From NCBI RefSeq assembly GCF_026914265.1, contig NC_069133.1, forward strand, positions 14,303,375-14,367,374: a stretch of DNA of 64,000 nt, read 5' to 3'. The translations under genes were made by a program, and so were the position numbers. This document shows positions 1-64,000 of the stretch, piece after piece. The notes under the pieces were generated by a model. That model was not told the origin of the DNA. It saw nothing but the letters and a program-made list of their open reading frames with translations, and searched no databases. Position 1 is the stretch's first letter. The number at the start of each line of letters is the position of its first letter. Source of the stretch: Mya arenaria. Lineage: Eukaryota > Mollusca > Bivalvia > Myida > Myidae.

Positions 1-369
1 TTTTCGGTGTATTAAATTAAATATATCTGCCAATGTTTTGTGAAGATCACACTTAATGCTATAAAAGCATTGCGGATGTTTTTGTTAGTTTTCTATCTCA
101 TCCAAGTGTTCCTTAAAGTTTAAACTCGTGTTTATACAAGCAGTATGATTTTAGTTTTGTTGAACTGTTTGAATTGAGGTCTATTGGGACTTCATTAATG
201 CTCTGATTTTTCCCAATGTAGCTCTGGATGTCAAGAAAAGTTTTTTTTATCTGAAACGCATAATTGAAAGCGTTTGATGATCCATTATCAATAAAGATCT
301 TAAGCATTGAATAGGATTCACATACACACCATAGACTTCCTTCAGCGTGTATATGAGCTTCATTTTACT
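1..369. other. Unrecognised DNA left of the SINE
   Basis: No gene is recognised here. Short open frames on the minus strand lack any recognisable domain. The part next to the SINE may be a continuation of its 3' tail, because the minus strand runs on without a clear boundary. This stretch has no counterpart elsewhere in the window, so it probably lies outside the tandem array. Confidence 0.4.
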
Positions 370-621
370 TGCGTTCGGGCTTTGCCCATTCGGCGAGTGC
401 TTCGATGAGATTGTTAGACGTTTTAAGTTTTTTTGGGCATAATGCACAGACAGAATATTACTCTGGTTAGAGATACCCGGGTTCTTTAACTGTCACGCAG
501 GACCCCCCATTTAACGTCCCTTCAGGAAGACGATTAGTACATTTAGCGGTGCGGCGCGGGTTCGAACCTTCCGACCCTGGAATGACAGTCAAGTGTGTTA
601 CCACTAGACAACGGATCCGCC
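370..621 (-). mobile_element. tRNA-derived SINE, minus strand
   Basis: Read on the minus strand from 621, the sequence begins GGCGGATCCGTTG and carries a pol III A-box-like motif (TAGTGGTAACA, about 599-609) and a perfect B box (GGTTCGAACCC, about 558-568) at tRNA-like spacing. A central block near 485-535 contains GGGACGTTAAATGG followed by GGGGTCCTGCGTG. It resembles the conserved central domain shared by many invertebrate SINEs of the MetaSINE kind; that assignment is from memory of the family. The 3' limit at 370 is approximate and no target-site duplication was fixed. Confidence 0.72.
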
Positions 622-3209
622 ACTTCATTTACCCTTGAGTTCCGTTATTTATATCACCGTTGAGGGTGACGTTGTCTAGAGGCAGTAAGCTTGGTCATGA
701 ACCCGAATTGGAAATAAATATGATATCAGTTATTCAATCTTTAATTGATCATAATGAATAAAGATATAAAAGAGGTCATCCCAGTAAAGTTCTGTACAAT
801 GCTTTTTATTCTAAAAACCTAAACATTCATCCTTTTTATTTGCTTTTATAAAATATTCACAAAGCCGCGAAAATTTACCATTTCTCTACACGCATTTTAT
901 GAATCAAAAGCCTGGCAGCAAAACAAATATAATTAATTTTTCACAATACATCAGTAATTATCAATTTAGGTTAACATCAAGTGTAATTTTCGATATGTGG
1001 TATATCATGTATATGAGGATAAACAAGCTATCCGGGCAGTCCAAACCGTGAGGTTTCCCATGATATTAATTTTTGAAGACAATTGTGCAATCGTAAAACA
1101 TTACAAGTGGTGTGAACATGTGAACTTATAAATCCTGAAACAAACACACACCTAAACCTTGTAAGTATTCCAGAATTCAACAGTCACCTTTAGAACATTT
1201 AAATATTTTGAACATATGACAGGTTAAAGAACAATTGTTTACATTGTTGTTATCATGACTTAATATTATTAGAAATAAACAGTAGCATGAACGTTAGGAG
1301 AACCAGTCCAAACGCGCCAGAATTTTCCTTGAAACTAAATGCCTTATGACACCTGTGCAATTTTGAAGCATTACGAGCTGTAACATCTGAACCGAATCAA
1401 CCACAGAGTCACGCTCTTAAAACACGATTGGCAAGCATTATGCTACATGCAAATTATAAGATCACTTCTAAACACGATTTGATCGATAATCAATGAATAC
1501 CTGTGCTATATCATCATTTATGTTAAAATTAATTCGTTCCAGTCTGTGAGTTTGTGCAAAAACCGGCCCGTTAAAAGTATGCGCTATCTATCTGCTTGTG
1601 TTCAAACAGTCTGTTTATCAGCCCATTGTTGAATCACTTAACGTCGTCCGTCATTTTGTGTCCCGCCGCTTTCATCTGTTTTTGCCTTTTCACGATGCGC
1701 ATTTGAACACTATTGTTTATAGTTTTAATGATTGCAGGCCTCGACCCATTCCCTCTCGTCGTCATTTTGACATGTGTAATGGAAAGTCAAGAGTGATCAT
1801 ACAATATATGGATACATATATTGATCATATGCTTTCCGGTTGATCATATCAGTCACTGTTTCAAAGAGTGAAAATATCTGATTTTTACTGTTATACATTC
1901 CACATAAAACGGCAGCGTGCACGGAGCTTGGGCACACTTACAACGACATCATCTCCGAAATGACGTTACGTGCGCATACGAATGTTCGCAGTTTTTTTCT
2001 AAAATAGTGTAATTAAATGAATTTTTACTTCGATTTAGGAAAACAATAAAAAGAAAAAAATGTTTGTTTTAGTGTAAGATAACAATATATTTAACAATAT
2101 TTCACCTGAACACCAAAAGTGATTTGCCAGGAATGCCACCTCCACATAACTTGTCATGTGAATGGAAAACGTCATTAAAAGTCCGTGTGCACTCCAAACC
2201 CCTTGACAAACTCAGTTACTGTATCAAACCATTTTAACTGGAAAGTGGTGAAGCTTAAAATAAACTTGTTGACAACCAAACACACCTTCAGCCAAACACA
2301 TCATGCTTATGAATCAATGTCTAATAACTAGATCCTTAGCCTTGAGGCTTCATTGTTAAACAGTTGGCCCTGATATCACAAAAGTACTTAAGTCATTTGC
2401 CAAGATCCATTTTAAAAAATGGTGAACTAATTGTTACGCCTTGTTTTGTTACGCTGTAAAGTTCAATGCAAAAACTATTAAATGAAACGGTTTTCAGTGT
2501 ATAATTACTTTATTTGAGCGTTTACTAGAGTTTAATAGGCTTTGATTAGCGTAATGTATCAATGCTGTGGTTATTGTTTTAGCGGTATATGCTGGCCGCA
2601 AGTATCAATCAAATGACAAGTGAAATTTCCGTAAACCTTGTTTGAAGATGTGATAAGCCATGCGTGATTAAATTAAACGATTAAGGCCATAACTTGCAAT
2701 TCAAATATGTGCATTTTACGTTAAATCATAAAATCATGCATATTATTGAAGTGAAGAAAGTAAGACAATAATTCCTTTGACGTCATTTAAACATGGTTTA
2801 TATTGATCGCGGTTAGAATTATACACACAATGTCACTAGCCAAAGCGATAGTCAGCGATTGTCATCGATCATATTCACGTCACTTGGCTGTTTAAGCCCC
2901 TAGATAACGGACAATTATGGTGGATTATTTCTTAAAGTTCGTGCTTTCGGTGCTTTCTTTCACCGTCGTTCAAGCATTTTACCTATCGGCCCCGCAACAA
3001 GGTGTGTTTTCACATTGCGTCATTTGTTGCATTTTTGCCATTTCGCCGTAGACCAAATATCCCAGAGGACCGTTAAAATCTAACAGGACATTCCTGATAT
3101 CAGTCTCCATAGAACTTTGACAAATTAGATGATAATGTATGCTAAACTAAACTGAATGATCAACATGTTTTCGAATGGCATGCTAGTCAGCAAAGAGCTC
3201 GATGATTCG
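622..3209. other. Unit 1 distal 5' flank, non-coding
   Basis: From about 664 this stretch is homologous to the right end of the window (61947 onward) and from about 1845 to the 5' flanks of GRP2-GRP4 (from 18460, 32520 and 48480). That marks the left edge of the repeating unit. It is more diverged than the other flanks are from each other. It lacks segment X at about 1768 and the 165-bp MITE that the other units carry. No coding region is supported. Confidence 0.6.
1845..2135. repeat. Old dispersed repeat, upstream copy (unit 1)
   Basis: This stretch is related to a stretch in the 3' flank at about 8975-9245. Both hold in the same order a TCACTGTTTCAA motif, a CGCGCAC- or GCGTGCAC-like motif, the core AAATGACGTTACG, and GCAATATATTT or a close form followed by ATCA and a run of A. 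The homology is imperfect. The core recurs in every unit upstream (about 18600, 32665, 48630, 63530) and downstream (about 28230, 40080, 56610). It is either an old interspersed element or an ancient intra-unit duplication. Confidence 0.5.
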
Positions 3210-4000
3210 CACATGTTATCTTACATGCACGGAAGTTTGCCGAAAATAATTTCATATTGTTTTCCTAGGTTGGACCTTCGTCAACAAAACGTACATATTT
3301 TCGTCCGTGCATAGAACGATAAGTTCATGATAAACTATATGCACGTAACTTAGTAATCATAAGAACATGTTGTCTTCCATGTATGAAACTTCATTAACGA
3401 TAAGTGAATGTTACCTTTCATGAATGATACTTCCGTCAACGATAAGTTCATGAAATCGTTCATGCATGAAACGTCATCTTAGATAAGTACATGTTATCTT
3501 CGATGCATGAAACTTCGTCTTCAATAAGTGCATGTTATCTTCGATGCATGAAACTTCGTCTAAGATAAGTACATGTTATCTTCGATGCATGAAACTTCGT
3601 CTTAGCTAAGTGCATGTTATCTTCGATGCATGAAACGTCGTCTTAGCTAAGTACATGTTATCTTCGATGCATGAAACGTCGTCTTAGCTAAGTACATGCT
3701 ATCTTCGATGCAAGAAACGTCGTCTTAGCTAAGTACATGTTATCTTCGATGCATGAAACTTCGTCTTAGCTAAGTATATGTTATCTTCGATGCATGAAAC
3801 TTCGTCAACGATAAGTACTAATTATCTTCCAATCATGAGACTTCGTCAATGATACATTATTACTTCCATTCATGAGACTCCGTCAATGGTAAGTACATGT
3901 TTTCGTCCATACAAAAAGCTTTGTCGATGATAAGGTCATGTTACCTTTCATGCATGGATCTTCGTCAACGATAAGTACGTGTTATATTCCATGCATGGAA
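3210..4000 (+). repeat. 41-bp minisatellite upstream of GRP1
   Basis: The motif GCATGAAAC recurs with an exact 41-bp period at 3505, 3546, 3587, 3628, 3669, 3710, 3751 and 3792. Each unit also contains TCGTCTTAGCTAAGTACATG or a close form and TTATCTTCGAT. Outside 3440-3830 the units are degenerate and more widely spaced. Homologous degenerate arrays lie at the same place in the other units (20210-20815, 34270-34875, 50255-50790), so the array predates the duplications and was homogenised only here. Confidence 0.9.
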
Positions 4001-5689
4001 TTAATAGCAAAGTATACAACTATATTAATCTTGTCACATACATACATGCTACGTTTATCTTTGGATGCTTTAATAATAGAACTATTCTGAAGATCTTAGG
4101 CCTATATTCAATTTGATATATCTGCATGTATGGACGTGGTGGTGTCTTGATTTTCTTGTACTGCAGATAGTTTTAAAATCCTAATTTTGTTTACAGTATA
4201 CGATGACATTTAGGTTGTTGACACGCACGTTCGCATTGACATTGACTTTTCAGTACTCACTTTAAATCGGTCCTGAAATCCACTTAGTTGAATGCGGAAC
4301 ATTTACCTGTTTTATGAGATAATTCTACTGATTGTAAAATGAAAAATGTTAAAAATTATTTCAGTTACTTTTAATATTCTCCTTTTATGTATCGTTAATG
4401 CTTACCTTCAAATATGTTTAAAAACAGATATAAGTCATATGCATTCTTGTGAATAAATAAATAGTAGTATTTTCAAGACAGATTATGTAAGGGCGTATTA
4501 GCTATTTTTCCAATATAAAGGACAATTTACCGTATTTATGACTTTATATTAATCATTGCATACAAGTAACCATTTAATGACATTCGTTTAAACTAACGAT
4601 AGCATGAGGCAGAAGGATTATGTCATTGCTATATATAAGACACCAATTAAAATATTTTTCTCTTTGCATTTTACATATATATGATTATCCCTTTTTGCTT
4701 TTCATTTTCAATGAGTCATATTTCGTTCAGAAGGAATATACAATAATTCTTACATAAATGTCTTTTTACAAACTTCTTAAAAAGAACTTCAATGTGAATA
4801 AACAAATATAAGAGTGCATTTAAGGACACTATAGGTAACTGTTGAGGACTTGATATATTTCCATTATATTACATCAATTGACTTGGTTTCAAGACACTTT
4901 TTTCATTTGATCTTAAGGAATCAAGCACGACTTAAAAGACACAGAATGTGCCAAATATAAACATTACCCGATATAGTTAGTTGCTTCAGGGATAGATCGC
5001 ATAATAAAATCACCCAAAAAAAACACGTTTTCCTTTATGTAGGTGATAAACGAAATACATTCGTTTGTTCAATAGACAAGTTATAACATTAAAGTCATCA
5101 ACACATAAATCCGCTCACCTTTTACAACGCTTCAAAGTTGATGTGTTAAAACAAACCGTTCGCTTGTAACAATTCTACTAAGTTGGTTTGATAAAACAAA
5201 CCGTTCTGTTTAATATGATATAAAAACTGTAGTTTAAAGTAAAGGCTCATCGCATAAATCGTATTAACCAAAAACATAACCATCATTAAATGATATAACA
5301 TAAAAACGATAAAACCACAGTAAATAGGCTTTGAGCAAAAAACAACACTTGTCTTATGCTATTAGATATAGTCGATATTTCGATTAAAGGGACACACACG
5401 ACCCAGTCTGAAACCTTTTCCGGGTCAAAATGCATTCTTTTCTTGGGTGTTTGGAAAGATAGGTATTCTGGTGGTGTCTTGTTCTGTATCCGCTCACTCT
5501 TACTAAAGACATTTTGACCAATAAAATGCTATTGTTTTGTTGTTGAGACCCCTTCATCACCCAACCACAACGCTTCGAATTTATTAATTATTCTAATATT
5601 TACATTTCTATATGTTCATTTTCAGATTGGAGTTAACCCTCAATTAAAGAGCTAAGTCAAAAGAAAAAACACGGTATTTCTACAAATTA
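4001..5689. other. Proximal 5' flank of GRP1, non-coding
   Basis: This is AT-rich DNA alignable by eye with 20820-22265, 34870-36240 and 50790-52430. The part at about 4020-4210 is kept in unit 4 (50810-51000) but missing from units 2 and 3. No open frame with a recognisable domain is present. Confidence 0.5.
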
Positions 5690-5829
5690 ACGATTGATGG
5701 ATGAGGGCCTATTAAAACAAACAACTGGTGATTGATTACGATGCGTCTACGTTCATAGAGGACAATCGTTCCTACCGAGTCCATTAAAGGTCCACGGCAT
5801 TATATAAGTCCTCTACTCAAATTGCAAAC
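5690..5829 (+). promoter_or_regulatory. Core promoter of GRP1
   Basis: A TATA box (TATATAAG, 5801-5808) sits in a block conserved before all four genes. The block holds a homeodomain-like GGTGATTGATTAC, then TAGAGGACAA, CCATTAA and AAGGTCCACGGCAT directly before the TATA box. The start of transcription is inferred at about 5830, 29 nt after the TATA box. Conservation among copies could partly reflect recent duplication, but copy 1 is otherwise diverged upstream, which favours constraint. Confidence 0.8.
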
Positions 5830-5870
5830 ATCACAGTGTCTCCTGGTACTACGGTGATACCTGCAAACTA
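5830..5870 (+). other. GRP1 exon 1, non-coding 5' UTR
   Basis: This exon of about 41 nt ends at a consensus donor (CTA|GTAAGTG, GT at 5871-5872). It carries no ATG. The start is inferred from the TATA box; the end is set by the donor. Confidence 0.75.
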
Positions 5871-7685
5871 GTAAGTGTTTCGTTTACTGATTAACGGTTC
5901 GGTAGTGTTGATGTTAATTGTAATGTTGTCAAATTATTTCATTTTCAAAGTTTTCTCAGACTTATTTGAATTGCAAATATGATGGTGTAATTATGTGCAT
6001 TTTGAAGGTGTAAAGATAAATTTCATCAGGTGGTATGTTGTAAAGTTTGCAGTTTTCAAGTTAATTAAACAACACTCATGTCATAGATACAGGACAAAAT
6101 TGCATGAAAAAATACGATACAACTAATTGAAACATTACAAGCAAATAGGACATAATACAGATATTTATTTATATTTTCTAACTATAAATACGTTTTAGGC
6201 TATTGAAAATTAATATATAAGCTAAAACAAATGTACATCTATTTGTAGAGGGGAATATAGTGTAACATTCTTAGACTAAATTTATTAACAAAACAATTTT
6301 GTATTATCATTGGGATTGATTTTCATGCTTTCTTTAAATATCAAAACATTAGGATGTTGGTATGATACTTTTCTCTAAAGATATTTTTTTCTGTATTCTG
6401 TAAAAAAAGCTACATACTAGAACATAATGGAATTTATCACCAATACCGGTTTTAGGTTGAACTTATTTTTCCAAGATTAAAGATTTTACGAAATATTTTA
6501 TTAAATGACGTCATCACGCTCCACTTTGCATATTTTTATACTATATTATAAGATTGCACCTAAATCAACAAATCACCCATGGGTTTTATATAAAATAAAT
6601 GTTTCTTTCCGGTAGCAGTGTTAATATAGGATAATAAAGAGGAGAGGAACTTATATAAGTTTGCTGAACTTGTTTTCTTATTTCTTGTTCATTATTGTAC
6701 TTGTACCGAATACAAAAATAACTTTGAACTCAAAACAATATCGAATTATGTAGTATTTTGCATTAATGGTTCTTCTATCTTAACTCGAAATAGCTGTGCA
6801 TGTGCGGTAGCACCATCGCGGACAGTACTTTACAGTGAACCGGAACAAAGACCCCGCAGTCATAATAAGTCATTTCTTAACTGAAGACAATTTCTTAACA
6901 TGTTCATAGTCAAATTAAAGGACTATCAGCTTGTTAGTTTTTAAAGCATGTATATTACATAAGAATAATGAATATAATGTATATTAGATAATAGTTAGTC
7001 ATTATACCATATGATCAGTGAGATACATAACTTATGAAATTAACTTGAGATTAGAAATGACTAAAGATATTTTATGAATGATGGCCCTTTAGTCGATCAT
7101 ATCTTAATGCCACAAAAATGCTATCCATACATAAAGAACTTCATTTGTTTCGATATAAGACTCAATGCATGATTATGGTAACACTTAATGATGGCAACAA
7201 TAAGTTTAAACTTTGTTTGATTACGATATTTTACGGGTTTTTTTACAACCACTCATTCGAACAGAATATTGTAAATCTAAACGTTAATTATTATTTTTCA
7301 ATAGTTCCAACGAGTTCTAGGAAAACAGTAATTTTTCTGACACATTTCTAAATTATTCTTCACAGTTGAGCTCTTGTTTGAACTGTTTACGGTGCTATAT
7401 CATTTAAACATGAACCATGTTTACATTTTACACTAAATAATTTATTCGATGTGTGTTTACGTAAAACGTGAACAAGTCACTTTAATCCGGAAATGTAATA
7501 TCTGAAGGGTTTAACATGACCCTTCGTAGTTCGTTAAATTTGTAAATGTTAGCCATAGCGCTTCCTTGTGCCCGTAATAAAAAGCAACAACAAATTTTAC
7601 AGCCGCACATGGTGAAGTTATTACAGTTATTTCTCCATGAAATATCCTGATTGTAATTATTTACGCATTAAAACTCACTTTTCAG
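5871..7685 (+). other. GRP1 intron 1 with a second CRE/TATA block
   Basis: The intron runs from GTAAGT (5871) to a pyrimidine-rich TTTTCAG acceptor (AG 7684-7685), 1815 bp. Inside it lie a perfect CRE palindrome TGACGTCA (6506-6513) and a second TATATAAG (6652-6659). Both are present at matching positions in all four copies and could form an alternative promoter. A 77-codon open frame at 7118-7351 recurs in the copies only because the DNA is duplicated. Confidence 0.7.
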
Positions 7686-7690
7686 GAACA

Positions 7691-8386
7691 ATGAAGGTCC
7701 TTTTCTTTTTTGGAATCTGCCTTGCACTTTCACTCTCTGTATCCTACGGTCATGTACGTGGCGGTTACTATAGTGGTGGATACGGAAGCGGTGGGTACGG
7801 TGGCGGTGGATACGGTGGCGGTGGACTAGGTGGAGGATACGGTGGCGGTGGATACGGTGGCGGTGGAATTGGTGGCGGTGGATACGGTGGCGGTGGAATT
7901 GGTGGCGGTGGATACGGTGGCGGTGGAATCGGAGGAGGATATGGAGGTGGTGGATACGGTGGCATTGGAGGTTACGGAGGCGGTGGATACGGTGGCATTG
8001 GAGGATACGGTGGCGGTGGATACGGTGGAGGTGGATACGGTGGAGGTGGATACGGTGGCCTTCATGCTGGGTACGGTGGCGGTGGATACGGTGGCGGTGG
8101 ATACGGTGGCGGTGGATACGGTGGCGGTGGAATCGGAGGAGGATATGGAGGCGGTGGATACGGTGGCATTGGAGGTTACGGTGGCGGTGGATACGGTGGC
8201 ATTGGAGGATACGGTGGCGGTGGATACGGTGGCATTGGAGGTTACGGTGGCGGTGGATACGGTGGCATTGGAGGATACGGTGGCGGTGGATACGGTGGTG
8301 GTGGATACGGTGGCATTGGAGGATACGGTGGCGGTGGATACGGTGGAGGTGGATACGGTAAACACGGTGGACACGGTCACTTTTGA
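7691..8386 (+). CDS. GRP1: secreted Gly/Tyr-rich repeat protein
   Basis: The product is 231 aa. Residues 1-20 (MKVLFFFGICLALSLSVSYG) form a signal peptide, probably cut before HVRGG. The rest is nearly all Gly and Tyr: GYGGG pentapeptides (15-bp DNA units), GGGIG modules, GYGGIGGYGGG 11-mers (33-bp units) and one LHAGYGG interruption. The tail GKHGGHGHF is His-rich and could bind metal. There are no Cys residues after the signal peptide. I chose the ATG at 7691 because the splice acceptor ends at 7685, so the in-frame ATG at 7637 lies in the intron. The composition fits a shell, periostracum, byssus, cuticle or glue protein. Short Gly/Tyr-rich antimicrobial peptides of nematodes are another analogy. 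No family is assigned. Promoter, donor, acceptor, frame and poly(A) signal all look whole. Confidence 0.9.
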   Translation: MKVLFFFGICLALSLSVSYGHVRGGYYSGGYGSGGYGGGGYGGGGLGGGYGGGGYGGGGIGGGGYGGGGIGGGGYGGGGIGGGYGGGGYGGIGGYGGGGYGGIGGYGGGGYGGGGYGGGGYGGLHAGYGGGGYGGGGYGGGGYGGGGIGGGYGGGGYGGIGGYGGGGYGGIGGYGGGGYGGIGGYGGGGYGGIGGYGGGGYGGGGYGGIGGYGGGGYGGGGYGKHGGHGHF

Positions 8387-8562
8387 CATGGCGGAGGATA
8401 CATGAGCTGATCTTGGACCGGTTCGGCCGGATATGGTGTTTGTTACGGTCGTCATTATCAACATTGTTTCGAAAACATATCTGGAGCGTGTATTTGATTG
8501 ATGACGATAATTGTTTCAGATAAATTCATTGATCCTTTCTGCTTATAGATCTTAGAATATGT

Positions 8563-8568
8563 AATAAA
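8563..8568 (+). terminator. GRP1 poly(A) signal AATAAA
   Basis: A canonical AATAAA lies 177 nt after the stop codon and is kept in all four copies, followed by T-rich and GT-containing DNA. The 3' UTR is therefore about 200 nt. Confidence 0.75.
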
Positions 8569-8974
8569 ATATGTTAACATATGTGAGTTACATAAAACAA
8601 AGAACTTAAACTTAACGTTTTATTGTTTATGAATGTCCGCTATATTTTTGTAATTTGGGTAATTTTCTTTCATCATTTCTGATAAAAAATGCTTGCTCGT
8701 AATTTTTTTTTAAATAAATTTAATATACACTATGAATCGTCTTGTAGTTTATTTGTGGGTGGGTAACAGTAAACAGCATTGCCTAAAACATCAAACTGCA
8801 GTGCAAGACAATATAGAGGTCCTTCCACATTTGGGAACTGCGTTGATGAAGGAATCGCAAAGAGTCACTGTCCTACAGAACATCAAAAAATGTTAAATGA
8901 ATCAATATGGTCGATCGTCCTGCATCACCATCATGATCTAAATGTACTCATTCTGTGTATCTAATGAGATTGAA

Positions 8975-9245
8975 ATAAACATCATGTGTCACTGTTTCAA
9001 CGAGTTAAAGAATAGTATGACGAGTTAGTTTCACTGTTATATAGACCTACATTCATTTCCAAATCAAAGGTAAGCGCGCACAGGCCTGGAACATCATTTC
9101 GACGACGTCAAATCTGAAATGACGTTACGCTCACATACAAATTGGTGCGCATTTTATGCATATAATAAATGGAAACATGTTTACTTCAGTGGATGATTGC
9201 AATATATTTTCCGTAAGATCATCAAAATGAAATGACACTAGCTTT
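8975..9245. repeat. Old dispersed repeat, downstream copy (unit 1)
   Basis: This is the paralogue of the repeat at 1845-2135. It shares TCACTGTTTCAA, the GCGCGCAC motif, AAATGACGTTACG and GCAATATATTT in the same order. The same copy follows the other genes. Confidence 0.5.
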
Positions 9246-9339
9246 TGGTGCTCATTCGGTGAACTATATTGCAAATCTTACACTGCAACAACAATTATCC
9301 GCAACGTTACTCTTACCAGCATTACCATCAAGGTCTTCA

Positions 9340-9610
9340 TTCGATTTTATATGATGATAAAGATGACATTATTAAAGAAGATGTTTTGATGAAAATGTAG
9401 ATTTTGCTTACGATGATAATGATGGTCGTCATCCTAACGGTCATTATTGCATTGGACATCATCACAATCAACATCATAGCAAATGTTGTGATAAGATAAT
9501 AAGATTCGTCATCGTGAGGATGATAATAAAACTGATGATGGTCAGTAGTAGGAAAAGGACGATTATTGGTATGATGGTGATCATCATTATCTCAATTATC
9601 GTACGAAAAA
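9340..9610. repeat. GAT/ATC-rich imperfect repeat tract
   Basis: The tract is a low-complexity run of GATGAT and ATCATC trinucleotides on both strands, able to fold on itself. It recurs after each GRP gene (about 28460-28730, 40310-40570, 56830-57090). Every frame is broken often, so it is not coding. Confidence 0.7.
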
Positions 9611-11420
9611 AGCATCATCTATGTTAAATACATTCATCTTGCCATTTTATCAATGTGAAAAAAACGTACTATTGGCTTGGGAGAAGGATTTGTGATAGGT
9701 CCCAGCTCATGCTTATGAAGAAAATAGTATTCTTTTCTTTGAAATGATAAATGCGTGAACGCCATCTCCAATTGTAAGTACAAGGGTCTACTGTGTGGTA
9801 TGGTGCAAGATTATAGGATCAAATAGGTTAACCTTAAAGGTCCATGTTTGGTAGTCCATATTTAACATTAAATTATATTTTGGTTCATTCCGCAATGACT
9901 TTATTTTCTTTATTTGTCAGTTATTAATAGCAAGTGATCCGATTAGCTACATCAATCATAGATCCAATAAAGACCAATATTAAATACCGGCCTTGTACAA
10001 TGGCTGTTTCGATAAAATGGTATACTACATTACCAATATCGTTAAAACTTGGTAATGCATTATAAACATCTGGCTGCTACATCACAAAATCTCAATGTCA
10101 GTCTGTTGTGATATTTGGCCTGATTTATCAGTTTCTTTAGGTGGTATATTTAAATGGCTGATGTTCGACCAAGTCTGAAACAATAGGTAGTGTAAGACAA
10201 TTAAATCTCTGGAAGTGCCGAATGCGCCAATGCTTTGATTTTATCGATGTTTTGTTTACAAAATAATATTGTCTTGAAACTTACAACTTAAAAACCTTTG
10301 GTTCAAGTGGCAACCTCAGAATTTCAAATGTGCAATAATATCTCAAGATTTGACTGACTCATTATTCAATCTTTGATAAAGTTCCAGTAGACACAACACT
10401 TGAACACATTGAAAGCCATTCATCAACTTTAAAAAGTTAGTGAATAATGATTTGTCTGGAAAGTGTTGTAGACGCTTTCAACATTAAAACAACAGTGAAA
10501 TGTGCTACCAAAGGTTTCTTAAACTTTAGTTTTAGGCTTACTTCAAGTATGAATACTTATAATCTTTCAAAATCAAAATTTACAATGTCGCCATTACTAC
10601 ATATTTAGTACATATTTGAATGTTGTAGTTTAAACATCGTTTCACCATTCGATGCTGCGACAAATAACTGTCAAGAGTGTTATCAAACGTTACTTAAACT
10701 AAACATATTTGTAGGCCAATTTCAATCGAAAAATTACCCTATTAACTGTTGCTCCACACTTAATTTCACGAAACTTACTCCGGCTGGTTTTACTTTTGCG
10801 CCAAAATAACACGTGGCTACTCAAGGGCGGAGCTAGTTGGTCAACTAAATGCTAACACGAAAAAAGTTAGATATCGTTTTTCACTAAACATCAGTAACCA
10901 TTTATAAAGGTTTACAAAACGTGGAAATTTCAACCTGTAATATATCGTGTATGTAAGGAGAAACCAGCTGTCCGGGCTGTCCAAAACCGCGAGATTTCCA
11001 AGAGATTAATGTTTAAAGACAAATGTGCATTGCGTGAACAGGCGAACTTATAAATCCTTAAAGTAAAACCACTAAAACAGTATAGGGATTCCAGAATTAG
11101 ACAGTTCCCTTAAGAACATTTAACTAGTTTGTATAAATGAAAGGTGAAAAACAATAGTTTACGTTGTTGTTATTGTCTAAATGCGCTTTGAGCGATAATC
11201 AATGATTACCTGTGCTTTATAATCAAATATGTCAAACTTAATCCGTTTCTGTCTTTGATATTGTGCAAACACTTACCCATTAAAACATTCCCTATATATC
11301 TGCTTGTGTTCAAACAGTATGTTTATCAGCCCACTGATGATTCACTTCAAGTCGTGCGTCACTCTGTGTCCACGCCTGCATCTGTTTTCGTTATTTCATG
11401 ATGTGCAATTTAACACTATT

Positions 11421-12463
11421 ATAATGAGATAATCCAGTAAGGTAATCAGATTTCACTGCCTTGCCTTTGTAAAGAAGACGCGGGAAATCCAAGCTTGGTT
11501 GATTGTCGTGCACATTCGAAGTCTACAGAGATGTTTGTTTTACTTTGTTTTAGAAAACCTGATTGTTTTACTTGGAATCTGATGTTCTGATGGTTAATAT
11601 TGATTTGCATTTGTAGTCTTTTGTGTTTGTCTTGGATTAGCAATGGATTGGAATGATCATTATTTCATTCAGCTGCATTTATTTAGTTTTGTCATGTATT
11701 TTTACGACATCAGCAGATTTTGTAATTAAACCGAGAATGGCAGTTCCGTGATATTCTTTTAGCCTCTTTCCATATAATAATATATGTGGGTTTGGTCACT
11801 GATGATAACATGCATGGAAAACAGAAGTCACCATGGGTGTACGAGGGAGTAGGAGTGTTTGATTCCATAAATCAGTAAGTTATATGTCAATAATTTGTTT
11901 TATGATGTACTGTGTTGTTGTAATCGCTTGTATTATATGTGTGTTTTATATGCTTTAGCCATTTAATTTAATCTGCCACTGCACACGATTAAAACATACC
12001 TGGTATAAGATATAAGACTATTTACGATGTTAACTTATAAACATATTATTATTCATTATCTTATGATTGTTTATATTCATATTTTCATGACGCTCCGATA
12101 TTATATCTACATTCGATAATGTTGAATATAGAGATATTGAAGAACACTGTGTTTGTTGTTTGAATTTTAACTGCTACATATGGTAACCTGGACATATAGA
12201 CCCACCCTCGCTTAGGAATTACAAATGTATTCCCATCTTAAAACGTCAAATGACATAGAAAGCAACAATGGTCTCATTGATCTTAATTATCACACAGTTT
12301 CCCTGCTTAAAACATCACGTGATAGCCCACGTGGGAATAACAAACGTGCTAAAGTGCTGACGAGTTACCTGACGATAAAGAAATAGGAGAGAGTTGCTGA
12401 CCATATAGACAATGAAGGAAAAAAAGTTTTGAAATAAAAGATTTTATGCTAACTTTATATGAT
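11421..12463. other. Segment X, left part (interrupted by LINE-A)
   Basis: This matches 30970-32013 closely. The first 0.4 kb of X and a little flank (30531-30969 in the other copy) are missing here: DNA up to 11420 equals the DNA before 30531 and DNA from 11421 equals the DNA from 30970. A CACCATGGG start-like site at about 11830 is followed by a stop within ten codons, so no gene is supported. Confidence 0.65.
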
Positions 12464-12685
12464 ATATGACGTAGCAGGATGGCGTTGGGTGGTCACGGAT
12501 TTTATGCACTCCAAGTGAAAACTTTTTAAAATTAATATGAAATGGATATTTTGTAAAATAAAGAGTATATACATGGACTATTAGTTGCGCAAAACTGTTC
12601 TGTACTTTTGTCTTGGAGAAAAATACTGTTTTTTGTGTGTACGAGTGCATTACATTTTTCTCGTGCTTGTTTTCAATGGTACAAA

Positions 12686-13978
12686 ATGGCGGCTAACTTT
12701 TCCCAGGTAGATATTTCTCGGGACGATGATGTGGGTGAGTGGGAGTTTACGGCCAAGAATACTAGTAAACGGAAGCGCCATACTACTAGTGCTAGTTCGG
12801 TTCTTACAGGCGAGGACTTTGAAAATGCAAGTAATAATACCAAACTATCAATGATTTTTGAAGAAATATTGAATTTGAAAGGTGATCAAGCCAGTACACG
12901 TGAACTAATATCAATATCCAATCAGTACATGAAAATTGCCTGTGATAAGACTAACGGTATTTCCTCGGTCATTAACCAGCAGTCAACACTTCTCAAAACG
13001 CTCTCGTATAAATCCATTGATATCGAGGCACGTGGCAGACGAAATAATCTTATATTTCGAGGGATCAAGGAGACCCGTTATGAAAACAGTGCGGTGCTTT
13101 TAATGGAGTTTTTAGCTCACACGCTGCAAATTGATACAACTGGAGTAGTGATTACTCGTGCACATCGATTAGGCCCCATTAAGATGGGTCAAAGCTATAC
13201 TAGGCCAATTATTGCAAACTTTATGATCTTTAATGATGTAGAACATATTATGTCCAATGCAAAAACACTTAAACATTGCCCTGGTTATTCCATTGATCGA
13301 GATATGCCAAAGGAAATTGTTGACGCCAGGAAACGCTTATGGGGGCAGTTTAAGAACGCCAAGAAAGATAACCCCGGGTCCAGCGTGCGTATCGTTTATC
13401 CGGCCAAACTCCTCTGTGGTAACCGTGTAATTCAAGATGAGTTTCCCGACTGGCACTCTGTACTTAATCAGTCCAGGTTGGTTGATTTTCCCATACTGGA
13501 CACACATGGAAACTGTGACGTTACGTCGTACAACTTTTTGTCGCCAATAGACAGGACATCAGTTTCTCATTCTAGAAACCCACCCCAAACTGCGCTTGAT
13601 GTTATGCCAGATAACGTTGTGGCGGCAGAGAGTGTACCGTCTGCTGATGCCTCAGGACATACAGCCCAAATTACACCTGATGTAATCTTTCCAACGGCAC
13701 GATCCAAAAGTCACGAGAAAGACATGGTGACCGACTTCCCGCAGCCACGTGATATTGTTGTACCATCACTCTTTAAACATAAGGAAACACGTGACGCCCC
13801 TAAACAAAATGGTACAAAACAAAAAACTGTTCAGTCTAAAACCCAGCCGGGTAAGGATGGTTCACATACTCCTAGATCAACGACCAGACGTAAGCCGGGT
13901 CCACGTCGGACACAGTCAGTATCAGCGCGCCGGGTACAAACATTAACTCTGCCCCTGGTGGTGAATCTGTGGCATTAG
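12686..13978 (+). CDS. LINE-A ORF1 protein (L1-ORF1-like RNA-binding)
   Basis: The product is 430 aa from the ATG in ACAAAATGGCGG. An in-frame ATG at 12608 would add 26 residues in a weaker context. The middle carries the signature of L1-type ORF1 proteins: a helical segment, then EARGRRNNLIFRGI, then RAHRLG and RPIIANFMIFND, as in the RRM-like core that binds LINE RNA. The C-terminal 150 residues are basic and rich in Pro, Ser and Thr, with no CCHC knuckle seen. It would coat the element's RNA in the cytoplasm. ORF2 follows after about 20 nt in another frame. The frame is whole. Confidence 0.82.
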   Translation: MAANFSQVDISRDDDVGEWEFTAKNTSKRKRHTTSASSVLTGEDFENASNNTKLSMIFEEILNLKGDQASTRELISISNQYMKIACDKTNGISSVINQQSTLLKTLSYKSIDIEARGRRNNLIFRGIKETRYENSAVLLMEFLAHTLQIDTTGVVITRAHRLGPIKMGQSYTRPIIANFMIFNDVEHIMSNAKTLKHCPGYSIDRDMPKEIVDARKRLWGQFKNAKKDNPGSSVRIVYPAKLLCGNRVIQDEFPDWHSVLNQSRLVDFPILDTHGNCDVTSYNFLSPIDRTSVSHSRNPPQTALDVMPDNVVAAESVPSADASGHTAQITPDVIFPTARSKSHEKDMVTDFPQPRDIVVPSLFKHKETRDAPKQNGTKQKTVQSKTQPGKDGSHTPRSTTRRKPGPRRTQSVSARRVQTLTLPLVVNLWH

Positions 13979-13998
13979 GAGGTGCTGACTCTGGCTAG

Positions 13999-16900
13999 GA
14001 ATGGCAGGAGAAGGTTAACCTTAAAATAGCCGTCCTTAATGTACAGTGTTTAGTGTCTAAATATTGTAACAAACTGCATTGTCCTGAAATTATTTCCATA
14101 TTTGATAAAAATGACATAGTTATGCTTACTGAGACATGGTCTAATGAATCTATTGATTTAAATGTACAAAACTTTCAGCATTTTTGTTTACATAGGAAAA
14201 AAAGTAAAAACTCTAAACGTGATTCCGGTGGAATAATTATTTATGTAAAAGATACATATGTCAATGATAAAAGTTTGTTTTTCCAAAGTGAAGATGACAT
14301 TTTATGGATACGGCTTGACGGCAATATTTTTTTGCTAGATAATGATTTATTTATCGGTTTATGTTATGTTGTACCAGAGAGTAGCGGAAGATTTAACTTA
14401 CAGTTAGAAAATGTTTTTGACAGATTGTTAAACTCTGTAGCATTTATTCACAATTATACGGATGGTCAGTGTAATATATTACTGTCTGGTGATTTTAACA
14501 GCCGTACATCGGATAACTCCGATTGTATTGACTTTGACCTAAATAATGACCTGCTTATACTACCTGACGATTATACGGTTGACATATCCCGTCCTAGATT
14601 CTATCAAGATAAAGGTCACACCAATAGTAACGGTACTGCTTTTATAGATTTTTGTAAACAAACAGGTTTACGCATAGTGAATGGTCGTTGTGGCGAGGAC
14701 GCGGGGATTGGTAAATTTACTTTTGTAGGGTCGAGAGGATGCAGTTTAGTGGATTATGTTTTAGTTTCGGAATCCGTGTTTGACTGCATTACTTCATTTA
14801 CCGTTCATGATCCAAATTCCTTATCTGATCATTGTTTAATTGAGTATGCATTTGAAAATACCGTTAACATTGACGCTTTATCACGTGATCAGACCGTAGA
14901 AAATGATACGTATGAAGAGATTAATTCTAGATATAAGTGGAAAGTTAATCTTACGAATAATTATATAAATGGAATTAGCACCGATGTATTTGTTGATGAA
15001 CTGAATGCACTGACTCTTTTTACAAATAATTGTTCGACGGGTAGTGACATAGATTCTAGTTTATCACAGTTTTCCAAGCTTATGAACAATGTTACTGATG
15101 GTCTTTTTAAAACTTCTATTTATCATAATGCTAACAACTTAAATAAAACACAGCCTGGAAATAATCCTTGGTTTACTGAAGAATGCTGTCAAAAAAGAAG
15201 CATATTTTTAACATTTTTAAACAAATATCGCAATTGTCCTTCAAATGAAAATAGATTGCTTCTTGTTAAAGCTCGGTCGGAATACAAATGTACTATACAA
15301 TCCTGTAAGAAAACATACCTCGCCGACAGAACAAACACTTTAGAGCAATATAGACATAATAACGCTAAACTTTACTGGAAAATGTTGAAACAGTCAGCAC
15401 ATGTAAAACCTCCAGACATACCATTGTCCTCTTTTGAAGTGTATTTTAAAGCAGTTAACAATCCTGGCGACCCATTTTTCCAGGCTGATGAGGATATCAT
15501 GTATTTTAATGAACGATTCGTACGCGACGAATTTCAAGTTATGTTTTTGGAATTAGATGCTGAAATTAGTATAGCAGAGATAAATCAAGGTATTAAACAA
15601 TTAAAACTCAGTAAAAGTGCTGGTCCAGATAATTATATAAATGAATATTTTATACATGGAAACACCGTGTTAAACCCTTTTTTACACTCACTATTTAATG
15701 TTATTTTTAAAACTGGACATTTTCCAGAAACATGGTCTGACGGTTATATAGTGCCACTACATAAGAAAGGATCTATTCATAACCCGGAAAACTACAGGGG
15801 TATTACTTTATTGAGTGTTTTGGGGAAACTTTTTACCCGCATTCTAAATAACAGATTGACATCATGGGCTGAAAATTACAATGTTTACATCGAGGCTCAG
15901 GCCGGTTTTCGCAGTGGAATGGGCACTACTGATAATATATTCGCCCTACATGGCATAATTACACATATGATCAATCAGGGTAAAACATTGTATTGTAGTT
16001 TCATAAATTTTAGCAAAGCTTTTGATTATGTTGAACGCAATAATCTTTGGTCTAAACTGATAAAACTTGGTATTCGCGGTAAAATGATGATAATTCTTAA
16101 AAGTATGTACTCAAGTGTTAAATCTCGTGTTAGGTTCAACAACAAGTTAAGCGAAGAGTTTTATTGCTTTTTAAGCGTTCGTCAAGGTGAATCGTTGTCT
16201 CCTTTCTTGTTTTCAATGTTTCTCAATGATATTGAAGAGCATCTAGTACTGAATGGTTTTAATGGTATCGAGATGTACATGACAAAAATGTTTATTTTAT
16301 TATACGCTGACGACATTGTTGTTTTTTCTGATTCGCCCGAAGGCTTGCAAAACGGTTTAGATCATTTATATGAGTATTGTCGTAGATGGAAACTCAAAAT
16401 AAATGTCCAGAAAACCAAAATAATTGTTTTCAGAAAGGGTGGCATTTTGCCAAGGAATCTACAGTTTTCATTCAATGGGGAAATTCTTGAAATAGTCAGG
16501 TCTCTTTCTTATTTAGGTGTTGTCTTTTCCTCGGGTGGTTCTTTTAGTAAAACAGAAGTAACTCTAGCTGGCAAAGCACAAAAAGCTATTTTTAAACTTA
16601 ATAAATATTTATACAATTTTCCTAACGTGGGCGTGAAACACCGACTAGACCTTTTTGACAAGCTGATTGTACCTATTTTGAATTACTCTAGCGAGGTTTG
16701 GGGTTTTCATAAGGCAAATACTATCGAACGTATCCATACACAGTATTGCAAACGCATTCTTCAGGTAAAACGCTGTTCTCAGAATGATTTTGTTTACGGT
16801 GTACTCGGTCGATTTGATTTAGCATACAATAGATATATTAGAATTGTTAAGTACTGGCTAAAGATTCTAACTAGTGACGACCTGAAGTATTGTAAAATTG

Positions 16901-17502
16901 TCTACGAAGTTTTAAAAACTGATGCTGATTTGCTTCCAAATAAGGTGTCGTGGGTAACATTACTTCAACATTTATTGTCATCATTAGGATTTTATGAAGT
17001 TTGGGTAGCTCAGGGTGTTGGTGATGCAAATGTTTTTGTAAGAATTTTTAAACAACGTTTGTGTGATACAAATGTACAAAACTGGAACGCGAGAATTGAA
17101 AATTCACCACGCAGCACTTTCTTTAAATCCATTGTTTCCTTTGGCTTTCAGTATTATTTAAAATGTAACGTATGTAATAGTTTAACCATAGCAATGTCTA
17201 GGTTACTTCTTTCATCTCATAATCTGTCTATTGAAACAGGTCGATGGCATCGTCCAAACTGTATTCCACGTCAAGACAGAAAGTGTATTACATGCAATAA
17301 ATTGGAAGACGAATATCACTTTGTGATAGAATGTAATTTATATACTGAACTCCGTAAAAGATACATTGCAAAATATTATTGGTCCAATCCAAGTATGTAT
17401 AAACTTAAACAACTCTTCGAAAGTACTAATATTACTAAACTCAGAAAGTTATGCACATACGTAGATAAGGCTTTTAAATTTAGAAAAAGTTTACAAATAT
17501 AA
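13999..17502 (+). CDS. LINE-A ORF2: endonuclease-reverse transcriptase, catalytic Asp changed
   Basis: The frame is open from 13999 to 17502. The apurinic-like endonuclease starts at LKIAVLNVQCLVSK and keeps LTETW (14125-14139), GDFN (14488-14499) and SDH (14824-14832). Reverse transcriptase motifs include NYRGITLLSVLGKLF, QAGFRSGMGTTDN, VRQGESLSPFLF and YADD (16303-16314). Motif A reads FINFSKAFD where the family has F-x-D-x-x-KAFD: the first metal-binding Asp is Asn (AAT, 16006-16008), so polymerase activity is doubtful. The C-terminus has a CxxC...H...C finger (CITCNKLEDEYHF). No in-frame ATG precedes the endonuclease domain; a GTG lies at 14053 and the first ATG at 14122, inside the domain. 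Translation would need a non-AUG start or reinitiation, or this copy lost its ATG. Confidence 0.85.
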   Translation, partial: EWQEKVNLKIAVLNVQCLVSKYCNKLHCPEIISIFDKNDIVMLTETWSNESIDLNVQNFQHFCLHRKKSKNSKRDSGGIIIYVKDTYVNDKSLFFQSEDDILWIRLDGNIFLLDNDLFIGLCYVVPESSGRFNLQLENVFDRLLNSVAFIHNYTDGQCNILLSGDFNSRTSDNSDCIDFDLNNDLLILPDDYTVDISRPRFYQDKGHTNSNGTAFIDFCKQTGLRIVNGRCGEDAGIGKFTFVGSRGCSLVDYVLVSESVFDCITSFTVHDPNSLSDHCLIEYAFENTVNIDALSRDQTVENDTYEEINSRYKWKVNLTNNYINGISTDVFVDELNALTLFTNNCSTGSDIDSSLSQFSKLMNNVTDGLFKTSIYHNANNLNKTQPGNNPWFTEECCQKRSIFLTFLNKYRNCPSNENRLLLVKARSEYKCTIQSCKKTYLADRTNTLEQYRHNNAKLYWKMLKQSAHVKPPDIPLSSFEVYFKAVNNPGDPFFQADEDIMYFNERFVRDEFQVMFLELDAEISIAEINQGIKQLKLSKSAGPDNYINEYFIHGNTVLNPFLHSLFNVIFKTGHFPETWSDGYIVPLHKKGSIHNPENYRGITLLSVLGKLFTRILNNRLTSWAENYNVYIEAQAGFRSGMGTTDNIFALHGIITHMINQGKTLYCSFINFSKAFDYVERNNLWSKLIKLGIRGKMMIILKSMYSSVKSRVRFNNKLSEEFYCFLSVRQGESLSPFLFSMFLNDIEEHLVLNGFNGIEMYMTKMFILLYADDIVVFSDSPEGLQNGLDHLYEYCRRWKLKINVQKTKIIVFRKGGILPRNLQFSFNGEILEIVRSLSYLGVVFSSGGSFSKTEVTLAGKAQKAIFKLNKYLYNFPNVGVKHRLDLFDKLIVPILNYSSEVWGFHKANTIERIHTQYCKRILQVKRCSQNDFVYGVLGRFDLAYNRYIRIVKYWLKILTSDDLKYCKIVYEVLKTDADLLPNKVSWVTLLQHLLSSLGFYEVWVAQGVGDANVFVRIFKQRLCDTNVQNWNARIENSPRSTFFKSIVSFGFQYYLKCNVCNSLTIAMSRLLLSSHNLSIETGRWHRPNCIPRQDRKCITCNKLEDEYHFVIECNLYTELRKRYIAKYYWSNPSMYKLKQLFESTNITKLRKLCTYVDKAFKFRKSLQI

Positions 17503-17950
17503 ACAACCTTCTTTTTTCCATTTTTTTCTTCTTGTTGTTTTTACTGTTGTAATATGTTGCCTTACATTTCATTTTATGTATTGGTAAATTTGTCCTTTGA
17601 TTTGTATGTATTGAAGATCGATGATTTCGTTTTTGAAATGTGTAAATGTACAATGTGTAAAAATTTCACTTTTCTCAGATTTCTATGTTGCACTTTGTTG
17701 ACACTGTATGTAGTAGTATAGGTATATGAACACCTTCTCCGTATATGATGTCGACTTGCACCTTTAAGTATTACGTTGTCTCTTACCATGTCCTTCGTTA
17801 GCTGTAAAATCTATAGTAAAATTTAAACAAGCCTTACGTGCTCCACTTGCTATGTCATTTGTAAATGTTAAATCGTGTATTTTGTTTTTCTCACGGGCCA
17901 TGTGGCTTATTGAACATGTATTCAAAATAAACCATCTCTCTCTCTATGAT

Positions 17951-18381
17951 GTATATATATCTACAATTGTTTGAAATCAATTCTTTAATTTTTCATCATT
18001 TTAATTAAGAAACCATTTCTCTTTAATCTGTTTTATTTTCGAAGTTGTTTTGTGAATAACATAGGCAAACTCTTTCTAATGAGTAAAGTTTAGTATATGT
18101 ATATACTCATATGTTACACCATATGATGGAGTTCTGCTCGGATTGGTTACGTTCTCCATCATTGTTTGCCTTCTTACACAGCCATATTAATTTTATTGTC
18201 AATAAAATATTATTTTTTCATTTACTATCATGCTTCAATAAACCTGGGGCGGCCCCTATGGTTGTTTTACACGCGGACTCTTAGATTCACTGTGCAACAT
18301 ATCAGCACCTTATTATCGTAAATCATAATGGTGAAAACCCGTATAAAACCCTGTTCATACAGCGCTATCAGCGCTTTGATT
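17951..18381. other. Segment X, right part
   Basis: This continues 11421-12463 beyond LINE-A and matches 32014-32442. It ends with GAAAACCCGTATAAAACCC, CTGTTCA and a small hairpin (AGCGCT ATC AGCGCT) just before the unit sequence resumes at ACATGTG. Confidence 0.65.
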
Positions 18382-19012
18382 ACATGTGTTATAACATGAA
18401 ATCAATGGGTTTATATCATATGATTACCGGTGTGATATAGAGATTTATCAGTGAAATAACATTGATATTTCACTGTTTCAAAAAGTGAAAATATCAAAAT
18501 GATATTTTTAAATGTTTTAAATATCTAAGGCGCTTCCAGCTCAAAATAAAACGTCAGCGCGCACAGAGCTGAATCACGCATTCAACGACATCATCTCTGA
18601 AATGACGTTACGTGCGCATACAAATTGGCTCATTTTTCTAAACAAGTGTAATTAAAAGACTTCAATCTACAATTTAGGCATACACTAAAAATAATCTTTG
18701 TTTCAGTGCAATATATTTCACCTTATGATCACCAAAAGTGATTTGCCAGGAATGCCACTTCCACATAACTTGTCATGTGAATGAAAAACCTCATTGAAAG
18801 TCCTTGTATACTCAAAACCCCTTAAGCAAACTTAACAGCAAACCATTTATCACTCATCATCTAATATGCTTTGCATTTCGAACGTTTTTTATCGTCCTTT
18901 ACTGTGGCAATGTTTCTTACTTTAAAGCTGCACTATCACAGATATGTCTTTTGACAACTTTTTTTATTGTTGGTCCTGGAATGAGCCAATGTTTGTGTTA
19001 ACAACCAACAAC

Positions 19013-19178
19013 CAATGCTATTAGACTGCTGACAAAAGGTCAGATCGCATATTTTTCATATTTCTATTCGTAAATAAATATTGAATGACTTAAAGCAGTC
19101 ACGCATGAAACATCATTTGTGAACATAAATATGAAAACCTGCGATCTCATCTTTTGTCAGCATTCTTATATCAAGCAT
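19013..19178. mobile_element. 165-bp fold-back MITE (GRP2 unit)
   Basis: The ends are long imperfect inverted repeats: left GCTGACAAAAGGTCAGATCG, right the complement of GCTGACAAAAGATGAGATCG. The whole can fold into one hairpin. Orthologous copies lie at 33074-33235, 49043-49205 and 63785-63949; unit 1 lacks it. No clear target-site duplication is seen, so the superfamily is open. Confidence 0.75.
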
Positions 19179-20209
19179 TTTCGCAAAACATTGCTTGTTT
19201 CAAGATAAGAAAAAAAAGTTGACAATCAGTGAGAGTGGTGCAGCTTTTGAGAAACTTGTTGACAGAACACACCTACAGCCTAACACGCCATGCGTATGGG
19301 TCAACGTCCTTATAACTAAATCCTTTGCCTTGAGGTTTTATTGTTAACAGTTGGCCCTGATATCAAGAAAGTACTTTTGTCAATTGATAACACCCATTTT
19401 AAAAACTGTGTTAATAGTGTTACGCATGGTTTTGTTTTGCTGTAAAGTTCAATGCAAAAAAATACAATGAAACAATTAGCAATGCATAATTACTATATTT
19501 GAGCATTCACTAGCCTTTATAAGGCTTTGATTCTCGTAATGTATCATTGCTGGGGTTAGAGTTTTAGTGGTTTATGCTTGCCGCAAGTATCAATTAAATA
19601 ACACGTGCAATTCCCGTAAACTTTGTTTGTAGATTTGGCTTGTTTAAACCAAACGAACATTTCAATGCCAAAACTTGCAATTTATGCGTTTTATATTAAA
19701 TCATGCATGTTAGTGAAGTGAATAAAGTAAGACAATATTACTTTTGACGTCCTTTAAACATTTTCTTTTCACACGATTAAAATTATAAACACTATGTCAT
19801 TAGCCAAAGCGAAAGTCAACCATTTGAATCGTTCATATCAACGTGACTAGGCTGTTTTAAGCCTCTAGATATCGAACAATTATAGTAACTTATTTCTGTC
19901 AGTTCGTGTTTTCGACGCTTTCTCTCAACGGCGTTCGGCGCTTGTTTACAATTTCGGCACGGCAACAAGGCGTGTTTTCATGTTGCCTTATGGTGTGTAT
20001 TTTTTCCCATTCACCATAGACCTTATAACCGAGAGGGCCATTAAAAACTAACAGGACATTGTTGAAATCAGTCTCTATAGACATTTGACAAATTAGAAAA
20101 TAATGAAAGGCGAATATATACAGACTTATTAAAAATATTTTCGAATGGCATGCGAGCGAAGCGTTTCGGCATCTGAATCGAATCTTTGATCTATGCATGG
20201 AACTCGATT

Positions 20210-20815
20210 ATTCGCACAAGTTGTCAAACATCCACGGAAGTTTGCCGAAAATAATTACATGTTGTCTTCCGTGCTTAGAGCTTAGTCAACAATAAGTACA
20301 TTGTTGTCGTCCGTGCAAAGAACGATCAGTTCATGATATATTATATGCACGGAACGTTTACGATCATAAGTACATGTTGTCTTCCAAGTGTAAAAATACG
20401 ACACCAGTAGGTACATGATATCTTCCATGCACGCAGCTTTGTCGATGCTTAGGACATATATGGGTCCATGCATGGAATTATGATTCAGTACATGCTGTCT
20501 TCCATGCATGACTTCCAGTCATGGAATATTGTCAACGATCAGTACATGTTATCGTCAATGCGATTATTAGTTAATGTTATTTTCAATGCATCGAACGTTA
20601 TCGATAATAAGAATATCTTATCTTCCATGTATGGAACATGGATGATTAGTATATGATAAGTTACATTCATGGAATTTTGTCGTTGGTAGGATGATCTAAC
20701 AAACAAACAAAATTGTCGATAGTAGGATTATCTTCCATGCATGGAACCTTGTCGATGATAAGTACATGTCGTCTTCCATGCATAAAACGTTGTCGATGAT
20801 TATAACAAGTATATA
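20210..20815 (+). repeat. Degenerate minisatellite upstream of GRP2
   Basis: These are loosely spaced units of the type TCTTCCATGCATGGAA followed by GATAAGTACATG. The perfect 14-bp palindrome TTCCATGCATGGAA occurs at 20733-20746. The array is homologous to the ordered 41-bp array upstream of GRP1. Confidence 0.8.
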
Positions 20816-22265
20816 GTAAAGTTGACCTTGACCTTCAAACGCACTTTCGAAATGCTATTGACCTTTAAACACATACATTAAATCGATACTGGAATCCACT
20901 TAGTTATATCCAGGAAGTTAACTTCATCCATGGGACAATTCTACAGATTGAAAAGTGGAAAATGATATAATTTGTTCTAAGATATTAATGATATTCTCCT
21001 TTTATGAATATTCATCAATAATGATTACCTTAAAACTTATTAAAAAGATAAGTTATACGTCCTATGCATTCTTGTGTATCAATAAAAGGTAGTATTTTTA
21101 TGACAGGTACTTCAAGGATAAAGGAAAATTTACCTTAGTCATGACTTGTTTAATATTTTGCATGAAAGTTACCATTGTAAGACATACGCTGAAACAAGAA
21201 ACAATAACTTAAAAAAGTAGGATAATCTAGTGACTATATTAAAGACACAAATAAAATATGTCTCTCAAGTGCCTTTTTCCTTACTTATGTATAATTATCT
21301 CTTTTCGCTGTCCTTTTTCACCGAGCCATATTTAGAAGGGAAATACGAGAATTCTCAGAAAAAAAGATTTTTTGAAAAAAAAACTTTTTAAATAGGACTT
21401 CAACACTTATACACGAAATGAAGAGTGCATTTGAAGACAATATAGGTAACTGTTGAGGATTTGAGTTCGTTTCAATCAATAACTGTCCAATATATTACAT
21501 CAATCTACTTGCTTTAAAGAGCCTTTTTATTTGATCTTAAAGTCGTTAAAGAACCAAGCAAGACGACTTTAAAGGCACAAACATTACCCGATATAGTTAG
21601 TTGATTCTGGGATAGACCGCATAATAAAACCAAAAAGAAAACATGTGTTTCTATTTAATTGATTCATTCGCTTGATATATATATAAATACATTCGTTTGT
21701 TCAATAGACAAGTTATAGCATAAAAGTCATCAACACATAAATCCGTTCACCTATTACAACGTAACCAATTTGGTTTGATAAAACAAACCGTACTAAATGA
21801 TTATCAAATGTAGTTTAAAGTGAAGACACATCGCATAACTCTTAGTAACACACAGACATTACTTTCATAAAAAGATACAACCTAAAAAAACAATAAAACC
21901 ACAGAAAATAGGCTTGTTGTCAAAATCACTTGTTAAAAGCTATTAGATACAGTCAATTACAGGGTCACACAAGAGCCAGTCTAAATGTTAAAAATGAATC
22001 CTTTTCATGGGTGAATGGAAATATATTTAATGTGGTAGAGACTAGTAATGTATCCACTTAGTCTCGCGATAAATATTTCGAACGATGAAACTGCTTATAT
22101 TAATGTCGTTGAGATTCTTCCATTTAACTTACACAACTTCTTGAAAATTAAAATGTTTCATTCAAATTTTTACTTTTCCATATGGTATTGATCATTTTCA
22201 AACAGGAGTTAGTCCTCAATCAAAGAGCTAAATCAAAAGAAGAAACGTTATTTCTACAAATTAAC

Positions 22266-22415
22266 GAGAGATGGATGAATGCCTATTAAGGCAAACAATT
22301 GGTGATTGATTACCTTGTGCGGCTAAGTAGAGGACAAAACTTTCTACCGTAACCCATTAACGAGAACAGTTGTAAGGTCCACGGCATTATATAAGACTTC
22401 TTCTTAAGTTGCAAA
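22266..22415 (+). promoter_or_regulatory. GRP2 core promoter, cut off by LINE-B
   Basis: The same promoter block as GRP1 is present, with GGTGATTGATTAC and TATATAAG at 22388-22395. LINE-B begins at 22426, about the place of the transcription start and first bases of exon 1, so this TATA box is now 2.2 kb from the splice donor of exon 1. Confidence 0.8.
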
Positions 22416-22425
22416 CATCACAGTG

Positions 22426-24590
22426 CAAATACAGTATTTGCAAAAAATGAAAATGAAATCTCTGTTATTTTAAACATAATTAATGATTTTAGTCGCGTTT
22501 CCGGTTTGTATTTGAATAAATCCAAAACCGAGGCAATATGGATAGGTAAACTTAGAGGATGTAAAACTGAAAACGTTTCTGGTATCCAATTTAAAACATA
22601 TATCAAAGCACTAGGTGTTTACTTCGGTACGAATCTAAGCCAGATGCAAGAACTGAATTGGAATGACAAGATAGAAAAAATCAAAGTAAAAATTAATCAT
22701 TTGAGTAAAAGAACACTGACATTTTATGGTAAATTAACGGTAATAAAATCAATTCTTATATCTAAAATATCATATATAATGCAATCCCTTTTCACACCAA
22801 AGAAGGTACTTGAAGAATTAAACACATTATTTTTTAAATTTCTCTGGTCCAATAAAAGTGAGAAAATCAAAAGAACAACACTAATCGGTAATAAATTAGA
22901 TGGGGGACTAGAAATGGTTGATATTTTTACATTCTACAAAACTCTTCAAATTAAATGGGTTAAAACACTTAAGAAACCAGAAATAGCAACCTGGAAAATA
23001 ATACCGCAATTATATCTAAATCAATACGGCAAGAACTTAATCATATTTAATATGAATATAGACAGCCTAAAATCTCTGCCAAAAGTAAAATTAGAACTAC
23101 CACTTTTTTATAAACGTGTTTTGGACGCTTTTATTGAACTAAAAAATCCTGCTTTTGTTAATCTTCCAACATCCTTTACAGAAATAAGAAAGCAAATCGT
23201 ATGGGGTAATCGCTTTGTTAAAGAGAAGGGGAAATCCCTGGTATTTAATAACTGGATCGAATCTAATTTTATATATGTTGACGATATATTCAAAGATGGA
23301 AAGATCAATGAAGCATTTATATTAAATAGATTAAAATCAAAATCTAATTGGATATCTGAAATACACCGCTTAAAAAAAGCTATTCCAACAACTTGGAAAC
23401 AAACATTAAACACGCATCATTCAATAAGAGCAAACGTTAGAACAGACTGTACTATAGTATTACCGAACAAAATTAAGTTCATGAATAGCACTAACAAATG
23501 CATAAAACAACTCTTAATTGGCAAGAAATTCACAAAACCATACACACACAGGTCATGGGAAACAGAATTTGATGATACTCATATTGCATGGAATTCGGTT
23601 TATTTTGTGTTGAATAAAAAAATATTTGATAATCGAATCAAACAATTTAAGTTCAAATTGATTCATAGAATAACAGCTACTAATAAAAACCTATACACCT
23701 GGAAAATAAGATCTAATCCAATGTGTTCCGTGTGTAATGAAATGGAAGATTTCGACCACTTTTTTATTCAATGTAGATATGTAGAACATTTCTGGAATGT
23801 TATAATTGGTATATTCAAGAGTTGTAATTTTGAACAATCATTTAGATCACTTAAATATATTGTTATAGGATACAAAGTATACAGTAAAGAATACAATGAT
23901 ATCAATATACTGCTAGCCTACATTGGATTTGCAATATATAAATCATATATGATGAGTAATAGACGCAGTACAAATATAAGCATAATTAACATTCTTAAGG
24001 CGAGTTTAGAGACGCTTGTTTTATACTTGCACAAAAATAATAAAAATCATAATATGATATTTATTTTTTTCGAAAAGCTTAAACGTTTGTAGTAAAATAG
24101 TGTTGTCGTTTTTATTGTTGTTTTTTTTCTTAATTATCTTCTGTTGTTTTTTGTTTTTTTCTTTTCGATTGTTTCTACTATTTCGCTTTTGTAAGTAGAC
24201 ATCGTGAGAACTCCCATAATTTCAGTAGATATCATACTCATTAAGGACTTCTATGTTGATATAGATTTCCTTCTAAAATGAGTATTTGTTTTGTTGGTAT
24301 TGTGTTGTTTTTTTTGTTTGTTTTTTTGTTTCTTTGGTTTTGCCTTATTTTGATACCTTAAAAATTTCCTTAATCAATCGATTTAAATAGAAATATATTG
24401 CTAAATAATATAAACGACAGTATGTTTTATTTCAAGACACAAACACAAACAGTTTTGATACTTACTGTCTTAAATGTACTCCGATTTGATATCCATAACC
24501 TTTGTGTTTCAATGTATATATATATATATATTATTATTATTATTTTAACCAATAAACGGGCCATCGGAAATGGTTCCAAAAAGAAAAAAA
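22426..24590 (+). mobile_element. LINE-B: 5'-truncated L1/Tx1-like LINE in GRP2 exon 1
   Basis: It is flanked by a direct repeat CATCACAGTG (22416-22425 and 24591-24600), extendable to 13 bp through the A-rich tail. The tail is short (CCAAAAAGAAAAAAA). GRP1, GRP3 and GRP4 give the uninterrupted exon 1, with one base changed inside the site in GRP3. The element starts just after the reverse transcriptase palm, a normal product of incomplete target-primed reverse transcription. It lies in the sense direction of the host gene. Confidence 0.95.
22428..24092 (+). CDS. LINE-B ORF2 C-terminal part (L1/Tx1-like)
   Basis: The frame is open from the first bases of the insertion and lacks its N-terminal endonuclease and catalytic palm. 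It begins SVILNIINDFSRVSGLYLNK, the thumb side of the RT domain after the YADD motif, and goes on with SKTEAIWIG, LTFYGKLTVIKSILISK and FLWSNKSEKIKRTTLIG, which are typical of Tx1/L1-group LINEs. The C-terminus has a CSVCNEMEDFDHFFIQC finger. No stops interrupt it, so it is young. It cannot act without the missing half. Confidence 0.88.
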   Translation, partial: NTVFAKNENEISVILNIINDFSRVSGLYLNKSKTEAIWIGKLRGCKTENVSGIQFKTYIKALGVYFGTNLSQMQELNWNDKIEKIKVKINHLSKRTLTFYGKLTVIKSILISKISYIMQSLFTPKKVLEELNTLFFKFLWSNKSEKIKRTTLIGNKLDGGLEMVDIFTFYKTLQIKWVKTLKKPEIATWKIIPQLYLNQYGKNLIIFNMNIDSLKSLPKVKLELPLFYKRVLDAFIELKNPAFVNLPTSFTEIRKQIVWGNRFVKEKGKSLVFNNWIESNFIYVDDIFKDGKINEAFILNRLKSKSNWISEIHRLKKAIPTTWKQTLNTHHSIRANVRTDCTIVLPNKIKFMNSTNKCIKQLLIGKKFTKPYTHRSWETEFDDTHIAWNSVYFVLNKKIFDNRIKQFKFKLIHRITATNKNLYTWKIRSNPMCSVCNEMEDFDHFFIQCRYVEHFWNVIIGIFKSCNFEQSFRSLKYIVIGYKVYSKEYNDINILLAYIGFAIYKSYMMSNRRSTNISIINILKASLETLVLYLHKNNKNHNMIFIFFEKLKRL

Positions 24591-24632
24591 CATCACAGTG
24601 TCCCCTAACACTACGGTGATACCTGCAAACTA
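24591..24632 (+). other. GRP2 exon 1 remnant after LINE-B
   Basis: This holds the target-site copy CATCACAGTG plus the rest of exon 1 up to a good donor (CTA|GTAAGTG, GT at 24633). The sequence matches GRP1 exon 1 closely. Confidence 0.8.
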
Positions 24633-26832
24633 GTAAGTGTTTCGTTTACTAATTAAAGTTTCGGTGATGTTGGTGTTAATTGTAATGTTGTCAAATTATT
24701 TCATTTTCAAAGTTTTCTCAGACTTGTTTGTATTGCAAATATGATGGTGTAGTTATGTGCATTTTGAAGGCGTTGTAAAATTTGCAGTTTTCAAGTTAAT
24801 TAAACAACACTCATGTCATAGATACAGGACAAAATTGCATGAAAAAATACGATACAACTAATTCAAACATACCAAACAAATAGGACATAATACAGATATT
24901 TATTTATATTTCCTAACTATTAATACGTTTTAGGTTATTGAAAATTAATATATCAGTTAAAACAAATGCAAATCTATTTGTAGAGGGGAATATAGTGTAA
25001 CATTCTTAGAAAAATAAATTACTAAACACTATGAATCGTCTTGTAGTTTATTTATGGGTAGGTAACAGTAAACAGCATTGCCTAAAACATCAAACTGCAG
25101 TGCAAGACAATATAGAGGTTTGAATTGCAAATATGATAGTTTAGTTATGTGCATTTTGAAGGGGTAAAGATAGATTTCATCAGGTGGTATGTTGTAAAGT
25201 TTTCAGTTTTCAAGTTAATTAAACAACACTTATGTCATAGATACAGGATAAAATTGCATGAAAAAATACGATACAACTAATTCAAACATTACAAACAAAT
25301 AGGACATAATACAGATATTTATTTATATTTTCTAACTATTAATACGTTTTAGGTTATTGAAAATTAATATATCATTTAAAACAAATGTACATCTATTTGT
25401 AGAGGGAATATAGTGTAACATTCTTAGACTAAATTTATTAACAAAACAATTTTGTATTATCTTTGGTATTATTTTCATGCTTTCTTTAAATATGAAGACA
25501 TTAGGATGTTGGTATGATACTTTTCTCTAAATGAATAATGTTTTCTGTATTCTGTAAAAAAGGCTACATTCTAGAACACAATGTAATTTATCACCAATAT
25601 CGGGTTTAGGTTGAACTTATTTGTCCAAGATTAAAGATTTTACGAAATATTTTATTAAATGACGTCATCACGCTCCACTTTACATATTTTTATTCTATAT
25701 TATAAGATTGTACCTAAATCAACAAATCACCCATGGGTTATATATAAAATAAATGTTTCGTTCCGGTAGCAGTGTTAATTTAGGATAATAAAGAGGAGAG
25801 GAACTTATATAAGTTTGCTGAACTTGTTTTCCTATTCCTTGTTCATTATTTTACTTGTACCGAATACAAAAATAACTCCAAACAATATCGAATTATGTAG
25901 TATTTTGCATTAATGGTTCTTCTATCTTAACTCGAAATAGCTGTGCATGTGCGGTAGCACCATCGCGGACCGTACTTTACAGTGAACCGGAACAAAGACC
26001 CCGCAGTCATAATAAGTCATTTCTTAACTGAAGACAATTTCTTAACATGTTCATAGTCAAATTAAAGGACTATCAGCTTGTTAGTTTTTAAAGCATGTAT
26101 ATTACATAAGAATAATGAATATAATGTATATTAGATAATAGTTAGTCATTATACCATATGATCAGTGAGATACATAACTTATGAAATTAACTTGAGATTA
26201 GAAATGACTAAAGATATTTTATGAATGATGGCCCTTTAGTCGATCATATCTTAATGCCACAAAAATGCTATCCATACATAAAGAACTTCATTTGTTTCGA
26301 TATAAGACTCAATGCATGATTATGGTAACACTTAATGATGGCAACAATAAGTTTAAACTTTGTTTGATTACGATATTTTACGGGTTTTTTTACAACCACT
26401 CATTCGAACAGAATATTGTAAATCTAAACGTTAATTATTATTTTTTAATAGTTCCAACGAGTTCTAGGAAAACAGTAATTTTTCTGACACATTTCTAAAT
26501 TATTCTTCACAGTTGAGCTCTTGTTTGAACTGTTTACGGTGCTATATCATTTAAACATGAACCATGTTTACATTTTACACTAAATAATTTATTCGATGTG
26601 TGTTTACGTAAAACGTGAACAAGTCACTTTAATCCGGAAATGTAATATCTGAAGGGTTTAACATGACCCTTCGTAGTTCGTTAAATTTGTAAATGTTAGC
26701 CATAGCGCTTCCTTGTGCCCGTAATAAAAAGCAACAACAAATTTTACAGCCGCACATGGTGAAGTTACTACAGTTATTTCTCCATGAAATATCCTGATTG
26801 TAATTATTTACGCATTAAAACTCACTTTTCAG
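24633..26832 (+). other. GRP2 intron 1 with internal duplication
   Basis: Compared with GRP1 the intron holds an extra block: about 280 bp of intron (about 24725-25006) is repeated at 25120-25406, with a 113-bp piece of GRP 3' flank between them. CRE (TGACGTCA, 25660-25667) and TATATAAG (25806-25813) are kept. The acceptor is TTTTCAG (AG 26831-26832). Confidence 0.75.
25007..25119 (+). repeat. Misplaced copy of GRP 3' flank inside GRP2 intron
   Basis: The sequence from TAGAAAAATAAATTACTAAA to ATATAGAGGT matches the region after the poly(A) signal of GRP3/GRP4 (from 39667 and 56191), and those copies more than the flank of GRP1/GRP2. The same piece sits in GRP3 intron at 36828-36940. Confidence 0.85.
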
Positions 26833-26837
26833 GAACA

Positions 26838-27500
26838 ATGAAGGTCCTTTTCTTTTTTGGAATCTGCCTTGCACTTTCACTCTCTGTATCCTACGGTCAT
26901 GTACGTGGCGGTTACTATAGTGGTGGATACGGAAGCGGTGGGTACGGTGGCGGTGGATACGGTGGCGGTGGACTAGGTGGAGGATACGGTGGCGGTGGAT
27001 ACGGTGGCGGTGGAATTGGTGGCGGTGGATACGGTGGCGGTGGAATTGGTGGCGGTGTATACGGTGGCGGTGGAATCGGAGGAGGATATGGAGGTGGTGG
27101 ATACGGTGGCATTGGAGGTTACGGAGGCGGTGGATACGGTGGCATTGGAGGATACGGTGGCGGTGGATACGGTGGCGGTGGATACGGTGGCCTTCATGCT
27201 GGGTACGGTGGCGGTGGATACGGTGGCGGTGGATACGGTGGCGGTGGATACGGTGGCGGTGGAATCGGTGGCGGTGGAATCGGAGGAGGATATGGAGGCG
27301 GTGGATACGGTGGCATTGGAGGTTACGGTGGCGGTGGATACGGTGGCATTGGAGGTTACGGTGGCGGTGGATACGGTGGCATTGGAGGATACGGTGGCGG
27401 TGGATACGGTGGTGGTGGATACGGTGGCATTGGAGGATACGGTGGCGGTGGATACGGTGGAGGTGGATACGGTAAACACGGTGGACACGGTCACTTTTGA
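26838..27500 (+). CDS. GRP2: secreted Gly/Tyr-rich repeat protein
   Basis: The product is 220 aa with the same signal peptide, GYGGG/GGGIG array, LHAGYGG interruption and GKHGGHGHF tail as GRP1. It is 11 residues shorter through net gain and loss of whole repeat modules, and it has one GGVYGG substitution and a doubled GGGGIG near the middle. The start follows the acceptor by 5 nt (exon 2 begins at 26833). The frame is whole. Its coding exon and 3' flank are like GRP1, but its promoter and the 5' part of its intron are like GRP3, so it looks like a chimera from unequal crossing-over. Expression is uncertain because LINE-B separates the TATA box from exon 1; a spliced transcript would carry over 2 kb of LINE with long upstream frames unless another promoter is used. 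Confidence 0.88.
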   Translation: MKVLFFFGICLALSLSVSYGHVRGGYYSGGYGSGGYGGGGYGGGGLGGGYGGGGYGGGGIGGGGYGGGGIGGGVYGGGGIGGGYGGGGYGGIGGYGGGGYGGIGGYGGGGYGGGGYGGLHAGYGGGGYGGGGYGGGGYGGGGIGGGGIGGGYGGGGYGGIGGYGGGGYGGIGGYGGGGYGGIGGYGGGGYGGGGYGGIGGYGGGGYGGGGYGKHGGHGHF

Positions 27501-27676
27501 CATGGCGGAGGATACATGAGCTGATCTTGTACCGGTTCGGCCGGATATGGTGTTTGTTACGGTCGTCATAATCAACATTGTTTCGAAAACATATCTGGAG
27601 CGTGTATTTGATTGATGACGATAATTGTTTCAGATAAATTCATTGATCCTTTCTGCTTATAGATCTTAGAATATGT

Positions 27677-27682
27677 AATAAA
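27677..27682 (+). terminator. GRP2 poly(A) signal AATAAA
   Basis: It has the same position relative to the stop codon as in GRP1. Confidence 0.75.
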
Positions 27683-27699
27683 ATATGTTAACATATGTG

Positions 27700-30586
27700 A
27701 GTTACATAAAACAAAGAACTTAAACTTAACGTTTTATTGTTTATGAATGTCCGCTATATTTTTGTAATTTGGGTAATTTTCTTTCATCATTTCTGATAAA
27801 AAATGCTTGCTCGTAATTTTTTTTTAAATAAATTTAATACACACTATGAATCGTCTTGTAGTTTATTTGTGGGTGGGTAACAGTAAACAGCATTGCCTAA
27901 AACATCAAACTGCAGTGCAAGACAATATAGAGGTCCTTCCACATTTGGGAACTGCGTTGATGAAGGAATCGCAAAGAGTCACTGTCCTACAGAACATCAG
28001 AAATGTTAAATGAATCAATATGGTCGATCGTCCTGCATCACCATCATGATCTAAATGTACTCATTCTGTGTATCTAATGAGATTGAAATAAACATCATGT
28101 GTCACTGTTTCAACGAGTTAAAGAATAGTATGACGAGTTAGTTTCACTGTTATATAGACCTACATTCATTTCCAAATCAAAGGTAAGCGCGCACAGGCCT
28201 GGAACATCATTTCGACGACGTCAAATCTGAAATGACGTTACGCTCACATACAAATTGGTGCGCATTTTATGCATATAATAAATGGAAACATGTTTACTTC
28301 AGTGGATGATTGCAATATATTTTCCGTAAGATCATCAAAATGAAATGACACTAGCTTTTGGTGCTCATTCGGTGAACTATATTGCAAATCTTACACTGCA
28401 ACAACAATTATCCGCAACGTTACTCTTACCAGCATTACCATCAAGGTCTTCATTCGATTTTATATGATGATAAAGATGACATTATTAAAGAAGATGTTTT
28501 GATGAAAATGTAGATTTTGCTTACGATGATAATGATGGTCGTCATCCTAACGGTCATTATTGCATTGGACATCATCACAATCAACATCATAGCAAATGTT
28601 GTGATAAGATAATAAGATTCGTCATCGTGAGGATGATAATAAAACTGATGATGGTCAGTAGTAGGAAAAGGACGATTATTGGTTTGATGGTGATCATCAT
28701 TATCTCAATTATCGTACGAAAAAGCATCATCTATGTAAAATACATTCATCTTGCCATTTTATCAATGTGAAAAAAACGTACTATTGGCTTGGGAGAAGTT
28801 GTGATAGGTCCCAGCTCATGCTTATGAAGAAAATAGTATTCTTTTCTTTGAAATGATAAATGCGTGAACGCCATCTCCAATTGTAAGTACAAGGGTCTAC
28901 TGTGTGGTATGGTACAAGATTATAGGATCAAATAGGTTAACCTCAAAGGTCCATGTTTGGTAGTCCATATTTAACATTAAATTATATTTTGGTTCATTCC
29001 GCAATGACTTTATTTTCTTTATTTGTCAGTTATTAATAGCAAGTGATCCGATTAGCTACATCAATCATAGATCCAATAAAGACCAATATTAAATACCGGC
29101 CTTGTACAATGGCTGTTTCGATAAAATGGTATACCACATTACCAATATCGTTAAAACTTGGTAATGCATTATAAACATCTGGCTGCTACATCACAAAATC
29201 TCAATGTCAGTCTGTTGTGATATTTGGCCTGATTTATCAGTTTCTTTAGGTGGTATATTTAAATGGCTGATGTTCGACCAAGTCTGAAACAATAGGTAGT
29301 GTAAGACAATTAAATCTCTGGAAGTGCCGAATGCGCCAATGCTTTGATTTTATCGATGTTTTGTTTACAAAATAATATTGTCTTGAAACTTACAACTTAA
29401 AAACCTTTGGTTCAAGTGGCAACCTCAGAATTTCAAATGTGCAATAATATCTCAAGATTTGACTGACTCATTATTCAATCTTTGATAAAGTTCCAGTAGA
29501 CACAACACTTGAACACATTGAAAGCCATTCATCAACTTTAAAAAGTTAGTGAATAATGATTTGTCTGGAAAGTGTTGTAGACGCTTTCAACATTAAAACA
29601 ACAGTGAAATGTGCTACCAAAGGTTTCTTAAACTTTAGTTTTAGGCTTACTTCAAGTATGAATACTTATAATCTTTCAAAATCAAAATTTACAATGTCGC
29701 CATTACTACATATTTAGTACATATTTGAATGTTGTAGTTTAAACATCGTTTCACCATTCGATGCTGCGACAAATAACTGTCAAGAGTGTTATCAAACGTT
29801 ACTTAAACTAAACATATTTGTAGGCCAATTTCAATCGAAAAATTACCCTATTAACTGTTGCTCCACACTTAATTTCACGAAACTTACTCCGGCTGGTTTT
29901 ACTTTTGCGCCAAAATAACACGTGGCTACTCAAGGGCGGAGCTAGTTGGTCAACTAAATGCTAACACGAAAAAAGTTAGATATCGTTTTTCACTAAACAT
30001 CAGTAACCATTTATAAAGGTTTACAAAACATGGAAATTTCAACCTGTAATATATCGTGTATGTAAGGAGAAACCAGCTGTCCGGGCTGTCCAAAACCGCG
30101 AGATTTCCAAGAGATTAATGTTTAAAGACAAATGTGCATTGCGTGAACAGGCGAACTTATAAATCCTTAAAGTAAAACCACTAAAACAGTATAGGGATTC
30201 CAGAATTAGACAGTTCCCTTAAGAACATTTAACTAGTTTGTATAAATGACAGGTTAAAAAACAATAGTTTACGTTGTTGTTATTGTCTAAATGCGCTTTG
30301 AGCGATAATCAATGATTACCTGTGCTTTATAATCAAATATGTCAAACTTAATCCGTTTCTGTCTTTGATATTGTGCAAACACTTACCCATTAAAACATTC
30401 CCTATATATCTGCTTGTGTTCAAACAGTATGTTTATCAGCCCACTGATGATTCACTTCAAGTCGTGCGTCACTCTGTGTCCACGCCTGCATCTGTTTTCG
30501 TTATTTCATGATGTGCAATTTAACACTATTATTTATAGCTTTATTGAGAACAGGCATCGACCCAATCCCTCTCGTCGTCATTTTTG
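27700..30586. other. 3' flank of GRP2, non-coding
   Basis: This is nearly identical to 8590-11420, including the dispersed repeat with AAATGACGTTACG (about 28230) and the GAT/ATC tract (28460-28730). No gene is seen. Confidence 0.6.
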
Positions 30587-32442
30587 AACAGGTTTGTTTT
30601 CAACCCTGTTCAGTGTAGCCACAAACTCGACACTCACAACAGAAAATTCCTATTAATAGTAACAAATGTCGCCAGCCGATTTACCACCAAACTTATAGTT
30701 TGAGAAAGTGCAGACTATATTAATTGCAAGCTATGTTTCAAATAACCAAGATAGATTTGACAAAGCAAGAAGCAATCATAACGCAATATCTGTTTAAATA
30801 ATTTAATCTGTTGAACTTGAAAGATAACATTAAAGTAGTATCGCTGCACCAAAAGATGAATGAACATCGAAACGTAAACAAAGAATTACTATCCACTCTA
30901 AGCGCATCATTAAATCACTTGACGCAATGATGAAGCCAAGTGAATTTACAGTCGAAGAGATATAATCCTATAATGAGATAATCCAGTAAGGTAATCAGAT
31001 TTCACTGCCTTGCCTTTGTAAAGAAGACGCGGGAAATCCAAGCTTGGTTGATTGTCGTGCACATTCGAAGTCTACAGAGATGTTTATTTTACTTTGTTTT
31101 AGAAAACCTGATTGTTTTACTTGGAATCTGATGTTCTGATGGTTAATATTGATTTGCATTTGTAGTCTTTTGTGTTTGTCTTGGATTAGCAATGGATTGG
31201 AATGATCATTATTTCATTCAGCTGCATTTATTTAGTTTTGTCATGTATTTTTACGACATCAGCAGATTTTGTAATTAAACCGAGAATGGCAGTTCCGTGA
31301 TATTCTTTTAGCCTCTTTCCATATAATAATATATGTGGGTTTGGTCACTGATGATAACATGCATGGAAAACAGAAGTCACCATGGGTGTACGAGGGAGTA
31401 GGAGTGTTTGATTCCATAAATCAGTAAGTTATATGTCAATAATTTGTTTTATGATGTACTGTGTTGTTGTAATCGCTTGTATTATATGTGTGTTTTATAT
31501 GCTTTAGCCATTTAATTTAATCTGCCACTGCACACGATTAAAACATACCTGGTATAAGATATAAGACTATTTACGATGTTAACTTATAAACATATTATTA
31601 TTCATTATCTTATGATTGTTTATATTCATATTTTCATGACGCTCCGATATTATATCTACATTCGATAATGTTGAATATAGAGATATTGAAGAACACTGTG
31701 TTTGTTGTTTGAATTTTAACTGCTACATATGGTAACCTGGACATATAGACCCACCCTCGCTTAGGAATTACAAATGTATTCCCATCTTAAAACGTCGAAT
31801 GACATAGAAAGCAACAATGGTCTCATTGATCTTAATTATCACACAGTTTCCCTGCTTAAAACATCACGTGATAGCCCACGTGGGAATAACAAACGTGCTA
31901 AAGTGCTGACGAGTTACCTGACGATAAAGAAATAGGAGAGAGTTGCTGACCATATAGACAATGAAGGAATAAAAAGTTTTGAAATAAAAGATTTTATGCT
32001 AACTTTATATGATGTATATATATCTACAATTGTTTGAAATCAATTCTTTAATTTTTCATCATTTTAATTAAGAAACCATTTCTCTTTAATCTGTTTTATT
32101 TTCGAAGTTGTTTTGTGAATAACATAGGCAAACTCTTTCTAATGAGTAAAGTTAAGTATATATATACTTATATGTTACACCATATGATGGAGTTCTGCTC
32201 GGATTGGTTACGTTCTCCATCATTGTTTGCCTTCTTACACAGCCATATTAATTTTATTGTCAATAAAATATTATTTTTTCATTTACTATCATGCTTCAAT
32301 AAACCTGGGGCGGCCCCTATGGTTGTTTTACACGCGGACTCTTAGATTCACTGTGCAACATATCAGCACCTTATTATCGTAAATCATAATGGTGAAAACC
32401 CGTATAAAACCCTGTTCATACAGCGCTATCAGCGCTTTGATT
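30587..32442. repeat. Segment X, uninterrupted copy (1.86 kb)
   Basis: X interrupts unit sequence that is continuous at 1768, 48413 and 63316 (TCATTTT then ACATGTG). The left end folds (GAACAGG TTTGTTTTCAAC CCTGTTC) and the right end carries GAAAACCC..CCCTGTTC, so the ends are loosely inverted: GAACAGGTTTGTTTTC against GAACAGGGTTTTATAC. It ends with a hairpin (AGCGCT ATC AGCGCT). X has no long open frame. It may be a non-autonomous DNA element, or unit DNA deleted from the other units; the former is favoured because three units share the same clean junction. Confidence 0.5.
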
Positions 32443-33073
32443 ACATGTGTTATAACATGAAATCAATGGGTTTATATCATATGATTACCGGTGTGATATA
32501 GAGATTTATCAGTGAAATAACATTGATATTTCACTGTTTCAAAAAGTGAAAATATCAAAATGATATTTTTAAATGTTTTAAATATCTAAGGCGCTTCCAG
32601 CTCAAAATAAAACGTCAGCGCGCACAGAGCTGAATCACGCATTCAACGACATCATCTCTGAAATGACGTTACGTGCGCATACAAATTGGCTCATTTTTCT
32701 AAACAAGTGTAATTAAAAGACTTCAATCTACAATTTAGGCATACACTAAAAATAATCTTTGTTTCAGTGCAATATATTTCACCTTATGATCACCAAAAGT
32801 GATTTGCCAGGAATGCCACTTCCACATAACTTGTCGTGTGAATGAAAAACCTCATTGAAAGTCCTTGTATACTCAAAACCCCTTAAGCAAACTTAACAGC
32901 AAACCATTTATCACTCATCATCTAATATGCTTTGCATTTCGAACGTTTTTTATCGTCCTTTACTGTGGCAATGTTTCTTACTTTAAATCTGCACTATCAC
33001 AGATATGTCTTTTGACAACTTTTTTTATTGTTGGTCCTGGAATGAGCCAATGTTTGTGTTAACAACCAACAAC

Positions 33074-33235
33074 CAATGCTATTAGACTGCTGACAAAAGG
33101 TCAGATCGCATATTTTTCATATTTCTATTCGTAAATAAATATTGAATGACTTAAAGCAGTCACGCATGAAACATCATTTGTGAACATAAATATGAAAACC
33201 TGCGATCTCATCTTTTGTCAGCATTCTTATATCAA
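33074..33235. mobile_element. 165-bp fold-back MITE (GRP3 unit)
   Basis: This is the duplicate of the element at 19013-19178, with the same inverted ends. Confidence 0.75.
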
Positions 33236-34269
33236 GCATTTTCGCAAAACATTGCTTGTTTCAAGATAAGAAAAAAAAGTTGACAATCAGTGAGAGTGGT
33301 GCAGCTTTTGAGAAACTTGTTGACAGAACACACCTACAGCCTAACACGCCATGCGTATGGGTCAACGTCCTTATAACTAAATCCTTTGCCTTGAGGTTTT
33401 ATTGTTAACAGTTGGCCCTGATATCAAGAAAGTACTTTTGTCAATTGATAACACCCATTTTAAAAACTGTGTTAATAGTGTTACGCATGGTTTTGTTTTG
33501 CTGTAAAGTTCAATGCAAAAAAAATACAATGAAACAATTAGCAATGCATAATAACTATATTTGAGCATTCACTAGCCTTTATAAGGCTTTGATTCTCGTA
33601 ATGTATCATTGCTGGGGTTAGAGTTTTAGTGGTTTATGCTTGCCGCAAGTATCAATTAAATAACACGTGCAATTCCCGTAAACTTTGTTTGTAGATTTGG
33701 CTTGTTTAAACCAAACGAACATTTCAATGCCAAAACTTGCAATTTATGCGTTTTATATTAAATCATGCATGTTAGTGAAGTGAATAAAGTAAGACAATAT
33801 TACTTTTGACGTCCTTTAAACATTTTCTTTTCACACGATTAAAATTATAAACACTATGTCATTAGCCAAAGCGAAAGTCAACCATTTGAATCGTTCATAT
33901 CAACGTGACTAGGCTGTTTAAAGCCTCTAGATATCGAACAATTATAGTAACTTATTTCTGTCAGTTCGTGTTTTCGACGCTTTCTCTCAACGGCGTTCGG
34001 CGCTTGTTTACAATTTCGGCACGGCAACAAGGCGTGTTTTCATATTGCCTCATGGTGTGTATTTTTTCCCTTTCACCATAGACCTTATAACCGAGAGGGC
34101 CATTAAAAAATAACAGGACATTGTTGAAATCAGTCTCTATAGACATTTGACAAATTAGAAAATAATGAAAGGCGAATATATACAGACTTATTAAAAATAT
34201 TTTCGAATGGCATGCGAGCGAAGCGTTTCGGCATCTGAATCGAATCTTTGATCTATGCATGGAACTCGA

Positions 34270-34875
34270 TTATTCGCACAAGTTGTCAAACATCCACGGA
34301 AGTTTGCCGAAAATAATTACATGTTGTCTTCCGTGCTTAGAGCTTAGTCAACAATAAGTACATTGTTGTCGTCCGTGCAAAGAACGATCAGTTCATGATA
34401 TATTATATGCACGGAACGTTTACGATCATAAGTACATGTTGTCTTCCAAGTGTAAAAATACGACACCAGTAGGTACATGATATCTTCCATGCACGCAGCT
34501 TTGTCGATGCTTAGGACATATATGGGTCCATGCATGGAATTATGATTCAGTACATGCTGTCTTCCATGCATGACTTCCAGTCATGGAATATTGTCAACGA
34601 TCAGTACATGTTATCGTCAATGCGATTATTAGTTAATGTTATTTTCAATGCATCGAACTTTATCGATAATAAGAATATCTTATCTTCCATGTATGGAACA
34701 TGGATGATTAGTATATGATAAGTTACATTCATGGAATTTTGTCGTTGGTAGGATGATCTAACAAACAAACAAAAGTGTCGATAGTAGGATTATCTTCCAT
34801 GCATGGAACCTTGTCGATGATAAGTACATGTCGTCTTCCATGCATAAAACGTTGTCGATGATTATAACAAGTATA
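34270..34875 (+). repeat. Degenerate minisatellite upstream of GRP3
   Basis: The array is homologous to 20210-20815, with the same unit order. Confidence 0.8.
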
Positions 34876-36232
34876 TAGTAAAGTTGACCTTGACCTTCAA
34901 ACGCACATTCGAAATGCTATTGACCTTTAAACACATACATTAAATCGATCCTGGAATCCACTTAGTTATATCCAGGAAGTTAACTTCATCCATGGGACAA
35001 TTCTACAGATTGAAAAGTGGAAAATGATATAATTTGTTCTAAGATATTAATGATATTCTCCTTTTATGAATATTCATCAATAATGATTACCTTAAAACTT
35101 ATTAAAAAGATAAGTTATACGTCCTATGCATTCTTGTGTATCAATAAAAGGTAGTATTTTTATGACAGGTACTTCAAGGATAAAGGAAAATTTACCTTAG
35201 TCATGACTTGTTTAATATTTTGCATGAAAGTAACCATTGTAAGACATACGCTGAAACAAGAAACAATAACTTAAAAAAGTAGGATAATCTAGTTGCTATA
35301 TTAAAGACACAAATAAAATATGTCTCTCAAGTGCCTTTTTCCTTACTTATGTATAATTATCTCTTTTCGCTGTCCTTTTTCACCGAGCCATATTTAGAAG
35401 GGAAATACGAGAATTCTCAGAAAAAAGATTTTTTGAAAAAAAACTTTTTAAATAGGACTTCAACACTTATACACGAAATGAAGAGTGCATTTGAAGACAA
35501 TATAGGTAACTGTTGAGGATTTGAGTTCGTTTCAATCAATAACTGTCCAATATATTACATCAATCTACTTGCTTTAAAGAGCCTTTTTTATTTGATCTTA
35601 AAGTCGTTAAAGAACCAAGCAAGACGACTTTAAAGGCACAAACATTATCCGATATAGTTAGTTGATTCAGGGATAGACCGCATAATAAAACCCAAAAGAA
35701 AACATGTGTTTCTATTTAATTGATTCATTCGCTTGATATATACAAATACATTCGTTTGTTCAATAGACAAGTTATAGCATAAAAGTCATCAACACATAAA
35801 TCCGTTCACCTATTACAACGTAACAAATTTGGTTTGATAAAACAAACCGTACTAAATGATTATCAAATGTAGTTTAAAGTGAAGACACATCGCATAACTC
35901 TTAGTAACACACAGACATTACTTTCATAAAAAGATACAACCTAAAAAAACAATAAAACCACAGAAAATAGGCTTGTTGTCAAAATCACTTGTTAAAAGCT
36001 ATCAGATACAGTCAATTACAGGGTCACACTAGAGCCAGTCTAAATGTTAAAAATGAATCGTTTTCGTGGGTGAATAGAAATGTATTTAATGTGGTAGAGA
36101 CTAGTAATGTATCCACTTAGTCTCGCGATAAATATTTCGAACGATGAAACTGCTTATATTAATGTCGTTGAGATTCCTCCATTTAACTTACACAACTTCT
36201 TGAAAATTAAAATGTTTCATTCAAATTTTTAA

Positions 36233-36414
36233 AAGAAGAAACGTTATTTCTACAAATTAACGAGAGATGGATGAATGCCTATTAAGGCAAACAATTGGTG
36301 ATTGATTACCTTGTGCGGCTAAGTAGAGGACAACACTTTCTACCGTAGCCCATTAACGAGAACAGTTGCAAGGTCCACGGCATTATATAAGACTTCTTCT
36401 TAAGTTGCAAACAC
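36233..36414 (+). promoter_or_regulatory. GRP3 core promoter with 63-bp loss
   Basis: The proximal block and TATATAAG (36384-36391) are kept. Just upstream, 63 bp present in GRP2 (22172-22234) and, in diverged form, in GRP1 and GRP4 are missing at about 36232. The lost part contains TCCATATGGTATTGATCAT and the start of the AGTCCTCAATCAAAGAGC block. Confidence 0.75.
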
Positions 36415-36453
36415 CACAGTGTCCCCTAATACTACGGTGATACCTGCAAACTA
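36415..36453 (+). other. GRP3 exon 1 with lost splice donor
   Basis: The exon matches the other copies, but the donor reads CTA|GAAAGTG instead of CTA|GTAAGTG (T to A at 36455). Normal splicing of exon 1 to exon 2 is not expected. Confidence 0.8.
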
Positions 36454-38654
36454 GAAAGTGTTTCGTTTACTAATTAAAGTTTCGGTGATGTTGGTGTTAA
36501 TTGTAATGTTGTCAAATTATTTCATTTTCAAAGTTTTCTCAGACTTGTTTGTATTGCAAATATGATGGGGTAGTTATGTGCATTTTGAAGGCGTTGTAAA
36601 GTTTGCAGTTTTCAAGTTAATTAAACAACACTCATGTCATAGATACAGGACAAAATTGCATGAAAAAATACGATACAACTAATTCAAACATTACAAACAA
36701 ATAGGACATAATACAGATATTTATTTATATTTCCTAACTATTAATACGTTTTAGGTTATTGAAAATTAATATATCAGTTAAAACAAATGTACATCTATTT
36801 GTAGAGGGGAATATAGTGTAACATTCTTAGAAAAATAAATTACTAAACACTATGAATCGTCTTGTAGTTTATTTGTGGGTAGGTAACAGTAAACAGCATT
36901 GCCTAAAACATCAAACTGCAGTGCAAGACAATATAGAGGTTTGAATTGCAAATATGATAGTTTAGTTATGTACATTTTGAAGGGGTAAAGACAGATTTCA
37001 TCAGGTGGTATGTTGAAAATGTTTTCAGTTTTCAAGTTAATTAAACAACACTTATGTCATAGATACAGGATAAAATTGCATGAAAAAATACGATACAACT
37101 AATTCAAACATTACAAACAAATAGGACATAATACAGATATTTATTTATATTTTCTAACTATTAATACGTTTTAGGTTATTGAAAATTAATATATCATTTA
37201 AAACAAATGTACATCTATTTGTAGAGGGGAATATAGTGTAACATTCTTAGACTAAATTTATTAACAAAACAATTTTGTATTATCATTGGTATTATTTTCA
37301 TGCTTTCTTTAAATATCAAGACATTAGGATGTTGGTATGATACTTTTCTCTAAATGAATAATGTTTTCTGTATTCTGTAAAAAAGGCTACATTCTAGAAC
37401 ACAATGTAATTATCACCAATACCGGGTTTAGGTTGAACTTATTTTTTCAAGATTAAAGATTTTACGAAATATTTTATTAAATGACGTCATCACGCTCCAC
37501 TTGACATATTTTAATACTATGTTATAAGATTGTACCTTAATCAACAAATCACCCATGGGTTATATATAAAATAAATGTTTCTTTCCGGTAGCAGTGTTAA
37601 TTTAGGATAATAAAGAGGAGAGGAACTTATATAAGTTTGCTGAACTTGTTTTCCTATTCCTTGTTCATTATTGTACTTGTACCGAATACAAAAATAACTC
37701 CAAACAATATCGAATTATGTAGTATTTTGCATTAATGGTTCTTCTATCTTAACTCGAAATAGCTGTGCATGTGCGGTAGCACCATCGCGGACCGTACTTT
37801 ACAGTGAACCGGAACAAAGACCCCGCAGTCATAATAAGTCATTTCTTAACTGAAGACAATTTCTTAACATGTTCATAGTCAAATTAAAGGACTATCAGGT
37901 TGTTAGTTTTTAAAGCATGTTTATTACATAGGAATAATGAATATAATGTATATTAGATAATAGTTAGTCATTATATCATATGATCAGTGAGATACATAAC
38001 TTATGAAATTAACTTGAGATTAGAAATGACTAAAGATATTTTATGAATGATGGCCCTTTAGTCGATCATATCTTAATGCCACAAAAATGCTATCCATACA
38101 TAAAGAACTTCATTTGTTTCGATATAAGTCTTAATGCATGATTATGGTAACACTTAATGATGGCAACAATAAGTTTAAACTTTGTTTGATTACGATATTT
38201 TACGGTTTTTTTTACAACCACTCATTCGAACAGAATATTGTAAATCTAAACCTTAATTATTATTTTTTAATAGTTCCAACGAGTTCTAGGAAAACAGTAA
38301 TTTTTCTGACACATTTCTAAATTATTCTTCTCAGTTGAGCTCTTGTTTAAACTGTTTACGGTGTTATATCATTTAAACATGAACCATGTTTACATTTTAC
38401 ACTAAATAATTTATTCGATGTGTGTTTACGTAAAACGTGAACAAGTCACTTTAATCCGGAAATGTAATATCTGAAGGGTTTAACATGACCCTTCGTAGTT
38501 CGTTAAATTTGCAAATGTTAGCCCTAGCGATTCCTTGTGCCCGTAATAAAAAACAACAACAAATTTTACAGCCGCACATGGTGAAGTTACTACAGTTATT
38601 TCTCCATGATATATCTTGATTGTAATTATTTACGCATTAAAACTCACTTTTCAG
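36454..38654 (+). other. GRP3 intron 1 with internal duplication
   Basis: It carries the same 113-bp 3'-flank insert (36828-36940) and intron repeat as GRP2. CRE lies at 37482-37489 and TATATAAG at 37628-37635. Up to about 37.80 kb it matches GRP2; from about 37.89 kb it matches GRP4 (for example ATCAGGTTGTTAG rather than ATCAGCTTGTTAG). The acceptor TTTTCAG (AG 38653-38654) is whole. Confidence 0.75.
36828..36940 (+). repeat. Misplaced copy of GRP 3' flank inside GRP3 intron
   Basis: This is the same piece and the same junctions as 25007-25119, so the event predates the duplication of this block. Confidence 0.85.
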
Positions 38655-38659
38655 GAACA

Positions 38660-39331
38660 ATGAAGGTCCTTTTCTTTTTTGGAATCTGCCTTGCACTTTC
38701 ACTCTCTGTATCCTACGGTCATGTACGTGGCGGTTACTATAGTGGTGGATACGGAAGCGGTGGGTACGGTGGCGGTGGATACGGTGGCGGTGGATACGGT
38801 GGCAGTGGACAGAGTGGCCTTTATGGTGGATACGGTGGCGGTGGATACGGTGGCGGTGGATACGGTGTCGGTGGACTAGGTGGAGGATACGGTGGCGGTG
38901 GATACGGTGGCGGTGGATACGGTGGCGGTGGACTAGGTGGAGGATACGGTGGCGGTGGATACCGTGGCATTGTGGATACGGTGGCGGTGGATACGGTGGC
39001 GGTGGAATCGGAGGAGGATATGGAGGCGGTGGATAAGGTGGCATTGGAGGTTACGGTGGCATTGGAGGATACGGTGGCGGTGGATACGGTGGCATTGGAG
39101 GATACGGTGGCGGTGGATACCGTGGCATTGGAGGATACGGTGGCGGTGGATACGGTGGCATTGGAGGATACGGTGGCGGTGGTTACGGTAGAGGTGGTTA
39201 CGGTGGCATTGGAGGTTACGGTGGAGGTGGATACGGTGGCATTGGAGGATACGGTGGCGGTGGATACGGTGGAGGTGGATACGGTAAACACGGTGGACAC
39301 GGTCACTTTTGACATGGCGGAGGATACATGA
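38660..39331 (+). pseudogene. GRP3: decayed Gly/Tyr-rich protein gene
   Basis: The signal peptide and the first half of the array are normal and include SGQSGLYGG, a module shared only with GRP4. At about 38972 one base is lost from a GGCATTGGTGG-type unit and the frame shifts. From there the frame reads VDTVAVDTVAVE-type residues and runs 19 nt past the normal stop, giving 223 aa. In the ancestral frame a TAC has also become TAA (39033-39035), so restoring the frame would not give a full protein. With the lost donor of exon 1 and the shortened promoter this is a pseudogene. The repeat is stop-free in all frames, which is why the shifted frame stays open. A functional chimeric product is unlikely but not excluded. 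Confidence 0.88.
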
Positions 39332-39488
39332 TCTGATCTTGGACCGGTTCGGCCGGATATGGTGTTTGTTACGGTCGTCATAATCAACATTGTTTCGAAA
39401 ACATATCTGGAGCGTGTATTTGATTGATGACGGTAATTGTTTCAGATAAATACATCGATCCTTTCTGCTTATAGATCTTAGAATATGT

Positions 39489-39494
39489 AATAAA
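39489..39494 (+). terminator. GRP3 poly(A) signal AATAAA
   Basis: It is conserved in position relative to the other copies. Confidence 0.7.
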
Positions 39495-39499
39495 ATATG

Positions 39500-42404
39500 T
39501 TAACATATTTGAGTTACATAAAACAAAGAACTTAAACTTAACGTTTTATTGTTTATGAATGTCCGCTATATTTTTGTAATTTGGGTAATTTTCTTTCATC
39601 ATTTCTAATAAAAAAAAAATGCTTGCTTGTATTTTTTTTGTAAACCAATTTAATATACCAAGTATCTAGAAAAATAAATTACTAAACACTATGAATCGTC
39701 TTGTAGTTTATTTGTGGGTGTGTAACAGTAACCAGCATTGCCTAAAACATCAAACTGCAGTGCCAGACAATATAGAGGTCCTTCCACATTTGGGAACTCC
39801 ATGCGTTGATGAAGGAATCGCAAAGAGTCACTGTCCTACAGAACATCAGAAATGTTAAATGAATCAATATGGTGGATCGTCCTGCATCACCATCATTATT
39901 TAAATGTACTCATTCTGTATATCTAATTAGATTGAAATAAACATCATGTGTCACTGTTTCGACGAGTTAAATAATAGTATGACGAGTTAGTTTCACTGTT
40001 ATATAGACCTACATTCATTTCCAAATCAAAGGTAAGCGCGCACACGGCTGGAACATCATTTCGATGACGTCAAATCTAAAATGACGTTACGCTCACATAC
40101 AAATTGGTGCGCATTTTATGCATATAATAAATGGAAACATGTTTACTTCAGTGGATGATTGCAATATATTTTCCGTAAGATCATCAAAATGAAATGACAC
40201 TAGCTTTTGGTGCTCATTCGGTGAACTATATTGCAAATGTTACACTGCAACAACAATTATCCGCAGCGTCACTCTTACCAGCATTACCATCAAGGTCGTC
40301 ATTCGATTTAATATGATGATAAAGATGACATTATTAAACAAGATGTTTTGATGAAAATGTAGATTGTGCTTATAATGATAATGATGGTCGTCATCCTAAC
40401 GGTCATTATTGCATTGGACATCATCACAATCAACATCATAGCAAATGTTGTGATAAGATAATAAGATTCGTCATCGTGAGGAAGATAATAAAACTGACGA
40501 TGGTCAGTAGTAGGAAAAGGACGATTATTGGTATGATGGTGATCATCATTATCTCAATTATCGTACAAAAGAGCATCATCTATGTTAAATACATTCTTCT
40601 GGCCATTTTATCAATGTCAAAAGAACGTACTATTGGCTTGGGAGAAGGATATGTGATAGGTCCCAGCTCATGCTTATGAAGAAAATAGTATTTTTTTCTT
40701 TGAAATGATTAATGCGTGAACCCATCTCCAACTGTAAGTACAAGGGTCTACTGTGTGGTATGGTGCAAGATTATAGGATCAAATAGGTTAAAGTTCCATA
40801 TTTGGTAGTCCATATTTAACTTTAAATTATATTTTGGTTCATTCCGCAATGACTTTATTTTCTTTATTGGTCAGTTATTAATAGCAAATGATCCGATTAG
40901 CCACATAATATGCATTATAAACACCTGGCTGCTACATCACAAAAACTCAATGTCAGTCTGTTGTTATATTTGGCCTGATTTATCAGTTTCTTTACGTGGT
41001 ATATTTAAATGGCTCATGTTCGACCAAGTCTGAAACAATAGGTAGTGTAAGACTATTAAATCTCTGGAAGTGCCGAATGCGCCAATGCTTTGATTTTATC
41101 GATGTTTTGTTTACAAAATAATATTGTCTTGAAACTTACAACTTAAAAACCTTTGGATCAAGTGGCAACCTCAGAATTTCAAATGTGCAATAATATCTCA
41201 AGATTTGACTGACTCATTATTCAATCTTTGATAAAGTTCCAGTAGACAAAACACTTTAACATTGAAAGCCATTCATCAACTTTAAACAGTTGGTGAATAA
41301 TGATTTGTCTGGAAAGTGTTGTAGACGCTTTCAATATTAAAACAACAGTGAAATGTGCTACCAAAGGTCTCTTAAACTTTAGTTTTAGGCTTACTTCAAG
41401 TATGAATACTTATAATCTTTCCTGCATGGATTCAATCTCAAGCTTATGAACATGTCATACTAATACAATTTCCAAGCTCCCCATAATGTAGTGCTATGTT
41501 TATATCGTTAAAAATTCTTAAATTGAATGTTTAAAAGAAAAGCAAAATATTGCAAACTTAAATGGGAAGTGAAAAAGTCAAAAAAATAAGCACACAGACG
41601 AGCCCCGTTGGCTCGAACTTCCGGGGACAGGCGAAAGTACCTCGAGCATAGGGTAATTCGAGCGAAGCGGGAATGCAAAGCTACACTATAAAGACATCAG
41701 CCCTTTACATCCAGTTCGAGTCAATGAGGAAATCAAACCAAGCACGTCGAGCCTATGGGTTATGAATGTATTTGTTAAGGAAATTTTGACAAACATTGTT
41801 AAAACATCTTCAGAAAAGAACATATAACAAAATTTACAATGTCGCCATCAGTACATATTTAGTACATATTTGAATGTTGTAGTTTAAACATCGTTTCACC
41901 ATTCGATGCTGCGACAAATAACTGTCAAGTGTGTTATCAAACGTTACTTAAACTAAACATATTTGTAGGTCATTTCAATCGAAAATTTACCCTATTTACT
42001 GTTGGTCAACAGTTAATTTCACGAAACTTACTCCGGCTGGTTTTACTTTTGCGCCAAAATAACACGTGGCTACACAAAGGGCGGAGCTAGTTGGTCAACT
42101 AAGTGCGAACAAGAAAAAAGTTAGATATTGTTTTTCACTAAACATCAGTAACCATTTATAAAGGTTTACAAAACGTGAAAATTTCAACCTGTAATATATC
42201 GTGTATGTAAAAAAACCAGCTGTCCGGGCTGTCCAAAACCGCGAGGTTTCCCAAGAGATTAATGTTTAAGGACAAACGTGCACTGCGTGAACAGGCGAAC
42301 TTATAAATCCTTAAAGTAAAAACACTAAAACAGTATAGGGATTCCAGAATTAGACAGTTCCCTTAAGAACATTTAACTAGTTTGTATAAATGACAGGTTA
42401 AAAA
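39500..42404. other. 3' flank of GRP3, non-coding
   Basis: This flank is closest to the one after GRP4. It holds the dispersed repeat (AAATGACGTTACG, about 40080), the GAT/ATC tract (about 40310-40570) and a 0.4-kb segment (41421-41826) found only here and after GRP4. Confidence 0.6.
41421..41826. repeat. 0.4-kb segment specific to GRP3/GRP4 flanks
   Basis: In the GRP1/GRP2 flanks ATAATCTTTC is followed closely by AAATTTACAATG; here 406 bp lie between. The middle contains GAGCCCCGTTGGCTCGAAC and AATTCGAGCGAAGCGGGAAT, GC-richer than the surroundings. No inverted ends or pol III boxes are clear. It is an insertion in one lineage or a deletion in the other. Confidence 0.6.
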
Positions 42405-42586
42405 AATATAATTTTCTACGTTTGATTGAAAAGAATTAGGAGAAGATTGTTTCCCCTTGTATCGTTCCGAAACGATACGCCTGGGGGCGCTATGATTTCG
42501 CGCTCTATCGAGCACGTGTTTACTGTACAATATTGATTGATTCATTCAGCGCATGGTCATCAAGCTGTGTACAAGCATGTCCGACG
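42405..42586 (+). repeat. A1 terminal split repeat
   Basis: It runs from AATATAATTTTCTACG to ATGTCCGACG and is repeated as A2 near the right end. Its last bases overlap the start of the gag-like frame. Confidence 0.9.
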
Positions 42587-43329
42587 ATAATTCTTATTGC
42601 GACAATACAATTGCCATGCAGTTGCGTGATATTTCAAATAAACTTTCGCAACAAAGTGACGAAGTATCTGCTTTGCGTGAGGAATTTAGGGGAAACAGCG
42701 TTTCTATTGGAAAGGAAGTTAAGAAATTGAAAACGGACATAGACGTGCAGTGGAAGAGGCAAGGTAACAAAGTTCAATACACATTCAACGCGAAGATTAT
42801 TGACTTTATGAGTCAAGCTTGTTGGGCTTTTGAAAACGACAAAGTATCCTACTGCAAAGATGTTCTCTCAGAAGGAATAGATAAACTGAAACACAGGCAA
42901 AAGTTAATTCGTATTGCTGATAGCTCCGAGGGTGGATGGGACACCGTGAATTGTTACGAATCCAATCCACTAGCCAGTGACTCTGATGATAAAACTAAGT
43001 TACGTAAGACCGAAACGCAAGCTCTCAAGAAGCGAAAAAATAAGAGGGTCAAGCGTCTTCAGTCAGTACGCAAGACGCCTTCTGCAACCGTTACTTCCGG
43101 CGCTTTGTATGGTTATCCTGCTTACCGTGGTTTTCAACCAGACGCATACAGGCAGCAGGCTCCAAGAGGAAAGGGGTCTTTTCGTGGCTTCTACGGCAAC
43201 GCTCCCAGACCCAGTCTCCCGTTCGGTTCCTGTTACTCCTGTTGGGAATACGACCACTTCCGGCGACAATGTTCGTACACCACCGGTGCCGCCGTCTTCA
43301 AGGCCGACGCCTCAGCCGCCAAGAAATGA
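42577..43329 (+). CDS. Gag-like protein of the recombinase element
   Basis: An acidic-to-basic protein starts MSDDNSYCDN, with a coiled-coil-like N-terminus, a basic region and a C-terminal zinc knuckle CYSCWEYDHFRRQC (CX2CX4HX4C). It would bind the element's RNA. An in-frame ATG lies 24 nt earlier. Its end overlaps the next frame, as is usual in this group. Confidence 0.75.
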   Translation: MSDDNSYCDNTIAMQLRDISNKLSQQSDEVSALREEFRGNSVSIGKEVKKLKTDIDVQWKRQGNKVQYTFNAKIIDFMSQACWAFENDKVSYCKDVLSEGIDKLKHRQKLIRIADSSEGGWDTVNCYESNPLASDSDDKTKLRKTETQALKKRKNKRVKRLQSVRKTPSATVTSGALYGYPAYRGFQPDAYRQQAPRGKGSFRGFYGNAPRPSLPFGSCYSCWEYDHFRRQCSYTTGAAVFKADASAAKK

Positions 43330-45364
43330 CGTGGCACAGGGCACCAGCACCGTGGAAGATGAGTATATTTCATATTTGTCAGAACATTGTAAAGAACAGG
43401 AACATTCACACAATTTGACTACTGACTATTTTGAGTATGAATCCGGGCAAAAAGACATTATAGTTCGTGGTAGGCTTAGAGAACATTTAGATTTTTGGAA
43501 ACGAATTTGTACAAATGATTTCATAATAGACACAATAGAAAACGGTTATAAAATCCCTTTTTATTCTTTACCAGCTTCTTGTTGTTTAAGGAATAATAAG
43601 TCTGCTTTAGATAATTCTGAATTTGTTTCTGAAGCCATAAATGATTTGTTAATAAGAAATTTAACTCAAGTTTGTGAGTCTAGGCCTCATATAGTTAGCC
43701 CACTCACTGTCAGTGTCAGGAGCAATCAAAAGAAACGTTTAATTTTGGATTTAAGAGTCGTTAATCGACATTTATGGAAACAATATTTTAAGTATGATGA
43801 CATCAAAACTGCATTAGGCTTTTTTGAACAAGATTGTTGGATGATAAAATTTGACATACACTCAGCATATCATTTTATAGAAATCTACTCGCTACATACT
43901 GAGTTTCTAGGATTCTCTTGGGTAAACAGCCTCGGTGAAACTGTTTTTTATAATTTTTTAGTCTTGCCATTCGGTTTAAGCAGCAGTGCTTTTATTTATA
44001 GTAAAGTTACTAGGCCATTGGTAGCTAAATGGAGGGGTGAAGGCTTTAGAGTTATAATGTTTCTAGACGATGGTTTAGGTTCAAGCCGGACTCACGATAG
44101 TACTGTAGATCTAAGCGCTGTAGTAAAGCAAGATTTGATCTCCTCGGGGTTCGTTCCAAAAGCTGAAAAATGCATTTGGGTACCAGTTCAAAACATGCAA
44201 TTTCTTGGAAATGATATAGATTCAAAAACAGGATCTTTGTCTATACCTCATGCTAGGCTTGAAAAATGTAAGGACACTCTTCAAGGTCTTGTTAACAGTG
44301 TACGAAGTCACAGTAGGGTGAACGTTAGAAAGCTAGCAAGTTTTACAGGTCAAATTATGTCCATGTCAATTGTCATAGGTAACGTTGCTCAGATTATGAC
44401 ACGTTATTTAAGTATAGACATTATTCAGTCCCCTCACTGGGATTTCTATGTGTATTTAAGCACACAAAGTAAGGACCAACTTCGTTTCTGGGAAAATGAG
44501 TTGCCTTCGTTCAATTGTAGAAGACTCTTTGAAAGTCATTCTTGTTCAAAGATAGTTTACACTGATGCTTCGTCGTACGCGTACGGTGGTTACGAGGTTA
44601 GTACAGTTAACGGAATAGCACACGGTGTTTGGTCACCTGACGAAATGTTGAAGTCCTCCACGTGGAGGGAGTTAATGGCTGTGTATAGAATCCTGTTGTC
44701 ATTGGTTCAAAATTTGAGGTTTCAGAGGGTAAAATGGTTTACGGACAACCAATCCGTTTCAAAAATTGTAGCTAATGGTTCAATGGTACCTGAATTACAA
44801 GATACCGCTTTAGATATTTATAGATATTGCGCGTCAAATTCTATTATCGTAGAAATGGAATGGATTCCAAGGTCCGAAAACGACATAGCTGATTATTTGT
44901 CAAAAATCGTAGATTACGACGATTGGGGTGTTTCGCAAGCAATAGTAGATATGGTTCAGAACAAATGGGGGAACCTTGAAGTAGATTGGTTTGTGTCTGA
45001 TTTCAATGCAAAATTGCCTTGCTTCTATACAAGATTTTGGAACAAAGGTTCCAGTGGCATAGATGCATTTACTGAGAATTGGTCTGGTAAATTTGGACTG
45101 TTCGTGCCACCAATTTGTATCCTTCCTAGAGTTATTAGGAAAATGATTACTGACCATGTGTTTGGAGTTTTGATAGTTCCGTACTGGCCGTCTTCAAGCT
45201 TTTGGCCTTTATTATGTCCACTTGGGACTTTTACAGATGCAGTGTTAGACTGGATGTATTTACCAACATCAAAGAGTTTTTACACAATTTGCAAAAACGG
45301 AAAAGGGTTGTTTGGAAATAAGGATTTAAATTTCCAAATGTTGGCACTATTGGTTAAATTTTGA
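43330..45364 (+). CDS. Reverse transcriptase-RNase H region of the recombinase element
   Basis: DIRS-type reverse transcriptase motifs are KRLILDLRVVNRHLW, MIKFDIHSAYHFIEI, LPFGLSSSAFIYSK and FLDDGLGSS. RNase H follows with VYTDASSYAYGGYE, STWRELMAV, KWFTDNQSV and the last Asp in RSENDIADYLSK. The C-terminal part (FWNKGSSGIDAF, FVPPICILPRVIRKM) is the usual extension of this order. The frame overlaps the gag-like frame; the start used here is where recognisable pol sequence follows the end of gag. Confidence 0.85.
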
Positions 45365-46360
45365 TAGAAGGGAGTTAAATCATGTACTGATTAAGAGCAA
45401 TTACAGTGCTTTATTATCTCCCTTTGCTCCACACAGCTGCACGTAAAACATAATTACGTTAATTGCGTTACAACATGCTCTCAAATTGTGGCATTTCCAT
45501 TTTTAACCAGTCAATTTTGTTTTGCATTATATGATAATCACGAGTTTTTAATTCCTACAGCATATTATATATAGCCTTAGGGCATATTTGTACGTTTGTA
45601 CGCTGATCAATGACAAATACAAAATGCTTGATAGTACATTTATTCGCTTGAAATGTTTTCAGTAGCCAGAAATTACTCTGTTGAAGTTTAGAAGCAAATA
45701 TTGTCAAATTTACACGTGAATTTAGGCAAACGTAACGCAAATTATGTTTTACGTGCGTTATAGGTCGAGCGCTTTTTATAATAGTCTGTGAGACATATGC
45801 ACAGTTCTCACAATAGTACCTAAAGTACATAAATTTCAGATAATGGTCTTGTAGACATAATTATTGCAATGAAGTAATGCATTTTCATATATGTAGGCTT
45901 GACAGCCATTAGAATAGTCAGCGAAAGAAACGCATGCATTTATATATACAGGCTTGGCGGACATTAGAATAGCCAGTTAAAGTGATGTACGCATATATAC
46001 GAAGGCCCGGCGGCCATTAAAATAGCCAGTTTTAGTTATGTGCTCATATAAATATGCAGGCCCGGCGGCCATTAGAATAGCCAGTTATGTGTTCATATAA
46101 ATATGCAGGCCCGGCGGCCATTAGAATAGCCAGTACAAGTTATGAACCCTCATACATATGCAGGCCAGGCAGCCTTGAGAATAGTCTTAGAATTTATGAA
46201 AAACTCCATGTGTTGTACTTATGTACTACGTTCATGTTTTATGATTATGCAACAAAGGTTGAAAGCGTTCAAATAGCTTTAATAACTAGTTATATTCACA
46301 AGATATAAGTTTTGTTGTTTAATAGATTTAATAGTATCATTATAAAGTTAACATGTTAAT
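45365..46360. other. Spacer between pol and recombinase regions
   Basis: About 1 kb without a recognisable gene, inside the retrotransposon. Its right part is a tandem repeat (listed next). Confidence 0.6.
45885..46190 (+). repeat. 50-55-bp tandem repeat inside the recombinase element
   Basis: About six units share CCCGGCGGCCATTAGAATAG followed by CCAGT and an AT-rich stretch with CATATAAATATGCAGG. The central three are nearly identical and the outer ones are diverged. The GGCCCGGCGGCC part is palindrome-like. Confidence 0.85.
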
Positions 46361-47398
46361 ATGTTCATTTTGCAAATAAAAGAAACATTTAATTTAAAAA
46401 GATTTTTACATCTATTTTTCCAGATTTACAAACACGAGATAGACGAGCTGCCGGAGGTCTTGGCGGACAAGGTGGCCCTTCTCCCTCAGATACCGCAAAA
46501 GTCAAGAGCCGACAGCACGTGCAAGAACTATAAACAGTCGTTTCAAAGGTGGAAAGTTAGGGCTCTTTCAAACGGTTTCGGGATTAGGGACATTTTGCCC
46601 GCTAGGGCTTTTCCGGTGGCTATCTATCTAACTTCGTTAATGCAGACTGCTTCTACAGCAAAACCTATTATATCAACTTTCTATAGTTTAAAATGGATGC
46701 ACGAAATTAATGGTTTTGTTTCCCCTACTGATTCAAAACTTGTTATTAATGTGTTAGAATCAACAAAACGTATACATTCTAGGTCTACGATTAAGAAGGA
46801 CCCTATAAAAAAATGTATGATAGTCTTTATGGTGAATGTAACCTAATGTCACAGAGAATGATTTGTGCATGTTTAATAGCCTTTTCTGTTTTTTTTTAAG
46901 AAGTGCTGAACTGTTAAAGATAAAGAGAAGTGATATTATTATAAGTACAGCATATATGGAAATATTTATAGAATCTAGTAAAACTGATCAATATAGAGAC
47001 GGCGCATGGATAGTTATAGCGCGAACTGGAACTTTGTTGTGCCCTGTTAAGAATTTGGAAAGTATATTCAATGGGCTGGATTTTCTGATGAATCTTACAT
47101 ATTTTGTGACTTGAGTGCTACTAAAACAGGATTTAAAGTCAGAAGTGTTAACAAGCCTATGTCTTATTCAACTCTTAGAGATTTGTTCATAAAAACTTTC
47201 AAACCTTTAGTTACAGATGTTCGTAAATATGGCTTTCATTCACTTCGTTCTGGCGGGGCTACTGCTGCCGCAAACAAAGGTGTAAAAGACCGAATGTTTA
47301 AGAGACATGGACGTTGGGCGAGTGAAAAAGCGAAAGACGGTTACGTAAAAGATAGTTTAGAACAACGTTTGGTTGTTTCACAGTGCTTGGGTTTATAA
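46361..47398 (+). pseudogene. Tyrosine recombinase region, broken
   Basis: Recognisable parts are the N-terminal SAM-like domain (NYKQSFQRWKVRALSNGFG), a middle segment with [13 protein letters not shown], and the catalytic C-terminus with FHSLRSGGATAAAN and RHGRWASEKAKDGYV, which hold the Arg, His and Tyr signature residues of the family. The region is interrupted about twice, so it is treated as a fossil. Confidence 0.85.
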
Positions 47399-47458
47399 AT
47401 GATGAGTTCCGAATTAGTTTTGTTTTTTATAAAGTCGCTTTCCCGTTCTTTATAATTA

Positions 47459-47573
47459 AGTTGATTGGCCATGACGCTTACAACAAATTAAACAGTATAC
47501 TATACATGTTGTTTTTCGTCTTAGTACAAGATCGAATTAGTAAGATAGAGTGAGTAAGGATTGATTCTAGGGG
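47459..47573 (+). repeat. B1 split repeat
   Basis: It runs from AGTTGATTGGCCATGACGC to GATTCTAGGGG and joins A2 directly. Confidence 0.9.
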
Positions 47574-47740
47574 AATATAATTTTCTACGTTTGATTGAAA
47601 AGAATTCCCCTTGTATCGTTCCGAAACAATACGCCTGGGGGCGCTATGATTTCGCGCTCTATCGAGCACGTGTTTACTGTACAATATTGATTGATTCATT
47701 CAGCGCATGGTCATCAAGCTGTGTACAAGCATGTCCGACG
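47574..47740 (+). repeat. A2 split repeat
   Basis: This is the second copy of A1, nearly identical. About 230 bp of element-specific DNA lie between A2 and B2. Confidence 0.9.
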
Positions 47741-47967
47741 TTTTTTATTTCAAAAAACTTAACGGGTTCATTCATATCAAACATCGGAACTCATCATTAT
47801 ATTCTTGAAATCAGTATACATTATGATATACAAAATTTTGTCTTTATGTTTTACAAAAGTTGTGTTGTTACATAGATATATCAATGCTTTTTGAATAATT
47901 TCATTGAAAATGTGTTGTTTATTATGATCGTATATGTTGAAATATGTGAAAATGTTTGTGTATGTAC

Positions 47968-48085
47968 AGTTGATTGGCCATGACGCTTACAACAAATTAA
48001 ACATTTGTATACTATACATGTTGTTTTTCGTCTTAGTACAAGATCGAATTAGTAAGATAGAGTGAGTAAGGATTGATTCTAGGGG
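47968..48085 (+). repeat. B2 terminal split repeat
   Basis: This is the second copy of B1. The element ends at its GGGG and host sequence ACAATAGTTTACG follows. Confidence 0.9.
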
Positions 48086-49042
48086 ACAATAGTTTACGTT
48101 GTTGTTATTGTCTAAACGCGCTTTGAGCGATAATCAATGATTACCTGTGCTTTATAATCAAATATGTCAAACTTAATCCGTTCCTGTCTTTGATATTGTG
48201 CAAACACTTACCCATTAAAACATTCCCTATATATCTGCTTGAGTTCAAACAGTATGTTTATCAGCCCACCGATGATTCACTTCAAGTCGTGCGTCACTCT
48301 GTGTCCACGCCTGCATCTGTTTTCGTTATTTCATGATGTGCAATTTAACACTATTATTTATAGCTTTATTGAGAACAGGTATCGACCCAATCCCTCTCGT
48401 CGTCATTTTTACATGTGTTATAACATGAAATAAATGGGTTTATATCATATGATTACCGGTGTGATATAGAGATTTATCAGTGAAATAACATTGATATTTC
48501 ACTGTTTCAAAAAGTGAAAATATCAAAATGATATTTTTAAATGTTTTAAATATCTAAGCCGCTTCCAGCTCAAAATAAAACGTCAGCGCGCACAGAGCTG
48601 AATCACGCTTTCAACGACATCATCTCTGAAATGACGTTACGTGCGCATACAAATTGGCTCATTTTTCTAAACAAGTGTAAGTAAAAGACTTCAATCTACA
48701 ATTTAGGCATACACTAAAAATAATCGTTGTTTCAGTGCAATATATTTCACCTTATGATCACCAAAAGTGATTTGCCAGGAATGCCAATTCCACATAACTT
48801 GTCATGTGAATGAAAAACGTCATTGAAAGTCCTTGTATACTCAAAACCCCTTAAGCAAACTTAATAGCAAACCATTTATCACTCATCATCTAATATGCTT
48901 TGCATTTCGAACGTTTTTTATCGTCCTTTACTGTGGCAATGTTTCTTACTTTAAAGCTGCACTATCACAGATATATCTTTTGACAACTTTTTTTTATTTT
49001 TGGTCCTGGAATGAGCCAATGTTTGTGTTAACAACCAACAAC

Positions 49043-49205
49043 CAATGCTATTAGACTGCTGACAAAAGGTCAGATCGCATATTTTTCATATTTCTATTCG
49101 TAAATTAATATTGAATGACGTAAAGCAGTCACGCATGAAACATCATTTGCGAACATAAATATGAAAACCTGCGATCTCATCTTTTGTCAGCATTCTTATA
49201 TCAAG
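49043..49205. mobile_element. 165-bp fold-back MITE (GRP4 unit)
   Basis: It has the same inverted ends as the copy at 19013-19178. Confidence 0.75.
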
Positions 49206-50254
49206 CATTTTCGCAAAACATTGCTTGCTTCAAGATAGGAAAAAAAGTTGACAATCTGTGAGAGTGGTGCAGCTTTTGAGAAACTTGTTGACAACCAGAA
49301 CACACCTACAGCCTAACACGCCACGCGTATGGGTCAACGTCCTTATAACTAAATCCTTTGCCTTGAGGTTATATTGTTAACAGTTGGCCCTGATATCAAG
49401 AAAGTACTTTTGTCAATTGATAACACCCATTTTAAAAACTGTGTTAATAGTGTTACACATGGTTTTGTTAAAAGTTCAATGCAAAAAAATTATAATGAAA
49501 CAATTAGCAATGCATGATTACTATATTTGAGCATTTACTAGCCTTTATAAGGCTTTGATTCTCGTAGTGTATCATTGCTGGGGTTAGAGTTTTAGTGGTT
49601 TATGCTTGCCGCAAGTATCAATTAAATAACACGTGCAATTCCCGAAAACTTTGTTTGTAGATGTGGCTTGTTTAAACCAAACGAACATTTCAATGCCAAA
49701 ACTTGCAATTTAAAAATGTGCGTTTTATATTAAATCATGCATGTTAGTGAAGTGAATAAAGTAAGACAATATTACTTTTGACGTCCTTTAAACATTTTCT
49801 TTTCACACTATTAAAATTATAAACACTTTGTCATTAGCCAAAGCGAAAGTCAACCATTTGAATCGTTCATATCAACGTGACTAGGCTGTTTTAAGCCTTT
49901 AGATATCGAAAAATTATAGTAGCTTATTTCTGTCAGTTCATGTTTTCGACGCTTTCTCTAAACGGCGTTCGGCGCTTGTTTACAATTTCGGAACGACAAC
50001 AAGGCGTGTTTTCACATTGCCTCATGGTGTGTATTTTTTCCCTTTCACCAGAGACCTTATAACCGAGAGGGCCATTAAAAACTAACAGGACATTGTTGAA
50101 ATCAGTCTCCATAGACATTTGACAATTTAGAAAATAATGAAAGGGCGAATATATACAGACTTATTAAAAATGTTTTCGAATGGCATGCGAGCGAAGCGTT
50201 TCGGCATCTGAATCGAATCTTTGATCTATGCATGGAACTCGATTATTCGCACAA

Positions 50255-50790
50255 GTTGTCTAACATCCACGGAAGTTTGCCGAAAATAATTACATGTTGT
50301 CTTCCGTGCTTGGAACTTAGTCAACAATAAGTACATGTTGTCGTCCGTGCAAGTGTAAAAATACGACACCAGTAGGTACATGATATCTTCCATGCACGCA
50401 GCTTTGTCCATGCTTAGGACATATATGGGTCCATGCATGGAATGATGATTCAGTACATGCTGTCTTCCATGCATGTCTTCCAGTCATGGAATATTGTCAA
50501 CGATCAGCACATGTTATCGTCAATGCATGGAAGTTATCGATTATTAGTTAATGTTATTTTCAATGCATCGAACTTTATCGATAATAAGAATATCTTATCT
50601 TCCATGTATGGAACATGGATGATTAGTATATGATAAGTTGCATTCATTGAATTTTGTCGTTGGTAGGATGATCTAACAAACAAACAAAATTGTCGATAGT
50701 AGAATTATCTTCCATGCATGGAACCTTGTCGATGATAAGTACATGTTGACTTTCATGCATGAAACGATGTCGATGATTATAACAAGTATA
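50255..50790 (+). repeat. Degenerate minisatellite upstream of GRP4
   Basis: The array is homologous to the other arrays. TTCCATGCATGGAA occurs at 50710-50723. It is shorter than in units 2 and 3 near 50340-50360. Confidence 0.8.
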
Positions 50791-52430
50791 TAGCAAAGTG
50801 TAAAACTATATTAGTCTTGCCATATCTAACATTTATCTTTTATACGTAAATACTTCAACTATTTCGAAAATCTTTGGCCTAACTTCAATTTGATGTTTTA
50901 TCATGTATGGAAGAAGTGGTATCTTAAATTTGTTGGTACTAAATATGTTTTTCAAATCTTAATATTGTTTCCGATATACGATGTCATTTAGGATACTGAA
51001 ACGCACATTCGAAATGCTATTGACCTTTAAACACATACATTAAATCGATCCTGAAATCCACTTAGTTAAATCCAGGAAGTTTACTTGATCCATGGGACAA
51101 TTCTACAGATTGAAAAGTGGAAAATGATATAATTTGTTCTAAGATATTAATGATATTCTCCTTTTATGAATATTCATTAATAATGCTTACCTTAAAACTT
51201 ATTAAAAAGATAAGTTATACGTCCTATGCATTCTTGTGTATCAATAAAAGGTAGTATTGTTATGACAGGTACTTCAAGGATAAAGGAAAATTTACCTTAG
51301 TCATGACTTGTTTAATATTTTGCATGAAAGTTACCATTGTAAGACATACGCTGAAACAAGAAACAATAACTTAAAAAAGTAGGATAATCTAGTTGCTATA
51401 TTAAAGACACAAATAAAATATGTCTCTCAAGTGCCTTTTTCCTTACTTATGTATAATTATCTCTTTTCGCTGTATTTTTTTCACTGAGCCATATTTAGAA
51501 GGGAAATACGAGAATTCTCAGAAAAGGATTTTTTGAAGAAAAAAAAACTTTTTAAATAGGACTTCAACACTTATACACGAAATGAAGAGTGCATTTGAAG
51601 ACAATATAGGTAACTGTTGAGGATTTAAGTTCGTTTCAATCAATAATTGTCCAATATATTACATCAATCTACTTGCTTTAAAGAGCCTTTTTTATTTGAT
51701 TTTAAAGTCGTTAAAGAACCAAGCAAGACGACTTTAAAGGCACAAACATTACCCGATATAGTTAGTTGATTCAGGGATAGACCGCATAATAAAACCCAAA
51801 AAGAAAACATGTGTTTCTATTTAATTGATTAATTCGCTTGATATATACAAATACATTCGTTTGTTCAATAGACAAGTTATAACATAAAAATCATCAACAC
51901 ATAAATCCGTTCACCTATTACAACGTAACAAATTTGGTTTGATAAAACAAACCGTACTTAGATGATTATCAAATGTAGTTTAAAGTGAAGACACATCGCA
52001 TAACTCTTAGTAACACACAGACATTACTTTCATAAAAAGATACAACATAAAAAACCCAATAAAACCACAGAAAATAGGCTTGTTGTCAAAATCACTTGTT
52101 AAAAGCTATCAGATACAGTCAATTACAGGGTCACACAAGAGCCAGTCTAAATGTTATAAATGAATCCTTTTCGTGGTTGAATGGAAATATATTTAATGTA
52201 GTAGAGACTAGTAATGTATCCACTTACTCTCGCGATAAACCTTTCGAACGATGAAACTGCTTATATTAATGTCGTTGAGATTCCTCCAATTAACTTACCC
52301 CACTTCTTGAAAATTAAAATGTTTCATTCAAATTTGTAATTTTCCATATGGTATTGATCATTTCCAGATTGGAGTTAGTCCTCAATCAAAGAGCTAAATC
52401 AAAAGAAGAAACGATATTTCTGCAAATTAA

Positions 52431-52589
52431 CGAGAGATGGATGAGGGCCTATTAAGGCAAACAATTGGTGACTGATTGATTACCTTGTGCGGCTAAGTAG
52501 AGGACAAAACTTTCTACCGTAGCCCATTAACGAGAACAGTTAAAAGGTCCACGGCATTATATAAGACCTCTACTCAAATGGCAAACATC
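52431..52589 (+). promoter_or_regulatory. Core promoter of GRP4
   Basis: The full proximal block is present, with GTGCGGCTAAGTAGAGGAC, AGGTCCACGGCAT and TATATAAG at 52558-52565. Confidence 0.8.
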
Positions 52590-52627
52590 ACAGTGCCTCC
52601 TGATACTACGGTGATACCTGGAAACTA
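52590..52627 (+). other. GRP4 exon 1, non-coding 5' UTR
   Basis: It ends at donor CTA|GTAAGTG (GT 52628-52629). The start is inferred from the TATA box. Confidence 0.75.
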
Positions 52628-55127
52628 GTAAGTGTTTCGTTTACTGATTAAAGTTTCGGTGGTGTTGGTGTTAATTGTTCCGTTGTCTAATTATTTCCTT
52701 TCAAGGTATTCTCAGACTTATTTGCATTGCAAACATGATGATGTAGTTATGTGCATTTTTGAAGGTGTAAAGATTTAATCAGGTGGTATCTTGTAAAGTT
52801 TGCAGTTTTCAAGTTAATTAAACATCACTCATGTCACATATACAGGACAAAATTGCATGAAAAAAATACGATACAACTAATTGAAACATTACAAACAAAT
52901 AGGACATGATACAGATATTCATTTATATTTTCTAATTATTAATACGTTTTAGGTTATTGAAAATTAATATATCAGTTAAAACTAGGGAAGGAAACCGGAT
53001 ACCAAATCGGTATCCGGATATTCGTATCAAGTATTCGAATACTATCCGGATTCTCGTATCCAATTGTCCACTTAATTTATAATTCGTCATATGGTAATTT
53101 CACTTTTTCATTCATTCTTTCTCAGTCTTAATAATTTTTTATGTTATAATCAAAGCTAAACAACTCATTTTACGTCCTAAAACTCATGATGAATACCACA
53201 TAAACACCTCGCGAAGTTGATAGTCACTTCGGCCGAGGTTGTTGCTTGGTTACTGCCACGTGCTTTCGAGTTTGTTATTTATCAGCAGGTTTCATGTTAA
53301 ATGACGCTTTAATTATTTGATAGTCGATTTTAATTTTATTTCATTACATTGTTTGATTTAATGCAATACATACAATTTCTGCGATGTTTTGTAATGAACT
53401 TCACAGGGTGTTGCACAAGGACACAATATCACGCCTTGTGCAAACACCTAATTAGCAGACGATTTGTGACACATACCCGCTTCGCGACAGACACTATCGA
53501 TCACCTGAAATATTTTATCTGAAAAGTTTTATAACAATTGCTATGTCTCTGCTAAGCTATTTCATTGAAATTTTAATTCTCAACGAATATTTGAAAACCC
53601 ATTTTGGTATCCGAATACTTGCGTGATATCCGGATATCCGGATACTCGGATATTCGCTTCCAGCCCTAGTTAAAACAAATGTACATCTATTTGTAAAGGG
53701 GATTATAGTGTAACATTCTAAGACTACATTTATTAACAAAACAATTTTGTATTATCATTGGGATTGATTTTCATGCTTTCTTTAAATATCAAAACATTAG
53801 GATGTTGGTATGATACTTTTCTCTAAAGATATTTTTTTCTGTATTCTGTAAAAAAAGCTACATACTAGAACATAATGGAATTTATCACCAATACCGGTTT
53901 TAGGTTGAACTTATTTTTCCAAGATTAAAGATTTTACGAAATATTTTATTAAATGACGTCATCACGCTCCACTTTACATATTTTAATACAATATTATAAG
54001 ATTGTACCTAAATCAACAAATCACCCATGGGTTATATATAAAATAAATGTTTCTTTCCGGTAGCAGTGTTAATTTAGGATAATAAAGAGTAGAGGAACTT
54101 ATATAAGTTTGCTGAACTTGTTTTCTTATTCCTTGTTCATGATTGTACTTGTACCGAATACAAAAATAACTTTGAACTCAAAACAATATCGAATTATGTA
54201 GTATTTTGCATTAAAGGTTCTTCTATCTTAACTCGAAATAGCTGTGCATGTGCGGTAGCACCATCGCGGACCATACTTTACAGTGAACCGGAACAAAGAC
54301 CCCGCAGTCATAATAAGTCATTTCTTAACTGAAGATAATTTCTTAACATGTTCATAGTCAAATTAAAGGACTATCAGGTTGTTAGTTTTTAAAGCATGTT
54401 TATTACATAAGAATAATGAATATAATGTATATAAGATAATAGTTAGTCATTATACCATATGATCAGTGAGATACATAACTTATGAAATTAACTTGAGATT
54501 AGAAATGACTAAAGATATTTTATGAATGATGGCCCTTTAGTCGATCATATCTTAAAGCCACAAAAATACTATCCATACATAAAGAACTTCATTTGTTTCA
54601 CTCATAAGACTCAATGCATGATTATGGTAACACTTAATGATGGCAACAATAAGTTTAAACTGTGTTTGATTACGATATTTTACGGTTTTTTTTACAACCA
54701 CTCATTCGAACAGAATATTGTAAATCTAAACGTTAATTATTATTTTTTAATAGTTCCAACGAGTTCTAGGAAAACAGTAATTTTTCTGACACATTTCTAA
54801 ATTATTCTTCTCAGTTGAGCTCTTGTTTAAACTGTTTACGGTGTTATATTATTTAAACATGTTTACATTTTACACTAAATAATTTATTCGACGTGTGTCT
54901 ACGTAAAACGTGAACAAGTCACTTTAATCCGGAAATGTAATATCTGAAGGGTTTAACATGACCCTTCGTAGTTCGTTAGATTTGCAAATGTTAGCCCTAG
55001 CGATTCCTTGTGCCCGTAATAAAAAACAACAACAAATTTTACAGCCGCACATGGTGAAGTTACTACAGTTATTTCTCCATGATATATCTTGATTGTAATT
55101 ATTTACGCATTAAAACTCACTTTTCAG
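52628..55127 (+). other. GRP4 intron 1
   Basis: This intron of 2500 bp holds a 686-bp hAT-type MITE. CRE TGACGTCA lies at 53954-53961 and TATATAAG at 54100-54107. It lacks the intron duplication of GRP2/GRP3. The acceptor TTTTCAG has AG at 55126-55127. Confidence 0.75.
52983..53668. mobile_element. hAT-type MITE in GRP4 intron
   Basis: This 686-bp element starts TAGGGAAGGAAACC and ends GCTTCCAGCCCTA, so the inverted ends share TAGGGNNGGAA. An exact 8-bp target duplication GTTAAAAC flanks it (52975-52982 and 53669-53676), and the other three genes have a single GTTAAAAC. Eight-bp duplications with such ends mark the hAT superfamily. Subterminal DNA is packed with ATCCGGATA and TATTCG motifs in both directions. 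It has no transposase frame. Confidence 0.92.
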
Positions 55128-55132
55128 GAACA

Positions 55133-55843
55133 ATGAAGGTCCTATTCTTTTTTGGAATCTGCCTTGCACTTTCACTCTCTATATCCTACGGTCATGTACG
55201 TGGCGGTTACTATAGTGGTGGATACGGAAGCGGTGGGTACGGTGGCGGTGGATACGGTGGCGGTGGATACGGTGGCAGAGGACAGAGTGGCCTTTATGGT
55301 GGATATGGTGGCGGTGGATACGGTGGCGGTGGATACGGTGGCGGTGGACTAGGTGGTGGATACGGTGGCGGTGGATACGGTGGCGGTGGATACGGTGGCG
55401 GTGGATACGGTGGCGGTGGACTAGGTGGAGGATACGGTGGCGGTGGATACGGTGGCGGTGGATACGGTGGCGGTGGATACGGTGGCGGTGGATACGGTGG
55501 CGGTGGATACGGTGGCGGTGGAATCGGAGGAGGATATGGAGGCGGTGGATACGGTGGCATTGGAGGTTACGGTGGCGGTGGATACGGTGGCATTGGAGGA
55601 TACGGTGGCGGTGGATACGGTGGCATTGGAGGATACGGTGGCGGTGGATACGGTGGCATTGGAGGATACGGTGGTCGTGGATACGGTGGCATTGGAGGAT
55701 ACGGTGGCGGTGGTTACAGCGGAGGTGGATACGGTGGCATTGTAGGATACGGTGGAGGTGGATACGGTGGCATTGGAGGATACGGTGGCGGTGGATACGC
55801 TGGAGGTGGATACGGTAAACACGGTGGACACGGTCACTTTTGA
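55133..55843 (+). CDS. GRP4: secreted Gly/Tyr-rich repeat protein
   Basis: The product is 236 aa with signal peptide MKVLFFFGICLALSLSISYG, the GRGQSGLYGG module shared with GRP3, a long run of GYGGG units, then GYGGIGGYGGG 11-mers and the tail GKHGGHGHF. Scattered Arg, Ser and Val changes break the late repeats (GGRGYGG, GGYSGGGYGGIVGYGG), and GYAGG replaces GYGGG near the end. Exon 2 starts at 55128, five bases before the ATG. Promoter, donor, acceptor, frame and poly(A) signal are whole; the only insertion is the MITE in the intron. Together with GRP1 it is the best candidate for an active copy. Confidence 0.9.
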   Translation: MKVLFFFGICLALSLSISYGHVRGGYYSGGYGSGGYGGGGYGGGGYGGRGQSGLYGGYGGGGYGGGGYGGGGLGGGYGGGGYGGGGYGGGGYGGGGLGGGYGGGGYGGGGYGGGGYGGGGYGGGGYGGGGIGGGYGGGGYGGIGGYGGGGYGGIGGYGGGGYGGIGGYGGGGYGGIGGYGGRGYGGIGGYGGGGYSGGGYGGIVGYGGGGYGGIGGYGGGGYAGGGYGKHGGHGHF

Positions 55844-56019
55844 CATGGCGGAGGATACATGAGCTGATCTTGGACCGGTTCGGCCGGATATGGTGTTTGT
55901 TACGGTCGTCATAGTCAACATTGTTTCGAAAACATATTTGGAGCGTGTATTTGATTGATGACGGTAATTGTTTCAGATAAATACATCGATCCTTTATGCT
56001 TATAGATCTTAGAATATGT

Positions 56020-56025
56020 AATAAA
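56020..56025 (+). terminator. GRP4 poly(A) signal AATAAA
   Basis: It is conserved in position relative to the other copies. Confidence 0.75.
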
Positions 56026-56039
56026 ATATGTCAACATAT

Positions 56040-58493
56040 TTGAGTTACATAAAACAACTTTAACTTAACGTTTTATTGTTTATGAATGTCCGCTATATTT
56101 TTGTAATTTGGGTAATTCTCTTTCATCATTTCTAATAAAAAAAATGCTTGCTTGTATTTTTTTTGTAAACCAATTTAATATACCAAGTATCTAGAAAAAT
56201 AAATTACTAAACACTATGAATCGTCTTGTAGTTTATTTGTGGGTGTGTAACAGTAAACAGCATTGCCTAAAACATCAAACTGCAGTGCCAGACAATATAG
56301 AGGTCCTTCCACATTTGGGAACTCCATGCGTTGATGAAGGAATCGCAAAGAGTCACTGTCCTACAGAACATCAGAAATGTTAAATGAATCAATATGGTCG
56401 ATCGTCCTGCATCACCATCATGATTTAAATGTCCTCATTCTGTATATCTAATGAGATTGAAATAAACATCGTGTGTCACTGTTTCGACGAGTTAAAGAAT
56501 AGTATGACGAGTTAGTTTCACTGTTATATAGATCTACATTCATTCCAAATCAAAGGTAAGCGCGCACACGGCTGGAACATCATTTCGACGACGTCAAATC
56601 TAAAATGACGTTACGCTCACATACAAATTGGTGCGCATTTTATGCATATAATAAATGGAACCATGTTTACTTCAGTGGATGATTGCGATATATTTTCCGT
56701 AAGATCATCAAAATGAAATGACGCTAGCTTTTGATGCTCGTTCGGTGAACTCTATTGCAAATCTTACACTGCAATAACAATTATCCGCAGCGTCACTCTT
56801 ACCAGCATTACCATCAAGGTCGTCATTCGATTTAATATGATGATAAGGATGACATTATTAAACAAGATGTTTTGATGAAAATGTAGATTTTGCTTATAAT
56901 GATAATGATGGTCGTCATCCTAACGGTCATTATTGCATTGGACATCATCACAATCAACATCATAGCAAATGTTGTGATAAGATAATAAGATTCGTCATCG
57001 TGAGGAAGATAATAAAACTGATGATGGTCAGTAGTAGGAAAAGGACGATTATTGGTATGATGGTGATCATCATTATCTCAATTATCATTCTTCTGGCCAT
57101 TTTATCAATGTCAAAAGAACGTACTATTGGCTTGGGAGAAGGATAATGTGATAGGTCCCAGCTCATGCTTATGAAGAAAATAGTATTATTTTCTTTGAAA
57201 TGATTAATGCGTGAACCCATCTTCAATTGTAAGTACAAGGGTCTACTGTGTGGTATGGTGCAAGATTATAGGATCAAATAGGTTAAAGTTCCATATTTGG
57301 TAGTCCATGTTTAACTTTAAATTATATTTTGGTTCATTCCGCAATGACTTTATTTTCTTTATTGGTCAGTTATTAATAGCAAATGATCCGATTAGCTACA
57401 TAATATGCATTATAAACATCTGGCTGCTACATCACAAAAACTCAATGTCAGTCTGTTGTGATATTTGGCCTGATTTATCAGTTTCTTTACGTGGTATATT
57501 AAAATGGCTCATGTTCGACCAAGTCTGAAACAATAGGTAGTGTAAGACAATTAAATCTCTGGAAGTGCCGAATGCGCCAATGCTTTGATTTTATCGATGT
57601 TTTGTTTACAAAATAATATTGTCTTGAAACTTACAACTTAAAAACCTTTGGTTCAAGTGGCAACCTCAGAATTTCAAATGTGCAATAATATCTCAAGATT
57701 TGACTGACTCATTATTCAATCTTTGATAAAGTTCCAGTAGACACAACCCTTTAACATTGAAAGCCATTTATCAACTTTAAAAAGTTGGTGAATTATGATT
57801 TGTCTGGAAAGTGTTGTAGACGCTTTCAACATTAAAACAACAGTGAAATGTGCTACCAAAGGTTTCTTAAATTTTATTTTTAGGCTTACTTCAAGTATGA
57901 ATACTTATAATCTTTCCTGCATGGATTCAATCTCAAGCTTATGAACATGTCATACTAATACAATTTCCAAGCTCCCCATAATGTAGTGCTATGTTTATAT
58001 CGTTTAAAATTCTTAAATTGAGTGTTTAAAAGAAAAGCAAAATATTGCAAGCTTAAATGGGAAATGAAAATGTCAAAATATTAAGCACACAGACGAGCCC
58101 CGTTGGGTAGAGCTTCCGGGGACAGGCGAAAGTACCTCGAGCATAGGGTAATTCGAGCGAAGCGGGAATGCAAAGCTACACTATAAAGACATCAGCCCTT
58201 TACATCCAGTTCGAGTCAATAAGGAAATTAAACCAAGCACGTCGAGCCTATGGGTTATGAATGTATTTGTTAAGGAAATTTTGTCAAACATTGTTAAAAC
58301 ATCTTCAGAAAAGAACATAAAACAAAATTTACAATGTCGCCATAAGTATATATTTGAATGTTGTAGTTTAAACATCGTTTCACCATTCGATGCTGCGACA
58401 AATAACTGTCAAGTGTGTTATCAAACGTTACTTAAACTAAACATATTTGTAGGCCAATTTCAATCGAAAATTTACCCTATTTACTGTTGGTCA
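56040..58493. other. 3' flank of GRP4, non-coding
   Basis: This is closest to the flank of GRP3 and holds the dispersed repeat (about 56610), the GAT/ATC tract (about 56830-57090) and the GRP3/GRP4-specific segment (57917-58325). Similarity to the unit stops at about 58493. Confidence 0.6.
57917..58325. repeat. 0.4-kb segment specific to GRP3/GRP4 flanks, second copy
   Basis: It matches 41421-41826 with a few substitutions. Confidence 0.6.
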
Positions 58494-58726
58494 ATATTAT
58501 GTAGAGCAGAATGGCCGGTTATTTATTACCACTTATTATCCTGGAGAGCATTTTATCGATCTACATGATTTGGTATTATTATACCTCACTTCTATAGAAC
58601 ATATAGTAAAAACGCCAGGGCAATATTTTCGCACTATCCCCCTCTGTCGCACTGTCACCCTCTGACGTCATGAAATTGACAATACGCTACAAATACGCCG
58701 CCATGTTGGATTTGTATGTGAAAAAG
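58494..58726. other. Unrecognised DNA left of LINE-C
   Basis: The unit sequence is replaced here by unrelated DNA. It contains ACCTCACTTCTATAGAACAT and ATGAAATTGACAATACGC, both of which recur with small changes on the other side of LINE-C (61607-61650), closer together there. Confidence 0.5.
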
Positions 58727-58760
<34 letters not shown>

Positions 58761-59039
58761 TCTTTATTTTAAGAAGGTGACATATTAAGATCATGTACAA
58801 AACTACAGAATCTTATTTTCGATATGGCCCTCTGAAACAGAATGAAAATATGGCAAATAATCATAAGACAAACATGAAGACGATGCTAACAACGATGACG
58901 ATGATGATGATGATTATAAGTATGCTGTTGATGCTGACGATAATGATGCATATGATGACATGATGATGATGTTGAATCAATATTAGACAGATACTCTCAG
59001 TTAAATATAATTATGAATAAAACATCACAATTTGTATAA

Positions 59040-59516
59040 TCACAAGTTTCCTATGAGGTACTGTTTGACCTTTATTTTATACGTATTAAAGTTTTTTGAT
59101 TCTCGTATTTCCAAAGGTATATTATTCCAAACAATTCTGCTGTAATATGTAAACGATGCTTTCATATAATTAGTACGAGGTCTAGTTTGTAAAACAATAT
59201 CTTTGTGTGCCATTGATCTTAGCATATATACATTATTGTCTGAAACTGTTACTAATTCTGACATATATGATGGAGCCATGCTATTCAACGTCTTGTAAAC
59301 TAATACTGCTGCGTGGTATTTACATCTATCCGAGAAGTTTAGCCATTTTAGTTCTTTAAATAGATTTGTTGATGAATCTCGTTTAGATTTACCAAGTATG
59401 ATTTTTGCAATTCGTTTTTGTAAGTTATTTATTTTATTCACATATGAATTGGTTCCCTTGCCCCAGACCAAGCAGCCGTAATCAAAATTTGGCAGAATAT
59501 ATGCATTGTAAAACAT
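59040..59516 (-). CDS. LINE-C ORF2, C-terminal fragment
   Basis: This is the C-terminal region of a CR1-type ORF2: MFYNAYILPNFDYGCLVWG, then NNLQKRIAKIILGKSKRDS and LKWLNFSDRCKYHAAVLVYK. Just upstream the same frame reads LLKNIIYFLTPDTKR, which belongs to the protein, so the fragment really begins near 59563. It is out of frame with the larger upstream part. Confidence 0.8.
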   Translation of the reverse strand: MFYNAYILPNFDYGCLVWGKGTNSYVNKINNLQKRIAKIILGKSKRDSSTNLFKELKWLNFSDRCKYHAAVLVYKTLNSMAPSYMSELVTVSDNNVYMLRSMAHKDIVLQTRPRTNYMKASFTYYSRIVWNNIPLEIRESKNFNTYKIKVKQYLIGNL

Positions 59517-59554
59517 TCGTTTTGTATCAGGTGTGAGGAAATATATTATATTTT

Positions 59555-61585
59555 TTAGAAGTGCAATTTTCTTCTATACAACCCTAATAACTTTTGCACA
59601 ACAACATTAACTATTTGAACATCATTAATACAAAGTTCAAGATTCCCAGTGTTTTTTAATTTATTTGCAGACCCTATTAACATGCATTTAGTCTTGGAAG
59701 GATGCAATGACATATTATTTAGTTGACACCACTTATTAACATAATTTAAATGATGTTGTAATTTATTTTGAATATCCGTCAACTGATATCCAGATTCATA
59801 AAGTGTTGAGTCATCTGCATATAGATCTATATTTAATGTTGGATGCATAACTGCAATATCATTTATGTATAAAATAAAAAGCAAGGGTCCCAGTATGGAA
59901 CCCTGGGGTACCCCAGATGTAACAGTGTGTTTTTGCGATTTAATTTTGCCAATCTTTACAATTTGGTTTCTATTTTCAAGATATGATTTAAACAAATTCA
60001 ATGCTATTTCAGAAAAATGATACAGTTTCAATTTATAAAGAAGAATTTCATGATCAACTAAATCGAAAGCTTTTCTCAAATCCAAAAATATCGCACCAAC
60101 TAGTTTACCACTGTCAACATCTTTAAGCCAAGTATCTATAAGTCTTATTAGAGCAGTGTTACATGAATGGTGTTTTCTAAATCCAGATTGTGTTTTGTGT
60201 ATGACATCGGTTTTCTCAAAGTACAACTGTACCTGTGTCGCTATATGCCTTTCAAAGATTTTTGATATAGTTGGGAGTATTGAAATGGGGCGGTAATTAT
60301 TGGGGTCCTCTTTGTTGCCCGACTTGAAAATTGGTATTACTCGTGCTTCTTTCAGTTTATCAGGGAAAACTCCATGCGCTATACTACTGTTGATAATTGA
60401 TGCTATACAAGGTGTAATAGTATCACCACATTGCTTCAAAATTGTGGGGCCTACTCCATCTATGCCTGTGGCCTTTCCAACATTTAATTTATCAATAATA
60501 GTATGGACTTCATAAGGGGTAATATGTTTAATCTCAAACCTATTTGTACCTAGTTTTGTATCTAGAATATGTTTTAAGTTTCTAAAATTTGTATTCAAAA
60601 ACTTTGTTTTATTTATAATGTTTGAAATGCTTACAAAATGACTGTTTAATTCGTTTACAATATTTGACGGACCTTCAACCGGAAATTCATTAAATGTCAT
60701 TTTATGAGGTAATGCTGTCACAGTTGATTGATTCAAATGTGAAATATCTTTTAGATTTTTCCATAAATATGTCGGATTTTTATTGTCTTTTATTGCATTG
60801 TTGAAAAAATTCTTTTTACTTTTCTTTATCATAGAAGTTACTTTATTTCTAAGTATTTTATACTGGTCTATGTTGCCAGTTTTTCGGCATTTATCCCTGT
60901 GATTTATTATAGATATAATTTCCTCAGTAAACCAATCAGGCTGATTCTCGCGTTTCACACGTTTATCTTTGACTGGGGCATGTTTAGATAAAATGCCATT
61001 TAGAATTTCATAAAATCTTTTCAGTGCATCATTGGAATTTGACAATGAGTCTATTTCATCCAGTCCTGAAAACATCAATTCTGCCTGAAAAGCTTCTTTT
61101 TCAAATTTCTTAAAAGATCTATATTGTATAACTGTATGGCTATTAGGGGCCAATTTTGGTAATTTGTCTGTAATAGAATGTGTGAAACAAACGGGAAAGT
61201 GGTCACTTAGTGATAAGTGAGACACACACCATTCAGTTACATGATTACTCATATTCGTATATAAATGATCTATTATAGTAGAGTTATTTTTTGAAATTCT
61301 TGTTGGTGATTTGATTAATTGTTCCAAGCCATACTTCGTGGTAAGATCTGCCCATTTAGTGTTGTTATATTTGCCACTTTCCGGCGAATAATTGATATTA
61401 AAATCACCAATTAAATGAAACCCAATATTAGAACTATCAGCTATTTCTAACTGCTTATCATATAAGTCAATCCATTTTTGTTGGGAGTTCGGAGGTCGAT
61501 AAATGAAATTGATTAAGAACGATTTGCAATATAGACCATTAATTTCAAGCCAAATCGAATGATTAATATAAAACTGGCATTGCAA
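59555..61585 (-). CDS. LINE-C ORF2: partial endonuclease and reverse transcriptase
   Basis: The endonuclease part lacks its N-terminus but keeps HLIGDFNINYSPE, STIIDHLYTN and SLSDHFPVCFTH. The reverse transcriptase has NYRPISILPTISKIFERH, TQSGFRKHHSCNTAL, motif A GAIFLDLRKAFDLVDHEIL with both Asp residues, VPQGSILGPLLFILYINDI, and YADDSTLY. After KLLGL, where the family continues for a few tens of residues before the ...SKIALLKNI segment, the sequence jumps straight into that segment in another frame, so a short internal deletion (by family comparison roughly 25-30 codons) removed the thumb region. The element is not functional. Confidence 0.87.
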   Translation of the reverse strand: MQCQFYINHSIWLEINGLYCKSFLINFIYRPPNSQQKWIDLYDKQLEIADSSNIGFHLIGDFNINYSPESGKYNNTKWADLTTKYGLEQLIKSPTRISKNNSTIIDHLYTNMSNHVTEWCVSHLSLSDHFPVCFTHSITDKLPKLAPNSHTVIQYRSFKKFEKEAFQAELMFSGLDEIDSLSNSNDALKRFYEILNGILSKHAPVKDKRVKRENQPDWFTEEIISIINHRDKCRKTGNIDQYKILRNKVTSMIKKSKKNFFNNAIKDNKNPTYLWKNLKDISHLNQSTVTALPHKMTFNEFPVEGPSNIVNELNSHFVSISNIINKTKFLNTNFRNLKHILDTKLGTNRFEIKHITPYEVHTIIDKLNVGKATGIDGVGPTILKQCGDTITPCIASIINSSIAHGVFPDKLKEARVIPIFKSGNKEDPNNYRPISILPTISKIFERHIATQVQLYFEKTDVIHKTQSGFRKHHSCNTALIRLIDTWLKDVDSGKLVGAIFLDLRKAFDLVDHEILLYKLKLYHFSEIALNLFKSYLENRNQIVKIGKIKSQKHTVTSGVPQGSILGPLLFILYINDIAVMHPTLNIDLYADDSTLYESGYQLTDIQNKLQHHLNYVNKWCQLNNMSLHPSKTKCMLIGSANKLKNTGNLELCINDVQIVNVVVQKLLGLYRRKLHF

Positions 61586-61600
61586 CCTTAAAATACACTA

Positions 61601-61946
61601 ATTATAAAACCTCACTTTCTATAGAACATATGAAATTGGCAATACGGTACCAATACGGGATTTACTGATAGTATTTTACTTAAAGTCTGTATCACCTGAG
61701 CGCTTTGTTTACCAGCCGACAATTATTGCCAAAATGGCAGCAAGATTCGCAGCTGTCAGTGAAAATGGTATTTTTAGTCTTTAAAATACTACAGTTTTTG
61801 TTCGGTATAATAAAATAGAATTCGCCTCGGTCGACAGTATTTACCTCAGGTTGACAATATGCACTGTCACCCTCAAGGCAGTCAATATTTATATAATGTC
61901 GTCCATTTTTCATAGTATGTTAAGTAACTATGATTGGCCGTGTTGG
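61601..61946. other. Unrecognised DNA right of LINE-C
   Basis: It begins with the partial repeat of the DNA left of LINE-C (CCTCACTTTCTATAGAACAT, GAAATTGGCAATACGG). The remainder has no recognised feature; the 73-codon minus-strand frame has no known domain. Confidence 0.4.
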
Positions 61947-64000
61947 GTGACGTTGTCTAGAGGCATTTAAAGCTTAGGTCATAAACCCGAATTGAAAATA
62001 GATATGCTATCAGCCATCCAATCCTATTGACATCTATTCAGTGCATACTTATGATATTTCTGAAACAATATTCAAATGCAAATCTCATTTATGTTTCTTC
62101 TTTTAATATGCGTTTTATAATAAACAACCACAAAGGCAAATTCAGTACCAAAATGTGCAATCTTTTGTTGATCATTATGAGTAAAATAATAAAGAGGTCA
62201 TTTCAGTAACGTTCTGTACTTTGCAAACACATCTAGGTAATTCTAATAACCTAAATATCAACATGTTGATGACTTTTAAACGAAAAGCACTATAAACGTT
62301 CATGTTTCGGTGATTTTCCATTTTTTGTACAAACATTCATCCATTTTATTTGCTTTTATAAAATATTTACAAAGCCGCGACAATTTACCATTTCCCGAAA
62401 CTAATTTCACGAAACTTACGCCGGCTGGTTTTACATTTGCGCCAAAATAACACGTGACTACTCGAAGAGCGGAGCTAGTTGGTCAACTAAGTGCGTACAC
62501 GAAAAAAGATAGATATCGTTTTTCACAAAACATCAGTAACCATTTATTAAGGTTTACAAAACGTGAAAATTTCAACCTGTAATATATCGGATATAAAAGT
62601 AGAAACCCGTTGTCCGGGCAGTCCAAAACTGCGAGGTTTTCCAAGATATTAATGTTTAAGGACAAATGTGCACTGCGTGAACAGGCGAACTTATAAATCC
62701 TAAAAGTAAAAACACTAAAACCGTGTATGGATTCCAGAATTAAACAGTTATCTTAAAAACATTTAACTAGTTTGTATAAATGACAGGCTAAAGAACAATA
62801 GCTTACGTTGTTGTTATCATGATTTAATAACATTAGAAATAAACAGTAGCATGAACGTTAGGAGAACCAATCCAAATGCGCAAGGTTTTCCTAAAAACTT
62901 AGATGACAGCTGTGCAATTTTGAAGCGTTACAATGTGTAAAATCTGAAATGAATCATCCATAGGGTCACGCTCTTAAAACAAGCATGACAAGCCGTTTGT
63001 TGCACGCGTTTTATAAGATCATTTCTTAACGCGCTTTGATCGATAATCAATGATTACCTGTGCTTTATTATCATATATGTCAAACTTAATCCGTTCCTGT
63101 CTTTGATATTGTGCAAACACTTACCCATTAAAACATTTCCTATATATCTGCTTGTGTTCAAACAGTATGTTTATCAGCGCGCTGATGAGTCACTTCAAGT
63201 CGTCCGTCACTCTGGGTCAACATCTGTTTTCGTTATTTCATGATGTGCGATTTAACACTATTATTTTATAGTTTTAATGAGTACAGGCCTCGACCAATTC
63301 CATCTCGTTTTCATTTTGACATGTGTTATAACATGAAATAAATGGGTATATATCATATGTTTACCGGTGTGTTTTAGAGATTTATCAGTGAAATAAAATT
63401 GATATTTCATTGTTTCAAAAAGTGAAAATATCAAAATGATATTTTTCAATGATTTAAAATTTAAGCCCACTTGCAGTTCCAAATAAAACGTCAGCGCGCA
63501 CAGAGCTAAACGCTTTCAACGACCTCATCTCCGAAATAAAGTTACGTGCGCATACAAATTGGCGCGTTTCTTTTAACAAGTGTTACTAAAAGACTTAAAG
63601 CTACAATTTAGGCATACACTAAAAATAATCATTGTTTCAATACAATATATTTCACCTCTTGATCACCAAACGTGATTTGCCAGGAATGCCATTTCCACAT
63701 AACTTGTAATATAAATGAAAAACGTCATTGAAAGTCCGTTTTTAAACCTGAAATAAGCTAATGTCTGCGTAAATATCCAACAACCATTGATATAAGACTG
63801 CTGACAAAAGATCAGATCGCATGTTTTTCATATTTTCGTTCGTAAATTAACATTGTATGACTTAAAGAAGTCACGCATAAAACATCATTTTTGAAACATA
63901 AACATGAAAACCTGCGATCTCATCTTTTGACAGCATTCTTATATCAATGACCTACATGCATTTTCGCAAAACATTGCTCGTTCCAAGGTAAAAAAAATAA
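61947..64000. other. Start of unit 5, non-coding
   Basis: From GGTGACGTTGTCTAGAGGCA the DNA follows 664 onward in unit 1 and later the 5' flanks of the other units (for example ACATGTGTTATAACATGAAA at about 63319). It has no segment X. By analogy a fifth GRP promoter would lie a few kb beyond the right edge; that is inference. Confidence 0.65.
63785..63949. mobile_element. 165-bp fold-back MITE (unit 5), best-preserved ends
   Basis: This copy shows the longest inverted ends: CATTGATATAAGACTGCTGA on the left and its near complement on the right, about 50 bp each. Confidence 0.8.

Follow-up and report, generated by a model that had tools for sequence, protein, structure and literature searches.

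Unequal crossing-over is a known source of hybrid genes. The globin anti-Lepore type is a hybrid gene formed by unequal crossing-over in a tandem cluster. CYP11B2/CYP11B1 chimeras and KIR hybrids are, in the available parts of the sources, hybrid genes of the same origin in tandem clusters. The chimeric spiggin genes of stickleback are fusions of neighbors in a tandem array encoding secreted structural proteins; the accessible portion of that report invokes both crossing-over and conversion, with LINEs nearby (PMC4989455). A literature search that combined shell genes of bivalves with gene conversion and unequal crossing-over gave, among the 12 of 303 matches listed, nothing on the array described here.

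The GRP array of Mya arenaria shares with spiggin, as portrayed in that portion (PMC4989455), the tandem arrangement, fused neighbors and nearby LINEs, but here only one copy contains the LINEs, and they are not at the edges of the duplication. Its chimeric gene, GRP2, resembles the anti-Lepore, CYP11B and KIR hybrids, as far as the sources at hand describe them, in having same-direction paralogues, a switch in homologous DNA, an extra copy and presence in probably only one haplotype. It differs from them in family and animal, in the LINE in its first exon, and in the stepped identity of the doubled block.

The array and its genes

The window, that is the whole stretch of DNA analysed, is 64,000 nucleotides long; its base counts sum to 64000 and it contains no N. 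It holds an array of four near-identical genes for glycine-rich proteins, all on the + strand, so that the putative parents of a fusion are same-direction neighbors (Table 1). The splice sites of GRP1 were called on sequence alone. GRP2 retains intron 1 with a GT donor and an AG acceptor, and is therefore not a retrocopy. GRP3 looks decayed: in addition to its altered donor, a 13-bp deletion relative to GRP4 shifts the coding sequence into a Val/Asp/Thr-rich frame.

By eye, the translations show Gly/Tyr repeats and a hydrophobic N terminus, a candidate secretion signal. Molluscan glycine-rich shell proteins such as the shematrins also have a hydrophobic N terminus and Gly/Tyr-rich repeats; this likeness is by description and does not tie the array to the shell. 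GRP1, the sole GRP gene searched, matched no Pfam family, and Rfam gave 0 matches at the gathering threshold. The mollusc haemocyanin domain PF14830 also gave 0 matches, from which nothing firm follows, since the control matched in 0/14 genomes.

Table 1. Features of the GRP array (window positions, except the last row)
Feature	Position	Strand	Description
GRP1	5801..8386	+	TATA box 5801; exon 1 (non-coding) ends at 5870; intron 5871-7685; CDS 7691-8386 (231 aa, open)
Block copy 1 (A1)	6840..25950	+	Right part of GRP1 intron 1, GRP1 coding exon, spacer, GRP2 promoter, left part of intron 1; has LINE-A and LINE-B
LINE-A	12464..17944	+	456-aa ORF, no Pfam match; 1149-aa ORF (endonuclease, reverse transcriptase)
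GRP2 (chimera)	22388..27500	+	TATA 22388; LINE-B from 22426; exon 1 again from ~24591; donor GT 24633; CDS 26838-27500 (220 aa, open)
LINE-B	22426..24587	+	In GRP2 exon 1; 528-aa ORF with zf-RVT; no reverse-transcriptase match
Exchange interval, GRP2 intron 1	25880..26076	+	GRP3-type to the left, GRP1-type to the right
Block copy 2 (A2)	26000..37800	+	Counterpart of A1 without LINEs, ~11.8 kb; ends in GRP3 intron 1
GRP3	36384..39331	+	TATA 36384; donor GA, not GT, at 36454; CDS from 38660
GRP4	52558..55843	+	TATA 52558; donor GT 52628; CDS 55133-55843 (236 aa, open)
Second-array genes	15045212, 15056742, 15067780		Chromosome positions

The switch in GRP2 intron 1

GRP1 to GRP4 were aligned four ways, and the sites at which they divide two against two were tallied on each side of the junction. 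Up to GRP1 position 6725 there were 27 such sites, 21 joining GRP2 with GRP3 and 6 joining GRP2 with GRP1. The segment GRP2 24463-24583, which is non-homologous LINE-B sequence, holds 2 of the former and 4 of the latter; with LINE-B sites excluded, 19/21 pair GRP2 with GRP3, the exceptions being GRP2 25195 and 25691. From GRP1 6930 (GRP2 26077, GRP3 37899) onward, every one of 106 sites pairs GRP2 with GRP1, 55 outside the repetitive coding exon and 51 inside it. The best split of the sites was equalled in 0/2000 shuffles. The final GRP3-type site in GRP2 is 25879, or 25971 if a GRP1-only change, absent in B1 of the second array discussed below, is counted. Trees placed GRP2 with GRP3 and B2, the middle gene of the second array, to the left of the junction (support 100), and with GRP1 to the right (support 90). 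The GRP3-type part of GRP2 also holds a G1-like patch of ~90 bp, and when B1 was substituted for GRP1 the best split shifted to this patch, at 25604-25625.

GRP2 is thus confirmed as a chimera, GRP3-type as far as 25879 and GRP1-type from 26077 on. The original prediction of a join in intron 1 was borne out, the join lying within an interval of ~200 bp. Its statement that GRP1 goes with GRP4 and not GRP2 before ~6.75 kb also held: GRP1 and GRP4 both carry the stretch TTTGAACTCAAAAC near 6722, from which GRP2 and GRP3 lack the same 7 bases. So did the claim that two switches share one intron position: the doubled unit is flanked by such switches in both parents (6.8-25.9 kb and 26.0-37.8 kb). 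A switch of GRP3 to a GRP4 type at 37.89 kb had been read as well; the boundary stands, but it is GRP2 that leaves GRP3 there, and GRP3 itself need not switch.

In the right part of intron 1 (753 columns) GRP1 and GRP2 differ at 2 positions, while GRP1 differs from B1 at 9 and GRP2 from B1 at 7; in the 3' flank (1426 columns) the GRP1-GRP2 difference is 6, and each differs from B1 at 11. These counts bear on the idea that the extra unit is an assembly artefact, with reads of two haplotypes joined at the near-identical intron 1. That intron is a natural misjoin spot, and the assembly does have a doubled segment of 670/707 kb whose copies meet at a 100-N gap. A misjoin, however, predicts that the 3' part of GRP2 equals B1, and it is nearer GRP1. 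Moreover, the GRP1 unit exists in three distinct versions, set apart outside the coding exon by 10, 10 and 37 private differences over 6266 columns, a number of versions that two misjoined haplotypes would not produce, and the window is free of N. We therefore hold a misjoin very unlikely as the source of GRP2.

The doubled block and the origin of GRP2

A tandem duplication of a block of ~11.8 kb had been proposed, with sharp loss of identity at both ends. The block is present twice, and the drop is found at both ends. Without its two LINEs copy 1 measures ~11.5 kb, and a stretch of ~436 bp is absent from this copy only. Inside the block, however, identity is stepped: A1 and A2 differ at 30/8040 sites left of position 21170 and at 47/2467 sites to the right (0.37% vs 1.9%), the change point lying at A1 21170 / A2 35232, and 0/300 shuffles gave a step as strong. 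Between 21.8 and 25.9 kb, A1, A2 and the second array (B) are about equidistant, with 15, 11 and 14 private differences of 1325 (p 0.004 vs the left part), and the 5' part of GRP2 branches outside GRP3 and B2, which pair with support 90. Even identity is expected for a single-chromosome event, and the picture of one uniform chromosome duplicated once is too simple. The stepped pattern suggests that unlike homologues recombined, with which it is compatible, or that a second exchange came later. Conversion by GRP4 is held unlikely as the cause of the step, since the GRP2/GRP3 differences point to no single donor: of 49 up to 25949, 24 are private to GRP2 and 14 to GRP3, while at 9 both states occur elsewhere and at 2 neither does.

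We favor, with a probability of about 0.62, an origin of GRP2 by misaligned crossing-over inside intron 1, probably between unlike homologues, that added one unit; the crossing-over as process and the homologues as partners are what we infer from the switch and the doubled block. Two chromosome copies would have paired out of register in the same-direction array and crossed over in the near-identical ~200-bp stretch of intron 1, the left partner being cut in a GRP3-type gene and the right partner in GRP1. The product would read GRP1, then the fusion of a GRP3-type 5' end with a GRP1-type coding exon, then GRP3, a gain of one ~11.8-kb unit. Because the partners were probably different homologues, the copies would have been unlike from the outset, as alleles are.

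It is possible, though we doubt it, that GRP2 is a long-standing member of the array, perhaps the counterpart of B2, and that ~8-9 kb of it were later overwritten by GRP1 sequence through conversion or a double exchange. The tract would then be bounded by the intron-1 switch and by the step near 21170/35232, an arrangement that accommodates the two identity levels as well as the outlying branch of the GRP2 5' part. B2 has the same layout, GRP3-like 5' and GRP1-like 3', and short patches suggest that conversion happens in the array. Conversion tracts of 8-9 kb are long, however, and with four genes against three a gain or loss is required regardless. Divergence between the two arrays also rises along the block, from 0.75% at the left to 2.49, 4.27 and 2.04% farther right, so that the step is partly regional.

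Both LINEs lie in copy 1 only; neither copy 2 nor the second array has them. LINE-A is flanked on either side by the direct repeat TATGAT, and LINE-B by CATCACAGTG at 22416 and 24591. LINE-B starts 38 bp past the GRP2 TATA box and cuts the promoter off from most of exon 1, so that normal promoter activity of GRP2 has presumably been lost. A middle gene with a GRP3-type promoter and a GRP1-type coding exon had been predicted; the switch is there, but the promoter is interrupted, and, given also the decayed look of GRP3, a working promoter-swapped gene is doubtful.

A second array 0.73 Mb away

New relative to the original prediction is a second version of the array on the same chromosome, 0.73 Mb away, with three genes rather than four. 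It lies in the 670/707-kb doubled segment, whose copies meet at the gap at 14446280-14446379. Because the homology reaches this gap from both sides, the second array probably represents the alternative haplotype, retained in the assembly, its allelic status being inferred. In the accessible part of a report on heterotype false duplications, a gap between copies is listed as a mark of false duplication (PMC9516828); the 0.7-Mb pair conforms, with two diverged copies on one scaffold and an assembly gap between them, and the pattern fits this pair but not GRP1/GRP2. A true tandem segmental duplication of 0.7 Mb on one chromosome would place both copies in the same orientation within a single scaffold, as they are, yet it is improbable in view of that mark, of the segment stopping at the gap on both sides, and of the outer ends, past which one sample each showed no partner near 99% among the best candidates.

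B2 has a GRP3-like 5' part, whereas its coding exon and 3' flank are nearest GRP1/GRP2; over 1426 columns the flank differs at 25 positions from the GRP1/GRP2 side and at 46 from GRP3. Downstream, B2 is 3-5% different from GRP3, hence no plain allele of it. It ceases to be GRP3-like at 51951-51974 (chromosome positions 15056951-15056974), ~30-260 alignment columns beyond the GRP2 switch (25879-26077). B2 as a recent GRP2/GRP3 deletion product is held unlikely, its flank being 25/1426 from GRP2 and 46 from GRP3, vs 11 between GRP1 and B1. Judged by its sequence, B2 is itself a mosaic and displays no plain pre-duplication state. Given this two-part layout, array B may lack a partner of GRP3 and not of GRP2, and the supposed ancestor with three genes is not directly visible. 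Rather speculatively, intron 1 might be a recurring exchange point at which GRP3-type 5' ends are joined to other coding exons, the same promoter-to-exon pairing having perhaps arisen twice.

Irrespective of gene number, each haplotype has two genes of apparently sound structure: GRP1 and GRP4 on one, B1 and, except that its tail is missing, B2 on the other. Gene counts for this region are probably too high, since the assembly keeps both members of the 0.7-Mb haplotype pair unmerged. In a repetitive structural-protein family, GRP2 provides a well-resolved fusion that a single assembly shows beside both parents and with its exchange interval, probably together with a second haplotype that has one gene fewer.

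GRP genes and the switch in GRP2 intron 1

The window carries four glycine-rich protein genes (GRP1-GRP4), all in one direction, each with a non-coding exon 1, an intron and a single coding exon whose translation is rich in Gly and Tyr and starts with a hydrophobic N terminus. A search of the 1.216-Gb genome (18 contigs) gave three further GRP genes on the same chromosome, B1, B2 and B3 (array B), at 15045212, 15056742 and 15067780. More distant GRP-like matches (68-80%) lie on this chromosome at 14.286, 14.384 and 7.80-7.87 Mb and on contig C4 at 69.52-69.61 Mb; thus the GRP family extends beyond the window.

The original prediction held that GRP2 is a chimera formed by unequal crossing-over within intron 1. 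In a four-way alignment, sites dividing the genes two against two flip from GRP2=GRP3 to GRP2=GRP1 between GRP2 positions 25879 and 26077. To the left, 21 of 27 sites were as expected (19 of 21 without those inside LINE-B, a LINE insertion); to the right, all 106 sites joined GRP2 with GRP1, 51 of these lying in the repetitive coding exon. The maximum-chi-square method, applied over 24588-26830, placed the best split at 25971-26077, with 43/53 and 17/19 sites on the expected side, a result equalled by none of 2000 shuffles. With B1 substituted for GRP1, the best split moved to 25604-25625 (38/43 and 18/27) because of a short G1-like patch. Seven-gene trees also disagree across the switch: to its left GRP2 falls beside GRP3 and B2 (support 100), to its right beside GRP1 (support 90). 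The main point of the prediction stands, with corrections that include LINE-B near the TATA box and the stepped identity of the doubled block. The mechanism of such fusions is already known; neither the search results listed nor the part of PMC4989455 consulted gave an account of this array or fusion.

LINE-B starts at 22426, 38 bp past the start of the GRP2 TATA box (22388), and exon 1 restarts beyond it at 24591; the direct repeat CATCACAGTG occurs at both 22416 and 24591. The splice donor and coding exon of GRP2 are intact. GRP3 looks decayed, having the donor GA rather than GT and, in the coding exon, a 13-bp deletion relative to GRP4 and an old-frame stop. B3 reaches a stop after 26 codons, and the 233-aa frame of B2 ends ahead of the usual KHGGHGHF tail. 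Some of these defects in GRP3, B2 and B3 may be assembly base errors.

Features of the window and array B, and partners of the 2-kb samples (window positions, or chromosome positions where eight digits or Mb are given)
Feature	Position	Description
GRP1		intron 1815 bp; 231 aa; splice sites predicted from sequence
GRP2		intron 2200 bp; 220 aa; splice sites predicted from sequence
GRP3	36384-39331	intron 2201 bp; 223 aa, frame-shifted; splice sites predicted from sequence
GRP4		intron 2500 bp; 236 aa; splice sites predicted from sequence
B2 (L014)	15057675-15058376	233-aa frame
B3 (L015)	from 15068713	
Inner repeat, intron 1	24726-25448 (GRP2); 36547-37271 (GRP3)	~390 bp; GRP1, B1 and B2 without it
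Dispersed repeat	26013-26236	~220 bp; starts inside exchange interval; at least 23 matches elsewhere in genome, 72-81%
Element with reverse-transcriptase match	42414-48086	weak RNase-H-like match just below cut-off; not in array B
Reverse-strand LINE ORF stretch	58737-61820	not in array B; ~315 other bases at B position
2-kb sample	14.45 Mb	partner 13.78 Mb, 100%
2-kb sample	14.65 Mb	partner 13.96 Mb, pieces 98% and 94%
2-kb sample	14.18 Mb	partner 14.87 Mb, 95%
2-kb sample	14.05 Mb	partner 14.75 Mb, 100%

Array B and the segment doubled on the scaffold

B1 pairs with GRP1, and B3 with GRP4. B2 is a mosaic: its 5' part is GRP3-like, its intron is B3-like from 51974 of the fetched 100 kb (chromosome, +15005000), and its coding exon and 3' flank are nearest GRP1/GRP2 (3' flank, 25/1426 columns). 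B2 thus shares the two-part layout of GRP2 with a 3' part more distant from GRP1, and array B may be without a partner of GRP2 or else of GRP3.

A comparison of 124 kb containing the window (5 kb of which is N) with 100 kb spanning B gave long matches, colinear at 98.7-99.2% outside the array middle. Five further 2-kb samples were taken and four searched; all four had a partner 0.67-0.70 Mb away. The segment copies, 670204 and 707435 bp (13.776-14.446 and 14.446-15.154 Mb), lie on one scaffold and meet at a 100-N gap (14446280-14446379). On the right of the gap, homology starts with the very first base, which aligns to 13776076 (100% over 995 bp); on the left, the sequence matches 15150816-15153809 at 99% and, right up to its final base, a stretch that ends at 15153814. 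Outside the doubled segment, among the best candidates, the 13.770 Mb sample had only two 279-bp neighbours (91%), and the 15.156 Mb sample only 90-91% partners. The segment probably represents overlapping contigs of two haplotypes, both retained in the assembly. A gap between copies, as seen here, is one mark of false duplication, among others including read depth, in the part of PMC9516828 consulted. A run of 5000 N (14298375-14303374) adjoins the window's left end, where B has near-identical local repeats.

Identity along the doubled block

It had been proposed that a block of about 11.8 kb was duplicated in tandem. The block is present twice, as A1 (~11.5 kb without its LINEs) and A2 (~11.8 kb), the B unit being ~11.5 kb, but its uneven identity speaks against a lone event on one chromosome. 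The comparison of A1 with A2 gave 77/10507 differing sites with the coding exon left out, distributed in a step, 30/8040 left of 21170/35232 and 47/2467 to the right (0/300 shuffles as strong). Divergence of B rises rightward too, from 0.75% on the left to 2.49, 4.27 and 2.04% in three sub-blocks from 19.4 kb on, so the step is partly regional. At 21.8-25.9 kb, A1, A2 and B are about equidistant, with 15, 11 and 14 private differences in 1325 columns (Fisher p 0.004 relative to the left part), which is not what a single event on one chromosome predicts. The stepped identity fits recombination between two different homologues, and also an older GRP2 that was overwritten later.

In the GRP1 unit, private differences number 10 in A1, 10 in A2 and 37 in B (6266 columns); A1 and A2 lie closer together than either lies to B, their separation being ~0.43 of the A-B depth. 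Three versions of the GRP1 unit in one presumed diploid animal would mean at least three physical copies, barring assembly errors.
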